In this document: one piece after another, positions 1 to 64,000 of the stretch
Numbering within the stretch: position 1 is the first letter of the stretch
How the letters are laid out: every line of letters begins with the position of its first letter
DNA from: Anas platyrhynchos
Lineage: Eukaryota; Chordata; Aves; Anseriformes; Anatidae
Length of the DNA stretch: 64,000 bases
Assembly: GCF_047663525.1 (NCBI RefSeq)
Contig: NC_092593.1
Coordinates: forward strand, 22,230,001-22,294,000
Direction: 5' to 3'
Program-made: the position numbers and the translations under genes
The notes under the pieces: model-generated
The model's input: the letters and a program-made list of their open reading frames with translations, nothing else
The model's database searches: none
What the model was told of the DNA's origin: nothing

Positions 1-2797
1 CATAAGCACTACTGATGCAGCATTGCCTGCTCTGTATTTCAAGCAAACTTTGAACTTCAGTCTAAAGTGATAAATTAATACCCATGCCTGCTTAATACCT
101 TAAACTCTTCGTTTAGACAAGAAAGGCTAGCAGTGGAGCTCCTGAACCACAAACACCTATGCACAACACCTGACTGTGCCCCATTAACTTTACTGTTTTC
201 AAACTCTGTAACAGGACTGCAATAGTTTATAAAACAAATTCTTCAAGCTGACAATATTAACATGATAGAAACACTAACAAGATACAGCAATTCCATGTTT
301 ATGGCTAAAATAACTTCTGCTGAGCTATGTGAAGAGACAAACAATAACTAGGACACCCATTCTCAGACAAGCTCTTCCACCACCTACAGAATCCAACTAG
401 AGACTCTTCATTGACTTGAAGCAGTTCCTAATTAGTTGGGAACAGCATGTGCCTGCTCCAGCACTCAGGGGATGAAATGGTTTGTTAGCAGAGCACATGG
501 TTTTGATTAGTGATCTAATGAACTAACGCCTCAAATCAACAGGAAATGCAGCATCTGGTCAGCATTTCATTGCTTCCTTAGGTCTCAGCCACACCTTAGT
601 CACCCCTCCAGCTTTCTTGTACTATATCCCAGTATACAAGAATGTTGAGGGAAGCAGTAATTTAGAAGAAAAAATACAGATTGATTAAATAGAGATTAAT
701 TTAATTACTACAAGTGAGACATAGGGAAAGAAGGTTGCAAGGTTGCTGAGTTCTATAGTCTAAGGAAAAAGATTCCCAGACTTTTGCCAACTGAGGCAAA
801 AATATGAGGTTTTATCTTGTTTTAATTGTCCAGTATTTCTTCAGCATTTCTTTAAATAACTGACAAGCTTTGATGATGTAAAATACATTTCATTATTCAT
901 TTCATTCATTATTCATTCATAAACCTATTTGTATCTAATAGTACTCTTAATTGACCTTTACACACTAGAATATAGAGAGGTGGTTTTATCTGTAACAAAT
1001 AATTTTACTTGCTCTTTATAGAGCCCCCCCACCCTGATCCCTAACCAACATTCTAATTAATAAGGATCCATATTTCCACACAGCTTGTCAGTTTGATTAT
1101 TTAAGCACTTATTCAGTGTACTAAGGATCATAATCACCCCTTCAAAGCATGCAGCTCTATATAAGGCCTCCAATGTCTGAAATACATAAGGATCATCACC
1201 ATCATAATAGCATGGCAGCTGTGCTTCCTATAAGCCAGAAAAGTTGGTCCTGTATACAACAGACACACCTCAGCTACTGTGTGCCATCTGCCTAGTTAGC
1301 GGTTAGACAGTCACAGCAGATAGAAACAGCTGCTCCTGACAATATGAAAAACATCAGTACTTTCTTAAAGGCTTTGGCAATGTGGATAAACAATTCCAGT
1401 GAAAAGAATATTTTAAATTGCTGCAAATTTTTGATGCAACTGCTATTATGCATCATACCACAACAAAGTGATTATGCTCAGTAGAATGGATTTTGCTCAG
1501 CAACTGTAAGAGTTTTCTTTTTTTGTTGGTGGTGTTTTTTTTGTTTTCTAAACTGATTTACAGAATACCAGTTAAACAAAGCTAAGAAACCATTGTCCTG
1601 GATAAGGAGGTTTCATGCTTTTTTTCTATTTTATTCTTTCAAGTAAAACATTTTTTTCCTTTCACAGGTTTATTGTGGACTACTTCCTGTACTCTTTATT
1701 TAGGTCATTTATGCAAAGATTGGATTTCTGAGAAACCTCAATAGTGTCTGGCCTACAGCAAAATTATTATTTATAATAAAGCAAAGCATTGTCACACTGA
1801 ACTCCTTACCATCATAGGGATGTACGGTGTCTAGAAACAGAGGGAAGGGCAACCCTTGCTCTTGGCAGCTAAGCATTGCCAAAGGGTGAATTTCACTGTG
1901 AGTAAACACGGTAAGATGCAATAAATGGAAGGATGACAGGCTTTATAAGATGGATGAATGGATATGTGCTACATAAACAATTCATATTGACACAGTTCTC
2001 TTCTTCTCCCTTGTTATTTCTCATGTAGAAATGGGAAAGCTCTAGGTGTATAATTCTGGAATAAAGCTGCCCATTCATGCTGGGGGCTTAGTGCCTGCTC
2101 TGGCTGTCAGAGCTATCCCTTGCCTGAAGCTGGTTTCAGGCAGGAGGAGTGGAAGATACAAGAGCTCTCTCTCACCTGCCTAACCATGCATAAGGGAACA
2201 GACATCTCATGGTGTCCCCTGCCACCTCCTTCCTGTCTGGGTGGTCACGGTCTGAAGATAGAGCAGCAAATTACTATAAATAGGCCCCAGCAGTGCTGAA
2301 ATCAGGCATGGAAAGAGTTAGCTGCACAGACTCCACCTCAGAAATTGATAGGGAAATAAAACATAGGTTTAAAAAAAAAAGCAAAAGAATGATGTAATGC
2401 TGTCTGGAAACATAACACAATTGCTGTTTTATATTTTGTATGTATTAAACTTTCAAGCTACCTGTAATAACTGTGAGGTTTTATATTAATTGTGAGCAGA
2501 AAAGTAATTGGAGGCAAATTAATGAGAAACCTGCTGTCACATTACAGCATATTTTTTTAATGGATGTCTTTAAACATTTGGACAAAACATCTATATATTT
2601 TAAAGGGTAATTCTTTAACTGGTAAATGTAATTATCTGACTCTAAAGCAAAAAATGTAAAAGGACAAAAATGGATTGAATCAAAATATTCTGTCATTGCC
2701 ATACATAAGCTACCAGAGTATCTTTTCAACAAATGAAATTATTCTTTATTTTATGCTTTTAAAAATGCATTAGTATAATTGCTCTGTAACAAATTAC
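1..2797. other. AT-rich intergenic or intronic sequence, no feature recognised
   Basis: Downstream of the last recognised dynein relic exon. I looked on the minus strand for the next family segments (QAFTWLSQLRHRW, YEYLGNTPRL, the AAA1 P-loop GPAGTGKTET) and saw none. A splice-like segment near 1809-1890 has no recognisable translation. Confidence 0.6.
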
Positions 2798-2929
2798 CTT
2801 CTGTGCTATAAGTGTGGCTACAACATCCCTTGCATATACATCAATTGTGCATATTGTCATGATGTTCTGATGATCACCAGGGGTGAGTTCCCCTAACAGC
2901 ATGTTTATAAGGGCATTCAGTTGAGCAAT
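2798..2929 (-). pseudogene. Dynein heavy chain relic exon just before AAA1, best preserved
   Basis: This 132-nt, 44-codon, phase 0-0 exon lies between ATTTTGCAG and AAG/GTAATTT. It reads [20 protein letters not shown], then IMTICTIDV and [16 protein letters not shown]9/11/17 carry near-identical sequence at the linker-AAA1 junction (LNxLIxxLLGEL, [28 protein letters not shown]). It is intact and spliceable, but positions nearly invariant in working outer-arm dyneins are changed: R to H and K to N in PGDRQK, H to Y in DVHARD, K to T in VVAKL. The following exons (AAA1 with its P-loop) were not found at 1-2797 and would lie further left. I call it pseudogene because its upstream partner exons are broken. 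Confidence 0.85.
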
Positions 2930-5900
2930 CTGCAAAATAATTATATTTCAATGGAGATATTACACTGTGGGGGAAAAAAAAAAAAAAAAAACCACTATTA
3001 TATGTCAAGTGCTAAATGGAGCAGTTATAGAACCAAGACACATTTATTGGTGCTTTTAATCAAAGCAAATAACTTTTGCAAACTAATAATGGTGTTGTTT
3101 TCTTACAATTTTAATTTGACTCTTTAATAACAAAAATACACTTTTCAGCTGGTGCCCAGAACTTAATCTCAGAACTGATAAATACTAGTCTGAAAGTGCA
3201 CTTGTACTGCATCCTCACAAGCATGCTAAAGCTACTAGATCTTTAAAGCATTACATGCATACTTAAGAATACCAGTTCCAAAATAGTCACAATGAAAGCC
3301 ACATTTACTACAGCAAATGCAGAGATAAAAACAACAACAACAAAAAAAAACACATTATTTGGAGCCTGATTGCAGAGACACAATGCCTGCTTTTTGTGTC
3401 AGAGGAGCAGGAAAAGCAGGTTAACCAAACCATCCAATGAATCCCTGAACAATCTCCTTCACCAGACTGCATTGTAGTCTGTAGTTCCCTATACTAATGG
3501 GAATGGTGACACTGGAAAGGTGTCCCAGAATGCCTGCTTTCATGGCACTGGAAACCGCAGGCAGTCCCTATGGATCAGTTTTATTCCCAAGGCATCCAGA
3601 CATCTTATTAGAAAAGTGACGCTTCTGAGTAATAACAGTAAAGATTTTTTTAATTATATTTTTGACTGGAACAGTCCTTCTAAAGTCTACTTGCTACTAA
3701 AATAACAAGCACAAATCTGCCTTTTATATATATAAACAGTTCTAAGACATACCTTTCTGACAGAGCCTTCCAAACATATCAAGACCATGATTTTGCAAAG
3801 CTGACTCATGCAGAATCCCAGCTTTGCCAGTGAAGGAAAGTTCACACTGACGCAAGAAACAGGACAAACACACATCCATAGTAGACAGAACAGCAGCAAA
3901 TGGACTAATTTTCTTAACCACTAAAATGTCACAGATTTGACATACAAAAAAGACTTGTCTTCTCCTAAAATTACTCTTATTTATTTATTTATGCAATTCT
4001 ACAGGAAGTTCACATATCTACTTGTGGTTACAGTCTTTCAGATGATTTCAAACCATTTCTCTGGACTCTCAAAGGAAACTTGAACATCCTCATCTCTGCA
4101 AAACTCAATATCCATCAAAACACTTAGGTTGAATTGTCAAATAAACACCGATTTTGTAGTTTATCCTATGTGATGCTGCAACTTCCATGATTTTCTTTTG
4201 CTGGAAAGTTACACAGAGTTTCTTCTAAATGCCTTAACCAATTTTCTATCCAATGCAAATACTATTTTCCTTAAAATCATAGAGATACAATTTATAGGAA
4301 AACCATTACAAAATGTTATGAACATCACAGACTTTGTATTGTTGCTTCTGAAGATCAGTCTTGCCAAACCTGCTTTCAAAAAAACAACACACAAATACCT
4401 TAAGCCTCTGCCAGCCAGATGGTAGCATTTCAGTGCCCCAGAGACAGACCAGCCTACATCCTATTTCCAGGCTTCAAGTTTGAGTTATTTACACTGTGGA
4501 AGTCCTCTATCTTGTCAAATACACCATGATCTCCTAGTGCTTACCTGCTTTCTTAATTAGCCTTGCAAAGCAGCCTGTGAAACTCACATCAATTTGCAAA
4601 GAACAGGATGAAAATCACTGGGTTTTGGTACGCTTGTCTTGAATCATTCCTCCCTCCCCAACCTCTGACTACAATTGTATAAAAGTTTATGAACCTGAGA
4701 GACAGAAATTGATTGAAGTTTCACCTCGACCGGAACTCAGATTCTCAAGGGAGAAAACAGCTACAAAACCAAAAAAGGGGTAAAATCCCTAAATTTTGCT
4801 TTCTCTCAGTACATTCACTACACAGGTAACACTTTGCAATATACAGCAGTGACCGGATTTATATATAGCCTGTGTTCCTTACCAGTATGAAAAGAATGAT
4901 TGTGGTGGCCTACATCCAAAGACACAGCAGTGGGTCACTGTTCATATTACTCAGTGATTGCATATAATTTGGCATCACTGAAACAATCGCAGCTCTGAAA
5001 AGGTTGAGCTCTGGGCTATTACGAAGACTAAATTAACCCTCATCACTTGAGTGAATGATCCATTCACGCCAAGGTCAAAATCACTAGCTGAGCAGCATGG
5101 CAAAGATGACTACAGCTGACTGACCTGCAGTTGTGTATGGATAAGACTTGAATCTTATTATGTTTTCAGACAACCTGAATTTTACTGAAAACATTAAATT
5201 AGCTATTTATTATGAAAAACAAAAAATCCAAAAGGTAAAGTCCAACCTATCCACCTTTTTCCCCTACTTTGCTACTTGGGTTCAGACAAAAGTACAAGAG
5301 CTGTGTGTTAGTGACTGACTGAAGTTGCTGGGGCAGGAGTCCAGGAGAAAAATGAGGTGAGACTTTTGTAGGTTTCCTCTCAGAATCTCTAAAACTCAGA
5401 CTACATATCAGATGCTTGAGCGCACTGTTGAGAAAGGAGAATAGGGAAGAAAAGAGGGCTATCAGGTGATTAAGAGAAATAGAGACTAGGCTCTCCCAAA
5501 GAATATAAAGTTCCTTTTGTGGAGAGGAAGGGCTTTCTTTATTATTCTTTCTTCTTTCCTCTTCTATCCCCAATTTCAAGTGAACAAATATAAAATCTCC
5601 ATGTGGTAGGATAACCCAATATTGTTTTTTTCTGAACAGCAAGTAATAGTTAAATAAGAAAACCTCCTGGATTTTTTGTTTGTTTGTTTTTGTTTTTTAA
5701 ATAGCCACCTGTAAATGTCAAAACTTTAAATTCCTCATTAATATTAATCTACACTTCCAGCTGCAGCGTCCTAAGTTAAGTTTTGATCCTCCATGGCTCA
5801 CATTTCTATGAAGCCTTTGTTTCAGATTGCACATCACTGTGTAATTGTGGAGCATCGTTATTATTGGTGTCACTGGCTGAACTACAGGAAGACAATGTGG

Positions 5901-8900
5901 TATGTCATGGGGTATATATTCCCAGAGACACGGGTCCCATTGTGGAAGAGTGGGAAATAAAAATTAATCACTCCACTTTCCTGTACAGGCTGTGGGGTAT
6001 CCACAGCATGAGCGGAGCTACCTGATCGCTGTGACCTCTGCCTCATTTAACTCCACAGTAATAACGTGGGCAAATCAGTTGCTATTTTTAATCCAACATC
6101 ATGTTCTGTCTCACTTTTCCCAACAGAAAGCTTACCTTAAGTGTCATTTTTTCCCCTGTAGAAATAATATTTGACTAATTGTTTTGATTTTCCAAACTTC
6201 CTGCTCCTCCCAGGAAGCAAGGCTGCATGTCAGGCCGCTGCAAAGCAATTCATCCTAAACCTCAGTACTCACTCCTAAATCTGGGTGGATTTGGTTACAT
6301 TGGCTCCTCACACTTACTAAGTTATTTCATTTCAAGTGTGTGAGGATACTTTAAATTAGAAAGACGAGTCTTTACATTCTGAGATAACTAACCTAGCTTT
6401 GACAAATTAGCTTCCATCATCTTTGCATACAAATACACTTGAGTGAGCCTCAGGGAGAGAGAGAAGGAATACTTCATACAACTGGTAAACAGTCCAGGGA
6501 TAATGGGATGGACAACAAAGACTTATATTTTCCTTCAAGATCCACTGGTTCTGGCTTTGACCTCAGGATTGGTGGAGCTTCTATTAGAAGCAACAGATAG
6601 TGTGGTCCAGACAGAGGGTCTATGTTTTCTAAAATTATTTGCCTCACACCTTTCTAATTCAGCAGAATATTAGGCAAGAAAATACACCGCTTATTAATCA
6701 GAACTGTTCTTCACAAAACATAGGGCTTTGAAAAGTATACATAATTGCCAGATTCATATTCTCATTAAATGTAAGCTCAGAAAAATTGTCAAATAACTTC
6801 ACTAGTTTGCAATCTATTGATAGCAATTGAAGAAAGCTGGAGTTAGAATAATTTTCATTTGGTTAAATATAAAAATTAAAGAACACAACAAAAAGTTTTC
6901 CTACTTTGAATGACTCCCCTTACAAATGATTTTTGATAAAGCTATCCCAAAGAAGAAGCAGGACCATGGAAGCAGAGCAAGATCTCCCAGATTCCAAATG
7001 TATTGCTGAGTCTTTCTGATAAATTCTGAGTAAGGAAATTTAATATAGCACTTCTTAGAAATGCACTTGGAAATATTACAGTTTTAATGTTAGAAGTATC
7101 CTTAGAAATATCACCATTGTAATGACAAATGAAACCACAACCAAACAGGATCATTACTCTACTTTCTATTACTGCAAACTTTCTATACAACCTTAATGTC
7201 TACACAAGTGTTTGAGATCACCAGAGAAAAGATACTGTAAAATTGAAAGTATTTTCATTGTTTTGAAGTCCTCTGTGTTTCCAAAGCGTGTATGAGCCTT
7301 AAGTACGGACGTGCAAAATGGCTCTAGGAACTGGAACAACTCTTATTTCACTGAAATAAGTTAAACTATTTCAGCACATATGCACAGCTGGCCAGTCTTC
7401 AAAATAAGAAGTTGCTTCTGTCTTTCTGTTTTAAGTCTGAAACGTGTATATAACAAAATCATTCTGTTGGTAAATGGTTCACCAGTAAGGACATATTTTT
7501 TCCAGATGAACTCATATTATTTTAAGCTACAGTATTGGCCATCTTTCAATTCTGCAAAACATTCTTGTTCTGTAAATTTTTAAGTATGAAGTTCCTTGAA
7601 AATTACACATTTTCTTGATAAGTTACTAAGGTTATTATCTACAGGATCTGAAACAAACTCATTGCACTGGTGACAAAAGAATTGTAATTAGAAATAGAGA
7701 ACCTGTTTCAAGAAAGGATAGTCCAAAGTTAAGAGCTCTGGCTCAAGACTTGAAAGATTCATTCTCTCACAAAAGTTCTGCAGGTGACCTTTGATAAGTC
7801 ACATAACCTCTTTTTGGTTCTTTGCTGTGAAACAGAGATAATAGCACATTCCTGTCCACAGGGTAAGTAAATATATTTCTTATGTTTATAAAGATTAAGA
7901 GATATCCAGATATACAGCAGGAAGGCTTTTCTTGCAGAAACCAAAATCTATAAAGAGTTTATGTAAAATTCAACACACAGCTTTTGTTCAAACACTTGGG
8001 GCTGAAAGAGAGTTGCATTTGAACAAAGTCATATGATAGACTCACATTCAGTATTCTCCCACAAGTAGATCTCAGCCATTGTATCTCCCCAGCAACTGGA
8101 AAGTGCTCTGACTATTGAGACATTCTTAAATTTTACTTTTGATGTTACCCCACACTGCATATAATATTTAAATACTTAAGCTGATCCTTATGCAATAAGT
8201 CAAAGAGAAAATTTCATCCTAAAGATGATTTAGTTTTAGCCCAATCTGCACCAATCTTTCTGTTTGTCTATGGCCACAGGTATCTTGGTGTGACAAAGCA
8301 AGAGAAAGATGATAAGAGAAACAAAAAGCTATACTGTATTAATTATTTTTATTATAAGGAGATTGAATTTATATTTAGGAAGACAAGAATTGCCTGTGGA
8401 TCTGGTCTGGAGACTTCTATGTAAAAAGAGTCTGTAGACAAAGAATCCTGAAGAAGCTGCATGCAACAGTACAAGAATCCACAATACATAAGCAGTGGTG
8501 AGTATATTATATATATTATACAATAAATGTTCATTCTGCACTTCTTCTTTGTGCTCAAAAGCACAAAGTCTACCTCATGAGCTATTGGCCTTGTCATTAG
8601 CGAAAGAAGTATCCCAGAATTTTTCTAGTACTTATAAATCACTGTGTTGAAGTCATCACTACACTGAATTCATCACCAAATTTTCACTGACCTCAACAGT
8701 TTCTGAATTCAGCAACACCAAGAACTATAGATAGGTATTGCATTTTTCTACCTATTGTATTAGGTATAAAAAAAGCAATCATTTGATCTATTTGGCCTTT
8801 TAGTTTCCAGATGATTCTCCACCTTATTTATGAGAACAGAGAAGCATGTCTATAATAAAACAATTGTGATAAAAACATATTTCAATGTATTTTATTAATA

Positions 8901-10641
8901 TAAGCAATTGCTTTGAAATCATCTTCAAATTTCAAAGCACTTTGCTGAGGAACATAATTATCCTGAACGTCAGAATAGAGGGAAATTGAACACAACATGA
9001 CGCACCAGCAACACAGCACTACAGCTGGTGAACAGAATTTAGGTTCCTAATCCCAGAAATGACCATGCAGTTCCATTCTTCTGCAAACTGGGGACATCCA
9101 CAGAGAAAAACTGGATTGTTTTCTAGTTGGACCAACGGTATTAAAAGCAAACCTAGCAACTGGTATTACCCTATATATATTACATTTAAAATGCATTAAA
9201 TTTTAGATCTATGCATATAAATTGCAATGTTTGTTTTCGGCTAGAGGTAGTAGAGCTACTGTAGACTAGTCATTACGATGCTGAGTTTCTGAAATTACTG
9301 AGACTAGATGATGGTGTCATTCTGTTGTTACTTAGACAAAAGGTGAAGATGCCATACAGACATAATGTAATGATATTGAATTTAGAATTTGTTTACAATT
9401 GAATACTTGAATTAGCACAAATATCCATCATTATGTTTTTAGGCTACCCAGAAAGAATGGAAAACAGATTAGCATGAAGCAGATTACTCTCCAAAACACT
9501 TTCTGCCCAAGAACAATTACCTAAATATATGTTATACTGCAATCCTTAAATTATGGTGATACCTGCTCACATATACAAATAATGATAAAAGCTGAAGTTG
9601 GACTTTTTCTTTCATCTACCCAGATTGCAAAGCCAGAACACAAACACTATTGTGTTCCTAACTGCTGGGTTCTGAGTTTTAAGGTTTAATTTCTTAAACT
9701 TCAAACATTTTCAGACTCTTAACCAATAATTCAAAAGCAACAGGCACATCCCAGGTACACAGTACTCTGACAGGTCTTAATTTCTTATGCAGCAGATAGA
9801 TTGCTGTGAACACAACAGCAGAAGGAATGAGGAAAAAGAAGGAAGCAGGCTGGTGAATGCATCTTGGAGATGGGCTTCTGAATCTCATGTGAAAGCCAGC
9901 TGGGTAATTTCCTGGTTACTGAAGAAAAACTGAATTCAGAAGGATATTTTCAGAAGTACTTTGAGATTTGGGAGTTCAATCCTGTAATACTTGTTTCCCC
10001 AATTTTTGAACTCCTTTGAGTTCAAAAACCCTCTAATGAAGGGAATTTAACAAGCTGCAGGCTCCTACATAATGCAGAGTACTCAGAACAGGAGAGATTA
10101 TTTCAAGTAGCAAAACACCGTTCATTAGGGAAATGATCACATTTGCAAATCTTCTGAGCTCCATCTCCATGTGTTCAACATTTATTTGTTTCTATGGAGT
10201 TTTCATCCAATCTTTAATACTTGTCTATAAAATTAAAAAAATAAACAAACAGCTTCTATAACATTCTAAGCAAAGCCTCAGGCAACTGAAAATTAAAGGA
10301 AGGTTTCAAACTCATCAGCAGGTGTATATTTATAAATATGTATGGTATACAAATGCAACAATATCAGTTTCAACATTTGAAACCTACTGATGCTGAAATT
10401 TGAGAGGATTTATATTCTTTGTTCTTAGTGCTAGAATTCTGTTTGTTATAGGGAAAGAATCCCTTCTTAAATTTCATGATTTTGATTTTTGTTTTGTTTT
10501 CAAAGTTTAGAACATGTTTCAAATGTATACATTTCCAAAACTATGAACCAGTTTATTTTCTATACAATACCTTTTCAGTAGCATTAACTGATGAGAAGGT
10601 TGAAAGTAGTAAGAAAGAAAATCAGGTTGAAAGTAGTAAGG
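2930..10641. other. AT-rich sequence within the dynein relic, mostly featureless
   Basis: Apart from the tentative relic at 4032-4095, no exon was recognised. A 131-codon minus-strand frame at 5247-5642 has no recognisable motif, signal peptide or splice support and looks like chance. Small A-rich and AAC-rich tracts lie near 2974 and 3330. Confidence 0.55.
4032..4095 (-). pseudogene. Possible dynein relic exon (YEEKPREQW region)
   Basis: After the acceptor GATATTGAGTTTTGCAG the minus strand reads DEDVQVSFESPEKWFEII and then an in-frame TGA. The family has A-V-V-T-Y-E-E-K-P-R-E-Q-W-L-F-D-Y about 45 residues before the exon at 2798-2929. FES-P-EKWF resembles this with small deletions. Order and distance fit. 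The match is short and the donor is weak (ACT/GTAACC). Confidence 0.25.
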
Positions 10642-10745
10642 AAGAATCACAGAATTTCTAGGTTGGAAGAGACCTCAAGATCATTGAGTCCAACCTCTGA
10701 CCTAAACTACATTTCAAGCCTGAGATAAGCAGATACTTCTTTCTT
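10642..10745 (-). mobile_element. CR1 LINE 3' terminal fragment
   Basis: AGAATCACAGAATTTCTAGG, TTGGAAGAGACCTCAAGATC and ATTGAGTCCAACCTCTGACC are the reverse complement of a CR1 3' end of another subfamily than the copy at 26.77 kb. Immediately to its left a short segment (TTGAAAGTAGTAAG) is repeated at about 10600 and 10627. The right edge is uncertain. Confidence 0.82.
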
Positions 10746-12695
10746 ACAGTCGTAAAATGCATTCCTGCTTTCTTTGAGGACAGGTATGTCTCAAGAACCT
10801 CAGAGAGAATTCAGTGAAGGTAAGAATTTGACACTCCATGAAACTGAAAGCAAAAGTATACATGATTTCCCTGCTTTAGTATAATCAGTGATTCCAAATT
10901 AAACAGGAGCTTTTAATGGAATTGCTCATCTGGCAATATTAATGCAAAAAACAAAGCTCTCACTTGAACATCTCTGGAAAATCACCTGGAATATGTATTC
11001 GGTAAACAGTTTTGCAGTATTGCTACTTTAAATAATTTACTGTGTGGTTTACATCCACACCAATATAAAGTGACTTTATTCCTAAGAAATTACTCCTCTA
11101 TGTAACCACCATAGCGGACAACTGAACTAGATGTATAACTAAAATTATAAATCACTTTTGCATGTAAATCAGTGGATTAGTGTGTAAAAGCCTACCTGAC
11201 ATTTTAGAAACATATAGTTTTTGTCTTTTGATTTCAAACTTAGAACAACTTTCATTTAGACAAACTGAACTATAGTTTGTTCATTAAAAATAAAAGTTAA
11301 AAAATAAAAAAAATCAGCAAGATCTCTTCTTCCTAATCTTGTCAGACACTGTTTCATCTAAGCAGAGGGAGCATTTCCTATTATTCCACAACAATACCTT
11401 CACCTCTGAGGTAACCGTGCACTCATGGACATTAAAATAAATTTTGTCCTCTCCTGGAGACTGAATGGCTTGTGTACAGCTGCAATTACCTCTGAGGAAA
11501 AGCTGGTGAAAAGAGAAATCTGCGATGATCACTGAAAGGCACTCCTGTCATTCCAAACAAATACAAGTGAAGCTGGAAGCCAGATTAGCGACTTAATCAT
11601 AAACTCTAAGTCAATAGACAGGATTCTGTTATAATCCATCCAAGTACAGGTTTTCATAGTTCTTATGTTATAAAATAGGAGTGCTGCAAAGGTTATTCTT
11701 CCAGGGGATTATCAAATGGCCATTTTGAAACCTCCTTTCTCTAGCCTAAAAAAAAAATATATAAAGGAAAACAAAAGAGAGTTGTGTAATTTCCTGCAAG
11801 AGACTATGAGAAACTTGGACCCACCAGGAACCACATTACCCATTTGAATCCATAAAAACGTGCATTTAGGTTTGGAACTTCTCCAACTTCAAACTGATTT
11901 GCAAAATTTCCTAAAAAATTAGTGGAAAAAAAAAAAAAAAAAACATTCTTTCCTCCCTGACAACCTCTGAAACACATTTCAGCCTTGGGCACTTTTTACA
12001 GCCATGCACAAAAATTCAGAACAGAAAAAATGACAGATCCCATACTCAAGCAGTGCTGGTAAATACCATTGCAATAATGCTATCACTCACTGTCAGATAC
12101 TGAAAGGGTACTAATTGAGGCAGGCAGTATGACACTGTGGGTGCACATGGTACCATGTGAGACTTTTTCTGCTCACTACTCTTCATTGTTTATTTGTGCA
12201 GACACCTCCACTAATGCATTACCATCCAGAACAGGGTTATCATAATGAACTACTGGTGCTTATGTTGCAAGGTGAGTTAAACCAAGTCTGAAGTCTAAGC
12301 CTATAATATTGCACAGTTCACAGATGGAATAATGGCTGTTTCTTAGACTACTTGAGGACACAGTTCACAGGTTGAGAATACTTGAGCAAAAACCTGAACT
12401 ACATATTTCAAAGTTCCTTCTGCAACCATTCACCCTGCATATGTGCTAAGCTTAGGCACACCCAGAGCCTGTCCTGTGTCCAAGTCTCTTCTACTTAGGA
12501 GATATGCTCATACCTCTGTGGTGTTTCCTGATGCTGTCCATTCAACAACTGAGCTGCAGGCCTGGGAACCAAGCCAGGCTCTTTCCTGTAGCAACACATG
12601 GCAGTAGCATGCCTGGAAAACTGAATGCTGCCAGTCCCTCAAAATCTTACTCTCTTACTGCACAATCCTCAGAAAGCCTACTTCTTCATTTTTCC

Positions 12696-12749
12696 TTTTT
12701 TTTTTTTTTTTTTTTTTTTGGGGGGGGTGGGGGGAGGGGGGTGAGGGGG
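12696..12749 (+). repeat. Poly(T) then G-run tract, potential G-quadruplex
   Basis: About 24 T residues change abruptly into four G-runs: G8-T-G6-A-G6-TGA-G5. Four runs of five or more G with 1-3-nt spacers satisfy the usual intramolecular G-quadruplex pattern on the + strand. The 105-residue frame crossing it is not credible coding. Confidence 0.9.
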
Positions 12750-15700
12750 AAATCACAGCTTATGTTCATATTAGTTTCTGATAAGCCATATTTCTGTGAA
12801 TACAGTACTATAAACATCTAAGACACCTCATCTAAAGTCTGCTTAGCTACATTTGCACTGTCATAAAGGCATTGATTGTATTTATTTCTTTGAAAGATGC
12901 TTTGATATATTCATATTCAGAGCATTAATTTGATTCCATCAGTTTGTCCAATCAAAATGACCAACTCTGCCCTGAAAACTGAATTCGAGAGCTTAGTTCC
13001 TCCCACAAAATTTTTGCACTCAAGTCAGTGTTACTATAAAAGAGCTGTATTTGCAATCATACGTTTATGAACTTGTGGGAATCCTTCAAACATCAGGCCA
13101 TCTCTCCAGGGCTCCACTTTATATGAAGGCATCTCTGGGTCAATGCTACTGCCTGTGCCTCAGCAGAATGTTCTATAACCACTGCAATGGGAAGCTGGGT
13201 TCTACACCTGCTGACCCCATGAAATCACCCACAAACCAAAAAATCATAAGATTCAGAAAGTAATGCATTTGCAGGTAAAGAAGTACAGTTAAATTAATAG
13301 GAAACACATATATCCACCATCATTTTAATATCTGTTCTATTTTTCCTATTATCCAGCTAAAAAGATTCTAAAAGATATCTAAAAGATTTTAGATACCCAA
13401 AGTATTTTACGTATTCAAACTTCCCGTGGATGTCTACTCAAATTCAAACATCCCCTCCTTCTCCAAGGAATTCCTAACCTTCCTAGAGTCTTTATCTGGA
13501 TACTGAAGAAAATTTGACCCCCCTTAACTTACTTTTAGAGGTGTTGATGTGCTTTGGACAAGGGAAGGCAGTGCCTTTTCCTATTCAATAGATGAACAGA
13601 AATGTGTTGATAAGCTTTGCTTAATTTGCATTACTGTTAATAATTTGCTTAATTATTAACAAATCACGTTCAACACATGAAGTAAACAGTATTTCTGGCT
13701 GTTGGGAGGGGTCAGGAAGGTATTTAATTCTCAGTACTTAACTTTATCTACTCTCTAAATCCCGGTTTCATACACACAGGCAAACCATACTTCGTACAAA
13801 CAAACGATCATGCATAATTCATAGTAATTTCTTGATTTGTATGTAGCAGTACCCAGAAACCTTTGACATGAACATAGGTCTAATTGGGTTTTGAAGTATA
13901 GTGTAACATAGGCCAAATGAAACTTGACAGTTCTCCTTCTCACTGACCATTAGAGTGAAATAAGCACAAAAATTCATATAAGCAGATAATTTTCTCAGGA
14001 AGAGCAACCAAGCCTTACATCTGAGAATGCTGTGTTAAGAAAACATCTAAACACATATTACTTGTCTGCAAAAGTAGTAAGTGTACTGACCTTCGTCACT
14101 TTTCCTGCTGTGCCTTCCCCTAAAGTGCCTGTGGAGGTCAGTAATGCATAAAGTTGATAGGGGCCTGTGAACACCAGGTCCATGGAATTTACTGATGATG
14201 GAATCTTTCCTCTGCAAATGAATGAAGAAGGTCTGCTTACTGTCAACGCTTCACAAGAAACTGCTGGAGTAGTTAGCCATACCACTATAAAGAAATGTAT
14301 ACGCAAATACATATTTAGACATACACATACACTTTTTCACACAGACACTTTTAAAATCATGAAGACTGCAAATTAATTTGAAAGGAAGTCTAAGTAGAGG
14401 TCTGTCCTGGACAGCTTGCTGTCCAGCCAAATAGGAGTATTTCAAATACCATAAGGGAGAAGAGGGAGACAGGCTTACAGATTTATGAACAATAAGTGAC
14501 ATGGTTTAAGAAAATCTATGTCTTGGGGTTCCAAATATTTTTTTTGTCTATTTGTTCATCTCTTTATTTAGAGGTTAATTGCTCTATATAACCCTATATA
14601 AATGAAGTTTGGGGAGCTACTTGAATTTGACAAGATATTTGAGAGAAAAGCTATTAGCCTAATCTGATAGTTATTCCTCTTTTGAACATTTTATTCTCTC
14701 CTCATTCATGTAGATAGTTGTTATGATCAGTGTTACACATTTAGGTAGAGTGGTTTTGATTCTGTCCTTCTGTCCTCCTGACCACTAAAGAAGAAAAGCA
14801 ATCTGACTTCTATGCAGTTTGCTGTTTAACTGTACAGTGAATGTGCCCATTGCTAAGCAAACCAGCCAAACAAGCTTTTTCCAACTATTTGCATATTTGG
14901 CCCTAGAGCACAGATGTAAGGCAGCACCAAAACCTGAGAACTGTAGCCATAATACAAATAAATATTTTTTTGCTGGTTTTGTTATAAATAAAATATTAAG
15001 CAACACTTTTGTCCTCAAAGTGTACATATATAATTTTATTTCCTGGGTCTGATATAAGAAAGCACAAATAGTGAGCAGTAAAAATCTATGCACACCCTTG
15101 AACAAGCAGCTGTTGTTCCCAGTTACTTTTGGTCATGAATAGGTGCTCATTAGGCATACAAATGCATGAACTCTTTGTGTGTGAAAAGGGATAAAAGTCA
15201 GTTTACAGAAGGTAGAGTCTATCACATGGATGTTAAGAGATTTAGTCAAAATCTATGTAAGGATGTTTAAGCTTATATTCATCAGAAAAAAAAGAAAAAA
15301 GAAAAAAGCTTTCTTATCTCAATTTACTTTGGTATGTTCATGTAGAAGTAAAAACACTAACATCTTGTTCTTTTCTGCCCAGACCGATCACCATATTACG
15401 TGGTGATCTGAATTCTGTTCTGTAGTGACAGGCTGTGACCAGCTCCCTCTGAATTCTGAGGGAACTGTTTGCACACATCTGGCAGCCAAAGAGTCAGACT
15501 CCTGGATTACCAGCTACTTGTACCATGAAGACATTTTTCTTATTCAGGATTCTTGTTTTCTATAGGAGGGTGTTAATACATTCAGGAGAATTTGATTTGC
15601 TCATTTGATGTTTTTTTCTCAAGGACAAGAAGTGGTAATATTTTTTCAGGTAAGCAGCATTTGGGATTCATTTTTGGGAATCACAAGAGTGATGCTGCAA

Positions 15701-18700
15701 GATGAGATCTTTTTGTATAGTTTCCATCTATATCTCTGTTTGTATTATAGCTCTTGCAAACCTAAGCAAGGTGAAACTCACAATGAAAACTTGAGGGCTT
15801 CATCTTGAAATCAGATAACCTTACTAAATTCCACATTCTTTCATATAACTATTACAAACATAAATATTTATGCAATATATATTAATACACACACAGAGAG
15901 AAGGCAGTAAGAGAAGGAAAGTAAAGCTTCTCTTCCAATTTCTTCATAGAATGTTTACCATTGAGGTTCAAAATTCCAGTTTTTCAAAAAGGTTGAGGAG
16001 GAAAAATAAGATTTGAAAATGATAATATCAGTAGAGAAAGATCATCAAACAGAATACTGTTTGCCCAGCATCTGTTTTTCTTTATTTTGTCTGCTTTTCA
16101 ATCATTTTTGCTTACATGTGCATAAATAATTTAGAATTGTACTTTAAAATACACTAATATTCAAATGAGAAAATAGAGGGCTTTTTAAAAGCATGCAGTA
16201 ACCACAAGAAAGTAAAAAGAAATTAAATGGAATAAAATTTCCAAGGCTCTTTTCCCCCTCTTATATCAACTATCTAAGGGGTCTCTAAATTTAGCTAAAT
16301 TAAACAATAATAAACATCTGAAACTCTCTATCCTTTTCTCTTTGGGGATGTTCTCTCTTTCCTTACATGAAGGTAAATAAAGAGAGGAGGCCTTACTTTT
16401 CAATGGACACTGTATGACACAGTCTTTAGAAAAATGACGTACTTCAGTTATCTATAGAATCAGTTATGCACACTTTAGAAAGATGTAGCTGGAAGCCATT
16501 TGCAGTTCAACCTGTAACTTCGCAACATCTCCATTAATTTGCACAGAGAAGTTTTGTTTTCCATCTTTCCACCTTGATACACACTGTGAGAACGTTTATG
16601 CTTTGTCCAGAAATTTATTGTCTTCACTCCACCTTTTCCATCTTTTTTGTCAGTAATCTTTGTCCTAGTGGGAAAGCTGGTAGGGGAGGTACCTCATCAT
16701 GTTTGAGGATCATGAAGGATCATTGTATGACCGTGAAGGATCACTGTATACTCCTAGAACAAAAGACAAACAACCTATACTGAAGTATTTGGTCAAAGGA
16801 GCAAGCTGGTTTTCCTTCCTGCAAGCACAAAATATTTCGATCACAAAAAGTAGTACATGACTTTTGCTGGAGACTCCTTCAGAGCCTTTACCATAGCTAT
16901 TTCCCTTCCACAGAAAGCGATGATGACCTGCAAATATGTTTCTGTGTCTATACAAAAATGTGAAATTTACTGTGCATATCTGACATAGATATAGCATATT
17001 AGGCAATCACAGAAAATTCCCTTCTAGTTGTTAGGAGAATCCAAGAGAGAGAAAGAGGCTAAAGGCTTGGCTGCAGGCTTGATGAAGCACCTTCATGTTA
17101 CAAGAACTGCATATCTAGCCCTCCCACTGAAGAAATATATGAAAGGATGCAGGGATAGATGGTCTTCATCATCCTTTGTCTGGTAGTTCCTTTTAGTACT
17201 TACAGAAGGTCTAAATGGTAATGCCAAATAGCAACAAGGAGAGAGCAGTACCCATAGCCTGCTAGTCACATGCTTGTTCAGTCTTACATTCCCATCTTAT
17301 GGTGGAGCGAGTCATCACTAGTCAGCTCCATAGGGTACATTTATGGCAAAAGGTTTCTCCTTCAAATGCAGAAACAGTGCCTGTGAACATCCCTTCCACT
17401 GAGTGTACCTGAAGTAGATTCGTTCCATATTCCAGATTCACCATCTTTTGTATAAGTAGCACCTGTATGTGTGTTTAACACAATGAAGGTAGAGGCTTCT
17501 AGAAGCCTGAAACAAGATCTGAACCACAGACACAAAAACAAGAGCAAACAAAAATAAAATAAAAACACCACAAACCATAAAAAATCAAAACAAATTAAAA
17601 AATACACACCACACTCAGTGTCCCATCTTCCCCTCTTTTGATGTTTTTAGCAGTCACTTAGCCCAGTATCTCCAAAACTTCCAGTGACAACTTGAAGGAC
17701 AAGAGGAAAACAGATAAAAACAGACTTCTAACATTGGTCTCAAGTCCATGATCAGCCTGCGGTTAGAATATACTTTAGAATAATTTCAATATTTCATCAC
17801 TAGCATTTTGAAAGAATACAGAAGGATTCTTCATTTAGGCTCTTGATCATGGCAGAGAAACAAATGCATTTTTCACTAATTCATATGTCGCTGACTTTCA
17901 GAGGAGACTTCTGAATCTTCCTCAAGGCAGAGGTCAGGAGAACAGACATCCAAAATCCAACATTCTCAGATGAGCTACTCTCTCTTTATATTTCAAGCAA
18001 TGAAAGACTTTTTGTTACGCTTTTTATTCTCACATTGCAGAACACTCAGGAATATACATCAGTAAATGTTTATTCAGTTTGTATTTTGACTATATACTGG
18101 GATTAGTGCTCCAAACTATTGACATTGATCAACACATAATTATTGTTCATAAACAATGGAAATTCTTAATTTATCCATATCCTGGAAAGGAATTTGAAGA
18201 TGAAACCTAAGAATGACTTTGTTTTTAAAAAAGCTATCCTGCTTAATCTGAAAGATACAGCATAATTATTGCATTAAGATTCATTAGAGATTAAGCAGGT
18301 AATCCACAGAGATTATTCCATAGTTTTTCTGTAGCTGCCATTTATTAAATGTTCCATCTCATGAACCATTAATTTATTATTATTATTTTTTTAAGTACTC
18401 TTTTATTTCCTTTAAATTTACCTAGAAGTTTATTAGGTTCAGTCTGTACAGCATACATTTAAAACATTCCCAGTGGAGAAGCATAACACATTTGAAATCT
18501 ATATTTGATCTGACAACAGCAGCACCATGTTTGAATTAGAAACAGATTAGACATAATTGAAGATAAAGAGGACACAAGCATCACTCCCATTTTGGTGGAA
18601 TGGGCTTTAAATTATCAGATTCATCCAGAATACATTACTGAGAAACATTGAATTGTTATCTTTAGACAGCCTTTTCTAAGAGTTTACAATTTCTCAGTTC

Positions 18701-20277
18701 AGTGAAGCTTGCCACCAGCTTGTTATCAGAACAAAAAACGAAAAATCATTTGGTTCAGAGCACAGAACTGATCTCACCTCCAAAAGTACACGTTTTCTTC
18801 TGATAACAGACACTTCATTGGACTGCAGAGGTAGCACTTCATGGTTACAGTGAAGTCAATCTTTTTAAGATTCTTCCACTTTTCAGGTAATTCCTAACAA
18901 CATTACAAGTAGATATTGTTTGTCATTTTGCAGAGCCAACGGCTCTCCCCACACAGAAACACACATACACATGCTTACATTCCCCACTCTTTTTTTTTTT
19001 TTTTTAAATCAGTAGTTGATTTTGTGACATTCTTTTGCCATGTCTTTTTGTGGTGACAAATGTGGACTCGTTGTCCAGGGTAATTTGCAAAATGCAATTT
19101 AGACAAAAGATTAAAGTTTAAAATTTCTGATATTTTCTAGTTAGAACATATTTATCTACATTAAATTTGGAAATAAACCTCAGCAATAAAAAGAACACCA
19201 CAGCAACACAACTCACTATAAAATAGTTTTGAGAAGCATGTTATTAATTTAAACCTCCCCTCAGAAAGAGTTCAAAAATGCACACAGTGATAACTGAATG
19301 TATTGGTAGGTCCTGATCTCAGTGTTAAATACTTTCAGAAACCTGCCTAGCTTTCAGCAGTCGCATACTTGGTCTCAGCCTGATCCTCCCAAAAGTCATA
19401 TTCCTTACCCAGCTTTTAGACGTCCCAAAGTCTCTACAAGAAATACATGTAGCTGACAAAATAGTCAGCAGTGAGTGCCATTGAATACAGACAAGGACTT
19501 GATGACAGCTTGCCTAATTAGACACTGTAGTTTAAAGGCCATCACACACAGATAAAGGTGTTTTTGTTGTCATTTTGGAAAACTTTTATAGGACTTTTGC
19601 AAACATTTGAGTTTACTTTGAATCTTAGTCTACATAATCCCACAATTCTGTGATACAGTTGAACTTCATTACCTCCTTGCAAGTCATATTGCTCAAAAAG
19701 GTTTCCTATCATTATTTGAAGCAAGTTTTGACACAGCTGACTAGAGGCTTAATAAACACAAGCAATCCTTTGATAATGCATTCATAAGTAAGAACACAAC
19801 GAAATATCTATCTATGAACTGTACTTTGAAAAGGATATTTCCATGGTAAACTTTACTTTTTAACTGCCTTAAGAGGAAAAAAAAAATACAATTTAAAAGT
19901 AAGGAAATTATTTGGAAAAAGTTCCCCATTTTCATATGCAATGTAAGTCTTTTACTTCCTGAAAATCATGCCAGGGGAAAACAAAACAAAACACCTACAC
20001 AAACACCGTTAGTCATTTGGATAAAATCAGGTTGAAAGCAAAGATCCGATTCATAGAGAACTAGTGTTTTACATATTAAAACCATCGAATTTTGTAATGG
20101 TGCCATTTGTACTGCTTTAACTTTTGGTCTGTCAACACTTCCCTAATTAAAGGTGTATTAGGGAGTATGGCTCAAATTTCAAGAAGATCACCTTCAATTT
20201 GCATGTACCATCTGAAACCATTCCTACACACGTGCAAACAGGCACATACACAACAGTGAACAGCAAGGGCTATCTGC

Positions 20278-20600
20278 TTCCCAAGGAGAGGTGAGCCAGG
20301 AACAGGAGGGACCCAGCATGAGCAAAGCCCTTACCAGCCAAGGGAATAGTCCCACTACGTGAAGGTCTATCAAGGAGACAACCTACTTCAACCATAGGTC
20401 CAAGGACCATTCTGGATAGTCTATCCAGAAGGCAGCACCAGAAACAGGCTTGAAAGCAGTACTGTATAGCTCACATCAAGACTGAAGTCCCAGGGTTGAG
20501 CTTAAGAGGAGCCCCTGGGTGTGGGGTGGAGACCCCACATGGGGATGGACATAACCATTAAGGGCTTATTAGTGCACTCTTGATGGTTCGCACACAAGCT
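20278..20600. repeat. Unidentified GC-richer block with two small hairpins
   Basis: More GC-rich than its surroundings and containing two exact short hairpins: TTCTGGATA-GTC-TATCCAGAA (20410-20430) and GTGGGGT-GGAG-ACCCCAC (20521-20538). The wording (AAGGCAGCACCAGAAAC, GAGGAGCCCCTGGG) feels like a dispersed avian repeat, perhaps an LTR fragment, but I cannot name it and see no paired copy in the window. Confidence 0.35.
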
Positions 20601-20724
20601 AAGTCATTAAGCTGATAATTACCTGATCTGCCTGTGCAAACAAGGAATACCCCGATCCTACAACATTTAAATTTCTCAGTTGATTTTTAGAGGATAAAGA
20701 TTTATCCTGTCTCTGGTTATGCAA

Positions 20725-20790
20725 ACAAACAAAAAAAAAAAAAAAAAAAAGGCAGCAACAACAACAAAACAACAACGAAAAACAACTAAA
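20725..20790 (+). repeat. Poly(A) plus AAC-rich tract
   Basis: CAAACAAAC leads into an A run of about 20, then CAACAACAACAAAACAACAAC. It could be the degraded tail of an insertion whose body is the block on its left (20.28-20.60 kb), though the two are separated by about 120 bp. Confidence 0.75.
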
Positions 20791-21674
20791 AGCTATTCAT
20801 TTCAACAGAGACAGAATTGAGAACACTTTTAAGACTTTGAGGCCTTATGTATGAAAACTAAAACCAAAAGCACCCTGTAAGCTTCTTAGCTAAAATCAGA
20901 TAGAAAACAAAATTTCAGGTAACCAGAAATATTCATTTTACAAAAATTATTATTGTTCTGGTGGGGAAGTAGAGGGAATTGACCTTACAACAGTTTTGCT
21001 TAAAAAATGTGCATATATGAAACCACAGCAGTGCACTGCCCTGGGTTTCATGCATTCATTTGGAAGGTGAGAAAGCCCCAAGGCCAAAGTTCTGCTCTAA
21101 AACAGACACTGTGGATTATGTTCATGATCTCTCACATCCCACCTTGAATGCCCTGACCAAGAATCTTTGCCTATTTGAGACATGTCACCCCTCAGTGTCA
21201 CCCAACTCTGCTCTTATTCCCAAAGACTGGAGAGGAGCTGGGGTTATGTTAGTGCTGTGGATTTCGGGTTTAATTGCAATGCAAGCACAACCATAAAAAC
21301 AAAAGTAAAAAATCCCCAATGTACCTTCTAGTACACATCTATGCAACCTGGAAATCCTATTCAGTGGAAGGCAGAACACACAAGCTAATAAGCCTATCTG
21401 GCCTTTAAATCTGCTATTAATAAAGGAGATATAAAGTTAAAAAAATGTCTTAAACTGTCTTTAGCTTACGACTACTTGTGCGAAAACACTACTTCCCACT
21501 GACAAATCATTTTTTTTCTCCTAAACATTTTAATTGATTCCTAGGAGGACAATGATGGCACAGCATTGATAAACGCTTCTCATTAAATCTCTTGAATGAA
21601 ACTTGAGAACATCGAGAAAAATTTATGATGTCCTTACTGTAGACCCAAATAAATCAACAGAATAATTCTGTATT

Positions 21675-21719
21675 TATATATATATGTTTGTATATATCTA
21701 TCTATCTATATATATATAG
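21675..21719 (+). repeat. TA-rich microsatellite
   Basis: Alternating TA with embedded TATC units (CTATCTATCTATATATATAT). It lies about 160 bp downstream of the EMMGHLMA relic exon. Confidence 0.85.
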
Positions 21720-21876
21720 TAAAAGAAGTGTCCAAAGTAAACATCTCCACAGGGGAAAAAGAGATTAAAAAAAAAATAAATAAAAGCTCATAAAAAAAAA
21801 TATTTTTTTTTATTTTTGTTACAGCTCTTATTCAAGTATTTTTCAAAGCTTTATATGTGTTATGTCAGATCCTTAC

Positions 21877-22025
21877 CTCCAGATCTGCAGAAAATCCTTG
21901 CCTCCAAGTTCTGGTACCTACCATCCTGAAAAGATCTGAAAAGGTCAGTTTCAAGACTTTGAACACATCATCTTTGGAGTCCTGGTCTTCTGTGGCCATT
22001 AGATGTCCCATCATTTCACCTAAAG
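21877..22025 (-). pseudogene. Dynein heavy chain relic exon (EMMGHLMA)
   Basis: The minus strand has an AG acceptor at 22026-22027 and a strong GAG/GTAAGG donor. The 149-nt exon begins with two bases of a split codon, stays open and reads LGEMMGHLMATEDQ, then DDVFKVLKLTFSDLF, ending SADLE. DNAH9/11/17 have LVxxMGHLMAVKxRQxxTDxMFEPLKxTIELL...QLxE here. Spacing between MGHLMA, the D-x-F-x-x-LK block and the terminal L-E is close to normal, and the donor falls at the E codon. Several conserved residues are changed (K-x-R-Q to E-D-Q-D). The open frame alone does not show the exon is used. Confidence 0.75.
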
Positions 22026-25000
22026 CTGTTCACCTTCCTTTTTACGCTTTCTTATTCAAACCTCTCTTAGTTTCATTCATGAGTCTCTCCATTTCGTAAC
22101 ACTAATAATACGTAACATGAGCAAATGTCAAGTTAATTAGCACAGAGCACCTGAAAACTTAAGGCAAACCATACACATCAATTATATTAATGAACAAATA
22201 AATGCAATCAAATCAAACATAGAAGCATTGTGTTGGTGCTTAGTTGGTGGGCTCCTTTTCCCCTCTATTTAAACAAGATGAGAAATACATTTCACATGCT
22301 TGATGAGATGCACTTGAGAAATATCATGAACTCATTTACACTTGCCCATCTCTTCACTTGCTGTTTCTACTGCACATGATTCAAGTAATAATCCTGTTCA
22401 GGTTCTCAGTGTTGCAGAATTGGGGCAGAGGAGTGCTGTCTGGCTGCAGGAAATAGTTCAGATCTGAGGTGATGGGTACAGCACTGCAATCCATGTCAAC
22501 CTTTTAGAAGAGTCCAAGATTAACATCCATTTCAAAGAGCTTTTCTCCCAGAGAGATCTTCAGCATACCTTACACAGCCAAATTGCTGTCTAGACACTCT
22601 CATGCTCTAAACACTCCTGATCTAGCTTTCCAGCATGGTCAAAACACTGCCATTTTGAAGTGCATTTTACAAATAAATTTATACCAAAAATGAGATAGAA
22701 ACATTGAAAGTTCTTCATATAGTACTGTAAGCCAAACCCATGACAAATAGTGAGTCCACATCAATCAAAGAATAAATCACTATTTCTAAGATATTTTGAA
22801 CATCTTAAGAACATCAAGTTTTTGGTTTTTTTTTGAGCTTGATGCTTATCCAGATGAATTTGAAGACCAAAGAAGCCTTTTATCCCAAGGATGCATCCAA
22901 GGTACCAGGAAAGACCCATGTCTGCAAAGACTCTCCCTTGTCTGATAGCTAAAAGGGCTTGAATTGACTTCAAGAGATCCTTCAATCCCCCCTTCTGAAT
23001 TAAAATAAAAAATATGTATATACATAAACACATATACAGATATATATATGTATGTGTTTATGTACGTACGCAAATGAATCAGAAACCAGAGAAACTTGCC
23101 TAAGGGAATTACCTGAGCTGTTTTCCTTAAAAAAATTCAGCTCTGTTATTTTTATATTAAATTCACCAATGGTATTTAAAAGGCTTGTGGTCAATTTGGT
23201 TTGAAAGAACTACTAAAAAAAATCTTCTGATTTTTAGATTCACTAACTTCTTCAGAATATTTGGCTAATATTGGCTCTAAAGAAAGAAGAAAAACAAACA
23301 AACAAACAAACAAACACCAACAAACAGTAGGTCTTAAACAAATCACCAAAACATATTTCCTTAACAGGTAAGAGAAAGAAGAAACCTCTGCAAAAAGTGA
23401 ACTATCTGTTCTTTAGAATACTTCACATCTTGTGAAAACATTTTGGAAGCGCATTATTTTCATAGAAATCCTGCTCCCCTCTACTAAGAATTCTGCTCTG
23501 CTCATCCATAGAGCAGAAACTGCTTCATGCATCCAGTTTTATAATCTATCCATAAGTAGCACTATTTGTTCAAGTCACTTTGACACTCCAGAACATAAAC
23601 AGTGATCAAGTTCCCTTTCTTCATAGCTACTTATTTCTTCCAGGGCATCCATCTAATCTATATCATGCTAAATTAACACCTCAAATTGAAAAGGCAGTGG
23701 AGACAAAAATTAAATCAAAGAAAGATGTCCTAAAAGCCAAGCCACGTGCCACGACCCAAGGTACTATACTGATGGCAATCACAAGTATAACTTGTCAGTT
23801 AGTAGAAAGTTCCCTGTCTGCTCCTTGGAACATGTTAATGGGAAATGACTGCTTGGATTCATATTTCTCAAGTATTATAATTTCTATTTCACACATCATA
23901 CTAACATCAAAAATTCAAAGTACTTACTGTCATCAGCTAGACACAAAACAGTGCACTTGCTATTACTCACATTCTCCAACATGTTGATTTAAATTACAAC
24001 GCTTGCTAGTGAGACGGGTTGTGATTCAGATTCTGAGGGCTGTCAGTGTAACTTTCTAGTAGACCTCAAAAAATTGGAATCTTGATTCGAGGCATCTTCA
24101 CCAAGTTTCCTTTATCTCATTAACAGATTTTTAATGCCACAGAGAGATGATGAAAGTACTTCTACTGACTGGGCTGTTATGGCTAGTAGAGAATTCAATG
24201 GGACTCAGAAACCCCACCTTTTCTAAATCTGGGGTTGAAGAAATTGCTTTGCAGGCAAAGGTAATGGACTCAGTAAAGACCAGAGTAAAACTGTGGGCTG
24301 TTCCTGTTTCTAAAGGTACAGAGAAAGCACGCTTTACAAATACAAGCCATTCCAAATACCATAATCTCCATTTCCACAGACTGCAGCACTTGGTGGAGGA
24401 AGAAGAAAAAGGAAATTCAGAAGTTATAGAGTACAGATTATGCAAACTTGGCTCTCTATGTCTGAGAACACAGTTTAGGACATTCATTTCCTCCATTTGC
24501 TCTTTGGTCCTAGGTACAAAAAAAAAGCCAGTCCAGGAGCGAGTGACAGGCTCATAAAGAACAGGGTAAATCCTCCTGTCCACTCAACAGGTAATGCTGC
24601 TTTCTGATATCCCCAAACCTTCATATCCGTGCTGCCGAGTACTGTAGAATAAGTAGCCATGAATTTCAGAGAAAAATCAAGCTGGCAAAAGCCAGAAGAA
24701 TTTCAGGAACAGAGGTTCTGGACCATTTTGTTTGCTCCAGCCCTCTTCCGTCTTTTCCTTTACTATTTCCTGGACTCCTTTCTCCAACTACTCCTTTTTA
24801 TACTCCACTCTGTCCTCTCAACCCATTCTCAACTGTTATTTTACCCTTTGTTTCTTTTCACTGTTATGCATTATAACCAATTTATAATTAATCTGGTTTT
24901 CCCTAGAGTCTGTTTAACTGTGATATTTTGATACATTTATTTATTTAAGTTTGTTTCTATCTCATAAAAAGAGTTTGAAAAAATGGATAAAGTTTTTTTC

Positions 25001-25774
25001 ACGTCCAACTAGTCTGGCAAAAACAGTCTTGCAAAAAAAACTTGCATTAACATTACATCTCTAAAAAAAAAAGTGTTTATTTCATTCACAAACCACTTCT
25101 GTCTCCTGTCTATGGACACAGCCCTCTAATAGTCTCCTAATATAAGCTCAGTGGTACTTGCAGATGTGGAAGCAGAAACAGCACCAGGTATCCTGATGAC
25201 AAGACACCAAGAGACCAAACATTCAACTAACAATCATAAGGAAACAAACAGTTCTTGAGAAAGATACAGTCTGGAATATAGCTGTAGAAGAAGACAGTTG
25301 ATGCCAAATCCTCAGTAACACATACAGTGTAAAGCCACACAGTGCCTGTGGAAAACACACAAGCAAAAATGGACGGTAAATCCATGAACAAGCCTTGCAG
25401 ATCATCCAGCCGCAGACTTCTGTGTGTACTGCCAAGGTGAACTCAATTGGGCAAGTGAATCAAAAAGTTTAAAAAAAAAAAAAAGTTAGCCAATATAGCC
25501 AGTATCATTTAAAGAATATGTGCTGGTTGCTGAAAGAAATTACTAGACACATTCATAACACAAGAAGAGAGACAGAAGTTAAGGACAGCAGAAAATGACA
25601 GCTCACAGTGAATAGATGGGAAAAGCCTCATCGCTTCTCTTGAGATGTTAGCCTTCGTGGCATAAAACACTGGATAGGGGTGACTCGGGTGGGAAAACAA
25701 TTACATTCAAATGCTTAGAGGGAAGGTCAACTTAAAAACAAACAACAAAAAAAAAGTAGCAAAAGTAACAATAC
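22026..25774. other. Sequence between two relic exons, no secure feature
   Basis: About 200 dynein residues (including the YLWVDDR and RPFKQ-KKW blocks) are expected here. Only mutually inconsistent weak matches were seen near 23.95 and 24.4 kb. Opposite-strand open frames of 136 codons (24147-24557, +) and 150 codons (24131-24583, -) overlap almost completely. Neither has recognisable homology. Confidence 0.5.
23289..23318 (+). repeat. (AAAC)n microsatellite
   Basis: Six or seven tandem AAAC units. No gene significance seen. Confidence 0.85.
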
Positions 25775-26095
25775 CTGAAAAAGGTCCAAACTACTTGACA
25801 GATCTGTTTACAGATGGAATATCATGGATGTCTTTGATTAGTCCCTCTGTAATATCACAGAAATTGCTACTGACATCGAGTCCAAAGGTTTAAAAGTCAT
25901 TTCACTGCCATTAAGAACAAGCTGCACTTCAAATAAAGAAGTGGATTTAAATGTTGTCTCACTGCTTTCAGCCAGATACTGAAGAGAACACTTGATAACT
26001 TTGAACAGCCCATCTACAATCATGTGGTCTATGTATTCAGTGTACAGTTTCCATTCATCAGAAAGAGGATCTGCCTGGAGCAAATACTGATTGTC
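25775..26095 (-). pseudogene. Dynein heavy chain relic exon with frameshift and stops
   Basis: The 321-nt segment has an AG acceptor (TACTCTTTCCAG) and a CAG/GTATTG donor. Codons 1-73 read as a dynein tail: QADPLSDEWKLYTEYIDHM, VDGLFKVIKCSLQYLAE, then FEVQLVLN and a FKPLD motif. Family members have xADPxSxEWKxYVEYIDxMVVDGFFxxIxCSLxYL. After codon 73 the frame is lost: continuing gives TAA at codons 86 and 96. The expected continuation (FxDxxEGLIxDI) is present in another frame as FCDITEGLIKDI, which then meets TAG near the donor. This is a direct sign of a 1-nt loss or 2-nt gain followed by further decay, so the exon cannot encode a normal dynein. Confidence 0.85.
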
Positions 26096-26347
26096 CTGGA
26101 AAGAGTAATTTAGAGAATCAGTAACAGGGGTTTAGAATTGCTCTTCCCAGTGTGGATTTCTTATCCCAGCTAACTGATCAGTTGAGGAATAAAGGAACTC
26201 TCACTTTGATGAAGAAAAGCATTCCCATTATTTACAACATAATTACCTTTTCATTGTACTTGTAAAAATTACATCTGGAACTAATTACTGAAAACTCTTT
26301 TCCTTTAGAGTTAGATTTACATCAGCAAGTGCAAATACTTGAAAAGA

Positions 26348-26406
26348 GTTTTAGTTTTGTTTTGTTTTTGTTTTGTTTTATTTTTATTTTATTTATTTAT
26401 TTTTAA
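26348..26406 (+). repeat. TTTTG / TTTTA low-complexity tract
   Basis: Tandem-like TTTTG units change into TTTTA and then TTTA units. AT-rich low-complexity DNA between the QADP relic exon and a CR1 copy. Confidence 0.8.
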
Positions 26407-26772
26407 GTATTTACATCTATTTATGGACAATTGCTACTCCCAGTATAAAACGTTTACTGTACCTACTATCATGTTGAATGTCTAGTGGGTCTTTTCTACT
26501 GTTTCTTAAATCACACTCCCTAGTTTTTTTTATTGGACCGAAGGAATTATTTCTGTAATCTTTCTTCGCACACACACACAGACAAAGCTATGTTTTTGTT
26601 TGTTTTTCTTGTCAACACAACAGCCAACTCCACATTATTCATGAATATTCAGATTATCTCATCCACATTTTAAACAAGGTCACCCTGTCTGCTCAATACA
26701 ATCCCAGAGATCATCACTCTGCCAAGTCAGAGGCAGGCATCCGTTGTTTATCAAAACTCTCCAGTTCACGTA

Positions 26773-27235
26773 TAGAATCACAGAATGGTTTGGGTTGGAA
26801 GGGACCTTAAAGATCATCTAATTCCAAACCCCCTGACACAGACAGGGACACCTCCCAGGTTGCATCCACAGCTTCTCTGGGAAACCTGTTCCAGTGCTTC
26901 ACCACCCTGTGAGTGAAGAATTTATTCTGAATGTCTAATATATACCTACCCTCTTTTAGTTTAAAAACATTACTCATTGTCCTATCATCACAGTCCCTGA
27001 CCAAGATCCCTCTCTGCTTTCCTGTAGGCCCCCTTTAGGTACTGGATGGCTGCAGTGAGGTCTCCCTTTCTCTTCTCAAGGATGAACAAACCCAACTCCC
27101 TCAGCTTGCCCTCACAGACAAGGTGCTGCAGCTCTTTAATCATCCTTGTAGCCCTCCTCTGGACTCATTCTAATAGGTCCTTGAATTCTACTTCTCTTTG
27201 CAGCATGGTCTTCCACAGCTTCTGGCATACCTTTG
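26773..27235 (-). mobile_element. CR1 LINE 3' fragment
   Basis: Starts with the reverse complement of the CR1 3' end (AGAATCACAGAATGGTTTGG, GTTGGAAGGGACCTTAAAGA). It continues through blocks on small groups of bases typical of CR1 such as CTGTTCCAGTGCTTCACCAC and CTCCTCTGGACTCATTCTA. About 460 bp, 5'-truncated, no intact ORF. It is inserted in the relic dynein region just upstream of the QADP exon. Confidence 0.92.
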
Positions 27236-30200
27236 CAATTACAATTAAATTTACAATAAAAACACAGCAGGAAAAACTTACTTCTTCTAAAGTTATCAAA
27301 AATATTTTTGAGTAGATTCCTTCCTTCTTTGTTCAGTTTATTTAGTCAAGAAACCTTGAAAAATCAGTTGCACTGAAACAGAGTTTACTGGTTATGCATT
27401 AATATTTTCCCTTAGGTGTTAAAAAAAAAAGGGGGGGGGGGATCAAATGTACTCAAACTTCTAGCTTTAAAAACATCAAGTGCCAAGTTCTCAGTCAGTG
27501 AAATCAACCATGTTAATATTAAATCAGTGGAGTCTGCATCCTATTTATGTATTAGTAGAGAATCTGACTTTCAGAGTAAACAAATGTGCCAAGATAGCCT
27601 GGAAAGCTGAATATTTCTGGGTGTACATAAGACAGATGATTGTGCAAAAGCAGGACACTTTTCTCTACACTGCAGCTCCTCCTCTGTCTTTCTGACATAG
27701 CTTCTATGTGAAACAGATTTTAGTTCACAGGCAATGGAACCAAACTGGTAAAGTTCTGAGCGTGGAGATTACCCTGTTTTAAAATAGGATAATACCAGTT
27801 TGCTCCTATTATCTAACAGCCTGTTTAGACCCCAAAAAAGTGTATTTTATTGGCTGTGTATATGCAGACCAGAACTATCTTACCTAAAATCAATCCAACA
27901 GAATATCTTTGATTAAAAAGGAACTTACAACCTTTACAGAAAAATCCAACATGTATCTGCAGGGTTCCTGAGATGCTGTTTTCATTGACAAGAAGTCATC
28001 CAATCAGGAAATTGCTTTCTTTATTTTTACAGTAGAGGATGCAGCACTCCCAGTCAGTACTCACTACAGTAATGACCATAGTTTTGTCAGCATACATCTC
28101 TGGGAACTGGACTAAAATCACCAACAGACTTTATTCCAGTCCCTGAAAACCATTCTGTTTGGCCTACTAAGAGAAGTTTCATCATCTGTTACTAGTCTTG
28201 TAAAGCACTTATGCTTGATTTCATAAAGTTCCTGATGGGAAGAATTAGTTCTGTCCCTGCATTTACAAATTAATGCATTAGGAGTCACCCTTCTGTATTC
28301 AAAGAAAAACATACATACACTCAATAAGACTACAATGTATGACTAACTACAAACTACAGAGTAACAACCATACAGAGGATAAGATAATTGGAAAAATAGT
28401 TGAACACAGTTTGGTTTTGGTTTAGCGTAGCTGAAGATTTGAAGAGATTATTATGGTTACGTCAGTTTTCTAGTATGTATTTATATTCACATACATCTGT
28501 CAAAAAGAATCTTCCTTATTTACCTTGTAAAGTGCCTCTTGGAATACAAGAGCACTGCAACCGCTTTGTGTTAGAAAGATGTTTTAAAATCTCAAGATAT
28601 TTCACCTCTTGCAGAAAGCTGCAGAATCACAAAAATGTTGTTATTCAGAAAAAGGCAATCAGACACTACAAAGCTTGTTCAAGTTATTATATCATGAGTA
28701 AATCTTACAGTATTTACTGAAGCAGAATTTTCATCAGCCTCCCAAAAGCAAGAGCTTCAAGTCTTTACCATCAGTATGCTTCAGTTCTACTCACTTCCTT
28801 TAGGTCCCACAGCCTCTAATGTTTCTCAGGGAACAGGTATTGTAGTACAAATACATGATCCTGTAACATTTTTTTTGCACCCTGAAGTAAAAACATATGA
28901 AAAATGATACATAACTTGCATTTATCTCTACAGAAAAAGAGAACTTTTAACATAAAAAAAAGATAATTGCTAAAATAATTAAAATAAATCCATAATATCA
29001 TAGTGATATTTACTAATGTGTTACTTTATGATTAAAATTACTTCATACAGTCCAAATGCCAGAGAATGATTACATAGAGGTCAAATGTATAGAGAAGTAT
29101 ATTTTGTGATCTTTAGAAGTATATATACTGTGTCTAGCAGAGGTACATTTCTTCATCATATCAATCCATCCATCCCACTGCTCTCTCACATTTTGCAAAA
29201 TAGGATTTGTTTCCACTATCTGCAGTGTTCTACAGAGACAAAAGAGATTTCACCTCAATGTCATTTTAAGTACACAGTACAGCTATAACTTCAGAAAGTG
29301 CCTGAAGTGTTTTAAGCCCCATTGTACAATGTTTTACAGTAATACTTATAGATGATTGATGTGCTTAAACTGTGTTCTGTGCCTGAGAAGCCTCTCGTAA
29401 CTCGTGAGACTATTTTAAACTGCCTGCAGTCACTGGCATGTTTTTTATGAAGTGCATCACATCTCTTCCTTAAATAAACAGAAACATTTATGGTGATAGA
29501 CTGCCAGCTTTACCATTGTATAAGCTGCACATAAAACCAAATTTGCTCTTTGTGACTAAACGAGTAAGCAGCTTCAGATCCAAAACACTGGCTCCAGGCA
29601 AAATTCCTAGAGACTCCATAGAACATTAAACTGGGTGGCAGAGGAGTTTCAGGTGCTCCAGGGATAGGCTTTCATTTCTCCCCTCTGTGAAACATCCATC
29701 ACTCTAGAAAGAATGAGGCCTTCTGCTGGCTGCAGGCAAGTCCAGTTATTGCAGAAAAACCCCAGTGGCTTTTCTGACAGGCCCCAGAAAGGAAAACACA
29801 TTTCTGAAGCCTGGAGAGTTGCAGGGTATTCCTTGGGTGAAACTGCAAGGAACAATGCATGGATGACACTAAAACAGAGGGGGCTGCAAACACAAATAAG
29901 GACACTGTTGCGTAGTCACAAGGTCCCTGAAGAGGAGATGCCTGTGAGACCTCATTTGTTTTGTCACCTTGCAGCTCTGTGACTCTTTAAGATCACCCTG
30001 GAACCTAGTTTCTGTTGTAATTACCAAGATAACAAATTACTCTTCTTTTAGATTTTTCTTACAGAGAACATGCATCTTCACATTTGTGATTCATGCTCAT
30101 GGAGCAGTTTATAAAAATAAAGAAGCATCCTATGAGAACTTTATGAGCACATTTCCACATTTGTCACTCATGTCAAAATATACCTGTAATTGCTTATATA

Positions 30201-31257
30201 AAGATCTGCAGATCTGAATTTTTAGAGACAGGAAATAGAGCCAAAGTGTAGCTGGATACATCAGCTTTCTTTTATGTCTAGGCAATCTCTGCTGTAATTA
30301 TTTTCCATTGGGATTCTAACGAACTGGATACGGCCTATCAAATTTTTGTATAATTCCATTTATCCTTTAAGTGTTTTGCTTTCACTGAATTTCATCAGAA
30401 GGTAATTTGGTTGTGAAAAAAATTAAGAATTCTGAGCATCTGCATACTCATTTTAAAGTGGAGGTTTAACATAATTTGAATTTCAATGAAATAAAATGAG
30501 AAAGTGTTCAGATTTCAAGTATTTTTAAATTTCTCATGAACATTTCAACAGCCTACAGAATTTGTGTTTTGGTTCACAAGAGCATCTGCCTTTTAAAATC
30601 TCCCTGTTTTCTGCTACTATTGCTACTCTGTCACGTTCCTTATTATAGCATTTCCTTTCCAAATCCTAATGCAGGGAGAATTAATCTGCCACACTCAAAA
30701 GTACTAATGTCTTATTTCCACATAGGCAATAGGTATCACTAGAAACTTGATCAGTGGAGAGAGAATTTAAAACATTCAACTTCCAAATCCTACGTATTGT
30801 CCAGAAGAACTGGCAAAATGCCACAGTAAATCTCTTCCAAATCAGCTAGATCATGAAATTCTCATTAAATGTGCTTGTAATCAAGCTAGGAATACCATGA
30901 AAACCTGCCTCTCTTTCAGGACCTTTGAAGAATTCTGATTTTGGTTTTGTTTTGAAGCAAGAAGTACCAAACCTGACAATGCATGAAAATGAGCCATGTT
31001 ACAAAAGCCAGTTCAGCATTTCAAGAAGATCAGCAAAAATCCACTGGAAGTTTATACTGAATTCTGTTCAATTTTATCAATTTTGCTAATTTCATTATCG
31101 GGGGGAATATGTTGCCTGACTTTCTGATTACTTTAGATAAAGAGTTAATAGCCAGACAAAATTTCATTTTTTACCTTAACAATTGCTGGCTTGCAATTGA
31201 AGACACTGTTCTTTTTTTTTTTTTTATGTTTCTTTCAAGGAGAAAACTTTGCTCCTC

Positions 31258-31322
31258 TTGTTATATAATAAATAATAAAACACATAATAAATAATAAATA
31301 CATACATAATAAATATCCTAAT
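31258..31322 (+). repeat. AATAAA-rich low-complexity tract
   Basis: Repeated ATAATAA, AATAAATA and CATAATAAA units start an AT-rich zone that continues to about 31.72 kb. The many AATAAA hexamers follow from composition and are not evidence of a gene end. Confidence 0.75.
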
Positions 31323-32011
31323 AGGTACAAGTATGTACCTGCAGAACAGTAATACTACTAAAAACACTGCACAGCATAAAACAAAAGAAGCCCTTGGAAC
31401 TAGACTCCTTTGAAAATATGGCATATAACAGAGAAAATCGGTAGGTATAATCCAGAAAACAGGCAAAGAAAATTACTATGCTCCAGAGACTGTATATAAA
31501 ACTGTAGAGAAGACATAAAAATATAGAATGGAAAATACCTAATTAATTACTTAAAACTTTTGTCAAACACAAATTCAAATAAAACATAACTCATAAGTGG
31601 TAATAAATTGTATTAATTAATAAGAAAAGATAGTACTAAAATTAATAAATGGTAAAATTAAAATAAAACAAATTGTTAATAAAATAAAAATAATAATTGA
31701 AATAAAATTAATAAAAGAGAGGATATTCTCCCTATTTTTTGTCTTTGATTCACTTCATAGCAGGTAATTTCTGCTTCAAACACTGACGGAAGAACAGCAA
31801 AATTGGGGTAAAAGCTGGAACCGATGGCAAGCCTCTCCAGCAAATTACTAAATATATGCAAATCTGTAGAAAATTCTTTGAGCAATAACAAAAAGAACTG
31901 CTACTTAATTATAAACCATATTACTCTAAAACCTGATTTTTTTTTTCCCATGGAGATTGCTTTACAAATAATATTTTGTTAAAATTACTTACTATCTTTT
32001 TAATTGTTGTG

Positions 32012-32047
32012 TTTTTTTTTTTTTTTTTTTTCCTTTTCTTTTTTGGA
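32012..32047 (+). repeat. Poly(T)-rich tract
   Basis: A long T run followed by CCTTTTCTTTTTTGG. Simple repeat. Confidence 0.85.
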
Positions 32048-32744
32048 ATTTTTTTCCTCACATGGAATCTTATTTTACAGTTAGATCAATGGATTGTGTG
32101 AAATGCTACGGTATGAAGGGTGGGGAAGAGATTACTAAGAACCAAATGATGGGAATGATAATAAAGCTAATAAAAAAGCTATTAAAATACAATATAGGAA
32201 TACAAAAATAATCGAAAAATCTAGCTACTTTTAGCGTGACTAAAAAAATGAATACAGAAGAATTTGCACAAACCATTGTAGACCTATTCCAAACTGCAAA
32301 ACACTGGACTAGTGTTTTGTATACATGAAGACTAGTAGTATATGTGAGGAAACACTGCATTGTTAGGCAGTGCTGTGGCCCCACAAGCAGGGATAGATGC
32401 TTTTTTAGGCATTATCTTCACTAGCTGTTTTGCTACAACAGTGGGCAAAGAAGCCAGTGGCAAAAAGCTCTGAGGAGACTATTCTGGCAGAAAAGAGGAG
32501 GACATCTGTACTAAAGCACTGTATAGTCATAGTTTTTCCACATACCCAAATAGTCTCACAGATCTTGATGGACTGAGACAAGAAAAATCATTCTTTCTCT
32601 GATCTGGTTGCACCCTTCAGTTAAGATCACTTAGTAAAATGCTATCAGGAGGAAATACTTAACTGTTCTGCACCTTCCTATTGAGCCTGTGACAATCCAG
32701 TTTGTCACACAGGAGTACTCACAGGCCATAAAAAGTCTTCTTAC

Positions 32745-32827
32745 TTGGCACATGTTGTTGCTATTCTCTTGATACTGTGAGAAATGGCACTCATGCAACC
32801 ACTTCTTCAGATGCCCGTAAACCCACT
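32745..32827 (-). pseudogene. Possible dynein relic exon (W-Y ... N)
   Basis: An 83-nt segment with a good acceptor (GTTTGTCTGTTGCAG) and a strong CAA/GTAAGAAG donor. It reads EWVYGHLKKWLHECHFSQYQ followed by ENSNNMC. The dynein tail has DVWEYIQEMREMVYDLEQ and then an N-x-x-E-I segment at this place. Aligned without gaps, W, Y, Q and N and the hydrophobic spacing agree, but identity is low. Its place between the 37.0 and 26.0 kb relics is the expected one. It could be chance. Confidence 0.35.
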
Positions 32828-33935
32828 CTGCAACAGACAAACTGCAGATGCTTCATGGACAAACTCAGGAAATGCAACCACAAATTTTACAGAGTGATTT
32901 TACATATTTTTTCCCAATAATATTTGCTGTATTTGAATATGTATTACACGCAGTGGCCTCTGTTTCTGAGAGTTTGTGGCTAAATATCCCATAAAAGGTA
33001 ACTCACCTCTTCTATTCTGAACTCACCGTAGCCCCGCTGACAGCCCAAATTACAGCATTTTATTATATTGCATCTTTACTGTCTGTTTTATTTATCTCTG
33101 TTGTGCCTTCAAGTTTTTGGCATCTATTCAAAACCTTTACCTGTGTTCTCCTGCTGTTTGTCCTTCTGGTAAACTGTTCTGTTTCTTCTGTATTTTTTTA
33201 TTTTATTTTTTGCTTTCTACACAGAGCAATAGCTCGCTCTTTAATATGCTACAAAGTTCATTAGTTTAGAGAGCTTATGAAGACTCTCAATGACACCAAA
33301 TTGTGCTTCTGAATTTCTCGACAGCTGCAAATATAGCCTGTGCATTCAATTACCAGTTTTGACAACCTGTGAAACACTGTTTGTAAATATGCTCTTTATA
33401 GTATAAAGACAGCTTAATTTTAAGTGAAATATCACAGTAAATGTGTACGTTGACTATAACCAATTCACAATTCAACTGGTTGTGCATTGTCTATTTGCTG
33501 TTCATGAGAATTTCACATCTTGTCTATTTTTATGTCTCGTCACAGGTTCTGATAAGATAGCATCCATAAAAACTGGAACTTTTCATGGGATATCTAAGTT
33601 TGCTCCATGATGTAACAGCTACATGAACTTGTTCCTGAATTTCTTTGAAGGAGGACTTTCTTCCTAGATCTTAAAAGCTTTAACAATTAATGCCTTCATT
33701 TGGCAACATATCCTATTGCATAGCTCCTAGAAGTAAGTACTTTAAGTCAAAAAGTCTTCAGTTAAGTTTGGTTTACCTCTAGAGTCTGAGGTCACAGACC
33801 AATCTCACCACAGAAATAAAATAACATACTTTCATTCACTTCAATGGTTGCGCAGATGTGAATGATTATTGAGCTTCATTTGGTGAAATTTAATTCTGTC
33901 ATTCTTCATATCCATTGCAAAACTTTGTCTTCCTT

Positions 33936-34080
33936 TTTAATGTTTCTGAAGAGATTTTTATCAACAACTTCTTGTTTAGTTGCTTGCCTCTCTGGAAGGC
34001 AATTTCCAAACAGTAACTTATCGAGAAAAGAGCTTTTACCCACTTCTGTTTGGATGAGATTTTATAAGGGTCATAAGCAC
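33936..34080 (-). pseudogene. Possible dynein relic exon (NFDP-LREVKYL region)
   Basis: After a pyrimidine-rich acceptor (TTTACACAACTCAG) the minus strand reads GAYDPYKISSKQKWVKAL and then IAFQRGKQLNKKL. In the family VNFDPxLVAxLREVKYL is followed by a segment with F-K-K-R-x-x-I-L-K-Y. Matches are DP, VK-x-L and the F...K spacing with about five residues missing. No convincing donor was seen, so the low coordinate is approximate. Order fits: it lies between the 37.0 and 32.8 kb relics. Confidence 0.25.
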
Positions 34081-37041
34081 CTGAGTTGTGTAAAAGCAAA
34101 AGCAATGTGGGTGGTAATGGCCCTATGTTTCTTCTGAAGTTTCCTACTATGTTTAAAATCTTAAGTATCAGAAGTGAATTGGACCTTGAAACTGCATCAC
34201 ATATCAGATAAAGTCCTATGTTTCGTTGTTCTTCATTTTATGGGACTAGTGAGTTATTTTGCCAAACTTACATGCTGGATAAAATAGAACTAGCTTCTCC
34301 TTGTGCTGGTAAAACTCACGACCTTCTGAAAGTATGCTGATCACTTTCCTCAGAATCACCCTTCTAACATGGAGAGAGTGCTTCCCATGTTCCTGTCAGC
34401 CATATTCTATCATCAACTTTCTTCCTCAACCTCAGAACACTGTCCATTTTCTATGTGATTTTTTTCCCCACCACAGTTCCCCCTTTGTTCCATCTCTTCT
34501 ACGTCACATGTGATACGTTTGTATGCGTATACAAACTCCTTCTCCTACCTCTTGATTTTATGATACATCTGCTTTTATGTTTGTTGTACTTCTTGGGATG
34601 TATTTCTACAGTGTTGATGGTAAACCTGTTCTGTCTCAGCAGGAGGCTGCTCCTTACAGCAATTATACCTGATGACTTCCTTTCCATTTTCCCTTCAGCT
34701 TCTCATGAAATTGTATTTTCTGAAACCCTGTGAATTCCCCCTTACATAACTCAATGTATTCAACCATCTCTTTTCCATCCAACTTGTTTTCCATCATCTT
34801 TTTCATTTTGCTAGATAGTTGGCTCATTTACTCATGTATTATCTACTCCACTACTTTATATTTTTGCCCACTATTTTGATTGCCATTTTCTTCAAGATTT
34901 CCAGGGTTTATTTGAGATCAAGGTACACAACTCCCACTGATTTTAATAACTCCCACTGACATTTATGTGAGTTTTGTGGCCAAATCCCCGGCAACTCAGA
35001 AAACACAGGGCCTGATGGCTATCATTTATACTTTGTACTTTCAACAGGAGTTTAGAATCCCTTTTTTTTAAAAAAAAGAATAACCCTTTTAAAGCTTTTT
35101 TCTGGTTTTGTGATCTGACATTACTCTGACTTTTAATAGCTGAGGGACAAAAGAAGACATTTTCTTGGAAGTTAGTCTTTGAGTTCTGCACATCCACGTT
35201 CAGAACAAATTAAGAAAGATTAGTAACTTCCCCTTGAGTCATGGCCAAATTTTACCCTTGCTTTTTATCATTGCAGTCTATAGTGGTCTTCTATGGCAGA
35301 TGAGCACACGTCTTGAATAATGAATGACTCTGCCATCAAAAATATGCAAATCTTGTTCTTCATTTCAATATTTGGACATATCAATTTCAATTTCCGAAAT
35401 CCTCTCTTCTAACTTGAGCTATTAATGATGCTAAGACAATTATCAAAGTCTACCAGACTGCCTATTGTTCATTCAGCAGAAACTCCTATTTTTTCTGGAA
35501 TGTCAAACTATTTCTGTAATTTTCACATATCAGTTCCTTATTCTTCCACAGAATTTGTGTATCTAAGTAGTATCCTTGGTGTGTACAGATAAAGGACAAG
35601 GAGACTTTGTCTGAGAAAGCAATATTTTCTAATAGATCATCTGATATAACTAAGAACAACAGGTGAGCCTTTAGGTTTAATCCCTTTATCTGTAGGTTAA
35701 TGCTGTATTATTTCCAACAAGACTACAATCTACTAGCAGACTTTGGCCACCTAAAAATGTCTTTTTCTTCCACTTTATTCCTGCATCTCCAAAAGCAGTT
35801 TCTCCAAACCTGAGTATTTTTGTACCTATGTTTCTTTCCAGAAATCAAACCATTTCTCACATAGCGGCAAGCGCTAGCGTGATTGCAGACAACAGTGTTT
35901 TGCTGCCCAGCAGTTTACAACATATGAACATTCGAAATACCTAGCACAAATGGGAACTTGATGTCTTTATTCAAGGCCGGACTGTGATTATCCTTTATAT
36001 GATTTCAACAGAAAAAAATAATGAAAGGATTTTACATCATAGTATAGGATGCTGAGAACAAAAGACCAAGGTGTTGGCAGGGCCCTGAGTCACCTATCCA
36101 GGAGCAGTGATGAAACTGGCCATGAAGAAAGAATTCAGATTCCAGAAAGTTCCAGGCACTTGGATGCACAAATGATTTTGCATCTCCTGTATCAGAGAGG
36201 TGACCCAAACAGTTTCTCTCATTGTGAGCAAACAGAATTATATCCACTATCTACCATTGCTTCTTAGACAAAAAAACTGTGATACCGGAGTCAGGGTCCC
36301 TATATATAAAGCAACTTTCAACCACAATGACTGATATAATACATGTCTTTAAAATACTGCAATATTGTTGTATAAACAGATTTTCAGCTATTCACATTGA
36401 TTTTCATTGAGAATGAGGGGATATATCTCATTTAGTCCATATTCTGCTGTTTTTCTTTTACCACTTCACAACGTTCCTTCACTCCGAGAAATTTACTCCA
36501 TGTGCAAGAAAGCTTTACTGTAAAAGTTGAGAATATTATGCAGCAGCAAAAGACTTGGGCACTGAAGAAGGAATATTTGCCAAAATTATGCATTTCCCAA
36601 CATTTTATGTTCAATTCCATGAAGGCTAAAAGTTGCATATACACCAAATATAACAACAAACAAAAGCTATACAGGTAGAAAAAAAAAAGGGGGGAAAAAA
36701 AATGCAGGACTGCAGGTGTGGAAAGATGTTGGCTGCAGCATAATTTATTTTCATTCTGCAACCCTTATTCATGCTATGTTGAATGTTAGCATCCAATCCT
36801 GAAAATTGCTCCAGGGAGCTAAGTTTTTATTGGAGGTTTGCCTGGAGCAGTTTTCAGGATCGGGGCCTGACTCATCAGGTGGTCCTACCAATATGAATTA
36901 CATTAGTTCAAAGCACAATTCTAATACAAATTAATCACAGCATGTACTCAAATATTTATCAAATGTTTCTTAACCTAGTAATTAGGTTAGCAACTCTCAG
37001 ACTATCGAATTTTAAGATACAAAATAGATTAAATGTTTTAC
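34081..37041. other. AT-rich sequence with hairpin, no gene recognised
   Basis: Holds the 36.80 kb hairpin and a short A/G homopolymer mix at 36.68 kb. Short frames on either strand have no recognisable product. Confidence 0.55.
36796..36860. other. Strong hairpin: 20-bp stem, 25-nt loop
   Basis: The arm at 36796-36815 (ATCCTGAAAATTGCTCCAGG) pairs with 36841-36860 (CCTGGAGCAGTTTTCAGGAT) at all 20 positions, with one G-T wobble in the + strand RNA. After one mismatch the stem gains about three more pairs. The flank CAGGATCGGGGCC resembles termini of old amniote MITE-type repeats that I remember, so it may be a DNA-transposon remnant. Size and loop would also suit a microRNA precursor. Unresolved. 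Confidence 0.7.
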
Positions 37042-37152
37042 CTTAAAATCGGATTCCAATCCTTCCGACTCCTGAAATGCAGGATTTAATATTGTTCCTA
37101 AGTGGTGATCATTCACCTGCCAAGTGAATCTCACATAGAGAGATTCCCACAT
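37042..37152 (-). pseudogene. Dynein heavy chain relic exon, tail (LGTI...GLES-FK)
   Basis: The minus strand reads HHLGTILNPAFQ and GLESDFK, ending in AAG followed by a GTAAAA donor. The DNAH9/11/17 tail has DRRLGTIxxxxFxxxxGLESxFK at this point. The core matches well, while the normally invariant D-R-R has become N-D-H-H with about two residues lost. Upstream the frame stays open to a TGA near 37.17 kb; the true acceptor is uncertain, so the high coordinate is approximate. The exon ends in phase 0. It sits between the N-terminal relic at 48.0 kb and the QADP relic at 26.0 kb, the expected order. Confidence 0.6.
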
Positions 37153-40100
37153 TACAAACGTATGGAAAGTTCTACCTCAGAATTCAATTAGAAATATCAA
37201 TACTTGCTATTCAGAGCAACAGCTCCAAATTAAAGCTCTTTAATTTCAGATTATAATTTAAAGTGTAACCAAATTATTGCATACTCTGTCAATTTTGGCA
37301 CCACTGACACATACAGGAATTAATCCTGTACCTGTTGCTCACATTAACACTAATGCAAGTAATCCCATTCAAATTAAGGATGTGTAAATAAAGATTACTC
37401 ATGTAAGTAAAAATTACAAGATAGGGTGGATAAATCTCCTGAAATTGAATGATACAATCCAATTAGTTTCTTTCTCTTAGGTATGTGCTTACACATGCCT
37501 GGCTGAAACTAAAAGTACAACTGAAAGTGTAAGACCCTAAATAACAGATACTGCATAAGGTGCAGTCAGCAGCCCTGATACCAGTTGCTGAGTTTATGAA
37601 AAAAGCAGTTCATGTTTTCCAACATGCTTATAGTGTTTAAGAGGCTCCTGACTGAAGCATACGGCTCAACCTGCTTAACTATTACTTAAGCAGACAGACC
37701 CTACTACCATGAGCAGTTCCTTTACAGAGTGAGATATAAATAAACATTTGCAGGATCACACCTAGAATTCTCTTCTCTATTATTCTGCCTCAGTTTTACA
37801 TCTTCACCGTGCCACTATTCAGTCACAGCCCAGATGACTTAACAAGAAAAGGCATTATAACCAAGAAACTAGCATATCACCATTCTTCTTACAAAAGGCT
37901 GAATAAATATGCTATGAATATAAACTAGCTAGATTCTGACTACATTTTTCCAATATGACCAGTATCTTCAAATATTTATGTGCTTAAAATCTTCTCATGC
38001 ACAATTCCACAGCTGGTACTGGTTCATTCTAACTACACTCCTGACATACAGCCACAAATGGAACTAGCATGGCTGAGCTGGTGAAGAGGGCAATTCACTT
38101 GTGCAGACCAAGAGTTACTTCCCAGTGAACTTCCCATGATTTCTAGTCACCCTGAGCTGCAAAGTCATGCCTTCACCTGCCTCAATGGCAGCTGGACTCT
38201 TTGCCAGCCCTCCTTACAGTCCAGTTCCTTGAAGTACACTCAGTCCTTCAAATGGCAATGTAAAGGCAATTTGTAAGGTTAATTGAAAAGTTTTGCGAAT
38301 TGACTTTGTAATCCATGTCATCACTCTCAAAAGGGTAAGTATTTTTATACAATTTGTTTAAAAAATAAGCAAGCCATATCTAGGTTAAGCATGTGTCTTC
38401 TGTACAAGAGTAATAACCACATTTCACCAAAAATTGAGTAAGTCTATCGTGTAAATGAAGGACTCCCTAAGCACACATTAGCAAGAGAGACTGTAGCAAT
38501 CTATCATTTCAATGATTCCTGAACAACAGGATCTGTAAGTAATTTTGATAGAACAGACTGTGACAGCTTCATAGGAATTATTACAAGTTGCACAGACAAA
38601 AATCTACAGAAATCAAAATAGGCTGCAGGCTGTTGTGTCAATTCACATATGATCAAGCATTGAAACTAGCCTTGCTAAAAATTAGTGAAAAGATTCTCTG
38701 GAACAAAGAGATAAAGTGACGGTACAGGGATGACTCAGGTGTCACATATAAGTTAACCACATTGAGAAAACCAGTCTTGTTGTTACAAAAAATATAAATA
38801 AAAAACAAAATATTTCTTTTCATCTTTCAGAAAAAGCTAAGCAAAGCACTGTACTTCTAATCTTATAACTACTATTAAGAACGGTATGCACATGCATATA
38901 TAAGCAAGCTTGAATTACTCCAGACAGACAATCTGTATAAGAACAGAAAAGTCTGGATGTTTTACCCATCACTTCCGTCATTTCTTCTTGTATGTCACCT
39001 TACACTGAGATAGTCAGAAGAAATGTGCCAAATGGGACAATATTAGAAAACTGCACCAGTCGCCTTCTTGCGAAACAATTCTAGTTTTTAGAAAATATTT
39101 CTCTGTTTTACAAAACTCTCAAACAAGACACTTACAATGAAATACTTCAAAGATTGTTGAGAGCAGACAGTAAAATATAGCCGTCTCCCCTTAACTTCTC
39201 TGCAAAAGAACTAAAAAGTTGCTGTCTGTGAAAGTGAATTACTAGAATTTATCTGCCAATCCCTACTTGTGAATAGTCAGAGATGAAATAAATTAGAAAT
39301 AAATTAGAATTGTTCAAAAGATCTTGTCCACAGTAGTATAAACTTTCACGTCAATATTTCTTTTACTACTGACATTAGTGCATCCTATAATGCTCTATCC
39401 TAAGAACTTTCTTTTCCTCAACATCATGTAAGATGTAGTAAATATTTACATCCTCACACTTCACTCTCCTCCCCTGTATGATGATATTCTGCCACACCTG
39501 CACTGTCTTCATCTAAAATCTGATTCATTAGTGACTTTAAGACACACCGAGAGGCTTACTTAGCAGAATACCAGAAACAGCTTTTGCAAAGAGCATCCTA
39601 AGTGAAGCGCTGTTATAATCAAATTCAACTTTTCCAGAAGGTACAATTACTTTCATATGTATCTCTTCTTAAACATTAGAAAGAATAACGCTGAAAGTTT
39701 TTAATCAGCAAAAAGGCACTGTTATCCACATTTAAGTACAGCAGGGATATTTAACAATGAGTCTATTTTTAACATCTGGTATTTGTGATCTTGAAATCAC
39801 ATATAAGGATAGGATTAAACTGATTTTTATCAGACAACAGAAAACTGAGGGTTAAAATCTGCATCTCTGCTTTGTTCCTGCTCTCATGTGCCAAGGTGCA
39901 ACAAAGAGACCTAGCTCCAGGTGATTCCATTTGCCATATGCGCTGCATTTCCTGCACATGCTAGGAGTTGAGAACAGCATTTCCAGGTTTGCAGCTAGTC
40001 TGATTTTCTTGCTTTTTGTCAGTTTAAGCCTGCCCCCTCCTGTTGTTTAGACATTTTATTTAATTTGTGTCTTTCAATATTTTTATGCCAAGGACAATTA

Positions 40101-40923
40101 AAAACATACCTCCAAAAAAGCACAGGAGGAATGGAATCATTCGCTGAGAGACTTACAGCCAAATTCAGCCCTTTGGAGAATCTGCTCATGGAAGCGTGAA
40201 ATTTTCACAGATGTCTGTGTAGTGCAAGGGTAGCATGACTGACTTGTTCTGCTGCCCTTGCTATTCAAAATATTTTGGTGTATGGCTCTGGGTGTGGGGG
40301 GAGCTTCTTTTTCACAGTGTTTCAAAACATAAATCAGCATAGACATTTTCAAAAGGGGGAAATACTAAAAACGCTGACCCCATATGCTGAGCTTTAGCAT
40401 TTTGGAGTGGTCCTAGTAACTCTGAAGTCCCTTCTTCATTCAGATGTGAAAGGCACAGCATCTGGTATGGGCTCAATTTTATGGCTTGATTTTAGGAGGT
40501 ACAGCTGAGCTTTTCTGAGGCAACTCAGACTCATGAACCTGTACTGAGCTCAGCCATGGAGGAACGACAACGAACACAGGAAGCAGAGGTGCTGCGGGGT
40601 CATGCAGCAGCCATGCTCTACAGAGCTTCAACACTAGTGATGCTTTCAGGGAAAGGAAAAGAACAGGGAAACAAGACCAGACTAAATTTCCATTGGGGAT
40701 GCACTCTTGGACAACAGCTATTATTGTAGCTACCATGTAGTGTATCTTCCAGTACAAGAACATCCTACATGCAAAGGGCAGTTCCTCAAAAAGTAGTCAG
40801 ACTTGTCACGGATCAAGCATTATTTACCCAGGTCTGCAGAGGCGAAGATGTGGATCACTGTCAGTAACTGTATTCCAGCCAGGATTTCCTCCTGGAATTT
40901 GACATGATGGTCTGAGCATTGCC

Positions 40924-40955
<32 letters not shown>

Positions 40956-43900
40956 ATAAATCCAATGCTACAGGCTAATCAATTCTCAGATTAATTTGGA
41001 AACTAAGAGCCTAAAAATGAAGAACACTTTCCCCTCTCCAAACGTCGTTACTCAAATCTCCTCAAAACATCCAAAACATTTTTAACAAGTTCCATGCTTT
41101 TAGGAATCAAGTTACACATCTACAAAAACATGAATCAAGGTCAACAGTGCTTATCCAAAAAATACTGCTTCTCAAAAAAACACAAAACCTAATGTCACAA
41201 TCCAAGTCTATTTCATTTCCACATTTGGTCAGTAAGACAGTTTTCTGACCACATTTGTGTAATTAATATCGAATCTCATAAATACAAGAGTTCTCATCTC
41301 ACAGGAATTGACAGCAAAGTTGCTAGCTGAAGTTTGGAATTGGTCACACTTCTATTTATATCTAACACACACAACATGTTAAGGCTTCTTCCCCCCTTCT
41401 GTGTCATCCCCCCTCCCCATAGAAAAAGATCTGGTAAAGTACATCTGTTTCACAGTAAAAATAAGATATTAATACTACCCAGAAATTGAGCAGCTTCCCA
41501 GCCTTTGGGCAAACTTTGGTGAAGTACACTCTGGTTTACACTTGCTAATTCTGCCAGCTTCCTCTTATGCAATTTACATGAGAATATGTTCATTTCCATG
41601 TAAGTTATGTTGTGAGGTGTTTTCCAAACAGCTTTCCTGAGTAATAAACATCATCTGATTGTAAAGCTATACCCTGCACTACAAATAGGTTTTGAGTGTC
41701 TGTTTAACAAAGAAAGTACAGTAACCAAATGTTATAATTGAACAAAATGGAACCTGGATACAATTCCAGCAGGTTACACAGCATGCTGATCATTGGGAAA
41801 AATAAAGTCTTTCAAATAGTGTATTAGTAACCCACTAACTGGAACGCTGGAAAAAATAATGAACTGTATACTGCTTTTCATACTGAACACACTGATGTCC
41901 AAAAGAAGAGGAAGAACTTTCCTGTTACAGAATTTTACTCTGGTGCAGGAAATACACCTTCCAGAATTCCAGCTGGAAGGCAGAAAATAAATGGTATTTT
42001 CTCTTTTTCCTGGGAGAGCTCTTTAAATTATCAAGGTAGGGGCTCTGTAGGATGCCATTTAAGGTAGAAGTTGTATCAATCATACCTGCTTTTGGAGTGA
42101 AATTGTCCTCAGCTGCCTTGATTTCAGCCACTCATGGCTCTCCTTTTACCACTTCCCAACCATTCTTTCAGATTATCAGCACAGTTCAAAAGATGAACAT
42201 AGGCTGCATGCATGACTCCTGCAATTGAGAACAGGCTAAGCAAATGCAACATATTTATACTGCCAGGGCACCAGACAAGGGCCTTTGTATAAATGAAACA
42301 CAGGTCTTGAAGTTATGGCCTAAGGAAGACGTAAACAGTGCAAATGCCTCTGAGTTACCCTCCATGTGTATCATCAAACTACTGACCGAACTCCCAGCAT
42401 CTTGTCCCACCACTCACAGGATCCAGAGTTAACTCTGCTGCTGGCTGCCTGAGAGGACAGTTGTTCCAAACTCCTAGGCAAGAATCTGGAAGTGACTGAC
42501 ATAGAAACAGATCCCAAGAAACAAAGGTTCACTCTTCCAGCTGAATGGACGACAATCGCTTCTCAAAACTAGGACCACGGTAACATAAAACATTAATTGC
42601 CCAAAGAAAGAAAGAAAGAGCAGTGTTCTCCCTTAAGCATGGGAGTGCATACAATAGCAAACAAAAAGCAAAATATTCTGTGAGGATATTCTGGGATACA
42701 GAGAGTTAATTGTTCAACAAGAAATTCTATCACTGTTCAGAAATGATCTACGTAGTTGAGGCTATAATGTAATATGCTGCTTTTAAAGGAAGTTGTCAGT
42801 GTCTGATGGGTTTTTATTACAATTGCTCACTATAAAACGCACTATTTAATTACTGGCATGAAAGTGATTCTAGCATAAAGGAAGAAGGGGAAATGAGACC
42901 TCTCCACCTTTTTAACAGTTAATGCACTTGTGCACATAAAAATACAATGCTTTTTCATGTGTATTTTTAATGATGCATTGCATTTTCTTAGATCTATGGG
43001 ATATATTTTCTATGTTGATCCCCTTAGATATGATGCCATATCCAAAGCAATATACAATGACAATATATAATTGAAATAAATCTAAAATTGTTAAGATACT
43101 GGTCAAGAAGATATTAGTGATTTTGTGTGCAACTTAACAGTCCATTAAATGTCATGGCTAACTGCTCAGCTTCTAAAATAGATTATCTTTCCTAAGACAC
43201 TTCAAGTTGAACTCCTAAGATAAGACATCTATTTCCTAAATGATGAATTAATACTTCTGCAATACTGCGTATAATCTGGAACTTGACATTTTTTAACCAG
43301 CCAACCAAATTTCAAAACACCCATTCTGCAACAGTACACAGATACTGTAAATTAATTGTCAAAATAAACAAACTAACACAGAACATCATGACAGAAAATA
43401 AATGTCAGTTTTTCAACAAAGCAGAGCACAAGCCAGAGTTTCTGACAGTGTTTTTTGGTTTGCATCTTAAAATCTACAAACGGTAAGCGTACATGGCTAT
43501 TCAGTGTTTATATCCATTATCAAAGAAACAACTGAACATAACGTGGGTTGTCTTTACCCTGACTGCAAACTCTTGTACCAGGACAACCATATCTATTGGG
43601 AAAGCAGTATTATTTGGAAAGAGGCCAGATCAGACAGATGGCAGAGAAAAAGGGATCAGTGAAATATTCAGTGTTGAAAAGTTTCAGTAGCAATGTAACA
43701 TTTAAAGGACAAAGAAATTGGTCAGTATCTTGAGCTTATAATATTGCTAAAGACAAAGAAAGGTATGGCATTAAAAAAAAAAAACATTTTTCTAGATTAA
43801 AACCAATAAATATAATCACCTGTGTTTCTGAGAAAAAGATCTGAAATATTTACTAGAAAAATGGAAAAATTATCTTAAGGTATAATCAAAAATAATTTAC

Positions 43901-46047
43901 TGTGTTTTCCAAGTGAATATATTGTGGATAAAAAAATCATTCCTACCTTCCCTAATTTTTAACATAAGTTTTTGAAATTGGGGTAACGTGATTCTTACTA
44001 TTTTTATGATCTCTATGTCCTTCCATAGCTTTCAACTTTTTAACTATGATAAAAACACGAATGATAGATTCAGTTCAGGTGTATGGTCAACAGGCTATGC
44101 ACTTCAAGTCCCTGCTCTTTATTTCATGTAATGCTGCTCACAAAAACCTGAGATAAGCAGACACTATATGTTTTTTCATGTACTGAGGATGTACAGTGAA
44201 ACCCTAAAGATTTAACCAGATTTAATCAAACTATCAAAAAGTAATTAAAGCAGATCTGCTTTTCTTGCCAACACCACACCGAAAGTTGATGTGACTCTAT
44301 CATCCAGCCACTTTGACTCCCCATCCACGTGATTCAAGGAGATTGATGAATTTGAGAATGAAGCTCCTTGACTCATACAACTGCATCCGTAGCATTCAGG
44401 GACATAGGAGGCAGTTAATAATGCAACAAGCATCTGCTGAGACATTGGGGGAAATCCAGCTGAACTATAGAGAAAGCAATTATCTTTTGCAGACCCTCAG
44501 AACTGTTTGAGATCCTTGCTATCAGGACTCCTGGAAACATTTCTGTATTAAACCTAAGTCATGTATATGTACATAATCTTTGTACTGGATCCTATCCAGC
44601 ACAAACACATGGGTAATATGGATCCCACTGTGCCAATCATCATGCTACACATTGTGCTGCCACAAATAAATAATTGAAGATAAAAGTGGTACTTCTGGTA
44701 TGAAATCTAGCTTGTGTTGTTAAGATTATTTCTTTGTCCAGTGACATAAAAGTGATCTGTATACCACTATGTGGATAAAACAATTTAAAAGTTTCTCAGA
44801 ACTAACTCTGTCATCTTGGACAGCAAAATTACTGTTGGAAGGAGCCACCCGAACATTTGTTTTCGTTATAACCAAATGCACCATCCTCATCAAGATGATA
44901 ATTTGACAGGGTTTTTTTGTTCAACTCATGACAATTTATCCATGTCAGTGTTTATTATCTTACTGTCATGAAAGCTCCCATGCAGGCTGCCAGTTCATTA
45001 TCTATACACAAGTTTAAAGCAGTGCTTTGCTTTATCAAAAATGCCAAGCAACTTATCATTTTGTATTTGCCAAAATTATCTTGTAATAGGTCACTGCTGT
45101 GGTGGGTTTTTGTTTGTTTTCTTTTTTTTTTCTTTTAGAATGCAATCTGTGCTGAATCGTTTCCTAAAATATTAGATATCTAGTGGATAAATATGGTTCT
45201 GTTAGAGTACAGTGCCATTGTTTCAGTGGAATGTATCCCGGAAGAAAAAAACTTGGCTAGTTATAATGAAGACAAGTATCAATTCTTAACTGTGTTTTCT
45301 ACAAATTTGTTTTATAAATTCTCAGGTGGTGGTTCTTTTGTTCCCTTACAAGAAAAGAAAGCTGATTAAATGTGGTTTTATTATCAACAAAATAAGGAGG
45401 CTTATAAATGCTGAGTCTCAGTACAAATCTGAACATTTTACACACTATTGTGGACAAGTAACAAAGACAGAACAAAATATAACAATAGGAATACAGCCAT
45501 GTAAAGAAATACAGAAAGCTACATGCAGTAGGGCCCTGCTCTTCAGTTATGAGGGAATTGGATTTCTGGCTGCAGTGCATTCCTTCAAATTAAAAGATCT
45601 GTCTTGAAAAAAACCTCTCAATCTCTGTTGTTTTCCTACCACCTAACTCTTAACATTATCCACCATCATGTAATGCTGATAGATGGTTTCTAAAATTGTT
45701 TTCATCTTTTCTGTGCAAAACTTTTCTGAGGCACACCAGCCACTGAGTTGCTCAGCCTGCCTCAACAATGTGCCTGTGGCCTTCAGCTTGGCAGCTCTTC
45801 AAGGTCTACCAGGTATTTTGTTTCCTTGTGCTCCCTTATCCACATATGAAGTCTCCAATATTAAGCCTATGCTACAACTTCCTTGAGTAGTCTCTCCCTG
45901 CTCTAAGCAGTATCTCTCTTACCTTCAAACACAAATTCTTCCAGCGCACATGTGCAAACCCAAGAACTTCTTCAGTTTCCCAATACTTGATTCTTTCTGT
46001 ATGTATACCCTCACCCACTCTCTGACAGCTCCCTCTGGATCACAGAG
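37153..46047. other. AT-rich sequence, no secure exon
   Basis: Roughly 330 dynein residues should lie here. I searched by eye for blocks such as IHAIES, DWSHQI, YNTPAR and RFDRFLER without a convincing hit. A poly(A) run lies at 40.93 kb. Confidence 0.5.
40927..40954 (+). repeat. Poly(A) tract, about 28 nt
   Basis: Uninterrupted A run preceded by ATTGCCATT and followed by GATAAATCC. No associated element recognised. Confidence 0.93.
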
Positions 46048-46232
46048 TGATAGAATCATAGAATCATTAAGATTGGAAAAGACCTCCATGATCATCTGGT
46101 CCAACCATTACCCTGCTACCAATGTCACCCACTAAATCATGTCCCTAAGCGCCAGGTCCAACATTTCCTTAAACACTGCCAGGCACAGTGACTCCACCAC
46201 TTCCCTGGGCAAAAAAAATAAATCCCAAGGCA
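46048..46232 (-). mobile_element. CR1 LINE 3' fragment
   Basis: The + strand shows TAGAATCATAGAATCATTAA, GATTGGAAAAGACCTCCATG and ATCATCTGGTCCAACC, the reverse complement of a CR1 3' terminus, followed by CCACTTCCCTGGGC. About 185 bp, truncated. Confidence 0.9.
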
Positions 46233-47883
46233 ATAGCTGATTGTCAGTATGGCTGAAATAGAGCTGTTACTCTCCCCACCCTTTTCTCACTCCGAATTCA
46301 TCTTGCATTAGATCTCCTGTCATAACCACAGTGGATAATATTGCCATCCTGCCCATCACTCAAACAGAACTGGGACATCATCTGTTCAGGGCCCTGCTAT
46401 CTTCAAATTCTTCCTTCAAACTCTCTTTTAGCAGTGTGCCAATTAAATGCACAGAAAACTGCTGTGCTACCTGACTGACACTGTCACTGGGTCCTTCTGC
46501 TTCCCTATCTCGATGCCCATCCGTCACCTCTCATCTCACAACTACACTGCAAGGTCTTGGGACCAGGGATGGCCTCATGTGTTTGTACAGCACCAACCAC
46601 AGCAAAGCCCGCTGCACCACTAGGATTTCTGCAGAGCAGAGAACAGCAAAGCATCACTGTGGTAAGAGCAGCTGCCTCTCTCAGCACAGCTATCCTTACT
46701 GCATCAGGGAGAAAAACCCCATCAGACCTTTCTTCCCACGTGTGTCTGCTTGCAGCTTCTCTTAACAAAACACTGTCTGCTTGACTTGGAGGCAGGCGCT
46801 CCAAGGGATACATCACTGTCTCACACTTTGTAGTCTGTCAAACACTCAACCCGCTCTTTTCCCTCATCAGAGAAATAATAAGGTAAACCTTTAAGAGATC
46901 CAGCAAACAAAAACAGTGTCAAAACAAGCATGGGCCAGATCCAGAGCCTTTTATATTTAAAGGAAATGCTAAATTTACTTTAATGGGCTTTGACAAAAGT
47001 CCGCTGTTATAAAGAAAAACAGGCTTTTGCTGAAATTGGTCGAGTCATCACAGTAAGAGGCAGAGCACTCTTCCAGTCCCACCACTGAGTTATTCAGCCA
47101 TTCCCAGCCACCTGCTGGCAGTTCACACTCCCTCTCAGGGCTGCCTTCCTGTAAACCTAACATATTCCAGCTGTTCTGTGGTCCCAGGCCTTAACCCTTG
47201 CCTCCCCTTACAGAGCTAAAGGACTTACTGTCTTCCTCTGCACCATCCCTTTTCCCCACACAACTTCGTGTCATGCTTTTCTTGCAGCTCTGTGAGGAGG
47301 CCTAAAAGAAAGTTGATCTGTTTAGATTGCAAAGAAAAACAGACTGTAAAGAAACAAATGATCTGTTCTGAATTTGAGTATTTTGCAATGATTTCATATT
47401 TTAATCCTAATTCTAACATGAAAAATGTGTCTTTAGCACTGTCTTCTCTGTTTTATACCTTAGAGAACAATTAGTTTTTAAGTCCTAAAACACCAATTTT
47501 ATTTGTACACATATATATATATACACATTTCCCTAGCCTTGTTTGATAGGAAAATTGCACCTTGGTATATTTACAATATGATTTTGTAGCAGATGCAACC
47601 TTAGTACTGTTGCCATTTGTTACTGGTCATCATGAGAACAAAGTCAAGAAAAAAACTCTACAGTTTTTTGTCATGAAAAGAAGAAAAAACTTCTTTTACT
47701 AACCCAAACAAAAAAGTATCATGAGAATTTCATATGCATCTTGTCAACTGCTTCTGACCCCAGACACCGTGGTTTATGCAGACTGTGAGTACTTACCCTT
47801 CAGCTCTGTCCATTGTTCCCACCTATAAGAGGAAGGATAAATCAGTATTTGCTGCCATGAACTTCTCAAGAAGTTTACTTTAC
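46233..47883. other. Moderately GC-rich sequence, no secure gene
   Basis: Overlapping short frames at 46.50-46.82 kb on both strands are not recognisable. A 73-nt segment at 47229-47301 (minus) has strong acceptor and donor signals but its phase does not fit the adjacent dynein relic. Confidence 0.5.
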
Positions 47884-48028
47884 AGCTTTGCAATATACTT
47901 TTTCACATCCTCAGACACTGCTGGTGGCCAGCCATCATAACTGTTTGGGCTGGAAAGAACATCAGTAGCATCTATCAATAAGTCATATGCAGGGAAATAA
48001 TTGAGGTTCTCAAATGTGAAACTGAGAG
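47884..48028 (-). pseudogene. Dynein heavy chain relic exon, N-terminal tail
   Basis: Between a minus-strand acceptor (CTCCCCCTGCCAG, ending at 48029) and a GTAAAG donor at 47878-47883 lies a 145-nt open segment. It reads FENLNYFPAYDLLIDATDVL and, a little further, WPPAVSEDVKKYIAK. In DNAH9/11/17 the N-terminal tail has YGDLSYSPLDQL.. followed by WPxxVSxDxxxHxxxL; the L-x-Y-x-P spacing and the WP..VS.D motif line up, with a few residues missing between them. It is the most N-terminal of the better-supported relics, as expected from its position nearest SP3. The frame runs through, but its phase relative to neighbours could not be verified. Confidence 0.55.
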
Positions 48029-49007
48029 CTGGCAGGGGGAGAATGCACTTCCAGAAGGAATCTCTCACAATAAGAGGTCTACAATGAGCACACAGAGACC
48101 AAGATAACATGATAACACACATTTAACACCCGCCTCACATTGCAACTGTTCACATTTGACAAGTTTGTTGATATTCTCTCTGTTCTGTCTGTTTTATGAC
48201 AGGACACATGCAGTACATATTACAAAGTCATTAGCTGATATACCTTATTGCAAGACTGTCAAATTCCTACACACAGAAATACTGAGGGCTGAAAGTAAGA
48301 TACTTGTGAATAAGTATGAATGGTGGTCACTAAACATACTAACAAGGAGAATAAAGCACAACTGGGACTACATGTGAAATTCATTCACATTTTGAATGTT
48401 ACTTGTATAAAGTGATATATATCTACATGCTTGATCTTTACAAATAGTTTTTAAGTTTTATTACTTCAAAGGGCATCAGGAGCTGACAGCATTGAAAGTA
48501 ATTAGAGCACAACATATCCACAGAAAGCATTTTGATAGATAGATATAGAAAAACAGGCATACGATGGATTACCCTTAATGCAGGAATTGTTTCAAATATA
48601 ATTCAGAATTCTGCAATTGAATTTAGAAAGAAGCAATGAAAACTACGGGTAATCCTATGCCAATCACAAAAGAATCCAGCGGATGAGAAATATTCTCTAC
48701 AGAGCCCAAATCCACAGGCTCTTCCCCGCCCATAATGAAGCTAATCAATGAGATATAGGATCTGATTTGGATATTTATTTTTAGATCAAGTATAAATTTA
48801 TCCTGGGTTCCTTTTACCTTCTGTAATTTGGGATATTTAGATCCTGCCTCTTAAGCTTTCTATATTGTGAGACCCTTTGAAACTTTTCCCTACGATATGA
48901 GCACATTGTGAAAGGAAGGTTTGTACTGCCTACCAACCCAGATGATAACTGACATTCAATACAGCTAAGATGACAGCTGCATGGGTTTTTGGTATATGCT
49001 TTATTTG

Positions 49008-49045
<38 letters not shown>
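49008..49045 (+). repeat. Poly(A) tract, about 37 nt
   Basis: Uninterrupted A run with no recognised retroelement body on its left and no obvious target-site duplication, so it is listed as a simple repeat. Length is likely to vary and be error-prone in sequencing. Confidence 0.95.
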
Positions 49046-49047
<2 letters not shown>

Positions 49048-49400
49048 GTCTATATGGAAATTTGAGAAGTATTGATTTTAACCCTGGGTTACAAATCTCT
49101 CCATTTCATTTTTCCATTTGACTCTTTAGAGAGATTTATAGAAACACTGAAATCATGCACTTCCTACTCAAACTTCATCTTCTTACGGAAATCGGTATGC
49201 TAGTAAAGTAGCCTTCAGTTGCCAGATTCTTAAAATGGCTACAAGAAGTTGAAAGTATGGGGACTTAGGGCAAGAGGCATGACCGTATCTACTATCTATC
49301 TTCTCTTTATCATTTTGAGCAACTGTTGCCCTTAGTATAAGCCTGGCTTGTAGTGATGATTATGCCCTTCTAATATACTGTATAGCATGTACAGTATATT

Positions 49401-49468
49401 ATTCATGGTTGGATCAGATGACCTTGGAGGTCTTTCCAACCTCAGTGATTCTGTGATTTTATGATTAT
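49401..49468 (+). mobile_element. CR1 LINE 3' terminal fragment
   Basis: Reads GGTTGGATCAGATGACCTTG, GAGGTCTTTCCAACCTCAGT and GATTCTGTGATTTTATGATT, the forward CR1 3' end. Only the last 70 or so bases are recognisable. It is the only clear CR1 end in this orientation in the window. Confidence 0.88.
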
Positions 49469-50439
49469 ATGAACAATGAAGTTTAACAGAGATGTTTCAG
49501 GAAGTTCGTGAAAAACGGTATTTCAACTTAAAAAAGCAGAATCTGTTTCGTCCATAAAAACATAGTGATTGCTATTACAAGTTCTACGTAAAGTATCTAG
49601 AAGTACTCAAAAGACCTCCTCTCTGGGTTAACTGGCATTTTTCTGAAGATATTTTCTAGTTTGTTTTCCTACTCAGATGGCTTCAAATTGTGATTCGGGC
49701 AGCTGGAACCTGAGGGCATATTTGCTTCATTACATATGTTATTTTGTCATCTGGAGCTGATTTTTTGTTAATATACAGATGGACACAGAAAACCTTCAAA
49801 GACCTTATAAATATATTTTGTTTTAAATGTAAATACCACACTGGTATCATTAACAGCTAAGCTAGCTTGTTTCTCTTAGCATTCTACGCCTTATATGCCA
49901 ATAATCTCAGGGTTTTATTTTGCCTGATATAAATTTTCATTAAGCCTGAGGAGGGCTCTTTCTGTCTTTCCTGACTGATTCAGGTTTAATTGGCCTCTAA
50001 GGATAGTAAGCTGCTTGAGGGTTCTTTTAGAATCTGTGTTCCTCTGCTGCTTTGCCAAATATTTTTTTATTATTATTATTATTTCATTTAACAATTTGTT
50101 TCCATGAGCTTCTTTTCCCCATTTTCCTCATCAGAGACAAAGTGGTTACATTTTTTTTCCTCATTATATTCTATAAGCATCCCCCCAACAGTGTTCTCTG
50201 AAGAACCACTATTTTGCAGGTATCTCCACCTTTTCTCACCTTTTCTTTCCAAGTCTGTTCTGGTATGTCCTAAAAAACATTTAGTCAAAAGATTTTGTCT
50301 CCACTCCGATCTAGCTGAACCTCCATAGAAGATGTGTGGGCTGACCATGCTACTTAACCTCTTTTCAGCAAGGACAAACTGAGTGTAAGTTAGTCAAAAC
50401 ATAATTGAATCTGACATAGAGACCGTATGGAAAAAAACT

Positions 50440-50476
50440 CTTATACAAGGAACTGAAAATCAGTTCCTTGTATAAG
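50440..50476. other. Perfect 17-bp inverted repeat with 3-nt loop
   Basis: CTTATACAAGGAACTGA at 50440-50456, loop AAA, then its exact reverse complement at 50460-50476. Allowing one bulged base, three more pairs form. The loop is too small for a normal microRNA precursor. A template-switch mutation or a small palindrome is more likely. Confidence 0.9.
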
Positions 50477-51832
50477 GAGCTGAGGTAAAATCAGGGAAGA
50501 CTGGGATTCTTCTGTGATTTCCTCTAAAGCGAATAAAGGCTTCTGCTATCATAGTGCAATTTCCTGATTTTTTAAATTTTCTTCTGTGTAGGTACAGAAG
50601 CCTCCACTTCAGCAATATATTATTTCCATGAGCAGTACTAAATCTATTATTTGCCTGCCGTACTTATAATTGTGCTTCCAGTGTTTCAGGAATAGTGCCA
50701 TTCTGCCACAGTAATTAGCAGATTTCTAAGCTGGTAGCTCACAGTTTGCCCTTTGTAGCTAGTAGTCTTCTATTCCTCTATGCAACTTATTTTTTATGCT
50801 TTCTTTTAATAATAAAAAAATTCAACCATAAAGTTTGTGGCCATCATAGATGATCAAAACATTCAGATCAATGACTATTTCATATGGCTGAGTACTCCAA
50901 GAGCCAAGCTCTGTCTGAAGTAGATTCTGAACTCTCACAGGTGATATTCAGGTTTTCAGTAGTGTTAACTACAAACTTTGAATCTACTCTTGTAGGCTTT
51001 CATGGTCTTATCATTATTCCGATGTTCAAGAGCTTTTAAAAATGGAAACCACACCTCTCACAGGATCTGGTGAGGTTCAGGATAATAATAGCAGAAACTA
51101 TCTCAAGAGGAGTGTAGCAAAAGTCAACAAATTATTGCACAACATTTGTAATGTCTGAGTACTAAAATGTGCACGTAAAAGATAAAAATGTATACTTTGT
51201 ACTTTACGTAACAGGGACAGGAGACAAAGGAATGGACTCCAGAGATAAAAAGAAAGAGAAAAAACTGGGGACAGACAAATAAAATGTTAAAATGGACAGA
51301 AAAATGAATGAATGTCTTCTGACCGAAGTCTGGCAGATGTTCCCTATTAAAGCAGCTGTCTCAAATTAACACCTTGAATTAAATTCTGTATCCACTGAAC
51401 ATCAAGGAGGATGAAACTCCTTGAAAAAAATCACAATCTTTAGGATAAAACCAAACAACTGGATAGGTGTTTAAGACTGCCATTAGAATATTTTCTGTAG
51501 TCTTTCTTGAAATGGAGAGAGAGAAGCATGGAAGTAAGAAGTTAAATGCAACTTTAATTATTTCATGCAAATATGAAAGCTTACCTGGCCGAGGTGAAGA
51601 GGGTATGTTCTCCCAGCTCACTTGCTTGCTTATAACCAGTCTTGGACCCTTTCACTACCTTTGTCTTCCTAAGAACCTATAAAATTTTCATGTTTCAAGA
51701 AGTGGGAATCTAAGATAACAAGCAGTAATATTTCATTGCCTTTATAAGTTTGCATATACAAAGGCCATAAATCAAAGGATACAAGATCTCTTTCACAAAC
51801 TCACATTACTCAATGAGAATCAAATGCTGTAC

Positions 51833-51910
51833 CTGTATCTCAGACTGTTTTTGAAGTCTTGGGCTGACAGGACCACATTTTGCTTGTCTGCTACACACAA
51901 TCTGCATGCA
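51833..51910 (-). pseudogene. Possible dynein relic exon near the N-terminus
   Basis: A 78-nt segment with acceptor CTGTCAATTCAG and donor CAG/GTACAG. In one frame it reads NVVLSAQDFKNSLRYR. DNAH9/17 N-terminal tails have S-x-x-F-P-x-S-L-K-x-K followed by VYF. The S..F..SL+.+ pattern agrees and the position, upstream of the 48.0 kb relic, is right. The region is short and weakly conserved in the family, and its end phase does not join directly to the 48.0 kb exon, so an exon would be missing between them. Confidence 0.28.
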
Positions 51911-54900
51911 CTGAATTGACAGATCACAAACTGCTGACAAACATAGAAACAAACAAACAAAAAAAAAAACGCTAGAAAACTTTTGGTCTCTGTGGTCTTT
52001 TCCAGTCTTTGCTGCTTCAACTGTTTGTTAGATTAAGCACAGGTTAAAGTATACTCGAAAGGAAATGTCATTTTAAATTGCAGGGATCACTAATACATAC
52101 CTAACAGTGCACTTGAAAAACAAATCACATTATGCATGCACACACCAGTCTTTAAGCATTCAAGCTACAAACTGTTTACGTTTGAAGTGTCAAACGTGCG
52201 TGGGTTTTTTATAATTACATGATTTTATTATTATTTTTAAAATTTATTGTAATATTTTACACCTATTTACACGCTCTAACTCTGAAATCTATGATTTTTA
52301 CAGTATCCGGTGCTGAATTTCAAAACTAGCCTGTTTCTAAACTATGGAAAAAGTCATGAACGCTAGGAGACAACTTACAGCCCTTGCTCAAAATTATAAA
52401 GGTGTTTCACTTACTCATTTTGTAGTGTAACACTGAACTAAGCTTTACCGTGGAAATACATTACTATTGTTATAAATGTAGATGTAAACCTTACTTGTAC
52501 CAGTCCAGGACAAAAGGTCCAACGTACCACCAGCGTAACAAGCTCATAGAGTCTCTAAAACTACACGTATTTCACAGAGATGGAAGAAAACATCTGAAGG
52601 TGAAAAAAAAAAAATGAAGAAAAAGCAGCCTCCTGGGGAACACGTAGTCCATTTCATCATGATAGAAAAACACCCTCAATAACCTGAGCCTCAAACTCCC
52701 TTGAGGAGCCAGTTTCCATCCACCCTTCATCAATCCTCACACTTCCTATATAGCAAAGGTCAAATGATCCACACCTGGCAGTTTTCACTTAACAAGGGTG
52801 GAACCAAGAGACCTTGTGGATCAGGCTCATCCACCTGGCTTCAATGTTTTAAGGCCAATTGTTCCTTATCACTAATAGAAATAACCTGACAAGGGGCTTA
52901 GTGGTTAGAGATGACCTAATTAATTAACTACAAAAGGTGCACAAGGGTCATATTTCTGTTAGTCATCCTGTGAGGAAAATTAGTACAGACCCTGTCAAAA
53001 TAAATACAAATAAATACAAATAAACAAAATAAAATTAACAGCAAAATTGCTATCACTGATTTTCATCTGTCTAGTTACAACAGATAAAGAATATAGCAAT
53101 CAGAATTACTTTTCTTGACATTAATGTTATTTAAATTTGTTTTTCTGAGATCTATTCTTTATGCAGGGCTTCTCAAAATCTAGCCCCAAAGACCTCTGAC
53201 TACACTATTTACTTTGGCTGTGTATAAACTATCATGTATAAATACCAGGATCCAGATCCTCACTCACTATTCAGGTCAAGGACTTGGTTGAAAGTTTTGG
53301 CTTTAATTTGGTTACATGCCTACATTGCTATTTTCTGGCAGGTCAGAAGATTGGCTGGCTTGGGGGAGCTTATGTAGGCATGGCTTTTAGGCTGCAACCA
53401 AAGTGTTTCTCTAGATCTGGAAGTTTGAAGGTGGTTGCAGTCTCCAAGCTCAGATACAACCACATATTAGCCTGGTGCAACTGATTTTTGTTTTCCTTGC
53501 ACTAGCTGTTCCTTCACCTTCTCTTCAGATAGAAGGACACGCGTCTCTTTCATGCTCCTTCATTAGTAAACAAACCAGGAGAGATTAAAGCCTCTTTCTT
53601 CAAGTCACTAAGATACCTGCCTTTGGTTTTAGTGAGAATTCAAGCCCTAACAACTGAAGAGAAAAGCATATCTTTCTACTTTGTCAGCTACTGGCAGACT
53701 TAGGAAAAAAAAAAAAAAAGTTGTTAAAAAGTAATGTTTTTAGTAATGTATTTCACCAAATATGTAATATTTAGTAGTAACCAGACAACAAATGAAATGG
53801 AAAATGAAACAGTAGAAGGTACTTGCATGGCCTTACTTTACATGGCAATTGACAACAACCACAATCTGCAATGATTTATAAGTGCCTTACTCCATTCACC
53901 ATTGAGACAGAAAAATGGGAATCCCATATTATTTAAAGGGAGTGCAATCCCTCTCAAAATAGGAGAGTCTAGGATACGTTACTGAGTACTGAAACTCTTA
54001 AGACTAGGCAACACCAAACTCAACTGAGAAGGGAGAATGAGTCTCTGGGTCTTCATGTAACAGATCGGTTCACAGAAAGAATCCCCCAGGATCCTTCAAG
54101 AAAGGAAACTCAGATTTTAGCCCTAAGCAACTATTTTTAGAGACAGTCTGAGAACTGGTTCTTTTTAACCCAGGGCCCATTTCAGCATCTTCAAAGCTAA
54201 AGGAATGGTTGACTGCTCTGTTGAATTGTGTTCCACACAGAAAAAACTCATGTTTCTATTAACATAAAGAGCTTACTGTCTTGCTTCTGTCCTAAAGATA
54301 AGTTTGGGATTTAAATGTACCCCGTCCAGGATGAACACCTACCTTTACTTTGTGGGGCTTATAATCTGCGTAAGAGATTTGTAACTTCAACCTTCATAAT
54401 GTCTCCTCTAGATGAAGGGAGGAGGTTGCAGATGTATAAAATGGCAAGACAATTTCCAAAAATATATTGCATTGCCCCAAAAGTACTTTAATGTATTCCT
54501 GCCAGTGCAAAAACTCCTTTGCAAACCACAGCAGATTAGACATCAGGGAAAAAGTGTGGAACGCATTGTTTAACATTTGTCTTCATCCTTCCAACTTTGT
54601 GAGCCAGTCAAGCTGAGATGACAGCTTGAGATCCCAACCGTGGCTTAGGATATGCTGTGCACCATAGAACTTCCTCCTCATAAGCCACCTTGTTTAGGAA
54701 TTACATACTCTGGGGCCACCTCACTTTTAAAGTTCTTTGAAAATGTTCCTAGTGTTATGTGTTAAGTCACACTGCCTTAATCCAGAACTTTTTCAGCCAC
54801 TGTTACTCTCCCAACAGAGTGGTTCCAAAAAGTGTTTATCAATATGGAGATCTGGGACAGATCTTACCTCCTTAACAAAGGCAAAACACATTTTTGCAAT

Positions 54901-57358
54901 CAATAAATTATTTATAAATGTGCATATTTAATTACAATTTGTTAAAAAAAAAAATCTGTATAGCCTTACTTGTATAAACTTATGTAGATTGGCTAATGCA
55001 GATTTTAAAATCTATGCAGTGACAGGACAAGACACAAATAGCTCTTCTACCTTAGTTAACATTCACAGAGGTGAAGGCTCCTCACAGTAACATCAGGCCG
55101 CAGTTAACTCCTTGCTCCTTCTTTATGTGTTCAGCATTCAAGAGCTGTCTGTTTTCACGCTGCATCTCTTATACACAGGCCAGAACAAAGTTTTGACCAT
55201 TTCTATCCATACGCTTTTTATCTACCACAGATAAACAAGATTTTGTACAGGAAACATCTGCTGTTCTTGCTCAAAAAGGCAGGAGGAGCGACGAGGCTTC
55301 TAAGAAATTTGGAGAGTTGTGGAAGTTGTTAAATGATGCTGAAAACAAAGGTAGTGAGAGGCTGGGACGTGACAGTTCACCTCCTGAAGCCAGAGCTCAT
55401 CTAGGAATCCTCTGTATTTATGTTTTGTATCATGCACAGAGTTAAAACCGTAAAATACACCAGATCTGCCGTCTTCCCGCACTGGAAATATTTCTCACAG
55501 CTACCTACTACTTGCTCTGAGAGACTTCAGAGGAAGCTAGAAAACACACCTGTTCTGAAGCTCAGATGAGTAAGTATCTAATTGGACATTTTAAAAATCT
55601 AATTAGCACAACTGAAAATTGTACTATTTTAATTGATTTGGGATCCCACTTGGGGTGAGATTATGCTTTTCTTTCTTTTTTAAAGGAAGTGTGAGAGAAG
55701 TAATGGCACAACTAAATATTCATATAATTTTAAAAGGTGTGTTATTTACAGAAAATACCTGAGTAGCTCCTCAGGAAGCATTTCAAGCTGTTTAATAATT
55801 ATGCATTTAGGACACATATTTAGTAAAAACATCTATGAGTTTACACAGCAAAATCACTACTAAATCCTGTTATCTCAGAAAGCAGCTTTGGCATGAATCA
55901 CCACAAAATTATGGGCTTTTTTTTTCCCCTTGGATTTCAGCTAATAACATACATGCATGGCATTGGCCTGCGTGTGACGGTGTTCACATTTGTAGCACTC
56001 CTCACCAGCAGAGCTGAAACATTACCTCAAAACGAAGCTGGACACCACGTGCTCCCATCCCAACCCACAGCCCACCCTAACCCCCACTGCCCTCAGGCCC
56101 TGCAGGGCCTGCTTGCTGTTTCTCATTTCTACATACCATTCTACACAGAGCTTGTGTGCCTTGGGAAGATGTAGGGGATGGTGAACGGGGGGCATAATGC
56201 CCTCCCAGCAGGTTTGTGAGGTCCCCACCACAGGGAGGCCTCACCCAGCCATGGCAGCAGGACCCAGGCTGCCCTGAGGCGGCTGCTGGAGGAGCGGTGT
56301 GTGGTGGGTTCATCTCCAGAATAAATAAAAAGCCTAGATATGTGCTCTGCATGTGTGCACGCACCCATGGAGGCAGGCATAGCAGACCTGTGGCTGGGGA
56401 GCCATGAGTCTGGGGGCAGGAAGCTTGCCCGCTCTGAGGTACTGCAGCCCGCACCGCCATCACAGGCCAACTGCAGCCTTCTTGTGTGGAAACCAACTCT
56501 GACCACAGCAGGCAGACACGGCTAACGGGGGCCAAGGGGAGCTGAGAAATAACCTTCTCTCAGGCAATACGTAAAGGCAATATGCAAAAAAGAGACATGC
56601 TGGTAAAGAGGTGAACAAATTTTGCCACAGGACTAATCCTCTATCTGGTGCTTAATTTCTAATCCAGTTCCTAAACCCTGGTATCTCTACATATAAAATG
56701 AAATGACAGGATTCAGCCAAGATACCGCTCAAGTAACAGTCTACAGTTGAGTCATTAATGCATATATGTTTATTTCCATCGTAAATAGCCATCAGTATTG
56801 CATATTGCTGGATAAAAGCTTTATAAGTCCTCAACCAATAACGCATATCAATGTCTAGACCTCAGCCTAGCAAGCAGGGGAAGAACAGTACACAAAGGTG
56901 TGAAGAATCAAAAGGAAGTAAGGCCTGCTATGAAAGCATCATGAATATAGGAAAGCTTTATACAAATTTACGCACAAATTTAGTGCTGTAATAGCCACGC
57001 TATTAGCCCTGCTCCAGCCACAGTAAAACAATAAATGCTTATTTATATAAGGCAGAGGTCCCAGCTGGGATCCAAGGCTTACACAGTAAGAGATACAGAC
57101 CATGTCAAATCCGCTTGTGCTGAACACTTTTGATAGAGATGAACAATGTGACCCATAAACTGTAGAAACTTGGAGGAGTGGAAGGACTGGAGGAAGGCCC
57201 CAGAGCAGATCATGGCCACACTAACAATACAAGAAATGGCTTCTTACCTTTCAGAAGCTGTAGTTTTCACTGATAAACCTTCCATTACCACCATTCACAG
57301 CACTAGAACCATACTCTAGTACTGGGGAAAAAAAGAATGGTTGATAGAATATATATAT
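51911..57358. other. Sequence between the relic N-terminus and SP3, no secure gene
   Basis: Would contain the first exon and promoter of the lost dynein. No N-terminal homology was recognised. The GC-rich patch at 56.03-56.54 kb is the only compositional anomaly, with a small (AAATAC)n-like tract near 52.99 kb. Confidence 0.5.
56030..56545. other. GC-rich patch
   Basis: About 500 bp clearly richer in G and C than the flanks, with a modest number of CpGs and overlapping open frames on both strands (up to 152 codons on the minus strand). Long frames are expected from low stop-codon density in GC-rich DNA, and the translations match nothing I know. It lies between the SP3 end and the most N-terminal dynein relic, where a first exon or promoter of the lost gene would be expected. 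Confidence 0.5.
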
Positions 57359-57504
57359 GAGAGAGAAAGAAAAGAAAGAAAAGAAAAGAAAGAAAAGAGA
57401 GAAAGAAAGAAAAGAAAGAAAAGAAAGAGAGAAAGAAAAGAAAGAAAAGAAAAGAAAAGAAAAGAAAAGAAAAGAAAAGAAAAGAAAAGAAAAGAAAAGA
57501 AAAG

Positions 57505-57536
<32 letters not shown>

Positions 57537-57546
57537 GAAAAAGAAA

Positions 57547-57606
<60 letters not shown>

Positions 57607-57610
57607 AAAA
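57359..57610 (+). repeat. GAAA / GAAAA purine microsatellite
   Basis: About 250 bp of uninterrupted A/G on the + strand: mixed GAAA and GAAAA to about 57440, then (GAAAA)n to about 57525, a short AAAAAG block and (GAAA)n to the end. All reading frames are open on both strands, so the long K/E/R and F/S/L frames here are artefacts. Such polypurine mirror tracts can adopt triplex DNA and are length-variable. Confidence 0.97.
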
Positions 57611-60600
57611 CACCCACAGTGCATGAAAGCAATAGTTTTGTTTGTTTTTGTATTCAGCTATCTCCCCTACGTACTGTTAATGACTCATGCAGGGGCCTAG
57701 ACAGAGAAAATAGAAATAAGGAATCAACTTATCCAGCAAACTTAGAACCATCTTACCAGAAACATCATGATGTCTCACCCTGGGGTGAACACATGTGCAG
57801 AATCACAGTGAATTTCCCTACAAACCTCTACCATACTGTCATTTCTTAACACAGGAGGTGCTAATAGGTTTTCACTGGCAAGGATATTTCTGGTTTCTGG
57901 GTGAAAACAAAAAATCTTCAAATAACATTTTACCTGCTGCCCCACATATATGCAAAGAGAAATGTGTGTAAAATGTACATACATTATATATTTTGTACCT
58001 AAAAAATAAATTACATATGCATTCTATAAGTACTTATTTTCCAAGCACAAAGGCTGAGACACTATCCAAAAAATCGTACAGCACAGTTCTAAGCAAAGGG
58101 ACAGCTTACATTTTTGGACTATTGGGGCGGGGGGTAGTCATTGAAAACATTCAAGGTGTTTTTACTTATTTTTTTCCTGGCCTCCTGGCCATCTCGGGAA
58201 TTGGAAAGGATCATTATAGCTGGACTAGAGAGTTGGAAGGCTTCCACAGACCACTGTTTACTATCAGGAAGGTGTGGTCACAAATTTTTGTGATTAATTA
58301 CTGATCCCATTTGGAGCAATTCTTGAGGATGCATAAAGCACTTACACATCTGACTAAGATGCTAGCAGACAACCTACAGACATGGATTATAGGAAAGATG
58401 TGCAAGAATAGTAATAATGAACAGCAATTCTGGAGCATCATAATGAGGTGGTCTTTTTATAAAAAAATATCGTCTGCTATATAAGATCATGGTCAGCCAC
58501 GTCAGTCTCTTCTGCCCTGTTCTGCAGTGCACACTGCGCTTCTGGTGGTGGTAAAAAGCTGGAGGAAAGAGAGCCTTACACTCATTAGTTCGTAAAGAAA
58601 CGAAGAACCATTTGACAGGTGACTGACTATTAGGTCCCTTCACCTCATTCCCTGACACCCTGAACAACTTGTTAGAGAACATATCAGAGCTTTCCTGAAG
58701 CCATTGGGAAGGTTTATGTTACTGATTCCAGAATCTGAAAATACCTCAAACCAAAGCCTGTTATTTCTTGTTCAGACAAGCTGAAAGAGCTCAGCAAAGT
58801 CCCTTCCCAGAGGAAAATCTGCATTTTGAAACCAGAAATCTTGCTCTTCACAAGTGTTTCTGTGATTGCATCATTCTCCTTACAATCACGTTGCCCCTTG
58901 GTTTAGTAAGCAGTAATGAAGAAAAGCTCTTCTCCTCTGCAAGAACTGGTACTAGTTTGTAACTTGCAAGAATCAAACCATGAGTTCAGTCAGGAATGAG
59001 ACCAGGAATTTAGATTACAGCAAATGTACATCCCAGCCTTGTACTTACTGAAAATAAGTACCCTGAGTGTTGAAATTGAAAACATGGTCCTCTCAAGCTC
59101 ATGCTTGCTTGCAGAACCAGTTTTAAGGTCTCCTTAATTACTGATTACACTAAGCTGCAAGAGAGACAAATCATCCAATGATCTAAAGGCTACCATACCA
59201 AGAACGAATTCAAGTAAGAAAGCCTCATATGAAAATAAGTATGAAAAATGATAAAGATTGCACAAATAAGCAGCAAGACACACACTAAGCAAGCATCACC
59301 AGGAACCCATGAAGAACTGTGATTCACAGATAAGCTCTGAAAGCCTTCTATAGAGTGCACAACTTAGTCTTGGTATCATATGACTGCCTAATGCAGACAC
59401 AGAAGAAAGCCATAATATGGCAACAATCTTAGAATACACCAAAATTTTTATACCAAAGCTAGTGAACCTTTGTGCTAGGGGTGAGCAGAGATCTTTCAAA
59501 AAATCATTACCGTGCAACATGTGAACACATGCAGTAGCATTCTCAAATACAAACACCATGGCTGTGAGCCATTAGACAGACAGCCCTTAGACTGTAGGCT
59601 TTCCATCAAACTCTTACCTACACATTTCCACTTACTTTCTTCCAAAACTTACACCTTCTGACATTTCCGAAGAAAATATCCTTTAAAAATTTTGCCAACT
59701 AAACATCAATTATATTAACCTGTTGATATACTGAGTATTGAAAGTTCTGAGAAACGAAACATGGTTTGCAGTAAGGAGGCATCAAAACCCTTGGCACTGA
59801 AACACTTTAATCTATGGAGGTACATCAGTGAAAGTTTAATTCCATAAAAATTCTGCATTGAATAGCAGTGTCATTAAGAAATTAACCCTCTTCCCTCCGT
59901 CTTAAGTAAAGCACTAATACAGCTACAAATAAAGGGAGAGATTAGAATGCATGTAAATCACACTAAAATGCTCTGTGAACTAAAACAGCTATTGGAAATC
60001 AAACCCATTCACCTGTCAAAATGAGGTGGATTCAGATTATGTTAAAATATTGACAGCATCCATGGAATGGTTCAAGTTTAAGCAGAACTTCCTTTTCTCT
60101 TAAGCTGCTGCCTTTTAGCCCTCCCAACCAATTGCACTCTCTTTTATTAAATAGATTAAACTGATGGTGAATTAACTCCCTTTTCTTTGTACCTGTCGAT
60201 TCCTGTTTCTCTGAATCTTGAAAGATTTGCATTAATTTTTTCTTCCATTTAACTGCAAATGCAGAAAATCTTCTTTTCATGACTTCTTCCAGTTCTCTCT
60301 CTTCTAAGCTGAGCCCTACCCAGTTTATCTTAAATTATCGTGGTCTGTCTTCTAGCTGTTTGATACTCCAAGACTTTAGGCTTCTTTTATCACAAATACA
60401 AACTTTTCAATTTCATTTTAGTACCAAATGCAACCATTAGCGTCTCTGATCTCAGTTCTCACTGGCCCTTCTTATACCATCTCAAATTTTCACCTCCGTC
60501 TTCTGAACTCATTTTTCCCCCCCTTGTCCTTATTATTTCTTCCTATGCTTTAAGCAAAAGGCTATTATAATTTTTAGACACAGTTCACTGTCAAGTCTGT

Positions 60601-60940
60601 GTGTATTATGGCATTTAAGTGTAGGGGGATTTAAATGCAATTTTATTCTCATATTCAATAGGATAGGGCCTATGTTTTCTTCACGCTTTACTCAGCGTAA
60701 GGTTAAAAACATTACTACAGCACCTCCACAGTATAGTACATGCATGCCTGGGCATACAGAGATTTTGGAATGGAGGGAGAAAGAGGTGCTATCTCACCGT
60801 CTCTGTGCCCACAAGGAAAGGAAACACTATTTATGTTTCCCAGCATCTAAAGAAAAATAAGAAAGCATCTCAGGCAATTAATATATATTATGAAATTACG
60901 CCTTATTAGTTAACAAGAATTACAGTAAACTCAAGTCAAA
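57611..60940. other. Intergenic sequence downstream of SP3
   Basis: Between the purine microsatellite and the inferred SP3 poly(A) site. Short frames on both strands up to about 100 codons have no recognisable product. Confidence 0.6.
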
Positions 60941-62395
60941 AGAAAAAAAAAATAGTGTTTTATTAACTACCACACTGTTATAATACACTTTAAACGTACA
61001 ATAAGGTAGCCTTTAAATTTGAGGTGGTTTTAAGAATAACAAATGAACAGATTTCCAAATGTTTGTAAATAGGTGAACTGCAGTAATTATTGTTGTACAT
61101 TTTTGGAAAACGGTATAGCACTTACAGACTGGCTATATAACTTCATTTTGTACATTTTTCTATAATTGAAAATATAAACAGTAATTAAAAAATAAAAAGA
61201 AAATTCAGCATAATAAAAAACATATATGTTTATCAGTTAAATGTACTGGATACATACAATTTTTAAGGGAAGAAGCAAAAAAGGAAAGATGGCTGATATT
61301 TAAATGCAGATTGACTAACCAAAAACTAAACAACAAACAAATAAAAACCTCATAAAACCCCTAGTTCACTATGACTATATCCATATGTTTGGGAGTACTG
61401 TCAATATGGAAGTGATTTTTCTGTTGTATTTGCATATGTTATATTTTACTGGTAATTTACATGATGGCTTTTAAGGCCCTGGCAGACAGATGTTTTTGGA
61501 AAAAAGATTTGATAAAAATCACTGCTGCGACGCAATACACCTTATTTTTGGTCCTCCAATGTTCAAGAGAAGGGATATACTTCACTATAACATTTGCCTT
61601 ACCACCCAAATGCCTCAACCTATACATATTTATTTTTTTTTTTATTTATTTTTTTTAACATTTTAAGTTTTTTAAACATTGGTTATATTGCCCACCTTGG
61701 TTATTGAAAGAATATTAACAAGACATCATTTTGGCAAATTAAATCTTAAACATGGCTTTTCAATAGGATTTAAAAGGTGACTATCCCTAGAGTTCCATGT
61801 TAAAATGTAGTTTTCAAAATCTTACAAGAGTAATGCTTAAAATATTGTACATAGTTAACCTAATTAAAATAATTAGCTTCAAAATGACAAGTTGATGAGC
61901 TAAGTAAAGCCTACACTATGTAACATTTGCTTGGAAACTTGATTTGTCAGTTATGCATAATAAAAATTCCAGTCATCAAGAAAATTACAAAATTTCTTTT
62001 ATCATAACATGATTTCTTTTCACCCATCAACTTCTTTATCTTACAATAGATAAATACCAACATGTTCTCATTTTTTTTTACACTAAACCACACAGGATTG
62101 ATGCATTTGGTTAGACTACCATTTCCATCGTTAAATTCTTTTTTTTTAATATAACTTGGTAAAATTTCATCTCTTCTAGATTCCAAAAGTACCTACAAAA
62201 CCCATGCAATTTTACCATTTTAATATACTATGGAATATCATACAAAGTAAGGCATTTCAGTGTCATGTATAACCAAGTTACTGTCAATCCAAAAATTTTT
62301 GCACATCAATAAAAAGATATCTAAGAACTTAGGAACAATATTCTTCTCACTACTGTATAAAAATAACCACAATTAATAGGTATCTTGTGTAATAT
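60941..62395 (-). other. SP3: SP3 3' untranslated region
   Basis: AT-rich, mostly unique sequence directly after the SP3 stop. It has several T/A-rich stretches, including a T-rich run at about 61628-61660 that reads as AATAAA-like motifs on the minus strand. The 3' boundary is inferred from the AATAAA at 60959-60964, which is followed on the minus strand by a T-rich stretch. Earlier cleavage in the 61.63-61.65 kb A-rich stretch is also possible. The block at 61.00-61.15 kb has the look of a conserved Sp-factor UTR, but this was not checked by alignment. Confidence 0.65.
60959..60964 (-). promoter_or_regulatory. SP3: Candidate SP3 polyadenylation signal (AATAAA)
   Basis: On the minus strand this reads AATAAA, followed about 10 nt later by a T-rich downstream element at 60943-60952. 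It lies about 1.43 kb after the stop codon, a plausible UTR length for SP3. No 3'-end data were available. Confidence 0.5.
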
Positions 62396-62712
62396 TTACT
62401 CCATTGTCTCGTTTCCCGAAACTGTGACAAGCTGTAAAGGTATTTCAGTGTTGGTAAGAATATCTTGATTGCTGGTGCCAGATGTATTAACAGTTCCTAT
62501 TCCTGAAACAGAACCTTGTTGAATATTTGCAAGGATAAGTGTTGTTCCTCCTGCAGTAATCAAAGTATCATCAGGCGTTGCTTCTACTGATGCCAGCACT
62601 GTACTGCTGGAGTGAATGCCTTTTTTATTCTGATGTGTTTTAATGTGTTTGGCAAGGTGGTCACTTCTCATAAAGCGTTTTGAACATTCTGGACAGACGA
62701 ATTTCTTCTCAC
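62396..62712 (-). CDS. SP3: SP3 transcription factor, last coding exon (zinc finger 3 and C-terminus)
   Basis: SP3 is a nuclear Sp/KLF-family factor that binds GC and GT boxes in promoters and can activate or repress. This exon starts after a minus-strand AG acceptor at 62713-62714 and opens inside a glycine codon of the linker between fingers 2 and 3. It encodes [13 protein letters not shown] and then the rest of a C2H2 finger (C-x2-C-x12-H-x3-H, ending [10 protein letters not shown]), followed by a tail ending [14 protein letters not shown] and a TAA stop. The tail separates the paralogs: [12 protein letters not shown] and [16 protein letters not shown] are SP3, not SP1 or SP4. The 105 residues are nearly identical to mammalian SP3 as I remember it, with only a few substitutions (for example TPDD after VEA). 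The first methionine of the open frame (62717-62719) lies in the intron and is not a start. Upstream exons lie to the right of the window. Confidence 0.96.
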
Positions 62713-64000
62713 CTGTCATATAAGATAAGAAAAAAATGTTTTCAAGAACATTAGAAAAAAATCACATATACACCAAAAACTGAGTGCTTCTAAGAGTCAG
62801 AATTCTAACAGCATCTTAAGAAAACCGCTATCCAAGATGATAAACTTAAATTGTCATTTAAATTTCTAGATATTCATACAAATCATTTAAAAGAACCAAA
62901 TTATTTTTCTGTCTCTCACTGAGCTTAGGGAAATCTTTCAGGCAAGATAAAGAATATCACAATCTAATATGCTCAGCTGCAGTTATTACCAATAAGTAAC
63001 TTCTCAGAGGAGTACAAACCCTGCAGAACAATGGACAGGAAAGATAACATGAACTGCAGAATCCCACTTGAGACTGACAGACAGGACCATAGGGCAATTC
63101 AGGTTGGAAGGGAACTCTGGAGGTCTCTAGACTGATCTCTCAGAACAGGGTCAGCAATGAGGTCCGTCCAGGTTGCTCAGAAATTTATCCAGCCTGGTCT
63201 TGAAAGCCTGTAAGGATGAAGACTGCACAAGCTCTCTGGGCATCCTGCTCCAATGCCTAGCAGTCCTCACAATGGAAATATTTTTCTTTGCATCTGGTCT
63301 GAACATATCGTTTAAACTTGTGTCTGCTGCCTCTTGTCCTCACACCAACACACCACCATGAAATGTCTGGCTTTTTCTTCTTAATGTTGTCCTTGCAGGT
63401 TCTACAAAGCTGCACTTGAATTGCCCACTCCCTGCCATTACTCTTTGCCTAGCTGAACAAGCTCAGTTCCTACAGCTCCCTGCTTCCCAGTCATCTTGGT
63501 TGCCCTCTGCTGAACTCAATCCTGTTGATTAATGTCTTTCTTATGCTGGGGGCTGAAATATTCTAGATGCAGTCTAACCAGTACTGAAAAGGTCATAAAC
63601 ACTCCCCTAAATCTAGCATCTGTGCTTCTGTTGACACAGCCCTGTCCACCTTGGCTGCTGGATCACATTGTTTATCAAGACTTCTCTAGATCCTTTTCAG
63701 CAGAGATACTTCCCAACCAGTCAGCACTTCACCTGCATTGATGCAATGGTTTATTTCATCCCAAGTGAAGGACTTTTCATTTATGGCTAGGAACCATTAA
63801 CCATTCCCTCTGAGCTGGATCATTTAACCAGTCTTCTTTTTAATTTTTAAACAAACCAAAAAAACATCTGGCTGTCCAGCCAGACAGACCATAACATTCC
63901 CAATTAGATTCAACCATCCAACATGTCGAACAAAAGCACACCACTGCATACAGAAGATGAAATAATTTTCATAGACACTGCAGTTTTCTAAGCAATGCAT
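62713..64000 (-). other. SP3: SP3 last intron (part)
   Basis: Sequence immediately upstream of the last SP3 exon on the minus strand. The acceptor side (TTATCTTATATGACAG) is at 62713-62728. The rest of the visible intron has no recognised exon and is occupied from about 63.08 kb by a CR1 fragment. The preceding exon, with zinc fingers 1-2, is outside the window. Confidence 0.85.
63084..63840 (-). mobile_element. CR1 LINE fragment in SP3 intron
   Basis: The + strand shows the reverse complement of a CR1 3' region: CAGGTTGGAAGGGAACTCT, then CCAGGTTGCTCAGAAATTTA, a block about groups being led by an AGCTCTCTGGGCATCCTGCT stretch, and further on GGTTTATTTCATCCCAAGTG. These are typical of avian CR1 in reverse orientation. 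It is diverged and 5'-truncated with no intact reverse transcriptase frame. The left edge is clear and the right edge approximate. Confidence 0.8.

Follow-up and report, generated by a model that had tools for sequence, protein, structure and literature searches.

The closest described relatives of the locus reported here are the genes called dnah9l in zebrafish and "DNAH11-like" in lizards, amphibians and sharks, whose product is an outer-arm beta-type axonemal dynein heavy chain. Protein searches return long predicted dnah9l proteins from lizards, amphibians, lungfish, coelacanth, gar and sharks, and in Pogona, Pleurodeles, Protopterus, Pristiophorus and Callorhinchus both dnah9l and DNAH11 are present. 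Sorting of the relatives into DNAH11 and dnah9l covered 35 of 193 proteins; of 120 listed as dnah9l relatives, three (P0022, P0105 and P0122) proved to be DNAH11. DNAH11, a human ciliary disease gene, is a beta heavy chain like dnah9l and likewise lies near a CDCA7-type gene; 17 of 18 DNAH11 proteins are 64-69% identical to Pogona dnah9l, and a stork model 61%. Unitary pseudogenes with intact orthologs elsewhere, such as primate GULO, offer a further parallel. In mouse, the classical iv mutant with its laterality defect is reported to be a mutant of DNAH11 (PMC10126504), and zebrafish dnah9l is reported, at embryonic stages, as detected in the otic vesicle only (PMC6008050).

In Anas platyrhynchos, dynein remnants lie beside SP3 in the 64-kb stretch of DNA that was analysed (the window), and we estimate a probability of about 0.93 that they are what is left of dnah9l, the DNAH11 ohnolog of the HOXD side, as an unprocessed pseudogene that decayed in place (unitary type). 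The wreck is a decayed yet nearly complete dynein gene whose relatives are retained in lizards, frogs, fishes and sharks; dnah9l is already named in fishes. Over the whole length of the fossil dnah9l is the nearest sequence and shares a clade with it, whereas the bird copy, unlike its counterparts elsewhere, is broken throughout. Read directly from the data are the collinear arrangement and orientation of the remnants, the presence of introns and of inactivating lesions, the clade they fall in and the CDCA7-type neighbours.

When relatives were used as tblastn queries, the fossil resolved into 43 minus-strand segments forming one chain that starts at window position 47,960, reaches a point 143 kb to the left of the window and spans dynein residues 135-4495 in order (protein coordinates are those of Rhinophrynus dnah9l, P0004). 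All 43 lie in C7:22,030,001-22,294,000, 15 of them inside the window. After removal of duplicates the chain totals 2461 aligned residues, 1473 of them identical, with 42 stops and 72 frameshifts; counting overlapping segments twice would give 2714 residues, 43 stops and 77 frameshifts. The final segment, 143 kb left of the window, is weak (E 0.39), while the penultimate one, at -139 kb, reaches E 2.6e-5. An earlier note had proposed five exon remnants at 48.0, 37.1, 26.0, 21.9 and 2.9 kb, and all five were recovered on the minus strand in N-to-C order, with best E-values of 6.3e-4, 1.0e-6, 8.5e-29, 1.0e-7 and 1.5e-17, respectively (21 of 122 relative proteins as tblastn queries against the 264-kb region). 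Its description of them as tail segments holds except for the 2.9-kb remnant, which belongs to the linker/AAA1 part. The extent it gave, 2798..52000, does contain collinear remnants, but the chain continues far to the left and the interval from 48.0 to 52 kb showed one weak off-chain match only (48,665-48,832). Pfam searches with three single remnants returned no dynein match.

Within the window, where all segments are on the minus strand, the chain begins with residues 135-166 at 47865..47960, the 48.0-kb remnant (17/32 identical, one stop); the open frame overlapping this segment ends at 48122. It continues with residues 293-352 at 43567..43735 (32/55 identical, one stop, three frameshifts) and with the 37.1-kb remnant, residues 499-568 at 36940..37137 (31/65 identical, two stops, three frameshifts), in which the stretch below about 37030 is probably intron. 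Residues 534-578 at 31736..31861 (25/42 identical) are free of stops and frameshifts, and are followed by residues 579-619 at 29352..29473 (29/40 identical, one stop, two frameshifts) and 749-797 at 26628..26767 (23/46 identical, two stops, two frameshifts). The longest tail segment, the 26.0-kb remnant (residues 850-956 at 25785..26098), carries one stop and one frameshift, is identical to Pogona dnah9l at 70 of 104 positions and has a PDB match to DNAH9 (8j07, E 1.8e-11). Residues 963-1047 lie at 23403..23664 (39/83 identical, three stops, three frameshifts), and the 21.9-kb remnant, residues 1099-1176 at 21877..22119 (36/78 identical, three stops, two frameshifts), is followed at its end by gtaagg, and ag stands before the start of the adjoining residues 1177-1217 at 18772..18893 (35/40 identical, one frameshift). 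A weak segment of residues 1211-1253 at 18146..18262 (18/39 identical, no stops or frameshifts) shares protein positions with the segment before it and may be a chance match. Residues 1294-1330 lie at 10126..10236 (26/37 identical, two stops), and two more weak segments cover residues 1569-1657 at 6704..6941 (34/77 identical, five frameshifts), probably a chance alignment in part, and 1659-1739 at 4006..4246 (33/78 identical, one stop, four frameshifts). In the 2.9-kb remnant, residues 1735-1795 at 2750..2932, the exon proper, preceded by AG and followed by GT, occupies about 2798-2932 and is identical to Pogona at 42 of 46 positions; the single stop in the longer alignment sits past the GT and so probably in the intron.

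The neighbours fit the ohnolog relationship that the earlier note had predicted. At 62399..62761 on the minus strand lies an SP-family open frame (zf-C2H2) with the last coding exon, the third zinc finger and the C-terminus, aligned with Sp1 finger 3 over its full 29 residues (1sp1_A, E 8.9e-13), which we take to be SP3. At the other end a CDCA7-type gene (C7:22,080,400-22,081,283) follows 5.5 kb beyond the last, weak segment, so that a dynein on the SP3 strand is indeed found between SP3 and CDCA7, in the local order SP3(-), dnah9l(-), CDCA7(+). The only other CDCA7-type gene (C2:126,573,313-126,574,049) is in the same stretch of C2 as the minus-strand DNAH11, and this order, DNAH11(-), CDCA7L(+), mirrors the fossil locus. 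The names CDCA7 and CDCA7L for the C7 and C2 genes are our assumption, as is the assignment of the C7 locus to the HOXD side and the C2 locus to the HOXA side. As predicted, the CDCA7-type flanks at both loci match the ohnolog expectation for dnah9l and DNAH11. In a rooted tree the dnah9l clade is sister to DNAH11 at only 83/81 (70/56 for the tail alone), with two alternative arrangements unrejected (p 0.10 and 0.13). In a gene model from sturgeon (P0008), the dnah9l N-terminus is joined to SP-family zinc fingers, presumably SP3-like, as expected for same-strand neighbours. An extra stretch in a Pleurodeles model (P0013, residues 86-637), considered as a candidate neighbour gene, had no Pfam match and by eye resembles a retroelement ORF rather than such a neighbour.

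It could be argued that DNAH11, DNAH9 or DNAH17 gave rise to the fossil, as a duplicate or a processed copy, and that it is not the SP3-side ohnolog, since the motors of these dyneins and of dnah9l are alike, scores at 2.9 kb are nearly equal (84.3 versus 81.6 bits) and two of the 43 segments are ties. Such an origin is very improbable, because dnah9l is ahead of DNAH11 in the other 41 segments and DNAH11 ahead in none (best-fit references, 12 of each kind), and an AU test rejects grouping the fossil with DNAH11 (p 7e-11); the segment contest and this test together rule out a fossil of DNAH11. The fossil is 51-59% identical to dnah9l, 42-47% to DNAH11, 37% to DNAH9 (459 columns) and 32% to DNAH17 (524 columns), the last two over partial stretches only, and these percentages tilt towards dnah9l because the columns come from aligning the fossil to dnah9l references, a bias from which the segment contest is free and the fossil's tree columns are not. 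In the tree the fossil falls inside the dnah9l clade with lizard dnah9l as sister (89/86), although a clade with the amphibians stays unrejected (AU test, p 0.16); its exact position among tetrapods is unsure because of its long branch (0.7) and odd composition. Segments also lie kilobases apart, beside SP-family and CDCA7-type genes, with kilobase gaps between adjoining protein positions and splice-like AG or GT at several ends, and because introns are present the copy is unprocessed. The relic is neither a processed copy nor grouped with unrelated dyneins. Among other dynein matches found in the genome by Pfam (those on C3 and C34 left out), none of the eight loci read looks dnah9l-like, the best identities being 56% over 25 residues to Rhinophrynus dnah9l and 42% to P0001.

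It is also conceivable that dnah9l is still expressed, as a shortened product or one rescued from its well-preserved motor exons. Exons at 2.9 kb and at -41, -48.8, -105 and -122.8 kb retain 82-91% identity to references, four of the 43 segments are free of lesions, and retention of invariant sites varies among segments beyond one neutral rate (chi-square 133.6, 38 df), which may reflect intron inside weak segments or later constraint on a few exons. A surviving product is nevertheless hard to credit, since 114 stops and frameshifts are spread along the entire chain and a frameshift is present even in two of the five well-preserved exons, those at -48.8 and -105 kb. An intact gene, suggested at first by two remnants that looked open, is likewise contradicted by the many broken segments that follow. 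The same method applied to two dynein loci on C19 (L004-L006, 3/8 dynein loci, exons scored at 50% identity) gave no stops and one frameshift in 11 segments and 736 residues, so that the inactivating lesions exceed the method error set by these control exons. The earlier proposal of a dynein that died in place is supported.

Chance resemblance or an assembly artefact, for which only the weakness of the 48.0-kb remnant by itself could speak, is almost certainly the wrong explanation, since at 29.5 bits or more the minus strand gave 49 matches, 47 of them collinear, against one on the plus strand, one in the reversed sequence and at most four per strand (longest chain three) in 20 Markov-resampled sequences, and since the C19 loci lack such lesions in the same assembly.

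DNAH11 on C2 of the same bird is also full of stops over the part read, in a relic of 34 segments, one of which is out of order, probably by chance, and was kept in the relic totals and dropped from the density estimates and the tree. The five bird DNAH11 models among those listed are all marked LOW QUALITY, while long predicted DNAH11 proteins occur in crocodile, turtles, squamates, mammals and amphibians. The earlier note had missed this broken DNAH11, as well as the existing fish name dnah9l. We lean slightly towards a scenario in which birds lost dnah9l early and DNAH11, the left-right dynein, later, leaving motile cilia to DNAH9 and DNAH17 alone, as a trace of an abandoned ciliated left-right organizer. 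To judge from where it is expressed in zebrafish and chameleon, dnah9l likely once drove motile cilia, for example in the ear; the gene would have escaped selection, then mutated neutrally over a long time, and would yield no full dynein today, its work probably being covered by DNAH9 and DNAH17. A literature search found no report of these dyneins lost in birds. A synteny prediction has become a documented fossil, and the loss of outer-arm dyneins can be ordered in relative terms. A line with both dynein ohnologs dead makes it testable whether release from left-right use freed these motors, and bears on how other motile cilia cope without DNAH11.

Comparison of stop density with simulation puts the fossil at about 0.19 substitutions per site and the C2 relic at 0.08, and retention of invariant sites puts them at about 0.20 and 0.165, respectively. 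For the C2 relic the two approaches conflict, and detection favours well-preserved pieces. Like primate GULO-type unitary pseudogenes, the fossil decayed in place with introns kept and neighbours present, but in this bird the ohnolog of dnah9l is in decay as well, which apparently set in later than that of dnah9l itself.

A search of the 26.0-kb remnant against the PDB yields a match to DNAH9 (8j07; E 1.8e-11), while a search of 5.8 billion proteins returns 10 relatives at E <=1e-3, comprising 'DNAH11-like' proteins of Pogona and other lizards, a coelacanth 'dynein heavy 9 like' protein, and proteins from frog, lungfish, sturgeon and sawshark. With these relatives as tblastn queries against the window, which spans C7:22,230,001-22,294,000, and a further 200 kb on its left, a single minus-strand chain emerges that begins at 47,960 in the window and ends at about C7:22,086,820 with a weak match to the protein's final residues. 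The whole fossil comprises 43 distinct segments, in which 1473 of 2461 aligned residues are identical, and it carries 42 stops and 72 frameshifts. Fifteen of these segments lie within the window (877 residues, 491 identical, 18 stops, 26 frameshifts); four of the 43 are free of lesions. The earlier note had placed its five remnants in N-to-C order, and the collinearity exceeds chance: at a cut-off of at least 29.5 bits, the real minus strand gives 49 matches with a chain of 47, whereas none of 20 resampled sequences exceeds four matches on a strand or a chain of three. The same alignment program, used with references about 50% identical on control exons from two dynein loci on C19 (L004-L006), reads 11 segments and 736 residues with no stops and one frameshift. 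When the genome (1.26 Gb, 42 contigs) was profile-searched with Pfam, 12 of the 52 dynein matches fell on C19, all 12 without stops; the C19 loci are taken to be DNAH9 and DNAH17. An open minus-strand frame between fossil segments (window 26810-27034) resembles the C-terminal part of a LINE, presumably of the CR1 type.

The possibility that the fossil is DNAH11 itself was rejected, as a forced grouping costs 112 log units in a 19-row tree (LG+G4). In that tree the fossil falls within the tetrapod dnah9l set (branch supports 100/100) and adjoins the lizards (89/86), and dnah9l beats DNAH11 in 41 of the 43 fossil segments and ties in two, with 12 references of each kind. With Chlamydomonas beta as the root, dnah9l comes out as sister to DNAH11 (83/81); pairing of either with DNAH9/17 is not rejected in this rooted tree, in which the DNAH9, DNAH17 and Chlamydomonas rows are partial stretches from PDB search alignments. 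Both dnah9l and DNAH11 are present in five species. Residues 150-1150 of the dnah9l query protein P0001 match 1614 proteins, and the best 120 are, by name, squamates (Pogona, Phrynocephalus, Sceloporus, Varanus, Lacerta), amphibians, bony fishes and cartilaginous fishes, with no bird, crocodile, turtle, snake or mammal seen among these 120. A copy from those groups spanning this stretch should rank above the sharks in this list, the candidates being proteins of at least about 2130 residues. A C2 dynein exon (L029) used as protein query matches 78 of 85 candidates, most named DNAH11 and from all tetrapod groups.

The 3' end of an SP-family gene, which we take to be SP3 and not SP4, lies in an open minus-strand frame at window 62,399-62,761. 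A purine-rich tandem array of 250 bases (AAAGA/AGAA units; window 57360-57609) separates it from the fossil. The genome has CDCA7-family exons at two loci, one on C7 and one on C2; we presume that these 4CXXC-family loci are CDCA7 and CDCA7L. The C7 gene (C7:22,080,400-22,081,283, plus strand) lies 5.5 kb past the last fossil segment, or 9 kb when counted from the last strong segment. Its C2 counterpart (C2:126,573,313-126,574,049, plus strand) lies 69 kb from the last DNAH11 exon traced, the minus-strand C2 dynein running from an N-terminal match at C2:126,692,756 to C2:126,643,165. Thus, on each chromosome a minus-strand dynein sits beside a plus-strand CDCA7-type gene, and on C7 the minus-strand SP-family gene precedes the dynein, in line with the same-strand dynein after SP3 that the earlier note had expected from genome duplication. 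In P0008, a predicted protein of Acipenser sinensis, SP zinc fingers run in frame into the beginning of dnah9l, a fusion that probably reflects same-strand neighbours merged into one gene model. Together, P0008 and the flank arrangement resemble the block that a genome duplication would leave.

The C2 dynein is DNAH11 by tree, grouping with a stork DNAH11 model (SH-aLRT 100), and it is broken as well. Read over 60 kb (C2:126637001-126697000; L038, L037, L036, L035, L034, L029), with long DNAH11 proteins of crocodile, turtle, lizard and orangutan as references, this relic comprises 34 segments that cover reference residues ~175-2940 of 4470. Of its 1870 aligned residues 1147 are identical, and it carries 17 stops and 28 frameshifts. 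The label LOW QUALITY PROTEIN denotes a gene model mended for stops or frameshifts. It is borne by all five bird DNAH11 entries among the 78 matches (Spheniscus, Ciconia, Phoenicopterus, Chlamydotis, Theristicus) and by one of 73 non-bird names as printed, UniRef-only rows never bearing it. Over the aligned part, the five birds are 61-73% identical to crocodile DNAH11, compared with 84% for turtle, 78% for lizard and 74% for orangutan, and Ciconia retains 1771 of 1977 DNAH11-invariant residues (90%) versus 2010 of 2075 (97%) for a left-out crocodile. Labels, lowered identity and lowered retention together suggest that DNAH11 is decaying in several bird orders.

The fossil has more stops per codon than the C2 relic (0.0171 against 0.0093) and more frameshifts (0.029 against 0.015), and it keeps fewer invariant residues (774/1167, 66%, against 547/768, 71%); on all three measures, dnah9l appears to have been lost before DNAH11. 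Four fossil segments, at window 18772-18893 and at offsets -48824, -105012 and -122845 (left of the window), keep 93-100% of dnah9l-invariant residues versus the 66% average, a gap that perhaps reflects no more than intron included in the weak segments.

Over the stretches read, dnah9l and DNAH11 are both broken in the duck genome. Neither would be expected to yield a full motor, and outer arms would run on DNAH9 and DNAH17, presumably the C19 loci with open sampled exons. At embryonic stages, zebrafish dnah9l is reported to be detected in the otic vesicle only and dnah11 in Kupffer's vesicle (PMC6008050); chameleon Dnah11 is reported as undetected at left-right patterning and present later in ear and kidney (PMC10126504). 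It is possible that a lost use in left-right patterning relaxed selection on these dyneins. However, lizards, turtles and crocodile retain DNAH11, so such a loss cannot be the sole cause. The dnah9l family and unitary pseudogenes as a kind are both already known, and in orthology databases a missing dnah9l may already be implicit; no report of a bird loss of dnah9l or DNAH11 was seen among the entries listed from an open-licence library, a scope outside which most subscription papers fall. Elsewhere in the genome, dynein N-terminal matches at C3:36250918-36267443, several containing stops, recur mirrored at C34:545972-562497 with identical scores and stop counts, representing either a recent duplication or a duplicated assembly piece.
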